NCBI GenBank assembly: GCA_017506865.1
Contig: JAFCMP010000224.1
Coordinates: 124,001 to 188,000, forward strand
Direction of reading: 5' to 3'
DNA length: 64,000 nt
DNA from: Tribonema minus
Lineage: Eukaryota > Sar > Xanthophyceae > Tribonematales > Tribonemataceae
Below are positions 1 through 64,000 of the stretch, piece after piece (positions within the stretch are counted from its first letter, which is position 1; each line of letters starts with the position of its first letter). Both the position numbers and the translations under genes were made by a program. The notes below the pieces were generated by a model. It saw only the letters and a list, made by a program, of their open reading frames with translations. It did no database searches and had not been told where the DNA came from.

Positions 1-1174
1 ACTTTGCAATGTATCTGTAAAATTTTATTAACGATGCCGTAACGTCGATACAGTATATATACATATGTGTACATCCTAGAAGCACTGCTTCACCTTGGCT
101 TTCACATATGCTCGTTTTTTGCGTACATTTATGACACCATGTGCAACGCCTTAATGTTTTGAGGTACACAATGAGTACACACCACCAAGTACAGATTGTA
201 GACAGCTTAAGTACACTGAAAACCGTCCTGTACATGACCTGCCTGCGTCGCATTTATTCAATTTTCCATGGAGAGCTGTGGCCCGGATATAATCGTGATG
301 CTACTGCAAGACGGCAATCTACATGATTATTCAAATTGGATCTTATGCTACTGCTGTTGACAGGTACAGAGATTTGCTGTACCTTGAAAAATTATGTGAT
401 ACTTCTGCGTACAGAGGGATGCCTGATGCAATTTGATATGGCCATGGCAGCAACTCCACATGTGAAGCTAGGTGACACTGCTATCACCGGCGACATTGAT
501 AAAATTCCATGGCTATAGAGTCCCAGTTCATCATGTGTCCACATTTTTCTGCAGTCTCCTTTGCAAATCATAGCATGCTCGAGAAAATCGTGGTGACATT
601 GCTTACGGCTAAGCCGTACTTCTACAATTTAGATATTGGTTCCTTCACAGCACCTATTGCGGTTTTGTCATCATACATAAACTGTTAACGCAGTCAACGT
701 GCAAGGTTGCATTGATAAATCGATTGTGGCTGCAAGATTATCAAACATTGCTGAGTGGTATGTCCAACATTCGCAGGTAGATTCAGCCGCGCAGCCAGCA
801 GGAACGCCAGTCGCATGTGATGGTTGCTGCGCTGGTACAAAACATCAAGGTGTTGGGGGTGTAAACTAAGCTTGTACGAAGCCTGAGAGCTGTGCGTTAA
901 TGATGTAGATGGTATATTTGTGGAACCAGAGCAGCATGTCATAGCGAGTCGTGCAACACCGACAAGTTCCTTGTCTGCTCCGTCTCAGAAGTGGGCTGGA
1001 ATGTTGGCTACTATCGAGTGCAGATTTAAGATGTTAGCACATGCAACAGGTGCAAACACATTAACTTGGACACACTTTCAGGCTCCTGACATTGGCTCTT
1101 GAGCCCACTAAATCAAAAAGTTCGGAAGGCATGCCAACATGCACTTCAACATGACCTAGACAAAACGAAGATAC
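1..1174. other. Left flank, no recognisable gene
   Basis: No coding region is recognisable here. Only the first exon of the purH-like gene ends at the right edge of this stretch, with a good GT donor. I could not find the next purH exon on the minus strand in these 1.2 kb, so either the first intron runs past the window edge or the gene is broken. The composition is AT-richer than the gene bodies to the right. Confidence 0.5.
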
Positions 1175-1429
1175 CTTGGGGTGCAGAGTCTTGACTCTGC
1201 CGTCCATGATCTCAGGGTGGCCCGTGTAGTCACTGACATCCGTGCAATCCAAGTTGGCTGCGCGCAGAGCTTTGGCTGTGCCGCCGGTCGACAGGAGCTC
1301 CACGCCATGCTGCGCCAGAAACTTGGCAAACTCGATGAGGCCCGCCTTGTCGCTGACGCTGAGCAGAGCCCGGGTGATCTTGACCTCGTCAGCCTGGTCC
1401 CCCCCCACTGCAGTCAGGATGTGCGCCAT
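1175..1429 (-). CDS. purH: Bifunctional purine biosynthesis protein PurH (AICAR transformylase / IMP cyclohydrolase), first exon
   Basis: This exon encodes the N-terminal IMP cyclohydrolase (MGS-like) part of PurH, which performs the last two steps of de novo IMP synthesis. Visible motifs are [11 protein letters not shown], the phosphate-binding [11 protein letters not shown] and the family signature GRVKTLHPK, which is the residue run just before the donor (CCCCAAG then GTATCT). The chosen ATG at 1429 gives 85 codons in phase 0; an in-frame ATG at 1486 would add 19 residues. The rest of the protein (roughly 500 residues in the family) is not found to the left, so this is a partial gene in the window. 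It is divergent from the YchF-like gene, with about 155 bases between the start codons. The family call is firm; intactness is unknown. Confidence 0.85.
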
Positions 1430-1513
1430 GGTACCCAGTGCTCGCCGTGCCAGAGGTTGTGGGTGTGCCAGCCATGTTTCACTCATCTCAACCCCTCAAC
1501 CTCAACTAAGGCG

Positions 1514-1521
1514 TATATATA
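1514..1521 (+). promoter_or_regulatory. TATA-like box in the purH / YchF-like shared promoter
   Basis: The run TATATATA lies in the 155-base gap between two divergent start codons, about 65 bases upstream of the YchF-like ATG. Being palindromic it could serve either gene. This is inference from position only. Confidence 0.35.
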
Positions 1522-1583
1522 CGGTACCTTTCAAACCTGTCGCCCAGGGATACGAACTTCACCTTTTTTTTTTTGCGCCGAGC

Positions 1584-4500
1584 ATGCAACGAAGGCCGCG
1601 TGTAGTGGCATGGCAATTGTTGCTGCTCTTGTATGCGTCCATCAACGCAAGAGCGCTGCTGCTGCGACAGCCAGCAGCCCGGTTGACTTCAACATGCACT
1701 GTTCGTAGAAGATCATGTTTGCACATGGCTGCCCGAGCCAAGGACCTGCGCTCAGAGCAAAAGCGCCAGGGCCTACGGCTTGCAAAAGGCGGCCGCCCGC
1801 CTCGCAGCGTGCGCGCACTGAAACGCGAGGGCAGGAGAGAGCACAGAGCAAGAATGGGAGGATCTGGCACAAGGCTTAAGGAGCTCAGGGAGGACAAGGC
1901 ATGGTACATTGGCGTGATTGGGATGAACGGAGCGGGCAGAGGACTGGCTGTCAAGTCCTTGGAGGCAGCACTCCGCAAGCAGACGGAGCTCAAAGTTGGC
2001 AAGGAGTTCGTCAGGTGAACCTTCAACTTGTCGTATTCAACTGTTGTGTGTTTCTGGTTCTGGTTTTTTTATGCATCGTCGTCAAAATGATGCTCACGAA
2101 GACGCCCACATTGCGGTATATATTGGTCCACGCATAGCGATTGAAGGCCACACGTGTGCCAGTGATGGCGTTTGCCAGAAACTTGTTTTTGACTGAATGG
2201 CACGTTTTTGCGCAGCCCACCAATGCGCACCTCTGACCTCAAGCTCGTGCAGGTGCATCTGGTTTCCTGGAGCATTTACCTGTTGGTCATTGCTGGCATT
2301 AGACACTAATTGGTGCGCAACACGTGCTTTTCAATGAAATTGTCGGTCTATGCCATGGTAAATGCCAGCTGCAAGTACGCAAGGCCCATTCGGCACGCTC
2401 ACGCCGTGAACACTCTCATCGCAATTGCCTCATGTTGTGGCGCTCACATTTCCAGAGATGTTGTCCACACTTCCATGATGTGTGTGTATATATCTATACA
2501 TATCAATCCAAGCAAACACATTGATGCACGCGGAGAAAAACTGCTCAAAGGTGTTATCAGCAAGGCATTGGCTGACACACATCAACTACACCTACACGCA
2601 CGGCTGCAGGGCGGACGTCCGCATCATCGATGCCGGGCGCATGCCATTAGACGACATGCCCACCCAGGACCCAGGGAGATTTGCAAAGCTACGACGATGT
2701 AACCTCATGATACACGTCGTGCGCTGCTTTGAAGCGCCGCCGGCACCTGAACCCACTGCCGCTCAAGAGGAGCAGGATTTGAGCACTGCTGCTGAAGCTG
2801 TTGTGCCAAGGAGTAGGAGGGTGCCCTCGAAGCTGGTGGCAGCGGCAGCAGCAGCAGCAGCGGCGGCGGCAAGCCAGCAAGAGAGCAGTGGGGCTGATGG
2901 TGCAATGGTGGCGGGCAACAACACAACACAGGTGCTTGGAGTGATTGCACATGACACGTGTGATAATGTCGCTTGCACGCATGCTGTTTGCATGGCAACG
3001 GAACAAAACCGTAGGCATATCGTGTGAATAGTATGAGAGCGCCGCTCAAAGTGTGGGCACATTGAGTTTGTTGTTGTGTGCCACATGTCTTTGCATTTCA
3101 AGGGGACTTCACTGAGAAGTGTGAAAATTGGCATCTCTCTGACTTGCTAGAAATGCGTGATCATAGAGGCAATGTGCAAGGGCCAAAGTACAGTCACTGC
3201 ATACTCATTGCTGTACACTGTCAACTCTAAAGCGGGGGGGCAACATGAAGTTTGGCCAGAGTATGCGCTAGACAAAGGCAGCACAGCGCACAACGACCTG
3301 CCATGGTATCCCCCCCTCTCATGTTGCTGTGTGCAAAAGTGTCCTCAGCATCAGCAACAACCGCACATATCTCTGCAAACGCAACTTTGCCTGCTCCCCA
3401 TTCATCATTGAAGGCACAGGTTGCTGACGCCATCAGGGCATGGTGATCTGTTTTCTTGGTATTCTCTCATCACAAAGTACAGCAGCACAATGTGACTCAT
3501 CACCCGCCGCCGGCGCGTTCTGTCCGCACGCAGGTTTTACTTCCGCCGACGCCGCTGGAAGATGCGCTTCGCACGCGTGCAGCCATGGCATACGCAGATC
3601 TGCACATAATATATGAGCGGTCCAAGGTGAACCACACGGCGGCTTTCTGGCGCGTGCGGCAGCGCGCCATCAATGAGATGGCAGCGCTCAGGAGGATCGA
3701 GCCGGAGCTTGCACGAATATATCTCAAGGCAAGTGACCGCGCAGTCGTACATGCTTTATGCATGTTGCTGGCGGCACTGCGGTGCCATGCGTGTCGCCGC
3801 TTGATCAACCATGGCGTACTTAGGGCTGGTCTTGCTCAGGGTTTAAATTCAGGTATGTATGTACGGGGTCCATGCATGGCAAGCCTGCGCTTTAGCATCA
3901 AGCGAGGCGTCGTGCACGCTTTCGGCTCTCTGGCTGGTGCGGACAGTGTGCCACACACCATGGTGCGTGTGTGAGGTCTGGTCGTTGGCGTCTCCCGAGC
4001 CGCGCTAATGCGTTTCGTCTCTTCTTGCCCCCGTGTGCCAGCGTTCCACGACGATCGCCTCATGGCGCGCGCAATCACGCTCTCCGCCCTCTACCGCTAC
4101 CCTTACGCCAAGAGCAGCGCTCAACCTACCGCTGCTCACACACGATCCCCATGCCCCGTCCCCCTGTCATCATCGCTCGACAGGGCGGCATCCTGCAGCC
4201 CGCGGGCGACGAGTTCTCCGCGAGCGTGCTGCGCGACTCCAAGGACGGCAAGCACCTGCACGAGCGCCAGCGCTGGGCAATCCGGCCGCTGGGCTTCCTC
4301 ACGTGCAAGCGCACCATCTTTTGCGCCAGCACGAGCGCCGGCGGCAGCAACGGCGAGGGGCGCGGCGACAGCGAGCGCGCGGCGACGGCTGCGGTCACGG
4401 AGATGGCGGAGAAGTTTGGGCTGCTGTGCGCGGAGGCGGCGCTGCAGGCTGCGGATGGCGGGGAGGCGCTTGCGGCGGCGGTCGTTGCCGCGATGCCCAA

Positions 4501-4618
4501 GTCGCTGCTGGCCCGGGATCCCAAGCGCCGAAAAGCAGCGCGGAGCAAGCGGAAAAGGGGGGGCGGATGGGACAGAGTCGGGGAGCTCGCCGTCAGCGGT
4601 GTGGGAGAGGGCCAATGA
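1584..4618 (+). CDS. YchF/OLA1-like (Obg family) protein with degenerate P-loop and bipartite targeting leader
   Basis: Four exons (1584-2014, 2610-2931, 3534-3728, 4199-4618; phases 2, 0, 0) give about 455 residues. Residues 1-22 form a hydrophobic signal-like segment followed by an Arg/Ser/Thr-rich stretch, the pattern of plastid import in secondary algae. The body aligns with the ribosome-binding ATPase YchF: VIGMNGAGRG sits at the G1 loop (residues 111-120), RIIDAGRMPLDDM at the DxAG switch II, MIHVVRCFE is almost identical to YchF, PLEDALRTRAAMAYADL matches the helix after it, and IRPLGFLTCKRTIFCAS matches the G4 region. The P-loop Lys-Ser/Thr is replaced by Arg-Gly, the segment between G1 and G3 is about 30 residues shorter than usual, and no TGS domain follows. 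An Ala/Glu-rich insert fills exon 2. The third intron has a GC donor (CTCAAG then GCAAGT). Probably a non-hydrolysing paralogue acting in an organelle; the function is inference. Confidence 0.62.
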
Positions 4619-5403
4619 CAGGGGGGGGGGGAGGGTTGGGTGTGCGAGTTGTTGTGTGTGTGACATCTTGGTTAGGCGGCCGGAAATGTGGACAACACAC
4701 GCAGGGAAAGGACACAGCGACACTTGTGATGGTGTGTCCTTGCGCTGCCCGCAAGCGGAGCAGATGCGCTTGGACGTACGACAGCGTCGTGTCGTATTTA
4801 CACGTGGCTTCCAAGGCCTGTGATGATAATCAATGTACTGCTCCCTGTGCAGTGCTGTTCAGGGAAACTTTGCTGTGATCCCCGCCCTGTTGCTGATGCT
4901 CTCGTGCCATTGTGCTTTGCTCGCTCAGCACTCAGCATTGGCGACGACTTCTAGTCTACAAATGCTGTCAAAATTCCCTGTTGCTGCCATGCCTTGCCCG
5001 GAGTCACTTGCGTCCCTCCTGCTGTTGTGCCTTCACAGCAGCACGGCACTGCTTATAACTCGCAACTTCCTGTTCGCAGGAGTCCTCCTTGAGACCATCC
5101 TTGTGCTCCTCTACACACCTGCAAAAATCATCGAGGCAGCAGCAGCGGATGCAAGGGTTTACAGCCTAAATAGTTGAAGCACGTGGATGCGATCGTGGAC
5201 CATGCGGCGCCTTACTTGAGGTATAGTTGCAGCAGATCTGCGCAAGGGTCTTGCGCAGGCTGCGCCGGTGTGTTGCCCATCCCCGACACACAGCAGCTGC
5301 ACACCTGCAAAGATCTCTAGAGTCGAACTCAAATCTTCAAGTCACACAACTTTTACTTCAAGTACTCGGAGAGGAACAAACTTGTGCCTGCGCACAAGCA
5401 AGC
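4619..5403. other. Intergenic, tandem same-strand genes
   Basis: Gap between the stop of the YchF-like gene and the start of NAR1. A poly-G run (about 4621-4632) follows the stop. I see no coding signal or RNA gene. Confidence 0.5.
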
Positions 5404-8400
5404 ATGGCCTCGGTGTTCCTGGGGGACCTGGACGACTTCATTGCTCCCTCGCAGGCCTGCGTCAACCCCCTCTTCGCTGCGCCAGCCTCGGACAAACCTG
5501 CTGCAATAGCAGGCAATGGCGCCGATGCAATGGAGCTGGTGCTCGAGGACGAGTTCGAGACCTTGGCGCCGCAGGTGCCTTAAAACAACGTTGCAGTTTT
5601 CACCACTTGCACTGCCGCTGCATCCGCACTCACCGCGCCTGGGGCACACTGGCGCGGCGAGTCACTGAAAATGCCTGTGCTCCACCCTTTGTGGCTGTTG
5701 CTCATTGCGCAATTTTCGACACAGCATCTGCATCGAAGCTGCAAACTTGGCATCTGCCCTGATTCAGGACTTGCCCCTTTGCGTCCAAACATACCCTACA
5801 GGTCCTGCCTCCCCAACAACAGGAGCCAGACCTCATCAAAACCTCGGCCTCCAAGACGGCCACCGTGAGCCTCAACGACTGCCTGGCCTGCAGCGGCTGC
5901 GTCACGTCCGCCGAGACGGTGCTCATATCGCAGCAGAGCTCAGGCAGGCTGCTCTCCGCGCTGCGCGACAAGAGCTTCGCCGTCTCCGTGGCCTCCCTCT
6001 CCCCACAGTCCCGCGCCTCGATCGCGGACTATTTCGGGCTCTCCCCGGCGCAGGCGCAGGCGCGCATCGCCACGTTCCTCGCGCAGCTGGGCGTCACCCA
6101 CACCATAGACGCAGCGTGCGCGGGCGACCTCTGCCTTGTGGCCGCGCGCGACGAATTCATCGCGCGAGCGCGGTCCCCGTTGCCCCCCGTGTGGACCGCC
6201 CCCGCCCCCTCCGTCGCCGTCTCGCGCACGACGCAACGCGATGCCGCGACGGGCGCCGAGTCGTTTAACGCGCCGCAGCTGCGTGGGCCGCTGCCGCTGC
6301 TGGTGAGCGCGTGCCCGGGCTTCGTCTGCTACGTCGAAAAGACGGCGCCCGAGGCGCTGGCCTACGTGAGCGCCGTCAAGTCGCCGCAGGCCGCGGCGGG
6401 GGCGCTGGTGAAGGGGGCTGCGGCGCGCGCGTGGGGCGTCGCCCCCGCGGCGGTGCTCCACCTGAGCGTGCAGCCGTGCTTCGACAGGAAGCTGGAGGCG
6501 AGCCGGCTGGACTTTGTCGATACCGTTGCGGCGGAGGCGACGGAGGCGGCGGAGGCGGCGGCGGCGCCCACTGCGGACGTGGACATTGTGCTGTCGACGT
6601 CGGAGCTGCTGGAGATGGTGCGGGAGAGGGCTGGCGGGGAGGCGCAGGTATGCACGCGGCACCCTGTAATGATCCACTGCACCCCTCATATTGAGCTTGT
6701 TGCGGCAGCAGCGCGCTGAGCGCTGCTGTCCACTTCGGTGCTGATAAGGGTGGCGGGGGAGGTGCTGGTGCGTATGGCGTTGATGTTCTTGGGCAGCACT
6801 GAGCTGAGCACTGTGGTCGCATGGTGCTATTGGAGACAACCCGGAAGAGGACCGCGCCAGGCAATGTGTTCTCAACAGCGTTGCTCAGCTCGTGGTTTCG
6901 GTCCGGCAGTTGCTGGCACTGCGCTGTTTGGACTGTAGGCATCTTGTACTTAAAGTGCTTGAATGGCGGTTGTGCACGCTCAGTGGCATGATTATGTGGC
7001 TGCAGTTTGCCGATGAATGTAGGTTTGTGCTCGAGCAGGATGGAAGACAGTTTGTGTGCAATGATGGCGAGCTCTGGGCATTTCATTGCCGTGCCATTGA
7101 CACGTCGGAATCACTGCCTTTGCCCGAGGGTGCTTCACGAGGACGCTTCTGTGAGCTACTTGACTGTACGATCGTGTTTGCGGCAGGGAAGAAATCGGAT
7201 TGAGATCGTTACACGGGAAATCGCGACTCTGGCTTGGCACTCTGACGCGCCGAACGGCACTTCAGCCAGACCCTTGGCCTGCCGATGCCATATACCAACG
7301 TTGCCGTCACAGTCTTTGACCACTCGCTGCAGGCAGGCCACTCTGAGTCATACTTGCTTGTGCTGTTTCACCAAGACTCAGGGCCTGAAAGGCAGGTCCA
7401 TGAAGCAGAGTTCAAGTCAGCCCACATGCCCTAACTCACCGTTGTGTCATGTACATTATACATTTTGCTCTACAGGCCGCTCAGTACTTCCGCAGCCTGG
7501 CACCAGCACCGCCAGCTCCCGAACTAGCCCCCGGCATCCCCTTGCCCCCCCCTACCCCCGAGGGGGCTGCTCTAGCCTCCGCCGACGCAGCAGGGGGCGC
7601 CAGCGGGGGGTATGCTGAACACGTATTTCGGCACGCTGCCAAGGTGCTGCATGGCGTGGACATACCGCAAGGCGCACCGCTGCAGTATCGGCAGGGGCGC
7701 AACGTGGACATGAGGGAGCTAGTGCTGGAGGTGGGGGGGGAGGTGGTGATGCGGTTCGCGCTCGCGTACGGCTTCAGGAACATACAGGTCAGGCGTGGAT
7801 TGCATTACGTGTGGGTATGTAGGCATGACCTTATGACTGTAGACCAACGTGCTTTGGAGCCAAGGGTGTATCGTATGGGTCTCAGGAATGGACCAAGCCA
7901 AGCAAGTCAGGATTTGATCTCATGAGAGGTTTGTACGATTGTTTGTCTGTTTGACTCAGAAGGGCGTGTGCCCGTTGTCATACAGAGTGCAGGTCGCATC
8001 ATGCCATGTGCAAGGCAGTTATCATGTCATATGAGGGGCGCGGGGCACCAGGCGCACGCATGTCAAGTGCATCGAATGTGTGCAAGAAGAGTGTCATTGT
8101 GCGCAGCTCAAGGAGCATTGAGCACAGGCATGTAGTCGGCCGCTGTTTGCGGAGGCTTGACAACTTCACACGCGGCCTATCCATTTGAGTGTGTATGTAT
8201 GTGCTCCATTCGCAAACGCACGTGTGCACAGCGAATGTACACATCATGAGGTACTCTTTGCGTACCTAGGTGATAAAGTACACTCCATCAGTACACTCCG
8301 TGTCGCTCACAACGCGCACTGTACTCACACAGTGCGAAATCACGCAGGTGTAACTGTCTTGTAACTGTCTGAGTGCCCTTCTCTTCCCATGCATAGTCAC

Positions 8401-10132
8401 ATTTATCCTCTTGCGCCCCCAAGCATGCATACCATCATGAGCTGTTCCACTGCACGCCTCAGGAGCTGTGACCGCGGCCGCCGCAGTGGTGGCTATTTCT
8501 GTGAGGCCACGCCAGACACTCATACCTATTTTGTGGCCATGCGTGTGCATGCCGCCTGCGGATGCGGTGGAGGTCTCTGGCTAGCTCCGTGTTTTGTGGC
8601 GGGCAGTGGCACACTGTTAAGCGGTATGCCCGTGAACTCCAATCCACGTTTTTGTCACCACTGCTGCTGGTCATGTCATCGCCCGTGGTGGCAGCGCATC
8701 CTGACAGAACTGCGGCGGCGGTGGCGCGCCTACCAGTTGTGGAGAGGCGGCTGCTCGCCAGCTGGACTTGTAAGTCGTATGATCATCACTACAACAAATT
8801 GCCACTGCCTGCAGCACCGCAGCGGCGTCGGCATGCCTATCAGTACATGGAGGTGATGGCTCGCCAACTCATGCACTAAGTCTGTGAACCACGTCCTTGT
8901 AAGCAAAGCTTCCCACTGCCCTGTGCTCGCGCAGAGCATCCTGACGCAGCTGCGGCGGCGGCGCTGCGCATACCAGTACGTGGAGGTGATGGCGTGTCCT
9001 GGCGGCTGCGTGAATGGCGGCGGGCAGGTGCGGCCAGCGCAGGAGACGCCGCAGGCGATGCGTGAGCGGACGGTGCGCGTTGGCGGCATCATGCAGGTGA
9101 GCACTGCCGCTTCACTAACTTCAACCCTGATTGAAACCCTGGAGGAGGCGCCGCAGGCAATGCGCGAGAGGACAGCGCGCGTCGGCGGCGTCATGCAGGT
9201 GAGCGCTGCCACTTCACTCACTTGAGGTTGGTTTTCTAACCTAACATCACATCTAATTTAAAAACCCTAAGCAGGAGGCGCCGCAGGCGATGCGCAAGCG
9301 GGCGGCGCGCACTGGCGGCGTCATGCGCGAGAGCACTGGCGCTTCCTACTTGAAGTGTTGTAGAAAGCACCTGTTCGACGTCAGCAAGAGCATTGTGCAG
9401 TGCTGCTAGCTCCCCATTTCCTGTCCTCAACTGCTGCACAGTCGCAGAAGAGCTGATCAGCTGATGTTTGAAGCACGCAGCCGTGTGTACGCATGTCATG
9501 TGTAGTGGCCGCAGTCGCCGCTGAAGTGTAGGGCACCTGCCATTTCTGGCAAGTAGATAGGCACGCCTTTGGTCAATGACTAGCGTTCAAGGCACAAGAA
9601 AGCTCTCGGCCTGCAGTTGTATGCACAACAGCATAGGTATGCCTCAAGTGCACATTATCATTGCGGACCAAACATCCTTGCTCAGGTGACTTTCAGAGCG
9701 CGTGCGGCGACACGCATGAACGAATAGCGGCGAGCGTCAGCACTTGAGGTCCATGTTGAACTTTTCGCATACAGCCGTGCCTGCTGTACCACATACCGGG
9801 ACAACAGAAGGACTTTGCATGCCAGGGCAGAAAGCCTTTTTTTCAAAGGTGTAAAGGCAAGCACTCAGAGCATATGAGAGTACCTGACCTTGTCGTGTGC
9901 AATGAATAGTGTCTGAGTTGCGTCGGTGCTCAATATTTTGCCTTTTGCGTGTCTGGTTGTTGTTTTGCAGGCTGTGCCCTCGCTCGCGCAACCCGACGAT
10001 AGCCCTTTAGTGCAGTGGGTGCTAGGCCCCGGCGGCGCAATGCCATTGGACAGTGCCGCATCCGCACTGCATACAACGTTCCATGCGGTGCCGAAGCTAG
10101 AGGCCACCAACTCGCTGCTGGCACGGTGGTAG
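5404..10132 (+). CDS. NAR1: Cytosolic Fe-S cluster assembly factor NAR1 (IOP1/NARFL, iron-only hydrogenase-like)
   Basis: Five phase-0 exons (5404-5574, 5823-6647, 7476-7787, 8935-9096, 9971-10132) encode about 543 residues. NAR1 delivers Fe-S clusters to the CIA targeting complex in the cytosol. The N-terminal cluster cysteines are all visible: PSQAC in exon 1 and CLACSGC at the start of exon 2. The H-cluster-type cysteines are present too: SACPGFVCY and [10 protein letters not shown] in exon 2, and the pair in [13 protein letters not shown] in exon 4. The protein ends in Trp, as in other NAR1 proteins. An Ala/Pro-rich insert (about 45 residues) opens exon 3. The intron after exon 4 holds two further copies of the exon-4 end; the nearer one (9145-9198) has an AG before it and a GTGAGC after it, so it could be spliced in as an 18-residue cassette. 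Fragments of the exon-4 start lie upstream of that exon. Identification is firm; borders are manual. Confidence 0.9.
8690..8872 (+). repeat. Two decayed copies of the start of NAR1 exon 4 inside intron 3
   Basis: Around 8695-8745 and 8817-8865 the DNA resembles the acceptor end and first 60-70 bases of exon 4 (reading [13 protein letters not shown] and [13 protein letters not shown], against [19 protein letters not shown] in the real exon at 8935). The copies have lost the reading frame between them. They are explained by local duplication of the exon start. Confidence 0.7.
9037..9345 (+). repeat. Triplicated end of NAR1 exon 4
   Basis: Three units spaced by about 108 and 127 bases read [18 protein letters not shown] (real exon end, 9043-9096), [18 protein letters not shown] (9145-9198) and [17 protein letters not shown] (from about 9274). 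The first two are followed directly by GTGAGC; the third has lost the donor (CGCGAGAGC). Intron sequence between the units is related as well (GCACTG.CGCTTC). Confidence 0.85.
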
Positions 10133-11709
10133 CCCTTGTACATATTTCTGTGCATTTCAACACAGCCTGCGATCGGTGACTGTTGCCTTCTAATGAATTT
10201 GGAACAGTCATGGCGTGGTGCTCCGCACGCCGCGAACGCACCTGGCTGAGCGTTGTTGTTGACCATGCGCTTGTTGCTAGCAGTGAGCTTCGACAATAGT
10301 GTTGCGTGCACGTGGTGCCTGCCTTCAGCACAGCGCCGCGGCCCTCTTTGCTGGTGAAATGTGCATATTTGTGTACTTCGAGTGTGTAGCGGGGTGTGTC
10401 GCAAAGCACTACATGGCCACACTTGCACAGGTGGCAGCTGTTGCCATTGTCGTAATATTATCACATGTTACAACAAGCAGATCCACCAGGCTCAAGGACC
10501 GCACGTTTGCAACGTGCACTGAAAATGTTGTCGACAGCACAGGCATATACCTTGCACGACGCAAGTGTAGTCATCAGCATGTATGTGCTGTGCGCGCTCA
10601 CATTACTGTTGCCTGTGTTCATGTCAGCATCTGCTGCTTCAACAAATGATGTAGGCTCATGAGGCCGCACAAGTTATTGGTTATGTAGCCAACTGCAGAC
10701 GATGCTATAATGAAAGCACAGAGCACAGCCGCTGCTCATCAAAGTCGCACCAGCAGGGATGCGTAGCAGTCTATTGCCCGCCTGCGGGTTGCTACACTGC
10801 ATCATGGCGGCGGTAAACAGGGACTGAAACACTTTTCTTTAGTGTTAAGATTGAGTGGCTGCGCCGTGCTGGAGCCGTCGCTCTATGTAGTTTTTGCGCC
10901 TTGCTGGTGTGGCACTGCAGCACTTTCTCTCGAGCTGGAAAAGTGCTGCTCGCAGTGCTATGGAGATGCATCAGGTCTCCATTGTGATAGCTGCTGAATT
11001 GTTGGAGCCATTGTGAGTTGAGGTGAGCTGATAAAGGTGATGGTTGAAGCGCGCCGACAAGTGTGAGGACGAAGAACTCAGATTCGATCAAGCACACTAC
11101 GCCACTCTGAAGTCAACAGGGGCATGCAAGCTTCGGTGTCTAACCTCAGCGTCACCTGTTCAAGCAAAGCATACTGCGCGGTGGTCGACCTCTGCGGTGC
11201 TTCGCTGTGACAAACTATGCGATCTCCAGAGTAAGTGATACATGCAAGGGAGCAAACAGCTGAGGCACTCATGAGGAAGGTCCTCAACGCTCTGCATGCA
11301 CAACTCGCCAAGTCCATCAGAGCTAGTGAAGGTCATCATGGGCCAAATGCTCACCCAGCGCCAACCGCGGCACTGTCATTACCAACGCAAGATAAGCACC
11401 AAGGTACAGAAAAGAGCATGCGCGTCACCTCCATCAACTGCCACTTTTTTTTGGCTCCGCTGGAATTTTTCACGAAAAACCGCCTCTCCGAGTCTGTCTG
11501 CACCGCCAACATACAAGCCGTGTGCCGCATATACACGGGCCATCGACAGCAGAAACAGCCAGCACAGTGGCATACTGCACTTCAAAGCGTCGAAGCAGTG
11601 GAAACCAGCCAACAGGACGCGGACACAGAACCGGGTAGCGCGTCGACAGATCCGAGAGAGCGAGCACGGCGGTGAGAGAGACACAGAACAGCGACCTCAG
11701 CGGCGCAAG
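10133..11709. other. Intergenic region
   Basis: Between NAR1 and the two-exon hypothetical gene. No conserved protein or RNA recognised. The composition is AT-richer than the adjacent exons. Confidence 0.5.
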
Positions 11710-12952
11710 ATGGCGACAGAAAAGATCGTGCCCTCGGAGGTGGATCTGCTGCTGGCACTGAAGATTATCCGGGCGGAGAACCCCGATTACGGGACAGTGA
11801 GGCTTGCCCGGGAGATCGCCGAGCAGCGCTCGGTGAGTGCAGAATACAGCGCGCATGCCGCAGCGCTGCCCCCTGCTGTCTTGCTGCAGTTCTGCCTTAC
11901 CTTGCAGTTGCTGCTGTAGAGGCTTGCTGCTTTGTGCATCGCGCTCCTGCGACGCCCAACGCCTTCTGACAATGTGCTGCCGCTGCGGCTCCACGACTCG
12001 CGGTACAAATGCGGCCTGGTGCATCGCTGTAAGCTACCCTTTATCTATGGCTGAATTCCACAACAAATGCCATGCAGTATAACGCAAAAGTGCTGACTCA
12101 ACTGGACCTGGATCTGCTGCGCGTCATGAGTTCTGCCCCATCGTCACCTGCGGCACTGCATCTCTGTCTGTCTTTCAGGAGTGGGCCGTCTCGGATGCGA
12201 GGCTTCGGAAGGTGCTGAAGAAGCACGACATGATCATCACACCATCGACGAGCCCTCAGCCATCCAAGCGCGCTTCGAGAATCGATGGCGGCAGCATCGG
12301 CGAAAACCCCTGGAGCGCCGAGACCCTGACCAAGCTGCTGCTCGACAAGGTGCCCGAAGCGGCGGCAGTGCCCGAAAATGTGCCCGAAGCTGGGCCAGAA
12401 GCAGTCGAGCCGTCTGTCGTGGAGTCAACGCAGGAGCAGCAAGAGGTCGCACCGGAGCTGAACTCCTCGATGACGCAGCCCGCTGCCGTTGACGCGCCCA
12501 CTGAGATCGAGGTGACCGCGGAACCGGCGCCTGTAGAGCCTCAGTCCGCGCCCGAGGACTCAGTCACCGCGGCGCCGGAACCTGCTGCTGTCGAGGCCGT
12601 GGCAGCGGAACGCTCACGCTCGCCCAGCGTGACGATGAAGGTCTTCTCGCCCTCACGCGCGGTGCCGCCGCCGCCGCTGGACGTCGCGGAGGCGGACATG
12701 TCGAAGCCGGCGGCAGCGGACGCCGCCGACACGCCGCGGCCCGTCACCGCTGCCAACACGCCCGCTGCGGCGACGGCACCGGCGGCAGCGCCTGAGGAGG
12801 ACGAAGCCAAGAGCATATTGGAGGGTGCCGATGCGCTTCGGGGGAAGGGGGGCCTGCCGGGCAAGGGGGGGATGATGCTGGCGGCGGTGCCGCCGGCGCG
12901 GCAGCGGCGGCGCGAGGGCGCTGTGTGCGAGATCAACTGCACCGTTTCGTGA
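11710..12952 (+). CDS. Hypothetical protein with N-terminal helix-turn-helix-like segment and acidic Ala/Pro-rich tail
   Basis: Two phase-0 exons (11710-11832 and 12179-12952) encode 298 residues. Residues 1-57 (MATEKIVPSEVDLLLALKII onward, ending in WAVSDARLRKVLKKHDM) look like the short winged-helix-type module seen in various algal and fungal proteins, in which one helix follows an IR..NP..G motif and a second helix ends in RLRKVLKK. The remainder is low complexity, rich in Ala, Pro, Glu and Val, with an RSRSPS stretch and a basic RQRRRREG patch near the C-terminus. The junction is GCTCG then GTGAGTG, with the acceptor TCTTTCAG. I do not recognise a named family; a nuclear DNA- or protein-binding role is only a guess. 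Confidence 0.6.
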
Positions 12953-14593
12953 GAGGTGCGCGCGGGTCACCACCGTTCGGCAACTTCAAGTGTGACGTGG
13001 CTGGCGGGGGAAGGGGGCGCGCAGAGAGCGCGGCGCAGAAGTTCAACAAGCCTGTGTGTGTGTGAGCGGGGGCGGCACGTTTGTGGTCGCTTCACGGCGA
13101 GCCCTAACCCTAACCCTAAGTTGCTGCGTCTCGGGACGCATGCGCGCTCTGTAGCATCGCTCGTGCCGGCTCACACACCTCAATGTCTGTGTTCAAAGGG
13201 AAGAGGAGGAGGGGGACGGGTGGGGGGAGAGAGAGAGTTCAAGAGCGCATGTTGAAAGTGACAGCGATACGTGGTCCCTATGTGGGGCCGCCAAGCCTTT
13301 TTAAGACCGGCCCGTGGTGCGTGAGTTCAAGCCCGAATCATTACCGTCGCCGTGAGTTTTTGTAGTGCGGTCACCTCCCTCTTTAAGCACCGCACAAGAT
13401 CCGTCCCCCAGGGTAACACAAGTGATACGCGTCGCGCGGAACTGAGCGACTAGGGCGTACGCCCCTCAGCTGTAATGACTCACAGCACACAGTCCACATC
13501 ATTGTTTTTGTCTCTGGCACTGCTGTCTCGAGGCGTTTGTTCAGCTGCGTCCGCGTGTTTTGCGGTCTTGTCTTGCAAGTGTGGCGCTTGAGCACTGCTG
13601 CAGCTCAAATTTTTATGTATTGTGATGGCGTGCTTGCGCTATGTATGGCCTGCCAGTGTATGGATGTTAGTCTAGTGACATGTCTGAAGGTGCACTTGCG
13701 CTCTGGCCTGTGAGTGTGCAGGTCTTGGCGGCATGCCGTTTTTAGCGCTACAGAGGAGGTGCTTTGCTTACTGCTTTAACTTTTTGTGGGTGAGCACAGC
13801 TGCTGGCACACAGCCCGACTGGTGTTGAAGAGGACAAGTCGCATGTTCCACCGGCTCGCATTCGTAGCCTGCGGCCACATGGTATGTCGCAAGCTTTGTG
13901 TGTTGTGCGCCAGTGTCAGTGAGGCGGTCGCATACAAACATGATGCGAAATGCTGGGGGCGGCTCTTGTAAAGTTGAAGATGCCGCTGCCGAGAAATGTT
14001 CCAATGTTGCTTGCTGCCTTGGCTACAACCAAGCAGTGCTGCTGTGAGAGCTCAATTTTTTTGTGTGGCGCTGCTCCGTGCACTCAAGATGTTGTGGTAC
14101 CACAAGCATGTTCTCAAGGACAGGTGAGCAGATCATGGGGCCTGAAAGACCCGCCCCATGATGAGTGCAAGACTCTTGTCTCCACCACATGCCCTAGTAC
14201 AAAGGAAATCGATGCGGATGAAGCAGCTGCAACCAATCAGCACCCCCGGTACTGTGCCACGAGTCATTTTGGTGCACTGCCGCAAGTCACTGGGTTGCAG
14301 CTACATAGGGCAAATCAATGCTCAACAACAACAACATCAACAACCACGGGTGCTGAACATGCACTGAAATCAACGGTAACGTCGGCGCGTGTGTCGCATG
14401 CCACATGCAAGCAAGCAGCAACATGCAAGCACAGGCAGTTGGCACAACAGCAGCGCGAACTGCGAGGTGCACTCGAAACTCATCATCACTGCATCTGAGG
14501 TCAAATCCGTTTGAAGGTAACTGGAATTGCAACTTGCTAGCGTCAGCACATTTCGAAGTTGAGACACAAACACAGCACTTGCCACAGAGAACC
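12953..14593. other. Intergenic region between convergent genes
   Basis: Lies between the ends of the hypothetical gene (plus) and MnmA (minus). It holds a (CCCTAA)3 array at about 13101-13119. No other conserved element recognised. Confidence 0.5.
13101..13119. repeat. Telomere-like (CCCTAA)n array, interstitial
   Basis: Three tandem CCCTAA units in an intergenic region. Similar short arrays occur in introns at about 15269, 44587, 47923 and 50844. The unit corresponds to TTAGGG, not the TTTAGGG of most green algae. Confidence 0.9.
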
Positions 14594-17500
14594 CTAGCAC
14601 AAGCCCTGAATCGCTTGCGACTGCAGCGCATACTGCGCGTCCCACTGGCTAATACCGGCCGCCAAAATCGGACCTCCCCCCAGGCATATGTCAAATTCCG
14701 GGCCCCCGTACAGGGCAAGCAGCTGATGCGGCGTTATGGCTCTCTCTGGCTTGTCAAACTCAAGATGGAGCAAGCCGCCTCGCAGCCGTACGGTCCCCGT
14801 CTCTCTGCCCGATCGGTAGCGGACCTGCAAGCGCGCGGGGGGCAGTGCACAGCGGCGTTGAGCGTTGATGCAGAGGTCACAGCAGCGCTCAGTTTAGTAG
14901 GCGTCGAGGCGAATGATCTTGGTGCTGATGAGGCACGCGCGCTCGCGCTGCAGACTGCGCGCTGTGATCGACTCAATCTCGATGATGCACAGGTACCAAG
15001 ATGACAAATCAACCCCTTTTTGAACAACAGTTTTTTTTTTTTTTTTTTGAACAACTTGAGCGTGCGAAGCTATGCTGAACAGTACAGCCGCGCTGAATCG
15101 TCGTCTGCAGATGAGGCATGCTGCTGCGTCAGCGTGCATGCAGTCCGCTGGCAGCACGCGCTATTCGCCCCACGCGGCGATGTGCGTTGAGTTAGGACTT
15201 CATTGACGTCAGTAATGTGATCAGCAATGTTGCGGCGGCTCTCCCTGGCGCCTGTCCCCCTGCCACCAAACCCTAACCCTAACCTTGTTGCAGGCAGGTC
15301 AATCTCATCTGCACGCACACGCCACGCCCAACACACCACCAGTTCACTTCTGCAATGTGCTGCATATGCCAATCAAGGTTCTTTCGCATGTTCGCTTTGA
15401 CCCACACCCGAACCCTCGCCCTAACGCCATTGCAGCCCTGACCCCAATGCCAGCCCTTATTCTTGTCCTACCCTCACATCAGCTCGCGTGGTACTGCACG
15501 CGCATCGCACGCCCCACAGCGCAGCGCGCGCAGTGCCAATTTTGCTAATACTTACCCGAGCATTGGTATCCATGGCAATGAGACTAGGCGCAGCTCGCCT
15601 GATGGTGCACGCGCGATGGCGCGCCCCTCGCGCAGCGCGCGCGGCGCCGACCCTAACCCCTAACCTTAACCCCAACACCACCCCTAACCCCAGCCGCAAC
15701 CCTATCAACACTCAGACTCGCGTTGTACTGCACGCGCATGTCGCGCCCCTCACGCAGCGCGCCCCACTTACACCTCAGGTACTCATCACCCTGACCCGAC
15801 CCCGACCCTACCCATTACCCAGACTCAGACTCGCCTTGTACTGCACACGCATGGCGCGTCCCTCGGCCAGCGCGCGCGGCGCAGCGCCCGCGCCCCACGC
15901 GAACGCCGCCGCGTCCGCCGTGAGCGCGCCGCACATGAGCGCGGGGTGCTCTGTTCCAGGCACGACGACGACGTCGCCTGAGCGCTGGCGCTTGGCGCAC
16001 ACGAACCACTTGGCCGCCATGTTGGCGATGCGCGCCTTCTGGCCGAGGGTGTAGAGCTCAACGCCCTCGTGGGGGCCGAGGCGCGCGCCCGTCTGGCCGC
16101 ACACAAAGTCCCCTGCGCGCGGCGGGCGGGGAGGGGGGGGGGGGGGGGGGGGAGGGGTTAGCTTCCCCGGCTAGGGCGTGGCGGGGGGGTCCCGTAAGTG
16201 GAGAAGATGGGGGGTCAGCTGCCTCGGCGCCGCTCGAAAATGCGCGTCTGACTTGCACGCAATGTCGTCTACGCGTTCGCGCGTTTGATGAGGGGAGGGG
16301 AGGGGGGCACCTTTCCCCGGGGTGATGCGTGCAAACGCGCGCCGCTGCGCACCAGAGGGATGCAGCACAGCCCGCCACGCGCGCGGTTGGCTGCTGTTGA
16401 AGTTGGCATGGTGTGCGGCTTACGTCACATCAGCGAGTACTTCAGCCACCGTGAAGTTCAACATCACGATAAGAGCCAGAAGGACGGTGCAGAGGTCAAG
16501 GGTTGCCACCTCACCGGGCGTCGGCATAATGTAATCTCAGACTACTAATCTGAACGTCCATGAAGTTCACCATCACGACTAAACTTCAACATCACGACCA
16601 GAGAACAGGTTCAAGGGGTCGACAACTCACCGGGCGTCGGCGTGATGTACTGGCTCAGGAACCCGCCGAAGCTCCTGCGCTGCCCCACAAAACAGATGCC
16701 AACGCTATCCTTCTTGGCCGCGGTGACCAACCCCGCACGCGCCGCCAGCTCCCGCACCTCCCCCTTCATCATCCCCCCAAGGGGAAAAATGACCCCCCTG
16801 AGCGCCTCCCAAGGAACGGTCGCCAGGAAGTAGCTCTGGTCTTTGATGGGGTCGACGGCGGCGCGCAAGCGCGGCGGGGGTCCCTTTAGCCCTAGTCCTA
16901 GTTGTTGCCCTAGCCCTACTTGTTGCGGTGCCTCTAGCCCTAGCCCTACTTGTTGCGGAGGGGGGTGGAACAGCTGAGCGTAGTGGCCGGTGGCGAAGAG
17001 CGCAGCGCCGTGCGTCGCGAGCGCGTGCGCGCGGAACGCGCCGAATTTGATGCGCGCGTTGCATAGGGCATCCGGGTTCGGCTGCGCGCATGGGAGGCGG
17101 GACATGTGGCTTAAAATTAAGGCTGGTGGGCAAGGGATTGTAGGGAGAACTGGCGATTTAGACTAATGGGGATTTTAAGTGTCGCCTGCACCAGGACCAG
17201 GCCAGAGCGAGATCGCAAACTCCCAATGCATTTAGTAGACCAGGTCAGTTTCGGAAATGGCTCACGAGGACAATGCAGTGCACATGCGGTCCATAGCGCT
17301 TAGGTGTCATCAGCAACACGACGCTTTGGCATCACACGCACTGCCGCCTCTGAGCATGCCCCGAGCCGCAGCCGCAACTTCATCTATGACTTCAACTTCA
17401 ACTTTGCATTAGCGACGCCATGCCGCAGTGCCACACATCACGTGCGCCGCGCCTGCAGCCAGCGTGCACGCAAGCAATGCAGGATCGCGAACAAGTACAA

Positions 17501-19080
17501 CTCGTGTATGTGTGCATAGCGAGCTATGTTGGCTAATCGACATGAAGGTGAAAGACCCCCGTGCGGAAAGATTGCGCAGAGGAGAGTCACTTCACACAGC
17601 TGCGCAGTGGCAAAGTTGAAGCGCGCAACCAACGGACGCGGCCGTCCAAATGGCCTGGCAGCTCAACAGCATACTTCATCTGGCCGGAACCAGAACCCAC
17701 CGTGTTGCCTTGGCTGAAGACATCCAGGCTAGGCGCGAACACGTCATGCCAGTACTCCTTGCTGAAATTGACGGAGTGGCAGGGGATCTGTAACTGCCGG
17801 CACACGCGCTGCACGTCGGCCCAGTCGGCATCCGCGGTGCACGCCTCGCGGCCCTCCTCGTCGGAGCGGTCCCAGTTGCGCATGTGCACGGCGACGACGT
17901 CATAGCCCTGGAGTTGAACATGAAGTTGAAGATGAAGTCGAACATGAAACTGCAGCGCGCTGAAGAATCTGAGTGATTGGAGAGTGGCCGGCGTATATAG
18001 TTCTACCTAGAGGTGAGATTACACGCCTTGCGTATGCGCACGGCAATGACGTCGTAGCCCTGCAGTGGAACATGAAGTTGAACGTGAAGTTGCAGCGTGC
18101 TCAGAAAGTGAGCGATGAGACGGTGGCCCGTATGTAGTTGTACTTGCAGTTGAAGTTACATGCGTTGCACGCTTCTTGATCGTTTACAACCGGGTTCCGG
18201 TGCACATCCAGCCCAGAAAGCTCCCAAAAGCCTAACGCTTACCCTACCCTTGTCCTAACCCATGCGGAGCAGGCAATGCTCGCATGAGAGCAGCGTGCTT
18301 GCATGTGACCTAGCTGCCATGTATATCCTAGCTACCGCATACAAAGTGGCATGCTTGAGAGGTGCAGCTATCCTTCAGCGCTCGTTACTTGCTGCCCTTG
18401 AAGGCGTTTTGCAGCCACCAGAGTCTTCGAAACGCAACGATGGTGGTGCTTGGTGGACAGAGGGGCCCGTCTGATGGCGACTGGCGCCAGTGCACTGGCA
18501 GTGCACTGGGAAGCGTTTTTTTTGCTTTTGTCACCACGCACAAAATGCACATCTTTGCTGAGCTGTGGTACACTCGCGGCGCTTTTTGTTAGCAATGTTG
18601 GAGGTCTAGATGCCCAGTCAATTCAATGCGGACATCATCAGCAGGGGCCTCTCCATCGCTGCTGATGCAAGATCTACAGAATAAATTCTGAAACGATTTC
18701 ATGTACTCAAGTGAATTGACCATTGACTTTGAATGGAAGAAAACAATTGACCAATTGACAGGTGTGTGCACCATTTGCTGCTACTTCACTACTCTGAGGC
18801 AGCCCGCCGTTCCTACTTGTAGTTCAACACAGACACTTTCTGTAGAAAAGCATTGAATCTCTTAATAAATATCAACTTCAGCCAGCATTAAGTTCATTCG
18901 GCTGACCTGCTGTTTCAGCAGATAGGCCGTCACTGACGAGTCCACGCCGCCAGACATGCCCACGACAACTCTCCTCCCTTGTCCTGCCGGTGTCCTGGTT
19001 GCAGCTGCTGTAGCCAGCGCTCGGCATTTCAGGCACCTCCACACGGGAGCAACGATGCGCCGGCGCGCAAGAGGCTGCAT
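14594..19080 (-). CDS. mnmA: tRNA-specific 2-thiouridylase MnmA/TRMU, organellar
   Basis: Five exons on the minus strand (18907-19080, 17701-17907, 16631-17081, 15847-16112, 14594-14824; phases 0, 0, 1, 0) give about 442 residues. MnmA thiolates the wobble uridine of Lys, Glu and Gln tRNAs in mitochondria (and plastids in some lineages). Visible are the PP-loop VVVGMSGGVDSS, the substrate loop GNTPNPDALCN with the first catalytic Cys, KDQSYFLA, the second catalytic Cys in VGICFVG, the YTLGQKARI central domain and the CLGGGPI C-terminal beta-barrel motif. The first 35 residues (MQPLARRRIV start, Arg-rich, no acids) look like a mitochondrial presequence. Exon 3 contains an in-frame insert of about 35 residues built from a CCCTAG-type repeat. 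The start is divergent from the WW-protein gene, 114 bases away. Introns 1 and 4 contain copies of the neighbouring exon edges. The identification is secure. Confidence 0.92.
15031..15048 (+). repeat. Poly(T)/poly(A) run in MnmA intron 4
   Basis: About 18 consecutive T on the plus strand (A on the sense strand of MnmA), flanked on both sides by TTGAACAAC-type sequence. It lies inside the largest MnmA intron. The origin (slippage or retroposed tail) cannot be decided here. Confidence 0.7.
15269..15284. repeat. Telomere-like (CCCTAA)n in MnmA intron 4
   Basis: Two and a half CCCTAA units; several looser CCCTAACC and ACCCGAACCC variants follow through 15420-15830, inside the largest MnmA intron. 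Confidence 0.8.
15488..15895 (-). repeat. Four tandem copies of the MnmA exon-4 end and donor
   Basis: The true exon end (plus-strand coordinates about 15833-15895, core TGTACTGCACACGCATGGCG) recurs at about 15719-15765, 15603-15650 and 15488-15540, each as a GTACTGCACGCGCAT-like core followed by a CGCAGCGCGCGCGGCGC-like run, spaced 114-116 bases. Three copies keep the GT donor context on the minus strand. The spacers hold CCCTAACCC-type sequence. Confidence 0.8.
16127..16157 (-). repeat. Poly(C) tract (sense) before MnmA exon 4 acceptor
   Basis: A G run of more than 20 bases on the plus strand, so C-rich on the sense strand, ends about 15 bases before the acceptor CGCAG of exon 4. It occupies the place of the polypyrimidine tract. 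Confidence 0.75.
16883..16962 (-). repeat. CCCTAG-type minisatellite inside MnmA exon 3
   Basis: Repeats of CTAGCCCTAG with CTACTTGTTGCGG spacers encode an in-frame insert (VGLGLEAPQQVGLGQQLGLG) between the HYAQLFH and AVDPIKDQSYF motifs. The family has only a few residues here. It could be translated, since the frame is open throughout, or be a tiny intron. Confidence 0.75.
17881..18145 (-). repeat. Duplicated acceptor and start of MnmA exon 2
   Basis: The exon-2 start with its acceptor (17881-17945) is repeated at about 18023-18085 inside intron 1 (GCGCACGGCAATGACGTCGT against GTGCACGGCGACGACGTCAT). Flanking intron sequence (AACATGAAGTTGAA and GGAGAGTGGCC-like blocks) is repeated too, so the unit is about 135 bases. 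Confidence 0.78.
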
Positions 19081-19194
19081 AATGCTTTGATGCGCACTAG
19101 ACAACAAAGGCTGCTGCAGCGCGACAGCTTTTATGAAGTGCAACAAGAGACGCGCCGCCTTTTTTAATCCACGTGTATTCTCTGCATACACCGC

Positions 19195-21945
19195 ATGGGT
19201 CCCAAGCTTGGTGGGGCCATGACGCGAACTTTGCCCCAGCGGCGAACGTGCCTGGCAGCCTGCCTGCTCAGCCTGCTGCTGCTGGCGCACCAGGGTGCAG
19301 CGAACTCAGGCATTCCTGGGCAGCCTGTAGCGTTCGGTGGTGCGCTTCAGAACCACGGCAGGCCCTATGGCGGGCAGCCTGGAGCTCAAGGCCATGGCGG
19401 CGGAGGGACTCAGCAGCAGTACCAGCAGCGCCCGCAGCAGCAGCATCCGCAGCACCAACAGCAGCAGCAGCGTGGCTTCGAGCAGCGTGCTCCAGTGCAA
19501 CATCAAGAGCATGGCAGCATGCCGCCGCCGCTGCCCCCCGGCTGGGGAGAGGTGCAGACCAAGGATGTGCCGCCCCGCGTCTACTACGTGCACTACGAGA
19601 CGCGTCGGACGCAGTGGGAGAGGCCCGCCATGCCGCCTGCTTACCAGCAGCAGCAGCAACCGCATGTAGGAATCCAGCATCAGGATACACCATCGCAGCA
19701 GCAGCAGCACCAGCAGCAGCATTCCGGTGATATGAGGCCTGCGGAGCACACTCGTCATCCCGCTGCAAGGCAGGATGCAGCATTTGGGAGCAGCCCTGCT
19801 CGATCGCAGTATGAGCAAGCCGGCGCTGAGGACACGGATGCCGAGGCGGGACAGGAGGTGGATAAGCAAGCAGCGGACGATGCCAGCGCTGCTGAAAAAG
19901 GCATTGCTGGCGGCGACGACTTGCGAGACTCGTCCGAAGAAGATGACGCCAATGTCGCGCTGCCGAGTGTGGACTTCATGGCACAGTACTCCGGCAACGG
20001 GCCCGATTTGTCGCCGCCGCCGCCGCCGCAGCAGCAGCAGCAGCATGCAACTACCGCACGGCCGCCGGCAGCTCTGCAGCACCAGGAGCAGAGGCCTGCA
20101 GCAGAAGAAGAACAATTTGGCTATCCGGAGTTTGGTTCAGGGGTTCCGGGCACTCGTGCCCAGGTGCCAACGACATCAGATGCTCAACAGCCAGCTAGCG
20201 GTGATGGCGGCGAAAACGGCGCCGTGCCGCCGCTGCAGCACGAGCAGGAGCAGCAGCAGCGGCGGCCCATGATGCACACACACTGGGCGGAGCCGCGCGC
20301 GCAATCCAACGGCGGGGAGAGCGACGGCGGCCGCGGCGACTTCGGTTACAAGCAGCAGCAGCAAGCGGGATCGCCACCTGGCGCATGGGCGGGGCCCGCG
20401 CCAGGCACGCCCGGCATGCCGCAGCAGCAGCAGCAGCCGCGGCAGCAGCAGCAGCACGGCATGTACCCTGGGCAGCCCGCGCAGCCGCCGCGGCAACAGC
20501 CGCAGCAGAACATGTACCCCACGCAGCCGGCATGGCCAGGCGCGGCGCCGCAGATGCCGCCGCCGCAGCAGCAGCAGCAGCAGCGGCGGCAGGGCAGGGA
20601 GGAGGAGCCGGAGCGGCCGCCTCGGGAGGTGCCTGGCAGCAGCAGCAGCGGCGGCGGCGCGCCATGGCAGCAGCAGACGCCTCCGCCCCAGCAGCAGCAG
20701 CAGCAGCCGCCGCAGCAACGCTGGGGAGCAGAGCCCTATGGCTCACCCGGCTCGCCGCCATCAGCCAGGCCGGAAGCACCCTATGGCGATCCTTACAGGC
20801 GGGAGGGGCGGGGGGGGGCGCCGCCGCAGCAGTACCGGCAGCCGCCACCGCAGCAGCAGTGGGGGCAGCAGGGACCGCCACCGCAGCAGCAGCAGCAGCA
20901 GCCGCCGTATGGCGCGCAGATGCCGCAGCAGCCGTACTACGGCGGCGGCCCGCAGCAGCAGCAGCGCGGAGCGCCGCCACAGCGGCAGCCGCCGCAGCAG
21001 CAGCCGCGGTACGACGCGTACGGGCGGCCGCTGCCCCCCGCGCCCGGCGCCTGGGGCGGCGACGACGGCATGTACCAGGAGCAGAGGGGGGGCTACGGGG
21101 GCGGCGGTGGCGAGTACGGAGCGCTGGTGCCTGCGGGGCGCGGCGGCAGCAGCGCTCAGGGCGGCGGCGCGTCCGTGCGCGACACGGGGCTGCAGCTCGT
21201 GCGCGGCGCGTGGGGGCGCCTGCTCGTCGGCAAGGACCGCGGCGCCGCGCTGCTGTCCAGCGCGCGCGAGCGCGTGAGCGAGGGCGCCGCGGCCGCGTCT
21301 ACGGGCATCGCGTCGGCGACGTGGGCCGCGGGCGCACGCGTGCGCGACACCGTCGGCGGCGTCACGCAGCGCGTCGGCACGCTGCTCGACGCCAACGGCC
21401 GCCGCGTCGACGGCCCGTACGGGCCGCCGCAGGGGGCGGGGCCCTGGGGGGACGAGCGCTACGGCCCCCCTGGTGGCGGCGGCGGGGGCGGGTACGATCG
21501 CGATCCGTACGGCCGCCCAGATGACCGTGGCGGTTATGCCCCGGATGCCAGGGGGGTGTATGGGGGTCCCCCGGGGCAGTATGGGGGGGGAGGCAGGGGG
21601 AGGGAGGCGTACCGGCCGCCGGGGGTGGCGGCGGGGGGGCCTGCGCAGCCCCCCTACGGCGGCGACAGGTATCCGCCTCAGTATGGCGGGGAAGTGCCGC
21701 AGCAGCAGGAGTGGCAGCAGCAGCAGCAGCGCCGTGCTGTGCCCCCGCAGCAGCAGCAGCAGCGGTGGGGCGGGCCACCGGGCGGTCCCGGCCGGGACAG
21801 ATTTGGGGGGCAAGGGGCGCCACAACAGGGGGGGTATGGGGGGGGCGCGCCTGCACAGGCAGGGGAGCAGGCAGGGGCTTTTGGCGGATATGGGGCACCG
21901 CAGGGCGCAGCAGGCGGTGGGCCATCTCAACCTTGGGGGCAGTAA
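19195..21945 (+). CDS. Secreted WW-domain protein, Gln/Pro/Gly-rich
   Basis: A single exon of 916 residues. Residues 18-38 (TCLAACLLSLLLLAHQGAAN) form a clear signal peptide whether translation starts at 19195 or at the in-frame ATG at 19219. A WW domain spans about residues 113-144 (PPLPPGWGEV to RRTQWERP) with both Trp residues and the central aromatic cluster YYVHYE. The rest is poly-Gln, Pro-Gln-Gln and, from about residue 600, Gly-Tyr/Pro-Pro-Tyr-like repeats; PPYG motifs in the same protein are possible ligands of the WW domain. Around residues 660-750 lies an ordered-looking Arg/Ala segment (RDTGLQLVRGAWGRLLVGKD). WW domains are normally intracellular, so the signal peptide is odd; it may be a plastid or endomembrane protein. 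No family assignment for the whole protein. Confidence 0.75.
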   Translation: MGPKLGGAMTRTLPQRRTCLAACLLSLLLLAHQGAANSGIPGQPVAFGGALQNHGRPYGGQPGAQGHGGGGTQQQYQQRPQQQHPQHQQQQQRGFEQRAPVQHQEHGSMPPPLPPGWGEVQTKDVPPRVYYVHYETRRTQWERPAMPPAYQQQQQPHVGIQHQDTPSQQQQHQQQHSGDMRPAEHTRHPAARQDAAFGSSPARSQYEQAGAEDTDAEAGQEVDKQAADDASAAEKGIAGGDDLRDSSEEDDANVALPSVDFMAQYSGNGPDLSPPPPPQQQQQHATTARPPAALQHQEQRPAAEEEQFGYPEFGSGVPGTRAQVPTTSDAQQPASGDGGENGAVPPLQHEQEQQQRRPMMHTHWAEPRAQSNGGESDGGRGDFGYKQQQQAGSPPGAWAGPAPGTPGMPQQQQQPRQQQQHGMYPGQPAQPPRQQPQQNMYPTQPAWPGAAPQMPPPQQQQQQRRQGREEEPERPPREVPGSSSSGGGAPWQQQTPPPQQQQQQPPQQRWGAEPYGSPGSPPSARPEAPYGDPYRREGRGGAPPQQYRQPPPQQQWGQQGPPPQQQQQQPPYGAQMPQQPYYGGGPQQQQRGAPPQRQPPQQQPRYDAYGRPLPPAPGAWGGDDGMYQEQRGGYGGGGGEYGALVPAGRGGSSAQGGGASVRDTGLQLVRGAWGRLLVGKDRGAALLSSARERVSEGAAAASTGIASATWAAGARVRDTVGGVTQRVGTLLDANGRRVDGPYGPPQGAGPWGDERYGPPGGGGGGGYDRDPYGRPDDRGGYAPDARGVYGGPPGQYGGGGRGREAYRPPGVAAGGPAQPPYGGDRYPPQYGGEVPQQQEWQQQQQRRAVPPQQQQQRWGGPPGGPGRDRFGGQGAPQQGGYGGGAPAQAGEQAGAFGGYGAPQGAAGGGPSQPWGQ

Positions 21946-24509
21946 AGATGCTTTGAGGAAGGAAGTGTCATGGACTTGAAGCTGGCAGGAGCCATGCTTG
22001 GCAGTAGTGTCACGAGTGGACTCGTGCCGGTGATTCCTTCATGTCAAGTTCATGAATGGTTCACGTGCCTGGTGGTCATGCACTAAAAGGAGGGAGGGGG
22101 GCTGCAAGTGCAGCGCAGAGAAGATGTCATACTATACAGCCAGTATTGGCGTCGCGCTGCCTTTGCGTTGACGTGACTGACATAAAGAGCACAATACATG
22201 AGAGCACATCACACTTGTGACGTGGAAGCAGGTTCCTGCACTCTGTGTCGCGCATCAACTTGCTTGCCCTGCACGCAGTTGAGCAATGCTTCATCAGTAT
22301 TTGCGCAGCCTCGCACGCTGCACGCGCAGCACTAACAAGCACCTTCTTGATGACCTGAGACAACAGGGTGCGCACCGTGACCTGAACCTGGTTGCCATGG
22401 CTCACGTTAGGGTGGCATTGATGTTGGCTGCCCTCATTCGCCTCGTGCATTTTACCTGTGTTGAAATTGCGCACTCAAGGCAAACCACAGGTAACTGTTG
22501 TATGCCGCATAGGCTCTCATTCAAGCTTTTGTTTCCTGTACGATGGATCCCATGTTGTGCCTGATGCAAGTCCGCGCGGCTCTCAATGTGTTGGCCTCTG
22601 ACCTTAGGCTGCTTTGTTGCACCGTGTTTACAAACCAAAGGCTGATGCTGCCAAATGCTACTTGGAGGCCATCATCAATACAAGAAACCTTCAAGTGCGA
22701 TCATGAAGCGGTTGTATGCGCGTATCGGTGCTGTCAGTGCTTTTTTGAATGCAGCAGTCACACACCTGAATTTGCAAGGGAGAGTCACACTTCCGCACAT
22801 CGCGCAACAAAAGCTGCAGTCCACCGCAGCTACCAATGCCACCAGTACACCAGTACATTGTATGTCTGAGGCACTGGGCATGTACGACGCAGCAAGTAGT
22901 TGAAGTTGATTGTCCAGCAGACAAGGCAGAGGCAAGGGAGACAGCGACAGTAACTGATTAATGCATGGATCCCTGTGTATGCTAATCTGCTTCTATGACC
23001 CACAGCTTCACCTCACCGCTACAAAAAACTGACCCTAGGAGCTGACCTCAAGTTGCCCGCCGCCGCAGCCAACGCCGGTGCAGTACACACCTCGATATCC
23101 TAAGTACAGAAGCACGCCCTGAGCGAGAATTAATAAAAAGTACAGAAGCACGCACAAAAACACCGCACGCAGGCGGCAAAACAGACCCCCGTCGGCCCAA
23201 CCTTTCAAGTAGTGTGCCGAACGTGCGGCATGCGGGAACCATCGAATGCGCGCGGCGGCGCGGCGGCAGCGGGGAATGCGACAAAAGCGGTGTGTGTGTG
23301 TGCTTCGCGCACCGCAAAACGGCGGGCGCGCGGGGGTGCGGGGGGGGGGGGGGGGGGGTGAGGGGGGGGGGCGGGGGGCTGGCGACACAACCGACCGTCA
23401 TTGGGGTCACAGCGCTCAGCTCATCTGACCATCATCGCTCCGCGCGCTGCGCGTCAGCGTCAGCACAGCTCACCCCTCCCATGTCCAGAGTATGTACAGA
23501 ATGCTGCAGGCGCGGTGGAGAGGTCAGCGCGCCCACGCCAGCGCTCAGTCATGACTGCAAAGCGAGGCTGTGGTGAAATAGGGTCTGTGTGTGTGTGAGG
23601 GGGGGGGGTTGGTGGGGGTTGAGGGAAGGGGGGGGGGGGGGCACTCCTTAAGATGCACAGCAGCTGTATGTTGTCGTGCCTCCTGGGTCAGCGGGCCCTG
23701 AAACTGGTTCCGCCGTTCATGCGAGAGGAACGCTGCTCGCCACCTGTGGCGCACAGCACGACATCCAGCGTGATGTGTGAAGAATGGCGATGATTCAGAA
23801 ATTTGCACGGCCGCCGAAGATCGTCTTTCAAAAGATATTCCAGTGTCGCTGACAAAAAGGCATCGTTTTGTGGCCTGACATGATGGGCACATTGCAACAT
23901 GCACGACGCGCCATAGACAGTAGACAGCCTCACGTGAGACTACGGTGCCAGCTGTTACTCTCAGTCGCAGCGAGGCAATGTTTGCATCAGCATTCACCTA
24001 TTCGTGTGCTTGTCAAGCGGCCAGCTCCGTAAAGGCTGCAGCCCCTCCAATACAGTCCGCAAGAGGCGCCAGCGGTGGTGACGCTCCGCCAATGCTGAAC
24101 ACTGCTGCTCCTCCAATGCTGAGCCATGCCAATGCTAAGCGTCGCAACTGCTGCTGCTGCGGCGGCGGCGGCAGTGGCGGCAGCGGCAGCGGCAGCGGCT
24201 GCAGCTGCTGCAGTGCTTCTCCTGCTGCTGTGATTGTTAACAGCCAAAACTCAGTGTCGCCGCGAAGTTGAGCAATGTTTCCTGTCCAAGTAAGCTCTTC
24301 TGCAGCCCCCGCGCCCTCGCTCCTCCTGGCTCTGGCCATGCCAGTGCTGCACCTGGCACCCGCTGCAAGGCTGCTAGTGTGGCGGCAGCGCACGCGCCGG
24401 TGCCTTCGATCTATGCCCTATCAGGTTTCATATACGCTGGACGGCAGCGGCGGTGCGAACATCGCCGCCGCTGCTGTGATACGCCTGCTGCCTTGCCACA
24501 TGCGCCAGA
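21946..24509. other. Intergenic region between convergent genes
   Basis: Between the WW gene (plus) and the HSF gene (minus). It holds long poly-G runs (about 23340-23370 and 23601-23641), a copy of a dispersed repeat at 23114-23144 and a CTG/GGC-rich stretch (24140-24230) that may be HSF 3' UTR. No gene recognised. Confidence 0.5.
23114..23144 (+). repeat. Dispersed repeat, short copy
   Basis: Core of a repeat shared with 34258-34340 (plus) and 58297-58370 (minus): CGCCCTGAGCGAGAATTAAT followed by AAAAAGTACA. Only the core is conserved at this site. Confidence 0.8.
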
Positions 24510-24754
24510 CTAGAAGCCTGAAGATGTGGAGGCACCACTGCCGCTGCCGCTGTGATAGGCAGCTGCGCGCAGCGCCCGCTGCTGCACCTGCAACTGCCGC
24601 AGCTCGTGCTGCTGCTGCTGCTGCTGCCGCTGCTGCTGCTGTCGCTGCTGCTGATGATGATGATGCTGCGGCAGCTGCTGCTGCGACTGCCACGGCGAGG
24701 GCGACAGCAGCTGCACCTGGTGGCCGTTGCTCAGCCACCCCTGCTGCTGTTGAG

Positions 24755-24815
<61 letters not shown>

Positions 24816-27800
24816 CTGAAGCCCATTGCGCGCTACGGCGCCAAACTGCAGGCTGCCGGTGCTTACTGATGGGAAAGCTGTACCAGACCCAGGCTGCAGC
24901 TGCTGCTGCTGCTCCTGCTGCGGCTGATGCTGTTGCTGCTGCTGCTGCTCCTGCTGCTGCAGATGGCGCATCCAGCGCGCCAACGAACTGCCACTGCCAT
25001 TGCCGCTGCCGCTGCCAGCGCCGCCGCTGCTGCTGCCGTCGCCGCCTCCATTGCCGCTGCCGCCGCCGCCGCCGCCGCCGCCACCGCCGCCGCTGCCGCC
25101 GCCACTGCCGCCGCTGCCGACTTGCGGCCACCATGGTGCGGCAGGCGCATTGCCCGCTAGCAGATCACCTCCAAGGCCTTGAGAGCGGTCTTGCGGTGCC
25201 TCATGGAAGAATGGCACATCGGAGAACGAGTCTGCCAGCGCCGCCGCTATGCCGCACGCCGCCCCTGCCGCCGGTGCTGCCGGCGCCGCCGCCGCCGCCT
25301 CCGCCGCCGCCGACGAAGCCGTGGGCGCAGCCCGGTCATCACCAAGGGGCGCCCTGTCCTCGGGCAAAAAGTACATGTTGTACATATGCGCCGGATGCAT
25401 CAGATGCTCGGCGGCGGCGGCGCCGCCGCTGGCAGCAGAAACTGCATCAGCGCTGCGGGCCCTGGGTCCGCTGTAGCATACAGCTCCCGGCGGCCACGCT
25501 CCGCCGTGCACCGGGGCTGCGGCACTGCCGCTGCCGCTGCTGCTGCCGTTGCCGTGCTGGACACTGGCGCCGCCGCTGTTGTTGCCGTTGCGTGCGCCAC
25601 TGCTGCTTCCGCCACCGGCTCCGACACCGCCGCCGCCACCGCCACCGCCACTGCCACCTTCGCCACCAGCATCGCTGCCGCTTCCATCACCGCCGCAGCC
25701 GCCACGACAGCCGCCACCGCCGCCGCCACCGCCGCCGCCGCCGCCGCTATTAGCACCCAGGTGCTCCTGCTTCAGAAGCCACGAGCCTCCCTGCAGCGGA
25801 GCACGAGCTCCATCGTGCGGCAGCGGCGCAGCGCCGAGGCCTGCGCGGGCATCCGTTTGATGCTCCCACTGCGCGGGAGAGTGCCGCTGCTGCCCTGCTG
25901 CCGCGGCGCCGCTAGCCGAGCGCTGCCACCGTGAGTCTGGCCAGTGGATGCTGACGGCGCCCTGGTTGAGGTAGCTGCTGGCGGGGCCGTGCGGCCACGG
26001 CACGCGCGGCTCCTGCTGCTGCTGCTGCTGCTGCTGCTCGTGCAGCTGCTGCAGCTGCTGGCGCTGCATCATCTCCAGCAGCTGCTGCTGCTCCTGCGGC
26101 GCGAACCCCTGCGCGCCCGGCGACGGCGCGTGGTGCAGGCCGCGCAGCGCCATCGCAGGCGAACCGATCACGGAGCCGCAGCTGTCGGTGCCGCTGCCGC
26201 CGCTGCCCAATCTGCCGCCGCGGATGTAGTCGCATGCGCCGTCGCCGCCGCCGCCGCTGGCGCTGTTGCTTCGGCAGCGCTGGTCCGCGGCCAGTGCGTG
26301 CGGTGCGCTGTCTCTCGGCAGCAGGCCCTTGGCCACATAGAGCTTGGGGCGGCGTATGTTGTTGAGGTCTTCGTAGCGGCCGGCCTTGAAGTGCTCGTGG
26401 TAGTACATGCCTGCCGTGTGAGCATGACAGACGCGCGGAGCACCGGTGAGTGCCGGCACGGGTACGCAGAGGGGGAGCGTCAACCTTGACGTTGCACTTG
26501 AAGAAAGCGGATGTGTGCTTGACGAGCTGAGGGGAAGGGGCAAATGTGAATGTAGCGTCCGTCCATCTGACACGGATGTGTTCAGAATGTATATGATTGG
26601 CACAAGCTGCTCTTTCAGCCGTAAACCAGGTTTCACACGCCTAAAGTCGCGTTCTATGACATGCTTCAGGTACCGCCCGCCCCCCCTCCAATCCACGATT
26701 GCCACCTGACAATCCTCCGCCTGCACTGCGGGCTGGTCATTGGGCTCAAGCATGCATCGCAATGTGGAGGTCAAGACAGCAATAGACACTGTTGATGGTT
26801 CCGTAAGCGGGTAGGGTACCCCCCGCCCCTGCCCCCCAAACCCTGCTGAAACACGCACCTGTGTCGGGCCCCCGCGTCAACTTCTTGAACCCGTACAGGT
26901 TGCACTGCCGCTGGAAGCTGGTGTAGTTGTTGTCTGCGAGGGGCGAGACACGTGCGCGTGAGTGAGAAGCGGTGAAGCGCCACGGCTCAACCATGGACGC
27001 GCGGACAAGCGCGTCGTTGAACAACTGCACACAATGGTGATAGTGCATGGAGAGGACTCTGAGCTGTTTGATGACAAGACGCGACTGCAGAGAAGACAGC
27101 AGCCCTGCTGATGTACCAGACAGAGATTCTCCACTCCTTTGTAGCTGCCAAGGGCATGCAGGAAAGCCATTGCATACGCAGCACAGGGGTGAAGGAGCCA
27201 GCACGTCTGTCTGGGTTCTTGAGCAAGTCTAGCAACCGGCACCCTCTTGTGCGGCAATCCATGAGTGAACTTAATGTCAAGTGAGCACTGTTCAACAGCT
27301 GGCGCGAACGAGCTGACAGGCAGCCCACCCTGCTGCAGCCTATGGTGCGGGTAATCACTTGAAACTATGACAGTTGCCTCGGCAGTGCTTGGATCCATTC
27401 TGGATGGCTACTGTTAGCCCGCTCGTTGTGCACACAGCTACACAGGCTGAAAATGTGTGTTAACCATGCCGCCAACCGAAAGCCGAAGGAAGTTCAAGTT
27501 CTGGAACTCCTACTCACGTCTGAAGTAGTTGACCAGGGTCTTGTTTGCGAACAAATGCATGTTGTTGACCTTGAAGCCCTCTCCCCCTTTCACCCAGCTC
27601 ACAATGCTGGGATCCTCCTCCTGCAGTATCTCGTACAGCCGCCGTGGGAAGGCCTGAGGCGCTCCTCTCTTGCCCTGTGGGTCAGTCACAAATATGCAGT
27701 GTGAAGTTGCGGCATGAGACATGCATTCGCGCTTGTTGCAGGAGTTCCGAGAGTCCGGCAGCAGCGGCATCGCCACAAAAGCGCAGCAACGCGCAGAGAG

Positions 27801-28288
27801 GAAGCGTTGTCAGGCGCTTCGCATTTATGGATCTATGCAACAGCATCACATCGCGAACATTTTTAAGTTAACAGCCAGAACGCATCAAGCACTTGTTGAA
27901 AGCGGGAAAGAACTCGTAGTATAGTACGATTAATTGACACGCCTTCCGGTGGAGCGGCACTCTGCTAGGCTCGGCGGTGCAAAGCGGGCGGCGGCGGCGA
28001 TCCGTGGCATACTCCCGACAAACACCTTTGCAACTACGCCGACTCTCCACCTCGGGCGTTGCCGTCTCAGCAATCGAATCGAAGCATCGCTATATGGTAC
28101 TCAGTGCACTCATCATGCAGCCGTGTAAGCGGCATCATCAGCACTGCGGGCCAAAAATCGCCACACAGAAAATACTTTACACTACTTACCGTTTTCGGGT
28201 ATTTGAGGTGGCTGGCTGGCAGTTCCGCTTCGTTCTGGCCCACCTGCAGGCTTCCCATATCCCAGGGCGGGTCGCCCGGCTGCGACAT
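24510..28288 (-). CDS. Heat shock factor (HSF) family transcription factor
   Basis: Four exons on the minus strand (28190-28288, 27518-27674, 26859-26933, 24510-26410; phases 0, 1, 1) give about 743 residues. The HSF DNA-binding domain spans exons 2-4: FPRRLYEILQEED, VSWVKGGEGFKVNN, FANKTLVNYFRHNNYTSFQR (recognition helix), then NLYGFKK and YYHEHFKAGR. The helix reads FQRQCNLYGF rather than the FVRQLNLYGF of animals and plants, like HSFs of diatoms and related algae. No heptad-repeat oligomerisation domain is evident. The long last exon encodes Gln, Gly and Ser/His-rich low-complexity sequence, including 19 consecutive Gln from a CAG tract. Nuclear activator of stress genes is the family role. 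Exon 1 is assigned from the ATG at 28288 and a perfect GTAAGT donor; it has no conserved motif. Confidence 0.88.
24757..24813 (-). repeat. CAG/CTG microsatellite encoding poly-Gln in HSF
   Basis: About 19 uninterrupted CTG units on the plus strand (CAG in the HSF sense strand). It is translated as poly-Gln and likely length-variable between strains. Confidence 0.9.
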
Positions 28289-29434
28289 GGTGAATTGCGC
28301 GTGTGTGTGTGCTTTCTTGCTTTGCCGAGGGCTGAAGTTGAACCATGCGTACACACTCATCTGTGTGCTGCCCTTTCGAAGCCGAAACCAGGTTTTTTTT
28401 TTTTAAACGCAAGCTTTGTGTGCTTCGTTCCTGGCAGCTTGAAGGCGGCATTGGTCGAAGACTGCTACATCAAGCGAACCAGTCGCTGAGCGCCCTGGCA
28501 GCCAACTTGCGAAGACCGCCAAGAGGCCCCCAAGAGCCAAGATTTGCTATCATGGACACACAGGAGCTTCCAGAAGCACTCACGATGTTCGCCAGAGGAG
28601 CTGGAGGAGCTACGTGCATGTGGGAGGTTGCAGTGTAGCCATGATGCACAACACATCAAGATGCAACATTTCATGCACGTCTAGAAGGTGCGGCGAGCGC
28701 GCACGACAAGGGCAAGGCAGTCCCGACTTTTTTCACTACTGTGCAACAGCCCCGTAATGCAGAATTGCCGCGTTGCTATGCCAACGACATACCGACAGTG
28801 TATACGACTTAGTTTGCACACATGGCAATGCTTGGTTAGCATGGATGATGTGTTCAAACTGTGCAGGCAAACATGGTTCCTATTGCACATCATCCTGACA
28901 ACTGGATGCAAAATAATGTCATGCTGACCATTCAAGGCCAGAATGCAAATGCATGGTTCCAATGCACGTAACTTGTTCAATTTGTTGTCATGCAGCTGAA
29001 GATCTGCAACTGCCCCCATGCACACAAGTAACACCTCAAACACGAATACACGTAGATCGGCAGAGAAGCACAGATGTAAGCAAGCTCACGCATCTTTTGC
29101 GAAAGATGGCGGTTACCACACAGCTCTACAGGGGCACATCTTTGAACTGCGCTCTTGCAAAAGATGGCGGCTACCACACAGCTCTAAAGTAGCATCCACG
29201 TGCTGCGCGGGCAGGTGCCCTAGACGCAAGCGCCGCAGCCTATGTGATGTGCTGAATCTGCTGCATGGAAAGGTGGGCGGGCACCGGAAACCTGACCGAT
29301 CACGTAGTGGTGCTGATGGTCTACAACCGCAGATTGCACAGCTTCTCTCCCTCTATCCATGCGCTCCCTCCCCCCTGTGGTCAAGCACCGCGCAAACACT
29401 TCGCGTGCCTGCATGTGCCATGACGCAGCTGGGC
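28289..29434. other. Spacer between two minus-strand genes
   Basis: HSF promoter side and 3' flank of the histidine-phosphatase gene. It contains a 12-base T run near 28393 and a tandem duplication with 58-base period at 29101-29188. No gene recognised. Confidence 0.5.
29101..29188. repeat. 58-base tandem duplication
   Basis: The block AAGATGGCGG(T/C)TACCACACA followed by GCTCTA occurs at 29102 and again 58 bases later. It is not associated with a recognised exon. Confidence 0.8.
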
Positions 29435-32400
29435 TCATGGAGTATGGAACAGGGGGACCACCATCCCCGGCTCTCTCCGCACGGTGGCGCCAGCGTCCCC
29501 CTCCTGCTTCTCCATTAAGCACAGGTACCACCGCATGGAAGCAAGCTGCTCGCGCCACTCGCTGCCGTTGCTGCTGCCGCCGCCGCCGCCGTCAGCGCCG
29601 TTGTTCAGGCCGAGGGCCGCGCACAGCAGCGGGAACTTTGCCGGAACCAGAATGTGCTTGAAGTCGCCGAGGTGCACCGCCCTGCAGCAGCGCTCAGACA
29701 TCACACAATAACAACAACAACAACAGAAATATTTCCGAAGATCCGCGCTCAGCGCCATGGTGAAAAGGCACTGCATCGTCTGCGGCGTTGGCGGCTGGGC
29801 ACTCTGTCATGAGCCAGGATGCGCTTGCACCTGCGATGCAGTGGCAGCGATGTGGCGCGCTGCTGTGTGGACATGACGGATACATACATACGCCCCGTCC
29901 TATGGGCAGCCGGTGGCGCGCGCCTACTGCATCATGTCAAGGTGCCCGTGCAGCGCAGCCGCCGCCGAGCACATGCGCACATTGCAGCATGCGCAATGGC
30001 AAGAAGCTCCAGCAGGAGGTGACGCTCCCATGCACTTGACTAACAGTGCAAGGCATATGCGCATTTCAGCGGGATCCTCTAAGAGTGGCACACATCGCCA
30101 GCCTTCGCACCAGGCGCGTCGACTGTAGGGTTGCGATGCATCATGCGCCTGCGCTTGCGTGTGGCTGCGTTTGCAGCTGATCAACTTAGAGCTTAAGTGA
30201 CTATCATGAAAGGGGCCAAGAAGCTCACAGAAGAAGTGTGCTTTGCATGCTCTGGGGAGGATATTCATGACACCGCAGCAGATCTTACGCGCCTGCATCA
30301 TCTCCCACACTTGACGACCAACAGGGACTGGAAAGATGAAAATGTGTTTTTCCTTTCATACATCCTTGCTCGTGCTTATATACAGCCCAGCAGCAGTCAG
30401 GATGTGAAAATCCCTGACATTCAAGTTGCTCAGCTCGTAATGAGCGCTGCCATGCAGATTTTTTTTTTGTGCCGCTGCCTCAACGCCCCACACTACCAGG
30501 CTGGACTAAGGACACTTGGTGAGCCAAGGCTGGAGTCATCCTACTCGGGTGGTCACAAAGGGCAAATACCGCAGTGCTGTCGCAACGCGAGGAGCATGCG
30601 CTGTTGCGGCTGCCAGCTCACAGCTGCGAACTGAAACATACTTAGAGGCACCTTCCAAAACTGCACTGGCCGCTGGAATGCAATGTAGGTATGTACAGCC
30701 GTGATCAACTCGCAGAAGGCCAAAATCATACACTTCAAGTCACACTTCTTGAAGGTGACGCACCTGCCCTGCGGACTGTCAGCCAGGGTCACAGCATAGG
30801 TGCCACTGGTCCTGAACGCTGCTGCATGCTGCTGCAGCCCAGGCATCTCTTTCAGTGCCACGCACAGCTTCTGCAGGGACGGGCTGTCGAACTGTATTGC
30901 AGCGTACAGGCTCCTCTCCTCGTTGACCACACAGCTGCTCAGACGTTCAGATAGCAAGATGAAGTGCACGTGCAAGCGGGCAGAAGGCTTGAGGGGGCGT
31001 CTCAGCGCATGCAGTGTTCATTCAACCATTGAAAGCACCCAGTGGAGGAGGCGAAGTGCAAAGTTGGATGAGCGGTGGGGAGAATCCAGCAGTGACTACC
31101 GCTTTGTTGATGAGCTTGAGAGCTCCTGCAATAGGCGAGGGCGTGAGGTGCCGGTTGCCATTTTCTGAAGCGGTGGAACCCAGGCATGGTGGCGCAGCAG
31201 GCAACGGGTAGTGGGCCATACAAGCATTGGGAATGCAGTTACACAGCACGCACTAGGGAGTGCGTCGGAGCACGCGCTGCACATGGCGCGGCGCATGCAA
31301 CTTGGACGTCAAGCCGTGAATTTCAAGATCTGAACTTCAAAAAAACTGGCATCTCTCAGCTTCAACTCTTTGCACTCGCCGCCTGACCTGAGCGATACTG
31401 CGAGCATGTTGTCACGTTCTCACCCCATGGCTCAACTGCAAGTTTCAACTATGCATCAAATATCAGCTAAAGCTCTGTGCATCCCATCTCACCCCAAGCG
31501 GTCCGCGCGGCCGCCGCCCCACGCGAGCATGCCCTCTCACGTGCCATTTGGCTCACACTTCAACTTCAATTTCAAGTGTATGTACATCCATCTCACCCAA
31601 GTGCGTCCGCGCCGCCGACACCCCACGCGAGCATGCTCTCACACCCCTTGCAGCTCATCTTCAACTCCAACTTTTCAAAATCTCAACTTCAACTCTCCAC
31701 TCACCTGAGCGCGTCCGCACCGTTGACGCCCCACACGAGCATGCTCTCGGACGGCGGCACGCCGGCGCCGCGGCCCGCGAGCCGCAGCGCCTCCGTGCGC
31801 AAATTTCAACTTCAATCACCTCAACTTCAACTCATCCACCTGAGCGCATCCGCGCCGCCGACGCCCCACGCGACCATGCTCTCCGACGGCGGCACGCCGG
31901 CGCCGCGGCCCGCGAGCCCCAGCGCCTCTGTGCGGCGCAAATTTCAACTTCAATTGCCTCAACTTCAACCCATCCCACTGAGCGCGTCCGCGCCGCCGAC
32001 GCCCTACGCGAGCATGCTCACGGACGGCGGCATGCCAGCGCCGCGGCCCGCGAGCTGCAGCGCCTCCGTGCGTAGCACAAGTTCAACTTTGCACCTCATA
32101 TCAACTTCAACGCTGCCTCACCTGAGCGCGTCCGCGCCACCAACGCCCCACGCAAGCATGCTCTCGGACGGCGGCACGCCGGCGCCGCGGCCCGCGAGCC
32201 GCAGCGCCTCCGTGCGCAGCGCCAGCCCGAGGCGCTGCACGAGCTCGAAGGGCAGTGGCAGGAACGAGGAGAGCGCGACGTGCAGGCGCCCGCCGCGGCG
32301 CGCGATGAAGGTGCAGTCGCGCAGCGCGGCGTCGGCGCGCGCGGCTGCGCAGAAGCGGTCGTGCTCAGCGAGCAGCGGCGGCGGCGCGCTCCTGTCGGGC

Positions 32401-35400
32401 TCCAGCCAAACTGCGTATGACCTGCGGAGTGTGGGGGGGAGGCAAGGGGGGGGGGGGGAGGGGGGGGGGGTGTCTGAAGCTGGCAAAGATGCACGACGGT
32501 GTGCGCTTGGCAAGGCACGTGGGCCATTTGCCAGGTGCAAGCTGTGGTCAGGCGTGGCTGCAGCACGTTTAAAGCGGTGGTACGCTAGCCAGCAGCGGCT
32601 CCAGTTACTCCGCATAGGAGCTGCTGCATGTTGATAATGGCCAGGGCAAGTAGGTTGCGGGGAGCGCTTGCGCTTGTTGTACTGAGCACCTGATGGCTGA
32701 GCGCAAGTCGACTCAGTGCCGCTGCGCTGCGCTCGCCTGCTGCCTGCGCCTGCTGCCTGAGCGCTGTTGAATGAGAGCAAGTCTGAGCCTTGTTGACTGA
32801 GCTCGTGTTAGTGGCGCATGGGGGGGGGGGGGGGGGGGGAGGGGCTGTTGTACTGTAGGTGTATTGCGGGCTGTCACGCTGTCGCACGCTGCGGCAGACA
32901 TCTGCGCAGTTGGCGCTGCTATGCATGTACGCCCCTTGCAAGGCATGGGGAGCTGCGGGCTACTACTGACCGCAACCAGCACCCAAACCACGCATCTCGT
33001 GTGCAGTCCACACTCACGCCAACGCGAGCTTTGTGCAGTGCAGCTTTGTACTTCCAACAAACTGCCACATGCATCACCCAGTGCACGCCTATGCCAGAGC
33101 GAGCTTATGCAGTGCACTTCTGTACTTCCGACGAATTCCAACACAAGTATACTACGTACCTGCCGTGATCGGGCTGACCCGGGACCGGCGGAATCTGCGA
33201 TGGCGGCGCCTCTGGGTGCCACACAGTCCTGAGTTGCGTGCAGTTGTCGAGCTTGAGAAGCGCGCGTTCAGCGTATCCGACGTGCTCCATCAGATACATG
33301 ATGAACCCCCAGTGGCACCTGCACAAGGGGGGGTTTGAGGGGGGGAAGAAGGGGGTTGATTAAGCGAGCGAGGCTTCGTGACAAAGCTTCTGTCTGCGCC
33401 AAGAACGGGTTGTGGTTTCTTTACCCTGCCAGTATCCGGGGTTGGAGGGCTTGAGGGGCTTAGCCAACAGGCAGGACGTACTTCATCTTGAAATATCCTC
33501 TACATGGGCCGTTGTTACCTACCTACAAGCTGCACCACACCTTATGAATACATAAAGATTGCTGAACTATACGTCATCTATTGCATGCCCTCTACATAGG
33601 TATACGACTACTGTACCTACGCGTAGCGCCACCCGCGAGACGGTGGGAGTAGGATGGGTAGGCAAGAGTTACACCAGTGCATGTGCATGTAACCATGCGA
33701 GTCATTCGCAGACGCAGCAACAATCACTGGCTCGGGACTACCCCACATGTTCGTTAACATCACACTCCATCATACCCCTCTGAGCAGGATGGATAGGCAA
33801 GCATTCCAGCAATGCAGGTGCAGGTAAGTATGCGGCCCGTTTGCCAATGCAGCAGCTATCACCGGTTTGAGAAACTCTTCAGAAGGCACGTACGTATAGT
33901 GAGACATGCGGGAGGGGGGGGGGCACTCAAACCAGTCCTGTCGCACAGATCAGGAGGACGCTCTGCAAGGGACATGTAAGTCGCGGCGCAATATTATGCG
34001 GCCCTGCACGTGAGATTTCAAGGAGACAGGCGCTTCTGCACCTGGTGTCAAGGAGTCACACTATCACAATCTGAGTCACTCACACGACCACAATCCGAGT
34101 CTCCGGGCACCACCGCAGCCATGCCAAGAAGACGTCCAGCCGACCCAAATCGCCCGCTGTAGCGCACAGGAGAGGCGAGCAGCACCAGAGCACAAGTACA
34201 CTTAGCGGCGTCGTTTAACTATGGTTGTCATTGGAACACTCTCAGATCGCCACATGACACGTAGATTCTGTACTACAAGCTTTGACATCAATCACCTGGC
34301 CCTTTCCGCGCCCTGAGCAAGAATGGACAAAAAGTACACGTAGTATGCTAGCACAGTTAGCAATCGCAGATAGCATCTGGCCGCGCAGATGTGCACGCGC
34401 ATGCGCGCTGCTGCTGTGATGACAGCGCTCAGACACACACCTGAGCACTGTCACAGGCTTGCCGTTACGTTCGCATGCCACCGTGCGCGCTGCAGCAGAT
34501 GCCACCGTACTCGCCGCAAGTGAAGTGCACGCGCAATGTGTGCCATGATGGCAGCGCTCAGACACGCCTGAGCGCTGTCACAGGGTTGCCTTGTGCATAG
34601 CTTTGCCGCGTGTTTGCGCGCAATCCGCAGCGATCGACTGAGGCCTCATTGCACCAACTGCACCCTCCTTTGTTGAAGTAGCACGCTGACGACAGTTGCG
34701 TAATGGTGAACGGCTGTCAGTCACCGCAATGTCGGTTGCGCAGGGCTTCAGGACGAGAATCGGGTCACCTACGCTCCACCGGTCCCCCACGATGTTGCCT
34801 CGCACACAGCGGCGGCCTCATCATAGCAACTTCAACTTTAAAGTAAACTGTGACATGCTGCTTGCCATTGACCGCAACAGCTGTACAATTACAGGTGTTG
34901 TCAGTTACACACTCCAAGAAAATCAAGTGGCGGCTCACCTATGCTCCACCAGTCTCCCACAACGTTGCCTAGATGTACATCCTTCCACTTCTTGAGGCCG
35001 GTTAGTTTTGGCTCAGCCTCCAGCTGCTCCCGCTGCCTGCCCTGCATATCATGTCGAACAGTCAGAGCCAGGAGTAAGCAGTGAGGTTACAGCGAGGGCA
35101 AGTGAAGCGCTGCACACAGCGACGGTTCGCTGCTGCACATGCATCAGTCACATCAAAGGCGTTTTGAATGGGAGAATGTATCCACCGAATGGGGCTGTGC
35201 CACTTTTCTGCGCGCCGGCCGCGTGAACCGCGTCTGCACTTGAGCTCAGCCAGGAACAGGTTGTAACAGGTGCTAACAACAACCGGAAAGAGCACACACA
35301 ACAGCGTCACGCAGAAACTGCAGCTCGTGCGCCTCTGCCACTAGGTGTGGTGCAGCGCGCGAGGCTGCCTGCGATGCGCAGAGGGCAACAATAGCGAGCG

Positions 35401-38400
35401 TACATGCCATATGAGTTATCTATATCTCAGAGGCGCGCCCGAAGCATCCATCATCAAGGCACGTCGTCTCAGTGAGGCATTGCTCAGCGACACGGCCGTC
35501 CCATCACCCGACTGCGCATGTACCAGCTGTTGTTCACCGGGTGATTGCACGGGGGGGGGCAATGTCGGGGAAGCGTACCAGAGGCTGCGTAATGCAGCGG
35601 GGGGCAAAGGTACCTACCCCTAGCACTATTACTGACCTGATCCTAACCCCAAGCCGGGTAGCACCGATGTCGTTGTGTACATTGGTTGCACAGACGCAGA
35701 GAGCATGATCTCACAGACGCAGAGAGCATGATCTCACAGACGCAGAGAGCATGATATCATGTGCGCGTGCTGGGAGCGACGCCCGCTCTGAAAGTGCAGT
35801 TGAAGTTGAAGTTGATGGCGTTTTGTGGCCTCACCTGACACTCGGGGTACTCCGGGTAGAACTCTGTGCAACACTGCAGGAGGGGCGCAACAGAGCATCA
35901 GCAGCAGCCAGGCAGGGCCATATAAGCGGCGGTGCACACAGAGGCATACGCAATGCATACAACTACATGGTATACTCAGTGAGGTGTAATGATGTACTTC
36001 AAGTATGTAATTGGAAGCACCCAGCTCTCCAACCTGCTGCTTCTGTTGGGTACGCAACGTCAAATGTTGCTGTGCAAAAGCGCACGTGACTTGGAAACGT
36101 GTTGACATCGTGGACGTGACCTGCGTGAGGTAGGTCAGTGTGCTGACAATTCCGGACATGCTCCATCAGAAACGCGAGGGGTTTCAAAGCAGACCAATTC
36201 AAGTCGCATGTAAGCGGCGAGGCACTCTTTCTACTTGAAAGTGATGAAAATTGGCCCACTCTGTCCTTCGTAAACTCTATACACAGGTGCGTGTTAGCTG
36301 CGAGCTCAAAGAGGTGCATGTCAGCTGCAAGCTCACAACAGTACCTTGCATCTAGAAGCAATCTCAATGCGACCTCATCATGATCCTTTCCATTGCAGAC
36401 TGGACACTTGAAGTTGAGAACTGTGCGCGGAACGCACCGGTTACGCGACGGTAAGCAAGGGGAGCTTATTGAATGCATGACACGCTACATCCCTAAGCCT
36501 ACGCAACTCCATGACCCAAAAGTTGAAGTTATGATTTGAGCTTGGACTTTATTGAAGGAGGCAAATCTCAAACTATAGCGTGGGCATCGGAACTCACTGG
36601 CCATGCGACAATGGGCAGGGGTAGGTTCTCAAACGCCAGGTACGCCGTCTGCAACACGGAGACTCTCCAGAACCACAATTGGAGCTATGAATTGTGCACT
36701 GGAAGCTGTGGAGTTGTGCTCTGCAACTCACCGGCCACGCGACGCTTTCTATGACCAAATTTGAAGCTATGAGCTGTGCACTGGAGGAAGTTGTGGAGTT
36801 GCGCACTGCCACTCGTCGCCATGCGACACTTGGCAGGGGGAGTTGCTCAAATGCTAGGCACGCAGTCTGCAGCGCGGATACTCTATGAAACTTGAATTTG
36901 AGTTGCTCACATGCTAGGCACGCAGTCTGCAGCGCGGATACTCTATGAAACTGAACTTGAGGATAAAATTGAAGTTGAGATTTGTGCACTGGAGCTCACC
37001 GGCCATGCGACGATCGGCAGGGCAGACACTTTCTACGACCACTATTACCGTTATGAGTTGTGCACTGTAAGTTGTGCACTGCAACTCACCGGCCACGCGA
37101 CGATTGGCAAGGGGAGGTTCTCAAACGCCAGGCACGCTGTCTGTAGTGCGCGCGTGAGCGGCGAGCTCAGTATGATCTGCGGCTTGCAGGACGCGACCCA
37201 CTTGCCCTGCAGCGCCGCCGCCTGTGACTCCCCCTTGGCGGTGAGCCGGCTGTCCCTGCGAATGAGACGCACGCACGAGGAGGCAGGGGGGGGGGGGGGG
37301 GGGGGGGGTTGAAGTTGGCGTGCCAGCGCCTCAGTGAGCGTGGTGTGGCATGAGCCTCTCTGTGGCATGAGCCTCTCTGAGTCAACAGGCAGTGCTTCCT
37401 GCAACAGCAGCGCATTCCTGGGAGGCGAGCAGCTGCCGTCAATCAAGGCGTGTTTTGAACGGATGTACAAGTAAAGTAGGACACGCCGGCACATGAATGA
37501 GTAGTGCATGTTTGCGTGCAGTACAAACCGGCCAATTGGCATCACTCATTACATGAAGGGACTGCCTAACTTTCAGGAGCACCCTGACAATGATGATGGA
37601 CACGCTCTGAAAGTGATATACACGCAGCTGCCACTATCGAATGCTTTTGAATTACGTTATTTAGACGTGGTGGACACTGTCAAATGTGACTACTCGTGAG
37701 GACGGTAAAAGACTGTGCAACGGCCAGCAGTGACTATGTAGTGACGATGATCATGAGCAGCTGTCGCACCTGACGTCCAATTTGAATACTACTAAATACA
37801 TGTAGTGAGCACCGTCAAATGCTTCTAATGTTCTTCTTGAAAGAACAACATTGAAAGAAGAACATCGAACCACATAGCAGGCAGTGCCACATGAGATGAG
37901 TGCGGAGACCAAGAGCCTGCCAACAGTGACTGATGATGATGATGTTGATGGATGCGATATAAAGAGCAGAAGACCGACGCGAGTCGTGTGTTGCTACATA
38001 GAAGAAATCGATTGTGTCGTGATCTGAGTACCGGCAGGTGTAACTGCCGTAACCGTCAAGCGTGCGAACGGCAATGAGCATGTAACTGCCATAAACCCCA
38101 ACAATGAGCAGCTCTCGTACCTAACTTCCTGTGAAAGGTCCATCTTCATTCCCTCCGCCAGGGTGTTGGCAATGGACTGCCCATGCCGTACGAAGACAAC
38201 CACCTGAAGGCCCAACAGCACCATGTAGAGGACCGAGATTGTGCATGTAAGTCAGTGTGTAACTGCCGATGTATTTATGTTATTTGCTTGGAGTTGGCAG
38301 GTATCGGCGATGGCTGGCGCAGTGATCTGGATCAGTTGCCGCAAAAAGAGTTCCGACACTGCAAATTGGTGATGGACGCTTTAAGGCTTAGAGACGACAC

Positions 38401-38782
38401 CAGATTTGATTGTGTGCTTCTGTCACAATGTCAGAGAGGAGTATAAAGTGGCCCAGAGCTCGAAAATACTGCACAAAGTCTGATGTAGTCTCACTGACAA
38501 GACACAGGTACTTCTCGGCCGCCATTTGGTTGTTGAGGTTCGTGCTACCACGCTTCTACACTTGCTTGCGACGGCCATGAGTGACAGATCGTAATGGTCT
38601 TGTGACGGCTTACTGTAACATACCTGCTGCACAACCACATGTGTACATATGGACTCTCTGCTCATCTGCATCTGGCGGACTGTTACTTTGCGACCTTCGA
38701 GAGTGTCAGCCCTTACCTTCTCATAAGGCAGCAGCTCCGACGGCGTGTCCTCTGGGTTTTCGTCCACTCGTCTCAGATGCAT
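29435..38782 (-). CDS. Histidine phosphatase (phosphoglycerate-mutase-like) with a fused C-terminal, possibly 2H-phosphoesterase-like domain
   Basis: Ten exons on the minus strand (38717-38782, 38121-38203, 37090-37255, 35835-35873, 34939-35041, 34084-34156, 33160-33318, 32122-32421, 30764-30934, 29435-29681) keep compatible phases and give about 468 residues. The N-terminal half is a histidine phosphatase: VVVFVRHGQSIAN carries the catalytic His of the RHG motif, SRLTAKGESQAAAL and IILSSPLTRALQTACLAF follow in family order, then FLAWLRWCPETRIVVV and CHWGFI with the second active-site His. A short exon between 37090 and 35873 may be missing from my model (a segment reading LMEHVRNCQHTD near 36150 is a candidate). 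The C-terminal 230 residues start YAVWLEPDRS and contain RLHVALSS, recalling the first H-x-T/S motif of cyclic phosphodiesterases; a second such motif is not clear (TYAVTLAD). Substrate unknown. Three introns contain tandem copies of the preceding exon end. Confidence 0.75.
31490..32215 (-). repeat. Tandem copies of the end of histidine-phosphatase exon 8
   Basis: The real exon end (32122-32215, encoding TEALRLAGRGAGVPPSESML and following) is repeated almost intact at about 31980-32075, 31842-31935 and 31722-31800. Shorter copies lie at about 31600-31640 and 31490-31535. Each unit is followed on the sense strand by a CAG-GTGAG-like donor and then TTGAAGTTGAAG-type sequence. Unit length is 120-142 bases. 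Confidence 0.9.
32446..32470 (-). repeat. Poly(C) tract (sense) before exon 8 acceptor
   Basis: An almost pure G run on the plus strand, 25-50 bases upstream (in sense) of the acceptor TCCGCAG at 32422. Another G run at 32821-32839 lies in the same intron. Confidence 0.75.
34258..34340 (+). repeat. Dispersed repeat, longer copy
   Basis: About 80 bases resemble, in the same orientation relative to the repeat, the 3' flank of the retrotransposon at 58297-58372: GTAGATTC, then a C-rich CAATCA(C/T)CTGG block, then CGCGCCCTGAGC.AGAAT and AAAAAGTACAC. It lies in an intron of the histidine-phosphatase gene. Confidence 0.7.
34770..34975 (-). repeat. Duplicated end of histidine-phosphatase exon 5
   Basis: The exon end and donor at 34939-34975 (sense GGCAACGTTGTGGGAGACTG then GTGGAGCATAG, donor GTGAGCC) recurs at about 34774-34805 (GGCAACATCGTGGGGGACCG then GTGGAGCGTAG, GTGACCC). 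The distance is about 165 bases. The shared part reads GN(V/I)VGD(W/R)WS. Confidence 0.85.
35691..35757. repeat. 23-base tandem repeat, three copies
   Basis: The unit CAGACGCAGAGAGCATGATC plus TCA is repeated three times; the last copy has ATGATATCA. It lies in an intron of the histidine-phosphatase gene. Confidence 0.9.
36592..37150 (-). repeat. Tandem copies of the end of histidine-phosphatase exon 3
   Basis: The real exon end (37090-37150, encoding ALQTACLAFENLPLPIVAWP and followed by donor GTGAGTTGC) is copied at about 36996-37022, 36902-36951, 36800-36891, 36722-36745 and 36592-36660. Copies read, for example, ALQTACLAFEQLPLPSVAW. Several keep the TGGCCGGTGAG donor. A 59-base sub-duplication (36843-36891 and 36902-36951) is nearly perfect, so part of the array is recent. 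Confidence 0.9.
37286..37308 (-). repeat. Poly(C) tract (sense) before exon 3 acceptor
   Basis: Twenty-three consecutive G on the plus strand. On the sense strand this is AACTTCAA, then C23, then TGCCTCC and the acceptor CGCAG at 37256. Confidence 0.85.
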
Positions 38783-39594
38783 GCTTGCTGAGTCCGCGGC
38801 TATGCGCTAGGATGCTGTTGACAGCAGATGCGCTCGGGCGCTTCTCAGGTTCGAGGTTCAGAATATAGGCGTTTGCGCCGGATCCAGTGTCTGAGAATTG
38901 GCGATGAAGCTGTCCCCAATTCAGCTGCCTGTCCTGAGCCAGGATCCAACCCCTGCAGTTGCACTTTGGTGGTTGTGTGTGGTAAAGCCGATGACGCGTC
39001 GATGTCCAGGGGCCTGGCAGTTCAGGGCCTTATTTGTCATGTTTCGGAAGCTATAAGTCAAACGTCATTTGAAGTTTAAGTTGTAAAAATATTAAATCCC
39101 TGACACCACTGTTCCCCCTGCACAATCACAACTGGGCAGCATCTAATGAAAATGAAGAATTTCCATTGCTGCGTCCCTTCACTGGTCGAATCAGCCTTTG
39201 TAAAATCAAGCAGCAAACCCTATACCTATCACTTCAGATGAAGGCAACAAAGTCAGCCCAAGGGCATTTGCAGCCGACGTGAGCATTTGAAAGGCTCCCC
39301 GTTACGCTCCGTGCATGTTCATCAGGGCATCGTAGCATCGTGACAATACCAGTCTAGGTACACCTGACATGTCAACGATCTACAGGTACTACATAAGCCA
39401 TCACACCTGACATGGCAACATTCTACAATTGCTACATAGCAAGCCATCACAATCTCAGAAAAGGCAGGCATGCAAGGAGCCAAGAGCCGCTACCCAGATG
39501 CACCGAAAACATCGAAAGTCTCTGCATTGAACACGATTCGCACACTGCTACACGAGACGAAACAATGGTGCCGCTCATGCCTTCGTCACGCGCG
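38783..39594. other. Intergenic region, no recognised gene
   Basis: Between the start of the histidine-phosphatase gene and the stop of the JMJD8-like gene, both on the minus strand. Composition is AT-richer than the flanking exons; nothing recognised. Confidence 0.5.
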
Positions 39595-40470
39595 TCACGT
39601 GAACGAGCTGACGAACGCCGTGTAGGGCGCCACGTTGATGATGGCGTGGTACCACGCGCTGGGGAAGTACAGGACCTCGCCCGGCGCTATCACGCACTCT
39701 AGCGGCCTCTCGTGCGCCTTCAGCGCCGGGTACACGTCCGTCAGCCACTGGAGCGTCGTCGCGCTGGGGTCCCACTTGAAGTGCGTGCGCGGCGGGTACA
39801 GCAGCCAGCGCTTGGCGCCGTGGAGGACCTCGCTGAAGCCCGGGCCGTGCATGTGGAATGCGACGCCGCTGCCGAAGCCGCCGACCCCGAAGCTGAGCGC
39901 TGCTTGCGCACGCGTGAACGTCGAGGGTATGGTGTAGTGCACGTACAGGTCGCGCCACTCGGCGCTGAAGTTCTCACCGAACATGTAGAACGTCTGCGAC
40001 GAGTTGCGGCAGTCGCGCTCGGGGGTGTCTATGACGGCGCCGTCTGCGGCGACCGCGGCGGCTGCGTGGCGGCCGCCGGTTGAAGTAGTACTGCTGTTGA
40101 AGTTGCTGGTGATGCCGCTGGCGCAGGCGTCGGACTGCGCCGCCATGAGGTCGAAGTACTGCTGCAACGTGGATGTGGTTCTATCGCTGCTGTAACTGTT
40201 CGAGCTGCTGAGAACAACGCTTACGTCCCCATGTGATGAGGACAGCGACTCTAGCGACACGAGCTGCCTGAAATCGGCATTCCAGCTGTCGCCGAGCTCA
40301 TAGATGACTGGATGGTCTGTGACAGGGGGAATTTCTCTACCGGATGCGACTTGCCTGCGCTCGATGGTGCAGGGATAGCTGTCGGTGGCTCCATGCAGTC
40401 CACGCAACGGCAGCGCCAGCAGCAGCAGCAGCGTCCGGCGAAGGAACGGTACCCGTTCTGCGCCAGCCAT
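39595..40470 (-). CDS. JMJD8-like JmjC/cupin protein of the ER lumen
   Basis: An intronless gene of 291 residues. Residues 1-28 are a signal peptide (RRTLLLLLALPLRGLHGATD). The mature start CTIERRQVASG matches the CTVERR of animal JMJD8. The cupin core is clear: FYMFGENFSAEWRDLYVHY, then SFGVGGFGSGVAFHMHGPGF, KRWLLYPP, LQWLTDVYPAL, PLECVIAPGEVLYFPSAWYH and AFVSSF. As in JMJD8, the metal motif reads H-M-H rather than the usual H-x-D/E, so hydroxylase activity is doubtful. A Ser/Thr/Ala-rich insert of about 60 residues lies before the cupin. There is no KDEL-type tail. Divergent from BUD23 with 467 bases between starts. Family call is strong; the cellular role in algae is unknown. Confidence 0.87.
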   Translation of the reverse strand: MAGAERVPFLRRTLLLLLALPLRGLHGATDSYPCTIERRQVASGREIPPVTDHPVIYELGDSWNADFRQLVSLESLSSSHGDVSVVLSSSNSYSSDRTTSTLQQYFDLMAAQSDACASGITSNFNSSTTSTGGRHAAAAVAADGAVIDTPERDCRNSSQTFYMFGENFSAEWRDLYVHYTIPSTFTRAQAALSFGVGGFGSGVAFHMHGPGFSEVLHGAKRWLLYPPRTHFKWDPSATTLQWLTDVYPALKAHERPLECVIAPGEVLYFPSAWYHAIINVAPYTAFVSSFT

Positions 40471-40937
40471 AATGTGTTCCTAGTGCCTAGCGAACGCACG
40501 ACAACGACGAAGTGCTGTTTCACTGACAGCACATGACAATACTTGGTGCAAAGTCAGGCTCAGCGGCTCTGGCGGCAAGCCGACCTTTGCAACTGGCTAC
40601 TGCACTTGCTTGCTTGCCTACAGCTCGGCTCACAGAGTGGCAGTTGACACAGCCATATATATACTGAACCGCACCGCCGCTGCCACTGCTGCTGCTGCTG
40701 TTGCCGGCTGCGGGAAGGAGCGCTTCTAAGCTTCGCTTCGCTTCCCAAAGCGTGTCTCTCGGCAACTCAACTGGAACTTGAAGTAGTGTGTGCGGTGAAG
40801 TTTGTGCGAAAAACTGAGCCGCGCGGTGCCCGGCCGTGGTTTGAGGCTGCTGAGGCAGCAGTGCCAGCAGCAGTAGCTGCAGTAGCAGTAGCAGCAGCAG
40901 CAGCAGCAGCGGTCCACTACCGCGCGAGTTTGCAGCC
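40471..40937. promoter_or_regulatory. Divergent promoter region of JMJD8-like gene and BUD23
   Basis: A 467-base gap between two start codons on opposite strands. It contains TATATATAC near 40656 and a CAGCAG run next to the BUD23 start. Assigned from position only. Confidence 0.45.
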
Positions 40938-41780
40938 ATGAGCAGGCCGGAGCTGCAGTGCCCTCCAGAGCTCTTCTACAATGCGTCGGAGGCCCGCAAA
41001 TACAACAGCAGCTCACGCATGGTGGAGATCCAGGCGGAGATCTCGAAGCGCTGCATAGAGCTTCTGAACCTGCCCCCAGGCCAGGTGGGCTTCATCCTGG
41101 ACGTGGGCTGTGGCAGCGGACTGAGTGGCGAGTGCCTTGAGGAAGCAGGCCACGTATGGCTGGGGATGGACATCAGCACGGACATGCTGGACGTCGCCAA
41201 CGAGAGGGAGACGGACCACGGCGACCTCGCGCACCACGACATGGGCACGGGCCTGCCCTTCAGGCCCTCCACCTTCGATGGCGTCATCAGCGTCAGCGCC
41301 CTGCAGTGGCTGTGCTACGCGCAGACCAGCGAGCAGAGCGCCAAGGCGCGCCTCATGCGCTTTTTCTCCAGCCTCTACACCGTTCTCAAGCGCGGCGCGC
41401 GCGCGGCGCTGCAGTTCTACCCGGAGACTCCGGAACAGGCAGTGCTCATCTCATCCTGCGCTGCTCAGGCCGGGTTCACAGGCGGCCTGGTGGTCGATTA
41501 CCCGAACTCCGCCAAAGCCAAAAAATACTATCTTTGTCTCAGCTTCGAGCACGGCTACAGGGCGCCGCAGGCGCTGGAGCAGGAGGGGGCGGGGGCGGCG
41601 ACGGGGGTGCGCGTGGCGGACCGCGAGCGGCAGCAGCAGCGGCGGCAGAAAGGCAAGAAGCGCGAGGCGATTAAGAGCAAGGACTGGGTCCTGGCAAAGA
41701 AAAGCAGGCAGCGGCAGCAGGGGAAGGAGACGCGGCCGGACAGCAAGTATACTGGCCGGAAACGGAAAGACAAGTTCTAG
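40938..41780 (+). CDS. BUD23: 18S rRNA (guanine-N7) methyltransferase BUD23/WBSCR22
   Basis: An intronless gene of 280 residues, the usual length for the family. It methylates a guanine of 18S rRNA during 40S subunit maturation, with TRMT112 as partner in other eukaryotes. The N-terminus RPELQCPPELFYNASEARKY is the BUD23 signature. The SAM-binding motif I is ILDVGCGSGLSGE, followed by LGMDISTDMLDVA, and the motif FDGVISVSALQWLCYA is typical. The C-terminus is strongly basic (RKRKDKF end), matching the family's nuclear/nucleolar tail, with an extra Gln/Arg-rich stretch before it. Start chosen at the first ATG preceding the signature. Confidence 0.94.
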   Translation: MSRPELQCPPELFYNASEARKYNSSSRMVEIQAEISKRCIELLNLPPGQVGFILDVGCGSGLSGECLEEAGHVWLGMDISTDMLDVANERETDHGDLAHHDMGTGLPFRPSTFDGVISVSALQWLCYAQTSEQSAKARLMRFFSSLYTVLKRGARAALQFYPETPEQAVLISSCAAQAGFTGGLVVDYPNSAKAKKYYLCLSFEHGYRAPQALEQEGAGAATGVRVADRERQQQRRQKGKKREAIKSKDWVLAKKSRQRQQGKETRPDSKYTGRKRKDKF

Positions 41781-43019
41781 AATCGTGGATGGTGTGTTTT
41801 TCATTAGTGCTCACAGCAATTGGCTAAGGAGGGCCGTCTTTGCGCCAGCAGCCATGGGCTCCTGTGAGAGCCGGAAGCACTGCTGAACCTGTACACTGAG
41901 CGGAGCATGTACATAAACCTCAAGAACGTACTGCGCCCTCTCGTTGTTACGGCCGTGTTGGATGCACAGTTGACTTTGCGCGTGTGTTTAGTAGGCCTGG
42001 TGTGCTGTTGCTTGTGGATGTCCACATCTGTGTGGCGCAATCATCGCCACTCCTTGGCCACAAGTGCATAGCAGGCGTGCTGCTTATTGTAGCGCTGGCT
42101 CTGGCAACTGCGTCGAATGCGCATTTTCTTTAAGTTGTGAAGCACACATCAATCATCGCCTTGCATACCTCACCATGGTGAATCATTGGTGATAGCGTCT
42201 CGATGTTTAATGCTCAGAGCATCATCTGCTCTAAAGTTGTGTTGTGAGCTGTGCCATTCCTGTTGCACAGCCCTCCAGTGCACATTGTGAGTCATAAAGT
42301 CACCTTGGTCGATTGGTCAAGACAACCATGGTTGCTTTGCCCAATTCAAGCCCTAGACACGCTTCTTCATTCAAGCAGACTTCTGAGCACGCATAGCTCA
42401 CAGGCTTCACATTATGTAAGTTTGTCATGTATGAGCATATGCGCTCAAGCGGCAATGTCCTGGAGGCATGCAGCTTGGCCATTTGCAGAAGTGCTGACTC
42501 AAAGAATCTGGATCCTGGCTTAGCACAGCGCGAGAGGATGGGTTATGGGGCCTGCTCTGGGGAGAGTGAACTGGCAAATGTCTCGAAAACGCGAGACATT
42601 TGCTTCACATTGGTTTGTGATGGCGTGTGCACTACAGTATGTAGACTCACTCATTTGAGAAAACAGTCCTTGTTGAAAGGTTGCTACATTGCCACTGCAT
42701 GCTCAGCGACTGCAGAGTTTCTGCTTTACCACACTGATTGGTCCCTGGCATACGTCCATCCGAAGTATACATCCCCGTTCGTAACGTGTCTACGCACTGT
42801 CTCTTTTTCAATCCCCCCGGCCAGTCCGGGAGCCCCTTCCTCTTGGACCCAGTGCGGTCGTGTGTGGAGCTCCTGCTGCAGCAGCGGACACAGCAGCAGT
42901 CGCGGGATGGGTCGTCGAATACACGGGCATCAAACTGGCATGGCGTTGGCGCGATAGTACTACTTCAGCGGGCGCAGCAGGCAAGCAACGAGCCTTTGAA
43001 GTAGGTAGAAGTTCACAGC
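41781..43019. other. Intergenic region upstream of the copper ATPase
   Basis: No coding signal recognised. It presumably carries the BUD23 3' end and the ATPase promoter. Confidence 0.5.
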
Positions 43020-46000
43020 ATGGTGCCGCAAGGAGACCTGCTCAGCAGCGCGGAGAGCGGATGGGCATCGCCGCCTGGCATAGTCACTCTCCACGTAGAG
43101 GGCATGATGTGCCAGAAAAACTGCGGCAGCACAGTCCACAAGGCTCTCATGTCTGTGCCTGGCACTGTGCGAGCGGAGGTCTCATTCGCCGACAGGCAGG
43201 CACGTGCCTGGGGCACGGCCGTCGCCAAGGCCCTGGTCGACGCAGTCGAGGGCGTCGGCTTCGACGCCTGCGTCGCTCCCGACATTACCATAGACGTGGT
43301 GGGCATGATGTGCCAAAAAAACTGCGGCAGCACTGTGCAGAAGGCCCTCGCCGCTGTGGCCGGCGTCACGAAAGCCGAGGTGTCGTTCAAGGATGGCCAA
43401 GCGAGGGTGTGGGGCTCGGCGCCTCTGGGGGAGCTCGTTCAGGCGGTGGAGATGGTGGGCTTCGATGCATCCCTGGCGCCGGATGTCATGCTCTACGTGA
43501 CAGGCATGATGTGCCAGAAGAACTGCGGCAGCACCGCGCAGAAGGCGCTGGCCTCCGTGCCAGGCGTCACCACCGCGGAAGTCTCATTCCAGGACTCCCA
43601 GGCAAAAGTCTGGGGCACAGCGGCGCCAGACTCTTTAGTCAACGCCCTGGAGGCCGTGGGCTTCGAAGCGGTGCGGTGGTGGCAGCGCCCCGCAGACACG
43701 CCGGCGGCGACGCGCGCCCCCACCCCCTCCTCCCCCGACGCAGAACCCCCTTTTTCCCCCGCCGCCGCCCCCGCCGTCGCGGGCTGCGCGCTCGGCGTCT
43801 TCTCCGTCTCGGGCATGACGTGCGCGGCGTGCGTCGCGAAAGTGGAGCGTCACCTGCGCGCGCAGCCCGGCGTGCGCGGCGTGCGCGTCGCGCTGCTCGC
43901 CGAGAAGGCGGAGGTCGACTTCGAGCCGGGCGCCGTCGCAGAGGCCGCGCTCGCCGCCGCCGTCACCGACCTCGGCTACGCGGCGCGCCACCTGCGCACG
44001 ATCGCCGCCGGCGCGCCCGCGGGCCTCCGGGAACTGTCCGTAACGATCCCCGCGCTTTCCACGGAAGCGGACGCTGCGCAGCGCGTGGAGGCGGCGCTGC
44101 GCGGGCTGCGGGGCGTCACCGCGGTGAACTTGTCTGTCGCGGCGGCGACGGCGACGGTGGGCGTGGACACGGGGAAGGAGGGGGGCGCGGTGGGGCTGAG
44201 GGACGTGCTGGAGCATCTGGAGGCGCTCGGGTATCAGGCGTCCGCGTGCAAGGCGTCGAACGACATTGCCGCGATGGGCGCGTCGCAGGTGCGCGGCATA
44301 TGTGTGTTGAAGTTGTGCGTCGGGAGGCGTGTGTGTTGTGATGGCGATGCGGAACTGTTGTCGATGCTGTCTCGGCTCTTGCTAGCGGGCACAGCCGGGC
44401 ACAGCCGTAACTGGCCAATGACCGCAATGTGACAGCAGCTGCTATAGGTGAGACGTAAGTTGATTGGTTCAGTGCTGCAGACTTGACGCACGAGGCCTGT
44501 GCACACAATCTCAAGCCTTGGTCCAGCATCATGAGTGTCTTGAGGCCAGCAAATGCATGACAGGGCATATGCGCTGCCGCTTTCTGGGTTAGGGTTAGGG
44601 TTAGGATTAGGCTTTAGGCATGCAAACACCCCATTGGCTCAACGCCCAGGAGATCTCATCTCCAGCTAGCTACGAAACATGCTATCTATTGACCGTTGAG
44701 TCGCTCACTGTATGCTGCAGGTGCGGAAATCTACACCCTTGTATGTACTTCAAGAACTGTATACTTCAAGTAATGTTGAATTGGGAATATATGTTGATTT
44801 TTAACAAAACACTCATATGTGCAGGCCACGCAGGCGCCAGCTGAGCCAATCTTGGTTCATGTTGCTTGTGCCCCGCAGGCACGCGAGTCGGCGGAATGGA
44901 GGCGCCGCTTCACGTGGGCGTTCTGGCTGACGCTCCCCATGATGATGCTACACCTGTTCCACATGTACTTTATGCACACCAAGCTCATGATGGGCTCCGC
45001 GTGCCACGGACATGTGAGTGTTGCCTGTGGGTGTATGCATGTATGGTGCTGTGTGTGGTGGTGGTGTTGCTAGCGGAATAGAGCGGTCGTTTTGCAGGGG
45101 TAGTGTGTGGCATCGTGCTGGTGCTGCTGGTAGTGGAAACATTGCAGTGGATGTTGAGAGACCTGTCTCCGCTGCTTTGAAGCACATGGCGGATGTGTAT
45201 CATGCTTTTGTGCTGCGTGTGATGCTGGTACCAATTTCAAGTGATCTCTGTGCGACGAGGTCTGCACCTTATCTTCAACTTGCGCATGCAAGAGTGACGC
45301 GCTCTGAACAACGTCAAGCGCACGAGTAAGCTGTGCCGGCACAACAGGCCTACATGCAGGTCACCAGGTGTACATCAGGCAGCACAGGAAACGAACTGCA
45401 GTCAGCACTGGCAGGGTGCACTCATATAATTATGTTGAAGTTCTGCAAATGCACGTTTGACACTTCAACTGGCACTCCCTCGTAACCTCATCTTGCCACA
45501 TCTGCCGTCTGCCCTGCTGCCCTCAGTTGACGTGGGCGGTTGGCCTCAGCTGGGCCCTGGCTACACCGGTGCAGTTTGGCGTTGGCGGTCGGTTTTATAA
45601 GGCGGCGTGGCGAGGCCTGAAGCATAACAGCCTTGGGATGGACATGCTTGTTGTGGTGGGGACCAGCGCCAGTTATATGTACAGGTTAGAACACATCTAA
45701 ACTTCAAGTGTGTACAGTTGAAGTTTGGTGTGCGGGTGCAGAAACACAGTTCGACATCGGATGGCAGCTTCACAATGAAGGCTGGCGTGGCCTGAAGCTC
45801 AACCTTTACATTCATGAATGTGGATTTGGTTTTGCAACCTGACGTTGGTGCTTCGGGTCGGAGCGACAGATTGGTCGCACGTACTTGAAGCCTGAGGCCA
45901 ATAGACGAGTGGGTACGGGTCAGTGTATGGCTGATGCAGGTGTTGGCGCGCAGATAGCCTCATTAACGATGGACCAGTTCTACCCATACCTACATACCTG

Positions 46001-49000
46001 CTCCACCTCACTTCAACGCTGCTGGAGCGCTTGGCCTCTTGGAGCTCTCAAAGTTGCCTGATGGGCATCTCGATGTTTTCACTGCCGCCATGCGTCATCC
46101 ATCCTGTTGCTGTGGTTGGCAGGCGCTGGATACTGCATGCACTGATGGTTATCGGCTGTTGCGCACGCGAACGTCGTGTCATTATGCTCCAGACTCTTCA
46201 ACTCAAACTTCACCACTGACACGTCGCAACAGTTGGATGTCGCCACAGTTCCGCCGCTGACCATGAGCGCCGCTTCCGCCGTTCGCTGCCAACTTCAACC
46301 TTGCAGTTGCCTGGCGCTGCTCATGGGCTGCGCGCGCGACAACTTTGTCCCGCACGCCGACTTCATGGCGGGCTCGATGCTCATCACGTTCATCACGCTT
46401 GGCAAGTACCTCGAGAGCGTCGCCAAGGGCAAGACGAGCCAGGCGCTGTCGCTGCTCATGCGCCTGCAGCCGCACAGAGCGCTGCTGCTGCAGGGGGAGG
46501 GCGCCACCGAGACGGAGCGCGAGATTGACATTCAGCTCGTGCAGCCGGGGGACGTGCTGCGCGTGCTGCCGGGGTCGCAGGTGCGTCACTTTTGAACTTG
46601 AAGTTTGAATTGAAGTGTAGAGCATTTCTGTGGAGACGGAGCGTGAGATCGACATACAGCTCGTGCTGCGGAGGGACGTGCTGCACGTGCTGCGGGGTCG
46701 CAGGTGCGTCGCTCTTGAAGTTGAGGTTTTGCACAGTTGTGCGCGAGATCGACATACAGCTCGTGCAACCGGGGGACGTGCTGCGCATGCTGCTGGGGTC
46801 GCAGGTGCGTCACTGTTAAAGTTGAAGTGCTGGGCAGTATTCTACCCAGGGGGGGCGGGGGGGGGGGTATCGATGGCTGGTGTAGCCGGGGGACGTGCTG
46901 CCAGGGTCACAGGTGCGTCACTCTTGGAGTTGAAGTTGCAGCAACGATGCAGAACTCTCGCGCCGCTGCACACGGCACTCACGATGTCATGAACGCACAT
47001 CAGCGCTGCTTGCTTGTGGCACACACACACTCCACCGATGTGCCATGCAGCAGCTCATGAGCTGTGCAACTGCGTGTCGACTGCCCGCACACTGCGAAAT
47101 GCGCCATGCGCCTGCTCGCGAAGCACCCGTACGTAAAATTGACTCCAACACTAGTGCTCTTCGACGTTGATCGCCGTGAAAACTGCAGCCGAGGTACCCT
47201 TGTTGTTCAAGTTCACTCACCTGCGCTCTTCGACCTCAAATCACAGGTGCCCACGGATGGCATGGTGGTCTCTGGCACGAGCTACGTGGACGAGAGCATG
47301 ATAACAGGGGAGCCGCTGGCAGTGCTCAGGCAGGCTGGCGATGAGGTCATTGGTGGGACTGTGAACCAGAACGGCATGCTGATCATGAAAGCACACAAGG
47401 TGCGTCACCGCGCTGTGTAGAGGTGTACTTGAAGTTGCTGGGCTGGTGAAGTTGAATTGTCGCTTTGTGATGAACTGTCGGGTGATTGAGGCAGCACGCA
47501 GGGGTCTCAAGCCTCAGAGCAGCATGTAGGCGTCTCGAGCCTCTTGAAGCATTTTGAGATTAAGAAGGCACGCAACGCGCGTCTGGTGCCATCACAAGAG
47601 ACTGTTTTGTGGCTCCTTTGCAGTGTACTTGAAGTAGTTGGACTGTTGTTGAAGTTAAATGTGCAGACCTGGTGATAAGCTGCTGCTGTCGTGAGTTCGG
47701 TGATTGGAGCACCAAAAGGGCCTCAAGCCTTCACAATGTCTATTGGCCAGCCACGAGTCCATGAAGTCCGTCTGCCTCAAGCTTGGCACGTGTGGTGTTC
47801 ACTCGAAGAAATTGGAGTGCTCTGAGCAAGCACCTTTGGGCAAGCAACATTGTCTGCTGTGTAAGTGCACCTGGACTGCTTGTACCACTGCAGCGTGATC
47901 GCTACTGCCGTGAGTCAGAGGTGGTTAGGGTTAGGGTTTGATCAGAGCAGCAAAATCGCGCACAAGGTGCGTTTCCATAACTGCCAGGTTTGCGCAACTC
48001 ATGCCTGTTCCCATCCTGGCACCAATCATCTGTACCATTTCTGCTGTACACTGGTGATCACCACCAACCATGATCATTGCCAATCACGGGTCATCACCAC
48101 CAAATTGAGCATCACCACATGAATTTGTCAATGAGAACCATCGTTACGCATTGCCTTCCTCCCGCAGGTTGGCGGCGATACTCTCATCTCACAAATCGGG
48201 CGCCTTGTGGAGGAGGCTCAGATGAGCAAGGCCCCGATACAGGAGTTCGCGGACAGAGTGGCGGGGGTCTTCACGCCCACCGTGCTGTCCCTCGCGCTGC
48301 TCACCTTTGTGGTGTGGTACACTGCCGCGGAGGTACGTAGGTATATGTACAATTTGTTGCTTTATGCGTTTGCTGCATGTATGTACATGGGCACTGCAGA
48401 GCAGTCTCGGCGTGTACACACGCACTGCGGAGCACTGTGCGACGTGGTTGTTTCTTTGATTTGCACTTGGCATCTTTGCGATGCCCCGCACGACGGCGCG
48501 GAAAGTTGCCTTGCACTCACCTGAGTGTTTGGGTAAGGGTTAGGGAGAGGGTTAGTGGTCAAGGGCCACACTGTCGCACGGCGCTACGCACCTGTGCACG
48601 GTCACCTCGGATCAGCCTGCGTTTGCAGACCAATGTCACAATGCCAGCATTACGGTCAGGGTGAGGTTTAGACCAATGTCACCACGGCAAACCGGCAGAC
48701 TGGCAGCGAGCGTGATGCGCACTGAAACCTGAACTTCAACTTCAACTCCTCATTGCGCAGAGCGGCCTGGTCCCCGACTGGTGGATGGCGGAGAGCAGCG
48801 AGGACCCGTTCCTGTTTGCGCTGGTGTTCAGCATTAGCGTGGTGGTGGTATCATGCCCTTGCGCGCTGGGTCTTGCAACGCCGACGGCGGTCATGGTCGG
48901 GACGGGGGTGGGGGCCGCCAATGGCGTGCTCATCAAGGTATGCATTTATTATAATAGCTGCATGAACGTTTAGTTCTCACATGCAGCAGTGACAACGTGA

Positions 49001-52000
49001 AGCAGCAATTCAAAATGCTATGTACATCCACGCATGCAACAGGTCCAGTGCACCTACAAGCCTCGGTACATGTGAGTCATGGCAATCAGACAAGGGCAAC
49101 AGTAATAATAGCTCAAGCACGACGCGGCGATGCGTGCGGCGGCCCGTCTTCCTGAACGAACACACACACACCCCTTTTCCCCTCATAAACGGGCGATGTG
49201 CGCAGCGGCGCAGCTCCCTGAACGAACACATGCGATGATGCTCATACCCCCCCCCCCCCCCCTTCCCCCCCCCCCCCGCAACCTCCCCCTTACCCCCCTA
49301 CCCCCCCACCTCCCCTATTTACACAGGGTGGCGCGGCCCTCGAGCGCGCGCACCAGGTCACCAGCATCATCTTCGACAAGACGGGGACGCTCACCACGGG
49401 CAAGCCCGCGCTCACGGACGAGGTCTCCTTCGGCGCCGCCGAGCGCTGGGGCGACCACGCCATGCTGCGCCTCGCCGCGGCGTGCGAGAAGTGCAGCGAG
49501 CACCCTGTGGGGCAGACGGTTGTGCGCGCCGCGCAGAGCCTCGGCCTCGCGCTGCCCGCGGTGGATAATTTCGAGGTGAGGCCTGCAGGGGGGGGGTCTG
49601 AAGGCATGGATAAAGAGGGGGGGGGTAGGCATGTATTGTGGTGAGAGACGGGGGGCGGGGGGTTTGTAGGCATGGAGTGGTCAAAGATGGGGGCAGACGA
49701 TCGTGCGCGCCGCGCAGAGCCTGGGGCTCGCGCTGCCCGCGGTGGATAATTTCGAGGTGAGGGCCATGGGGGGTATAAAAAAAAGTCGTGGATTGAAGAG
49801 GGGGGGTGGCTTGTGTAGGAATGGGTTGGCGAAGATGTGTATGCTGGGGGGGGGCGGGGGGGGCAGAGCCTCGGCCTTGCGCTGCCCGCGGCGGATGAGT
49901 TCGAGGTGAGGGACAGAGGGGTGTGGCGCGTGGGAGGGGGGGGGGGGGGACTATAATTGCATGGGTTGGCAAAGATGTGTTTTGTGTGGGTCGTAGGCGC
50001 AGAGCCTCTGGCTCGCGCTGCCCACGGTGGACGCGTTCTAGGTGAGGGAGAGGGGGGGATTATCAAGTCGTGGATTGAAAGAGGAGGGGGGGGGAGGTAG
50101 GCATGTATCGGTGCACAGTCTAGGGCTTACTCTGACAAAGTGGGCCGCTTTGACGTTTGACAGTCCTGTTGCTGCACACCACGGCTACATTAGTTGTGAG
50201 CATGAACCTGGGATGCTGATGTTGTCATTCACTTGCGTGGATTCACTGCGCAGGTGGCCGCTGGTATGGGGGTGGCCTGCATGTACCAGGGCACTCGCGT
50301 TTTGGTCGGCAACAGAGCGTGGATGGCCGCCAACAGCGTAAAGGTCAGTATACGTGTACAGTTGTACTGCTGGAGTACACCTGTACCTTGCAACGACATG
50401 CACTGAACAATTTGGTTACAGCGATGGCTCTGGAAATGTTGCGCTGTTCTGTGTATTGGGCAAGTACGGCATAGTCTAGTCAGTCTGAGGGATAAAGCAT
50501 GTTCTGCATTCTGTCAACGCCTGCATATAAGTCAAGTACTCTGTATGCTTGCATACATACCCTTGTTTGCAATCACACCATGCATGCGATCTGTGTAGGT
50601 GTCAAAAGCAGAGGGCGGAAACAATCAGACCCTCGCAGTTACCCCAGAGTCAGCACAACTATGCACTCATAACAAAAGATTAACTCGTTGGCTTGTTGGG
50701 GCATGATTAGTGCGCATGTCTGCATCACGATGCCTTTCTTGCTCCGCTGCCGACTTGTGCAGGTGTCAAAAGTGGAAGAAAGACCGCCGTAGAAAACGCG
50801 GTGTCTTTCTTCTCACTTGTTCCTGCATCGCGTAGGGTTACGGCTAACCCTAACCCTAACCCTAAATCGCTGACACTGCGCATGCTCGTATCATGATGCC
50901 TTTCTTTCTTTTTACTCCACCGCAGGTGTCCAAGGTGGAAGAGAAGACCACCGTCGCGCTTGAAGAGGAGGGCAAGACAGCCATGCTCGTGGCTATGGGC
51001 CAGCAGCTGATAGGCGTCTTGGCAGTCGCCGATCAGGTCAAGAGGGAGGCCGCCAGCACGGTGGCCGCGCTGCAGCACATGGGCCTCAAGGCAAGTGCTC
51101 GTGCTTGACTGTGGCTGTATTCAGGATGGAAGTATGCTTGAAGTACATGTTTACGACTTCGTTGATGGATGATAGTCAGCCCCTCCGGTCAAAAGGGAGG
51201 CCGGCTGAGCTGCAGGACATGGGCCTCAAGGCAAGTTCTCGCGCCACAACAGTACATACCGTATGTATAGGCAGTATCGCCCTGCATATTGCCATGCTGT
51301 TGGTGGCTCAAACCTCACCATGAACCTCATGGGACCGCGCCTTTTGCACCATGCATGACTTCATGCATCTCCCGTGTGCATGTCGCCTGTTGAACTTTGT
51401 TCACCTCTTGAACTTTCCTGGCAAGTGTGGATGGTGACAGCCGACAACATTGCACGACTGCTAACGCCTCCTGTGTGCTCATTCCCTCTTGAACTTCCCG
51501 TCACCTCTTGAACTTTGCTGCAGGTATGGATGGTAACAGGCGACAACTCGCGCACTGCGCGGTCCCTGGGAAGGAACCTGGGCATACCGGCAGAGCGAAT
51601 AGTCGCGGAGGTTCTCCCGGCGCACAAGGCTCGCAAGGTGCGGCTGCAGTTGCACTTGCACTTGCACTTGAAGCTGCGTTTCGATGGTACTTGCGGTTCT
51701 GGCGGCAAGGCGCGATTTCGCTTGCCAATGCAGCTGTATGTTGCAGCAGTTGCACTTGCTCCGGCGAGCACGGCTTGCAACGGTGCGGTTGAAGCTACGC
51801 TTGCAGTTGAAGCCGTTTTGAAGGTGCCCAGTGGCTGTCAGAACTGCTGTCTGCCAACTGCAACTGCCGCAATTCTGTTTGTTTTTGCTTACGCATACCA
51901 CTTCTTGAACTAGCAGCTGCCGTGAGGTTGCTTCAGTAAGCTGATGAGGGGTCTGTTGTCCTGTCCCTCTTCTCTTCAGCATCAATGCTGGCCCTCGACC

Positions 52001-53935
52001 CAACCCTATGCTATACTCTGCTAAGAAACTATTTTAACATCCTCTGCGTCATTTCTTGCTCTGCGCATTGTGTTCCCGGTACGGCAGGTTCGCGAGCTGC
52101 AGTCGATGGGTGAGGTCGTGGCCATGGTCGGAGACGGCATCAATGACAGCCCAGCGCTGGCCGCAGCGGACGTGGGCATTGCAATTGGCGCAGGCACGCA
52201 GGTACGTTCTGATACCTTTCTGAGAAGGAAACAAGGCTCCTCGTGCCTCTGGCAGTTGCAGAGGCGCATTCTCGGCTAGAGCTCTGTTGTGCTTCTTCAG
52301 GCATCGGGGGCGCGGCGACGCTGCACGTTTCTTGCTCAGAACATTCTAAGCCAGAAGCTTCCTTGTATGCCAGACGCATTCTTGGAAACAGCTGTTTGTG
52401 CTTCAAGTGTTCACTGGCTGCTCATTTCGACTTGCAGCACTAGGGCGGTGACTGCTCGCTTCACATGGCAAGTGCTTCACGTGGCGGGTGCTTGGTTGCT
52501 TATGTGCTGATCGCTCATCGCCGTCATTGAGACGTGCGCGCCCGGCGTGTACCAGCTTGCAGTCACAGACTGTCTGATGCACACGATTGCACAACAAACG
52601 GTGATAGAACAACGGTGCTGCTGTGTCCCCCCCCCCCCCCCCCCCCCCCTCCCACCCCCTCATGGTGATGCTTGGATGCCACTCGCCTCGCTGCTTCATC
52701 CACAATAGCCTCGCCAGGCCCATAACCCTACGTACGATCTGACCTTACCCTAATCCTACCTACCTACCCCAGGTGGCCATCGAGGCCGCGCAGATGGTGC
52801 TCGTGCGCAACAACCTGCACGACGTCGTCGTGGCGCTGCACCTCAGCAAGCGCGTCTTCCGCCGCATCCGCGCCAACTTCATGTGGGCCATGCTGTACAA
52901 CCTCTGCGGCATACCGTTCGCCGCGGGCGTGCTCTTCCCGTTTGTCCACGTGAGTGACTCTCCGCGCGCTTGAACATAAGCAGTGTTTGAAGTTTTTTTG
53001 TGCGCTTCCAGCCAGGGAAAACATCAGGGTTAGGGATAGGTGTGTGAAGGGTTAGGGCTAGGTCAGGTGTAGGTGTTCGAAGGGTTGGAGGTGGCTTCGT
53101 TGACACCAAAGGTTGTTGCGGTAGCCACAGTGCACTCTGCAATTCTTGCTTCGTTGAGGCTGACAACCACTTTACTGCTGCAGGCCTTGCCTGCTTGCTT
53201 GCAAGCGCCTTCATGGCTGTCGAATGCGCAAGCGAGCAACTCTTGATGACGTCACATGCGCCCAGCTTTCACGACGTGCCTTGCTCATTCCACATCATGC
53301 AACAACGCTCAACACGACACCACCACGCGCACCACACTCTACAATCCCTTGATTCGTTTCCATTTACCCCAGCGCGCAAGCACCCGCTCACCCCCCCCCC
53401 CCCCCCCCCCCCCCAATCCCCCAAACAGCACCAGCTCCCCACGGCCTTTGCGGGCCTCAGCATGACCATGTCCAGCGTGAGCGTCGTCCTCTCCTCGCTG
53501 TCGCTGCGCTTCTACCGCCGCCCCGACGTCCACGCCGACGGCACCCTTGCGCAGCCCTCCTCCTGGCTCGCGTGCCTCTGCTGGGTCGGCGCCAAAGCCG
53601 CTGCGCGCGCGGACGCCGTCGCAGACGCCACCGCGAACCTCGTCACGCCGCGCGGCCTGCGCCGCGGCAGCCGCAGCGGCAGCGGCAGCGGCATGGCGGC
53701 GAGCTTTGGGGGCGCGGCGGCGCGGCGCCGCGTGTCGGTGTTTGGCGGCGCTGGCGGCAGCGCGTACGCGCGTCTGCACGGCGCGCCCCCGGATGAGTTT
53801 GGGGATGCGTGGGGGATTGAGGGGGACGACGAGGCGGCGCTGTCCGGCAGCAGCGGCGGCGGTGGCGATGGCGATGTGGGCGGCGGCGGGGGAATTGAGA
53901 TGCAGCGCGTGCACGAGCAGGGGGCCTTTCTGTAG
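43020..53935 (+). CDS. P1B-type copper-transporting ATPase with five N-terminal HMA repeats
   Basis: Fourteen exons (43020-44288, 44879-45013, 45527-45684, 46307-46580, 47247-47399, 48168-48332, 48761-48937, 49327-49575, 50254-50343, 50926-51090, 51524-51637, 52088-52201, 52773-52949, 53429-53935) give about 1248 residues, with phases closing throughout. Exon 1 holds three HMA domains with [11 protein letters not shown], i.e. a C-x3-C site instead of C-x2-C, one classical GMTCAAC domain, and a fifth without cysteines. Then come the transmembrane segments, [12 protein letters not shown] (actuator), [12 protein letters not shown] (ion site CPC), [13 protein letters not shown] (phosphorylated Asp), SEHPVG (nucleotide-binding His-Pro), [10 protein letters not shown] and [13 protein letters not shown]. 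The tail after the last membrane helix is Gly/Ala-rich. Exon 10 uses a GC donor. Four introns contain tandem copies of exon edges. Cu+ export or delivery to the secretory system or plastid is the family role. Confidence 0.93.
44587..44612. repeat. Telomere-like (TTAGGG)n in ATPase intron 1
   Basis: GGGTTAGGGTTAGGGTTAGG followed by a variant ATTAGG unit, in sense orientation inside the first intron. Confidence 0.9.
46520..46925 (+). repeat. Four tandem copies of ATPase exon-4 end and donor
   Basis: The real end (46520-46590, encoding [20 protein letters not shown], donor GTGCGTCAC) recurs at about 46633-46712, 46742-46812 and 46880-46922. All copies keep CAGGTGCGTC at the donor and are followed by TTGAAGTT-like sequence. 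Unit length is 105-115 bases; copies diverge by scattered substitutions and small deletions. Confidence 0.92.
47923..47939. repeat. Telomere-like motif in ATPase intron 5
   Basis: GGTTAGGGTTAGGGTTT in the intron between exons 5 and 6. A looser GTAAGGGTTAGGGAGAGGGT sits at about 48533 in intron 6. Confidence 0.8.
49249..49310 (+). repeat. Poly(C) polypyrimidine tract before ATPase exon 8
   Basis: Two C runs of 14-16 bases and further C blocks lie directly upstream of the acceptor TTTACACAG at 49326. Confidence 0.85.
49533..50046 (+). repeat. Four tandem copies of ATPase exon-8 end and donor
   Basis: The real exon end ([15 protein letters not shown], donor GTGAGGC, ends 49575) is followed by copies at about 49710-49760, 49864-49912 and 49998-50046. 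The first copy is almost identical to the exon; the last reads [14 protein letters not shown] and then a stop codon spanning the donor. Spacers are G-rich (GGGGGG runs and TAGGCATG-like blocks). Confidence 0.92.
50720..50965 (+). repeat. Duplicated acceptor and start of ATPase exon 10
   Basis: The intron end plus exon start (50890-50960: ATCATGATGCCTTTCTT, then CGCAG, then GTGTCCAAGGTGGAAGAG) is preceded by a copy at about 50724-50790 (ATCACGATGCCTTTCTT, then GTGCAG, then GTGTCAAAAGTGGAAGAA). A short third trace GTAGGTGTCAAAAGCAGAG occurs near 50596. Confidence 0.88.
50844..50866. repeat. Telomere-like (CCCTAA)n in ATPase intron 9
   Basis: GCTAACCCTAACCCTAACCC followed by TAAA, between the two copies of the exon-10 start. 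Confidence 0.85.
51058..51245 (+). repeat. Duplicated end of ATPase exon 10 with GC donor
   Basis: The exon end (about 51058-51100, ATGGGCCTCAAGGCAAGTGC) has a copy at about 51190-51243 (ATGGGCCTCAAGGCAAGTTC). The non-canonical GC donor has been duplicated together with the exon. Confidence 0.9.
51361..51560 (+). repeat. Duplicated acceptor and start of ATPase exon 11
   Basis: Upstream of the real exon start (51524, [13 protein letters not shown]) a copy at about 51361-51460 contains TCACCTCTTGAACTTTCCTG, then an AG, then TGTGGATGGTGACAGCCGAC (reading VWMVTADN). The CACCTCTTGAACTTT block recurs before both. Confidence 0.88.
52627..52660 (+). repeat. Poly(C) run in ATPase intron 12
   Basis: More than 20 C followed by TCCCACCCCC, about 110 bases upstream of the acceptor of exon 13. 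Confidence 0.8.
53391..53414 (+). repeat. Poly(C) polypyrimidine tract before ATPase exon 14
   Basis: A run of 24 C ends 14 bases before the acceptor AAACAG at 53428. Confidence 0.9.
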
Positions 53936-56200
53936 GGGCGGAGAGGGGGAGGTGGGGGGGGGAGATGGAGGTGGCGGTGTGCGTTGAGTGCTGCTCGAAC
54001 GAGCAAGGCGGCAGCGATGCTGATGCTGGCACCTGCAGCAATGGCGGTAGCATCCAAAATGTCGTTTGCGGTGGTGCTACGTGGCAGCATCGGTCACTGC
54101 TGTAAGCACGGCTGGGGGGGCGTCCCTCAGCAGCTCTGCCGCTCATGGCAGAGCTGATGTCATGCTAGAGATGGCCCATTCCAGAGTCAGTGGCGCGCAA
54201 GTGGGGAAGGGGGAAGGAGGGGTCTGAACCCCCCTCTGTGTCTGGGAAACGACAGGCTTAATAGCGCAGCCTTGCGGTTCGCCACGGCCTGCCTGCTGCA
54301 GAAAGTGGCATCGGTGCCTTCGCTGTTGGCCAGCGGAGTGGCGCAAGTCGTGAGGGCAGCAATTTGTGCGACTGGGAGAGGGTTCGGCATAGCACACTGC
54401 GGATGTAGGGAAAGGGCAGAATAATGGGGGGGGGGGGGAGGGGGGGGGCTCAGCGGCGAATTTGCGCCTGCAGGTCTTCTCCCGCGGGTTTGGTGTGTAG
54501 TAGTGGTGTTTGCGTTTGGTTTCTGACGCAAAGGACCCTCTGGGAGGGCCGAGTGATGTGGCGCAGTGTGCAGTGTGCATTTAGCTCTGTATATGTCTGC
54601 GCAGACTCAACTTGAAGTACAGGGCCGACCGGGGGGGGCGTCGGTTGACGCTCCCGCCTGCTGCGGCTCACGGTTCCTTGGACACATGTACAGATTCCTA
54701 TTTGGTCAGACATGCCCGCTAGACCGACAACAATTATTATCATCATTGAGATCTGATTCACTTGTGGTTTCCTTGCTGCTCGAGTGAGGTCTGCTGTGTC
54801 ATTTGTGCACGGGTGCATGGAGAGTCCATTGTGAGTTCATGGTGCACACGTGTACGGAATGTAGTGCGCTGTTGTACTGTTTGGGCATGTGTGCGCATGT
54901 GGTCGTCGAAAAGCTGACTGTACCAGCCGCCCTTGGGGCCTTTCTGATATCATCTGCCATGTATGCTCAGCATGTGCTGGTGCTGTCTTCCCACTCGCTT
55001 TGACATGTGACATCCGTCATGATTCGGAATTTAAGTGGGATTGGGGCATCTGACGATCGCTCACACGGTGTTGCTGGGAGCAGAACTTTGGTGCAAGTGG
55101 TGGCGCAGGTGCAGTTTGCTGTGCGCTGTGTCACCAGAGAGAGTGACATTGAGGCCGCAGTCTACGCTTTGCAGATTTCATTCCATTTTTGACGGCGTGC
55201 AGGAAGATCGACACGCACACATTCAAGGACGGAGGTTCATGGCCACAAGTGTGGTCAGGCCATAACGCTTTGAGTGTATTTAGGACTGTGGGAAGGTCAT
55301 AGCCCTCTGGTCGAATGCGTGCTGTGCACATGGTTCACACAAACAACATATGCCCAGAGGGCCGAAAGGCTAGTGCTGGACGTGTCCAGTGATTGAAGAG
55401 CCTCAAAAGGCTCAAGCTGGTCGATACAAGGGTAACTATATCATACCACTTGAAGCTTCGATGCCCGCTTGCTGGCGCCTCGTGCTCGCCGGCCTCTATG
55501 CTATACTGTGTACAATATGTACATGCACGCAGCATGCTACAGCTGCTACTGCGCCCTCGCATGCCGCGCCGCCGTCACGGGTGCCTTGAGAATGCAAATT
55601 AGCGCGTTGGCAGCAGCAGAGGCCTGCGCGCCCGTGGCGTCTGCCTTGTTCAGGCCGTTTGCTACTGCGCGCAACGCTTTTGCTGTCCAGCTGTGCCGTC
55701 GCTGTGCCGTGTGCGGGTGCTGTGAGCGTGCGGACCCGGAAGCTTCAAGTTGAAGTTGGTGACGTTTTGGCGAGTCCTCGTGTACTTCATGTGCCTAAGC
55801 GAGGGAGAAGTGCAACAGGTGACGCATGCTGTTTCAGCCGGTGCCAGTGGGTGTGAGCTGTGAAATGGTTGATCAAGTGCTGATTTGATGAGTTTGCCTC
55901 TGTCACAGGCACTCATTCAAGTGAATCCCATCAGATGCGTGATCTTTCAGTCAGTTGAAATGGTGTGCATAGCATGAATTGGATGCTTGAAGCAATGACA
56001 CAAAATGCCCCACTGTCGCCATCTGTCATATGGATGCGGAACAAGTGTTTTAGTGATTGCATTAAGGATGGCACATTGTGTTTCAAGAAAAGCAATCATG
56101 CTACTTCAAGTCATCGAATGATGCTATTTCAAGCGAAGCACGCCGGCTACGTGGCAGCACTGACGCAGCATCCCTTACACACGTAACATAGCCCGTTTGT
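53936..56200. other. Intergenic region between convergent genes
   Basis: Follows the ATPase stop. G-rich runs (about 54428-54448) and AT-richer sequence; no conserved coding region or RNA gene recognised. Confidence 0.5.
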
Positions 56201-57119
56201 CTACTGCAGGTCCATTTCAGCACATGTGCGCAGATTGGCAGCTGTGCACGCCACTGGCAAGCCATGGTCAAGAGGGCCAGTCAGGACCACCCAGCAGAGT
56301 TTCGATGTATCATGGTGTGCTGTGCAATGTTGCACTTCAATGAATGGCAGTTGCCAGGTGGTGCGCACCTCAGTGGCCTTGTCCTTGGTGTCTGTTGAAG
56401 TTGGGAGGCGGCGCTCCTCAGAGTGAACCTGCCGTAGCAGCTTTAATTCATGCGCCTCTGGAGATGGATACTGAGATCTGCAGTGACAAGAAAAAGTAGT
56501 GCAACCATGGTGTGAACAATGCATGCAGTGTGCCCATGCGCTGAATGAAATCCACGAATCCCGCAGCATGCAGCCTTGAAAAAATCGCGTGCTGCAATCA
56601 GTAATGCACGTACCCTGCGGCGGGATGCTGGGGCGTTTTGCGCCTGATGTCAACGCCGCCCGCTTCCTCATGTGAAGGCTGTGTCACGCTCACGCCGGCT
56701 GCGGTAACTCCAAGGCCGACTGCTACCACAGCTGTAAGCGTTGGAGCGCCGAAGAGCAGTCCAACGATAATGCCTGAGAGCGATACGTACAAAATTTGAT
56801 TAGCATCTCGAGTAACATGTGCGAGGTTCGAGGGCTAGTGTAACAACAAGAAGCGCGAAAGGGAGCAATGATCGCTGTGGCCTCTGAAAGATCCGTCTCG
56901 CCTCCGCCGCCGGTCGCAGCACAGGTGCTGAGGAAATCGTTGCGTCAAAGTCAAAGCAGACTGTCACTCGAGATCAGCTGTGTGTGTGCCTGCATATGAC
57001 ACGGGGTAGATACCTGCTGCTGCTAACCCGTGAATGAAGTCACTGTCGACCTCGCCCTCAGGCCCGAAACTCGCGTCCATCTGCGCGTTGTCCACAACTC
57101 GCTGCTGCTGTTGCTTCAT
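56201..57119 (-). CDS. Small putative membrane protein
   Basis: Three exons on the minus strand (57014-57119, 56614-56773, 56201-56477; phases 1 and 2 close) give about 180 residues. The N-terminus MKQQQQRVVDNAQMDASFGP is hydrophilic, then a Gly/Val/Leu-rich hydrophobic stretch (IIVGLLFGAPTLTAVVAVGL and onward, about 26 residues) could span a membrane once or as a tight hairpin. It is followed by a polar part with SEERRLPTSTDTKDKATE. Both junctions have standard GT and AG with pyrimidine context. No family recognised. The last exon may end earlier, at a GTGCGC after KDKATE, so the C-terminal 40 residues are uncertain. Confidence 0.5.
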
Positions 57120-58282
57120 GATCGTGGGTGTGACTGCAACCTCGCCAACCCATCGCGGCGGCCCGCCGAGAAGGAAACACCGCTCTCCACATGAGGTTTC
57201 TGGGTTCGGCCGAGAGCCGGCGGAGCGCGTTCCCGGAGTCGCCTAAGCCCTATCCTATCTACCCCAACTTGCAGCTGAGAACGATACACGTCCATGACAA
57301 CTTCGCTCGCATTACTTGGGTTTTACTTCACAAATCAGGCCCAATTGCAGCCAGTAGGAAATCATCGCCGCGACAAACGCTCATGGCGCTCACAATGCTC
57401 ATTCAGCTAGCATAAATATTGTGTGTGGCTGCAGCTGCAATAAAGCATGCCAATGTGTGATCGAGGTGCCATATACTACACACACTTTGGCACTGGCGTA
57501 GGGGGGGGGGAATGGGGCGGGAGGGTTAGGCAAAGAGCCTTGCCAAGCAGTAAGACCTTGCTGCTTTGAGTACAGCACAGGATGCTGACAGTAGCAGGGC
57601 CTCACCGCTTTGAGTACAGCACAGAAAGCATCATTTGCAGCAGTATGGCCAGCCTGGTAGCATACAGCATCAGCAGGCAGAAGAAGGCGCGTCACAAAAG
57701 GCATCAAACGCATCTCTCCATTCATCGAAGCGCGGACACGTGCGCTGGCACGCAGCACAGAGTATGGTCCAAGAACCTCTCCGCAGCGGCACCTGATAGT
57801 GATACACACTGCATCCATAATGATTTGCAAAAGGCAGGTGACACTCCCACTTTGTCACTGCAGCAGTTGCTTAAGCCCCTAAGCATGGGGGCACGCGACC
57901 ACAAATGATTTTCTAATATTGTGATACGAATAGACATGAAAAGGATTGATACATGTCGTTACAGCCAATTAACATCTTGCTCCTCAGGCTGAGAGACTAA
58001 TGTGAGGGCCCGAGCCTGATCGGGACATTCGAGGCACTATGGTCACGCCACGCCTACTGATGTGCACAAACTTCGTGGGGCTATTTTGCACTCGATACGG
58101 AGGCACACGGAGTGTGGGGCCACATGCCTGAGGCATCTGTAGAAGCAATACAGAAAGTGTGAGTAACAGACTTGCCAATGACTTTCACAGCGGCTGCTTT
58201 CCGAGAGTCTTTGCTGCTGCTGTTGCACTGCAGCGTCGCCGAGCCAAGTGGCTCAACGGCGCAAATTATGAGTTAAAACCAT
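57120..58282. other. Intergenic region
   Basis: Between the small membrane-protein gene and the retrotransposon 3' end. It contains a tandem duplication with 44-base period (CTTTGAGTACAGCACAG at 57564 and 57608). Otherwise nothing recognised. Confidence 0.5.
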
Positions 58283-58296
58283 TTGAAGTCCATTGT

Positions 58297-58372
58297 GTAC
58301 TTTTTATTAATTCTCGCTCAGGGCGCGAAAAAGCCCAGATGATTGCCATCTAGCTGTAAGGAATCTACATGT
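58297..58372 (-). repeat. Dispersed repeat just downstream of the retrotransposon ORF
   Basis: On the minus strand this reads ATGTAGATTCC, then GGCAATCATCTGGGC, then CGCGCCCTGAGCGAGAATTA and ATAAAAAGTACAC. Similar sequence at 34258 and (core) 23114. Its position 37-112 bases past the retrotransposon stop suggests it belongs to the element's 3' untranslated region. Confidence 0.65.
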
Positions 58373-58408
58373 CGTATGACAGTCTGAAAGTGTCGCAACG
58401 ACAACCAC

Positions 58409-61400
58409 TCAAACGCCGCCGCCGCCAAATGGCATCTCGGGGTCCTCCCCTACGTCCTCCTCCATGTGCCCCCCTCCCCTGGATTCTGCCATGTGTGTCA
58501 TGACACGGCCAGAGTACGCCATGTGGAGCGCTGCCGACAGTGCCGAGCGTAAGCGCGCCAGGGCGATGCCCTTGAGAGCTTTAGGGCGCGCTCCTCCGGG
58601 CACTGACATCCTGCTGGCATACTCCGTCGCCACAGCCTCCAGCAACTTCCGCCCCTGCTCCCCGATGCTGCCAAATGACCCTATTGCCAATGTGGCAAGT
58701 TTGTAGCAATTCTGATCATAATGACCAGAATAGTGGGTAGTCTTGGCGGCCTCTTGGTCGCGGCAGCATCGCTCGGGGTCTGCTGCAGTCTTCGCCGCCC
58801 GCGACGCCACCTGTGCCTCGAAGCAGGTAACGTCCACCATGAGCGGTAGGTGGCGTGTCGGGTCGTCGTAGCCGGTCACCGGGAAGGCGTCGGCAGGCAG
58901 CACGATGTCCATCCTGCGACTCCCCGGCGGCCCGGCGGACCCCAGAAACGGCGTGTAGTCCTCGTCCACCAGTCCCGTTTTGAGGTATTGCCGCAGGAGG
59001 CGCTGCGTGGCCCTCTTGACGCTATTGTGGACAATGGTGTCGTGCGCCTTGACGCGTGGCGCTTGACACAGCCGTGCATGCAGGGTGCCGCCCGGCGACT
59101 TCCCGCACAGCTTGCAGCCTGCCGTCTGCTCCTCTACTCCGATGGCGCGTTTGACGGCCAGCTGCCAGGATAGGCCATCGAACGAAGCCGTTGTGGAGTA
59201 CATGGGCTCGTTGAGGAATGCCATGCCGATCGAGTGCATGTGGCGCTGCGACCGGAATCGAGCAAGTGCTTGCGTGCGTTGCGTGCCCTGCGGCAGCTGT
59301 TGCAGGTCCGCCTCCACCTTATCTGCAAGCTCGGTAGCGACGGCATCTGCAAGCGCACTCTGATTGGGGCGCTTCAGGCTACACTGCAACTGCAGAGCAC
59401 TGGCGTCAAGTACGCAAGCAGCATCCGCACCAGTGCCACCACCTGCTGTCGGCCGCAGCGGCGGCTGCTGCGTAGGTGGTTGCTGCTGCAGTGGCGTTAG
59501 CGCTGGTGGCAGTATATGTTCCAGCTTGTCACCTGTTGCTGCACGTAGAGATGTGGCAGCTGTGGCGATCGTCCGCATGAGGGGCAGGCGCGCCACCTCT
59601 GCTGCTGCTGCGCCTTGTAGCATTGCTGGTGTGGAACGCGCAGCGCCTGCATTGACGGCTGCCGCTGCTGCGTGCGCTGGTGCTGCAGCTGTGCCGCCTG
59701 CCGTTGCTGCTGCTGCCAGTGGTGTTGCTGCTGCCGCAGGTGTTGGTGCAGCACCTGCCGCATTGGCCGCTGCCACCGCCATTGCCGCTGTCGCAGCCGG
59801 CACGGTTGCGGCGCCGCCTGCCGACGCTGCTCCTGTTGCAGGTGCTGCAGCAGCCCTTAGGCTAGTAGGGCCTGTAGCAGCTGTATTGCCTATGCCCGCA
59901 GCCGCTGCTGTTGATGCTGCAGTTAGTGATGCCGCCGAGGCCACTTGAGGTGCAACATGTGCTGCCGCTGCTGCAGCAGCCTCTGATGCTGGAGCAGCTG
60001 CTGCTGCCGCCGCTGCTGCTGCCGCCGGAGTAGTTGCGCCGTGCGCCGCCGCTGCTGCTGCTGCCGCTGGTGCCGCCTGTGCTGCCGCCGCGGCCCCTGA
60101 TCCAGCGGCAGCTGCGTCGTGTGTTGCCGGAATGGCTGCGCCATAAGCGCGGCCAGCCGCTGATGCAGTTGCCGCTGCCGGAGCGGTCGCGCCTCCACTG
60201 GCAACCGCCGCTGCCGCTGTAACAGTTGCCGCTGCTGATGCTGCTGGTGCTGGTGCTGCTGCCGCTGCTGCCGGTGCCGCTTGTGTTGCCGCATCCTCAG
60301 CAGCGTTGTCTGCAGCCGCTTGAGGAGCCGCCTGCTGCAGCACCCCCGCCCATCCAGAGAGTGCTGGTTGCAGCGCTTGCAACGTGCCCGCCACATACGC
60401 AGCATCAGCGATGTCGCAGGCGCTGGTAATGCCAAGGCCGCCATGCCGTGTTGGGAGTCGCGCTTGCTGTAAGGCTGGGCCGTGCGCTGCCAGATGGAAG
60501 TGGGCCCCACTTTGCTCAAACTGGCGCCAGGTCTGGCCTGGTGGCTGCAGGCCCATTGAGTGCTCAAGCACCCACTGCGTGACCCGATCCCACTCCTTGG
60601 CGGCTGGCGCTGTCTGCGTAGTGGGAATGGTGCGCAGGCAGTACGTCATGCGAGGCACCACGCAGTAGCGCAGTAACCTGAACATAGCCCTCGGAGATGT
60701 CAGGCGCGCGCATCGCTCTGCAAATCGAGCCCCTGCCCCGCCTGCACCCGCTTCCCTGCGCAGCCATGCGTCCACAAAGCTGCTGTGGCCCACCGGCACC
60801 CCCAGCAACACAGCTCCACGGTTCTGATTTTCATCCGTATCCCCCACTAGCTGAACGCCCAGCTGCTGCAGCAGTTGCCGCTCGTGGTCTGTCACGACAT
60901 GCCCCCTGCCAGGCAGCGCGCGTGACTTGGTGAGGTTTAGCTCCAGCCCCACCTCCGCAAAGTGTTGTTTGAGCTGCGCCACCGCCTGTATGTCATCCTG
61001 AGTCAGCGTGCAAGCGCCTGTTCGGACGTTGGCATCGTCCATGTAGGCGCCCATCCGCCTCCGCGCGCGCTGCGCAGCCGCCGCCTCATTGAACCGTTTC
61101 AAGCACTGAGCAATGGCGCCGCAGAAGAGCATCGGTGCCGCGGGGTCCCCCTGCTTAAACCCGCGCTGAGACATGATGATGCGCGTGGAGCCGTCAACGT
61201 GCTGGAACAGCAGGCGTGGCCGAGTGCGAACGTATGTGCCGATGAAGTAGTCGAGGAAGTCCGGCAGCTGTGCTGCTACCCATTCCGCTGCCGCCAGGAC
61301 GAACACCATGTTGAAGGCATTCTTGAGGTCCAGCATGAACTGCCAGTGACCGAGCTCATACGCGAGTTTGCCGGCCATGGCCGCTTTCTCCGCTCCTGCT

Positions 61401-61996
61401 GAGACGGCTACCCCATACTGCCCGTCTGGCTCAAGGAGCTCCGCCAGGAAGTCTTTGCGGTCTGCCACGTACACCGAAGTGCATAGTCGCTGCAGCACCT
61501 CGCCGCAAACGATGGGCCGCTGCTTAGCTGTACCATCTTCCTGTTGTTCTGCAAGTGGCGTCAGGCGCCCCGCGCCATGCAACTGCCAGAAGGCATCCGG
61601 CAGCCGCGCAGCCTCCCGCATAACGGTCTGAAGCCACCGTGTGAGGACAGCAGCAAACTCATGCCGTCCCCAGCTTGTGCGTAGCGCATCCTGCAGGTGG
61701 CTGTAGCGCAGCCCCGATGGGCCTGCTCCACTGTAAGGGCTTGCTCGCTGGATGAGCTTGGCAACCGTCTCTGGCTCAATTCCCTCCCCCTGTAACAGGC
61801 TGAGTTCTGCTGGCATGTCGGCTGCTTTCGCCACAAGCTGATCAACCATGCCGGATAGCTCATGGAGTTGTTCCCCTGGCGCAGCGGGGGGGTGTTTGGA
61901 CTGCATGGCGGCAAAGCAGTCATCATCAGGTATCGCCACCGTTTTGGGCTGAAGGAAACGCGCTGCCTGCTGTAGCCCCCCCGTGTGCCCATGCAC
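58409..61996 (-). CDS. Retrotransposon RT and restriction-like endonuclease (frame B)
   Basis: An open frame of 1195 codons. The N-terminal part includes ASPYSGAGPSGLRYSHLQDA, a motif seen before the RT in this class. RT motifs: QRPIVCGEVLQRL, MLDLKNAFNMV (catalytic Asp near residue 223), SQRGFKQGDPAAPMLF, and AYMDDANVRTG (YxDD, 61034-61045). About 300 residues of nearly pure Ala with Pro, Thr and Ser follow the thumb. Then CKLCGKSPGGTLHARLC (C-x2-C-x8-H-x3-C), RRMDIVLPADAF and LMVDVTCFEAQ, which fit the knuckle and the two Asp of a restriction-like endonuclease. The core looks functional by motif; nothing is known of activity. The real protein probably begins in the overlapping upstream frame. 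Confidence 0.85.
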   Translation of the reverse strand: MHGHTGGLQQAARFLQPKTVAIPDDDCFAAMQSKHPPAAPGEQLHELSGMVDQLVAKAADMPAELSLLQGEGIEPETVAKLIQRASPYSGAGPSGLRYSHLQDALRTSWGRHEFAAVLTRWLQTVMREAARLPDAFWQLHGAGRLTPLAEQQEDGTAKQRPIVCGEVLQRLCTSVYVADRKDFLAELLEPDGQYGVAVSAGAEKAAMAGKLAYELGHWQFMLDLKNAFNMVFVLAAAEWVAAQLPDFLDYFIGTYVRTRPRLLFQHVDGSTRIIMSQRGFKQGDPAAPMLFCGAIAQCLKRFNEAAAAQRARRRMGAYMDDANVRTGACTLTQDDIQAVAQLKQHFAEVGLELNLTKSRALPGRGHVVTDHERQLLQQLGVQLVGDTDENQNRGAVLLGVPVGHSSFVDAWLRREAGAGGAGARFAERCARLTSPRAMFRLLRYCVVPRMTYCLRTIPTTQTAPAAKEWDRVTQWVLEHSMGLQPPGQTWRQFEQSGAHFHLAAHGPALQQARLPTRHGGLGITSACDIADAAYVAGTLQALQPALSGWAGVLQQAAPQAAADNAAEDAATQAAPAAAAAAPAPAASAAATVTAAAAVASGGATAPAAATASAAGRAYGAAIPATHDAAAAGSGAAAAAQAAPAAAAAAAAHGATTPAAAAAAAAAAAPASEAAAAAAAHVAPQVASAASLTAASTAAAAGIGNTAATGPTSLRAAAAPATGAASAGGAATVPAATAAMAVAAANAAGAAPTPAAAATPLAAAATAGGTAAAPAHAAAAAVNAGAARSTPAMLQGAAAAEVARLPLMRTIATAATSLRAATGDKLEHILPPALTPLQQQPPTQQPPLRPTAGGGTGADAACVLDASALQLQCSLKRPNQSALADAVATELADKVEADLQQLPQGTQRTQALARFRSQRHMHSIGMAFLNEPMYSTTASFDGLSWQLAVKRAIGVEEQTAGCKLCGKSPGGTLHARLCQAPRVKAHDTIVHNSVKRATQRLLRQYLKTGLVDEDYTPFLGSAGPPGSRRMDIVLPADAFPVTGYDDPTRHLPLMVDVTCFEAQVASRAAKTAADPERCCRDQEAAKTTHYSGHYDQNCYKLATLAIGSFGSIGEQGRKLLEAVATEYASRMSVPGGARPKALKGIALARLRSALSAALHMAYSGRVMTHMAESRGGGHMEEDVGEDPEMPFGGGGV

Positions 61997-63744
61997 TGTA
62001 GGACGTAGGCGTTGATCGCTGCCTCCGTTTGCTGGCGCGCGCGCCAGCGCCGGTGCGCACGCGCGTGTGCGAGGAGCGCTGGCACCAACCGGTCAAGCTC
62101 ACCGCGTGCCAACATTCTGATTCTGTCGGAGCGAGTGATGCCAGGTGCGCCATCGGTGGAGGTGATGAGTGATGGCATGAGGTGGTGTAGAATCGTGGAT
62201 CTTTGCAGTCGCTGCACCCGCCCTGCGGAATCTGGCTCCCGCGCCGCATTGACGAACATCGTCATTGTGTGTGCCAACAGATGTGTTGCTGCGTTCTCCA
62301 GTGCAGCTCCCACATAGCGACGATTGCGTGGTCTAGCAAGGCTTCTAGTTGTCGCGAACTGCAGCTTGCACAGCTCATCGAGGCTGATGCTGTCAAGCAC
62401 TGCTGCGACTGCGGGGGTTGAGATGGTCCACGTGAAAAGCCCACCTGCCCCACCTGCTGCGCCTGCAGGGCCTGGCGCTGCCGCTGCTGTCGCCGCACCT
62501 GCCGCTCTGGGGCCCCCTCCGCCGCCGCCGCGGCCGCCACGACCACAGCCTCGTCCGCCGCTGTCGCTGCTGCGACCGCTGCCACGGCCACCGCGGCCGT
62601 TTTGAGTTCGCGCGCCACTGCCGCTGTTGCTAGCACCGCCGCTGCTGCTGGCATCACTGCTGCGGCCGTTGCCAGCGCCGCTGTCCTTAGTACCGGCTGC
62701 ACTGCCGCCGCCGGCACCGCTGCTGCTGCCGCCTCCGGTTCTGCTGCCGCTAGTCGCTCTGCTACTGCTGATGTCTGCATCATTGCTGCCGCTGCGAACG
62801 CGTCCTCCATTGCCACGTCCGCGCCCTCCACTGCGACCCCGACCCCCTCGTGTAGCACTGCTGCCCCCGCGTTCCGGCCTCTTTGAGCTGCCGGAGGAGC
62901 TGCTGCCACCAGCCTGAGCAGCAGGTGCCTGCTGCGCGTGCGCTGGTCCCTTTGCGTAGGGGTTGCCGATGGGTGTGCACGCCGGTTGCTGCTGTGGCAG
63001 CGACGTGGTAGCTGTTGCCGTCGATGCATCAGGTGCTAGCGGTGCTGCTGATGCTGTTGTTGACAATGTTGCCGCCACTGCAGCGGGTGAAGTGATAGGC
63101 CTGCAGTTGCGGCAGTGCTTGCCCGCGCTGGCATCGCTGCTGTCCACTCTGAATGTCTTGTTGGCATGAAACAGGTTTTTGCACAAGGCACACTCGGTGT
63201 AGATGGTTTGCAAGTGCGAGGTGCTGAGGTCGGAGCGCTCCAGGAACGTTGTTGCTGTCCCACTGTGGTGTTTGCGCTGGTGCTTCGCCGCGATGTGGGC
63301 GTTTAACCTCTGCTGTAACGAGAGCAGCGACATGCCCTTCTTCACCACGAGGTCGCATAAGTTGCACTTGTACTCCGGGTCCGCACTGCCTCCACCTCCA
63401 GCTTCGTCGTCTAGCATCAGACGTTGCTGTTCCAGACTGTTATGACCTGTTCTAGAGCGCTTGACTGCACTTTGCCCGCCCGTGTGCTCCCCTTCGCCTG
63501 TTTGATCGGAAATTGACCAACCGTCATTCTGTACCCTCTTGCGTTTGTGCGCTGCGCGTCCGTCTCCAGTTGCTCTGCTGCTGCCACTCGTGCCATCGTC
63601 CTGTTGACAAGCGCCATTGCCATCTGCAGCACTGGTGCTAATATCCTGCGCTTGTGCGCACGCTAGATCGGATTCCTTGCATTTCTGCGCTGATTCAGAG
63701 TTGGCAATACGGGCCTCCCGCCGCCGCCATGATATTCTTTTCAT
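61561..63744 (-). CDS. Retrotransposon N-terminal zinc-finger region (frame A)
   Basis: An open frame of 727 codons starting MKRISWRRREARIANSESAQ. A C2H2-type finger reads CNLCDLVVKKGMSLLSLQQR then LNAHIAAKH; a CxxC pair follows (CALCKNLF and HCRNC). Then a Gly/Ser/Arg-rich linker, and from about residue 430 an ordered part (ISLDELCKLQFATTRSLAR; RWRARQQTEAAINAYVLQCM). The conserved protein leaves this frame at a run of seven G (plus-strand C at 61976-61982) and continues in frame B, so the last 140 codons here are probably not real. One base of length change at that run would explain it; assembly error, mutation or translational slippage are all possible. Confidence 0.75.
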   Translation of the reverse strand: MKRISWRRREARIANSESAQKCKESDLACAQAQDISTSAADGNGACQQDDGTSGSSRATGDGRAAHKRKRVQNDGWSISDQTGEGEHTGGQSAVKRSRTGHNSLEQQRLMLDDEAGGGGSADPEYKCNLCDLVVKKGMSLLSLQQRLNAHIAAKHQRKHHSGTATTFLERSDLSTSHLQTIYTECALCKNLFHANKTFRVDSSDASAGKHCRNCRPITSPAAVAATLSTTASAAPLAPDASTATATTSLPQQQPACTPIGNPYAKGPAHAQQAPAAQAGGSSSSGSSKRPERGGSSATRGGRGRSGGRGRGNGGRVRSGSNDADISSSRATSGSRTGGGSSSGAGGGSAAGTKDSGAGNGRSSDASSSGGASNSGSGARTQNGRGGRGSGRSSDSGGRGCGRGGRGGGGGGPRAAGAATAAAAPGPAGAAGGAGGLFTWTISTPAVAAVLDSISLDELCKLQFATTRSLARPRNRRYVGAALENAATHLLAHTMTMFVNAAREPDSAGRVQRLQRSTILHHLMPSLITSTDGAPGITRSDRIRMLARGELDRLVPALLAHARAHRRWRARQQTEAAINAYVLQCMGTRGGYSRQRVSFSPKRWRYLMMTALPPCSPNTPPLRQGNNSMSYPAWLISLWRKQPTCQQNSACYRGRELSQRRLPSSSSEQALTVEQAHRGCATATCRMRYAQAGDGMSLLLSSHGGFRPLCGRLRGCRMPSGSCMARGA

Positions 63745-64000
63745 GATCTCTGCTACGCCATGGTGCTACATGCTACAGCTACATACCTATCCGCATCTCG
63801 TGGAGGCCTACTAGTATATGACTATCACCTGTACTTCGCTTGTTGTACTTGTGTACTTGGCGCAATGAAGTTATACGTTTAAGGCGTTGTGCTTCACACA
63901 CGAGAAGCAATGACACAATGGCGCACAACGCAGTGTACATCTGTGTACCTGACGCAGTGAAGTAGTTGAAAGCAGCTGATCGTGCTTACGCGCCAACTTG

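Follow-up and report, generated by a model that had tools for sequence, protein, structure and literature searches.

Exon-edge and splice-site copies in adjacent introns: a local process that may favour exon borders

Introduction

In four unrelated genes of the window, i.e. the stretch of 64,000 nucleotides analysed here (positions 124,001-188,000 of contig C224), the edges of exons recur together with their splice sites in the adjacent introns, which raises the question of what process leaves such copies and whether it favours exon borders. A sequence-only reading of these genes had proposed a process that runs continuously, throughout the genome and always at exon borders. Related single events are on record. 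A tandem duplication over an intron-exon boundary of a potato RdRp gene (PMC4974935, in excerpt) likewise comprises intron end, splice site and exon start, but is a single case that created a new intron, whereas here many genes are affected, on both the donor and the acceptor side, and the copies lie in existing introns. The Rogers/Hellsten model of intron gain by duplication of AGGT segments, as described in the same excerpt, also places splice sites within the duplicated segments, and differs in the same respect, the copies here being found within existing introns. Among the papers that searches of an open-access collection brought up, none was recognised as a description of systematic exon-edge copies in introns.

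Gene models and samples

The genome comprises 158 Mb in 554 contigs; its eukaryotic character is evident from spliced genes and many matches to dynein heavy chains, and the closest relatives of solved structure for one dynein stretch are axonemal dynein heavy chains. The chlorarachniophyte Amorphochlora, with a GC content of 27% (PMC12730881), was rejected as a candidate for the source. The gene names used for the window are backed by Pfam matches, i.e. Fe_hyd_lg_C (Nar1-like; presumably Nar1, and termed NAR1 here), tRNA_Me_trans (MnmA), His_Phos_1 (histidine phosphatase), and HMA and E1-E2_ATPase (copper ATPase). Exon edges in the window were placed by a gene predictor and by direct reading of the sequence, and are predicted edges throughout.

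For the dynein set (13 regions), exon limits were taken from spliced alignments against a dynein of the same genome that has few introns, which yielded 52 GT introns. The gene predictor was trained on these 52 homology-defined introns; on its own training genes it recovered 44 of 53 donors and called 73 in range, so that results for predicted introns are weaker than those for dynein introns. The second set comprised 97 predicted introns from the window, from eight random 10-kb loci chosen irrespective of content, and from chaperonin loci. Two of the latter (L053 and L054) overlap, and L054 was left out, which reduced the predicted introns from 102 to 97 and the arrays from 113 to 108; the exon-masked coverage set of 142 introns still includes a few introns twice through this overlap. 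Low-complexity repeat pairs were excluded from array and pair counts, introns shorter than 80 bp, introns with short flanking exons and non-GT introns from the intron tests, and copies with fewer than 15 exon bases from the analysis of copy decay.

Duplicated exon edges in the window

When predicted exon edges were aligned to the introns next to them, donor-side arrays were found at seven edges and acceptor-side arrays at three, with identities of 0.75-0.96; the sequence-only reading had given the same counts for NAR1, MnmA, the histidine phosphatase and the copper ATPase. Its claim of acceptor-side copying in MnmA and the ATPase was borne out with one array each (exon heads at 17907 and 50926); the third acceptor-side array, in NAR1, was absent from the earlier listing.

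That array of NAR1 (8691..8985, plus strand) contains the head of the exon at 8935 and two upstream copies, at 8691-8744 and, less clearly, at 8819-8860; self-BLAST gave 81.8% identity at an offset of 240, and one of the two copies starts 14 nt inside the exon. The donor-side array of NAR1 (9041..9345, plus strand) consists of the exon tail ending at 9096 and of copies at 9143-9210, with GTGAGC, and at 9271-9338, where the GT is lost. MnmA, on the minus strand, carries two donor-side arrays, one (15491..15877) with the tail ending at 15847 and three copies (15762-15723, 15647-15606 and 15531-15491), the other (16448..16649) with the tail ending at 16631 and a single copy (16540-16507); in its acceptor-side array (17876..18168), CAG and the head of the exon at 17907 are copied once, at 18075-18028. 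In the histidine phosphatase gene (36407..37150, minus strand) the tail ending at 37090 has five copies within 37022-36431, and GT stands at the edge in four of these.

The copper ATPase gene (plus strand) contains three donor-side arrays: at 46509..46937, where the tail ending at 46580 with GTGCGT is followed by three copies from 46635, 46741 and 46876; at 49509..50108, where the tail ending at 49575 with GTGAGG has three copies from 49690, 49863 and 49997; and at 51024..51244, where the tail of an exon ending near 51094, possibly at a GC donor (CTCAAG|GCAAGT), has one copy at 51184-51244. Its acceptor-side array (50710..50954) consists of the head of the exon at 50926 and one copy at 50759-50790. 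By the same alignment, no copies were found of two further ATPase edges, the acceptor at 47247 and the donor at 47398, whose position was set one base short. A further local repeat of this gene (51369..51547, plus strand; offset 99, 79%) touches no predicted exon edge, the gene model being incomplete there, and a repeat at 43083-43669 is of a different kind, lying inside an exon predicted for the HMA region, where three HMA matches were found. A genome search for a second haplotype of one ATPase region gave only that region itself and short partial matches. Elsewhere in the window, a multi-copy array in a predicted minus-strand gene (31476..32220; period 138 by Tandem Repeats Finder) touches predicted donor and acceptor edges.

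Occurrence beyond the window

The pattern extends beyond the window, as the sequence-only reading had supposed. Among the 52 dynein introns, the exon tail was copied into the next intron in 14 cases and the exon head into the previous intron in 12 (p<=0.005), compared with two and one for antisense controls and four for the intron middle. In the 97 predicted introns, tails were copied in 20/97, heads in 14/97 and middle segments in 6/83, with one and three antisense cases for tails and heads, respectively. For the pooled 149 introns, sense copies exceeded the antisense controls, with 34/149 against 3/149 for tails and 26/149 against 4/149 for heads. Copies of either edge were present in 15 of 44 introns of the window, 6 of 34 of the random loci and 5 of 19 of the chaperonin loci; about a fifth of the tested introns bear an exon-edge copy, and some dynein genes have none (e.g. 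0/6 introns in C537).

The local repeats are mostly direct, as expected for tandem duplication by patch or staggered-nick repair: 29 direct and no inverted repeats in the self-BLAST of the window (offset <3 kb, E<=1e-3), 79 against 2 in the 13 dynein regions, and 99 against 15 in the 142 exon-masked introns at a looser cut-off. The smallest offsets (104 of 108 arrays) have a median of 134.5 bp (IQR 110-160), with a unimodal distribution and no frame preference.

State of the copies

In 72 homology-defined introns, 28 donor-side and 26 acceptor-side copies were found, of which 28/28 and 25/26, respectively, reach the exact exon edge; only one of the 54 starts more than 10 nt inside it. Identities of the copies range from 0.72 to 1.0, which fits the continuous process that had been proposed. 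Of the copies that extend over the splice dinucleotide, 22/27 retain GT (the other five have GC) and 22/25 retain AG, which is about the neutral expectation at the mean identity of 0.89-0.90. Mismatches at codon positions 1, 2 and 3 amount to.094/.093/.164 between exon and copy and to.129/.157/.182 between copy and copy, and 20 of 29 gaps are 1 nt long. The third-position excess is what synonymous change of the exon would add, so that the copies themselves seem to change evenly. Neither coding nor splice constraint of the kind expected of functional duplicated exons was found, and by their sequence the copies look dead, with no clear sign of selection.

This bears on the idea that the copies are functional decoys kept by selection for the regulation of splicing. 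The exon edge and splice motif are indeed retained while the flanks diverge, and this also holds when copies are compared with each other (.818 vs.653; 37 pairs in 8 gene-and-side groups), for which the neutral simulation gave.838 vs.754. The divergence at codon positions 1 and 2 (.094), however, is similar to the inferred synonymous change of the exon itself, frameshifting gaps are present, and the retention of GT and AG is near neutral, and we regard selected decoys as hardly credible.

Probable preference for exon borders

Using dynein edges on which homology and predictor agree, 34 arrays lie at an edge, nine in the intron interior and one in an exon, and 27 touch only an edge that is not agreed, which gives an edge fraction of 34/43 (strict) to 61/70 (inclusive). 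These values have to be compared with uniform duplication, since introns are about 500 bp long and offsets about 135 bp, so that duplications must often span an edge, and since exon conservation makes edge-spanning pairs easier to detect. Simulations of uniform duplication that include exon conservation gave edge fractions of 0.58-0.62 at 0.58-0.67 arrays per intron and of 0.74 at 0.90 arrays per intron; two settings with intron growth gave 0.71 and 0.49, and a five-fold edge bias gave 0.78. The strict fraction differs from 0.62 (p 0.013) and is compatible with 0.74 (p 0.29), and the inclusive fraction exceeds both (p 3e-6 and p 0.006, respectively). There remains a moderate excess of edges among the arrays, the size of which depends on the simulation settings.

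The claim that copying is always at exon borders was therefore too strong: besides the nine interior arrays in the homology-checked dynein genes, 14 of 27 arrays in the random loci are interior and 9 touch a predicted edge (with weak gene models), and uniform duplication alone places about 60% of detectable arrays at an edge (0.49-0.74 across settings). In addition, exon-masked dynein introns show no edge excess, with repeat coverages of.110 in the first 60 bp,.091 in the last 60 bp and.137 in the middle; for all 142 exon-masked introns the values are.127,.081 and.078, with an excess in the first 60 bp (bootstrap.027) that comes mainly from the window set.

Uniform tandem duplication, in which geometry and the conserved exon half of each pair produce the border pattern, is a possible account, although we consider it the less probable one. 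It has in its favour the simulated edge fractions (0.58-0.74), the masked dynein introns, and a simulated identity of exon parts of.862 against.866 observed. It is at odds with the dynein edge fraction and with the segment test, in which edge segments were copied in 60/298 cases and middle segments in 10/135 (p 0.0006), whereas uniform simulations with similar tail rates gave middle rates of.15-.18. The observed middle rate is below that of every simulated setting, edge-biased ones included, so that no model fits fully.

Breakpoints

Repeat pairs of at least 88% identity that span agreed edges (23 edges) were used to locate the ends of duplications; the filter requires more exon than intron sequence. 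The exon parts span 15-86 nt, with medians of 52 nt for nine donors and 44 nt for 14 acceptors, and the medians of the intron parts are 12 and 7 nt. At 15 of 23 edges, homology on the intron side extends no more than 12 nt from the splice junction, compared with 17/98 (8/45 and 9/53) in neutral tandem simulations under the same filter and 11/39 in simulations with filler insertions. Similarly, of the copies with an exon identity of at least 0.9, 15/26 have an intron flank with an identity below 0.7, against about 18/66 simulated; both comparisons stand against uniform duplication. Identity profiles agree with short intron parts, with the proviso that fixed-shift windows lose larger gaps. Examples are a repeat of 67 exon and 9 intron bases in the C508 region (98.7%, offset 198) and one of 37 bp in the C113 region (100%, offset 139). 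The ratio of length to offset is below 0.5 in 109 of 137 pairs of at least 90% identity, a count that includes non-adjacent copies of multi-copy arrays, and in 34-48% of simulated pairs of at least 88%. In several arrays the tandem unit is nearly complete and the intron part long, and the array set is thus mixed. Plain tandem duplication with neutral decay accounts for a large share of the pattern but leaves the short intron parts unexplained, and was rejected as a full account. The intron-side end of the duplication probably lies close to the splice junction, and junctions are probably struck more often than intron interiors.

A stronger version would tie duplication to splice junctions as such, with the intron-side breakpoint coinciding with the splice motif on the donor as on the acceptor side, splicing or R-loops shaping mutation, and introns growing by inward copying of exon edges; we put this forward tentatively, and doubt it. 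A related proposal, which we hold unlikely, is copying linked to splicing or RNA, in which the intron-side boundary would be fixed by an RNA that terminates at a bound splice site or by breaks where R-loops end at the junction. The clustering of intron-side ends near the splice motif while exon-side ends vary, the involvement of both donors and acceptors, and the near absence of exon-internal copies (1/54) would agree with it. Captured cDNA, however, need not show the observed bias to direct orientation, the arrays made up of full tandem units have long intron parts, and a lack of exon-internal copies is also expected from selection on tandem events.

Insertion of introner-like mobile elements at exon edges with long target-site duplications appears very improbable. 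Introners (PMC9860276 and PMC7789003, in excerpt) resemble the arrays in being genome-scale repeats at exon-intron boundaries, but form similar introns in many genes with short duplications, whereas here each copy matches its own neighbouring exon. One spacer, flanked by two 76-bp copies of 98.7% identity, is itself a dispersed repeat with at least 46 matches, itself included (40 of 214 candidates scored), as insertion would predict; the other two spacers searched match only themselves, i.e. one of three is repeated, and the single-copy spacers weaken this explanation. Moreover, the exon parts (15-86 nt) are not short target-site duplications, and exceed the 3-9 bp of earlier introner families (PMC9860276, in excerpt).

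Proposed mechanism and implications

The best explanation, in our view (probability about 0.6), is that break repair continues to create local duplications, which are neutral and probably more frequent at exon-intron junctions. The mostly direct orientation, unimodal offsets, lack of frame preference and apparently neutral decay suggest that the duplication is local and takes place at the DNA level. Genic DNA would undergo frequent local, mostly direct duplication, in which tens to about 150 bp are repeated some 60-200 bp away, sometimes with other sequence between. Duplicates wholly within an exon would disrupt the reading frame and be purged by selection, and those across a splice junction would be tolerated if the exon-attached copy, presumably the one that is spliced, is still used; the surplus copy would become intron sequence and decay neutrally. 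Judging from the edge excess and the shortness of the intron parts, breaks or the ends of copying may be concentrated at splice junctions, which might be break-prone, conceivably at R-loop boundaries.

The repair pathway may be patch or staggered-nick break repair as described in rice, where tandem duplications are enriched among mutations of 50-200 bp and were read as repair of adjacent nicks (PMC7971508, in excerpt). The rice duplications are likewise local, direct and of similar size range, but the excerpt of that report does not mention exon edges, and here about one in five tested introns is affected and many of the copies have other sequence between them. Noncoding DNA of this genome commonly contains telomere-like runs, which might be scars of repair, but these were not associated with the arrays (19 of 92 inside array spans, p 0.42); in the horse, a few telomere-repeat insertions at breaks have target duplications (PMC7215372, in excerpt).

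Should local duplication routinely supply introns with exon ends and splice sites that look intact, this genome would offer a natural system in which to study how decoys are ignored by the spliceosome, and the process would also bear on intron lengthening and on splice junctions as mutational hot spots. Gene finders are liable to call false exons in this genome; the predictor used here so called three exon copies, at 46748-46804, 49697-49756 and 49867-49905.

Sequence motifs and intron types

Telomere-like (TTAGGG)n runs are common in the sampled loci of the Tribonema minus genome, with 92 runs in 283 kb (the window and the dynein, random and chaperonin loci). In the 115 kb of intron sequence from these loci, TTAGGGT was found 41 times and ACCCTAA 29 times, and neither occurred in the exon sample. 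Besides the telomere-like hexamer, another one, TTGAAG/CTTCAA, is over-represented in the introns of this set. The first 40 nt of the introns hold 18 of the 83 sense TTGAAGT matches and the last 80 nt hold 15 of the 54 ACTTCAA matches; pairing between the two ends of an intron is conceivable. Within the spans of the repeat arrays, the density of TTGAAG/CTTCAA runs is 2.2 times higher (p 4e-5).

Among 100 dynein introns defined by spliced alignment, 14 are of the GC-AG type; seven of these 14 carry the donor AG|GC[AG]AG, and the remaining ones may be alignment artefacts. Clusters of one-strand GTAAGT repeats are located on contigs C179 (225935-226540) and C90 (851432-852721). Genome-wide, GTAAGTGTAAGT gave 54 forward versus 8 reverse matches, and the control, i.e. 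the same pattern written backwards, gave 46 and 50.

Other repeats and predicted features

The repeat at window 43083-43669, whose units recur about every 201 bp, falls within an exon predicted for the HMA region of the copper ATPase gene, where Pfam gives three HMA matches; it is coding and distinct from the exon-edge arrays. A dispersed repeat of about 100 bp with a tandem 30-bp part (C508:333827-333947) has at least 46 genome-wide matches, itself included. At locus L062 (extended region of contig C531, 13821-14859), 161-bp units that share about 98% identity form a tandem array of apparently very recent origin. Furthermore, gene prediction placed an exon on the minus strand at window 1175-1429, which we take to resemble the beginning of PurH/ATIC.
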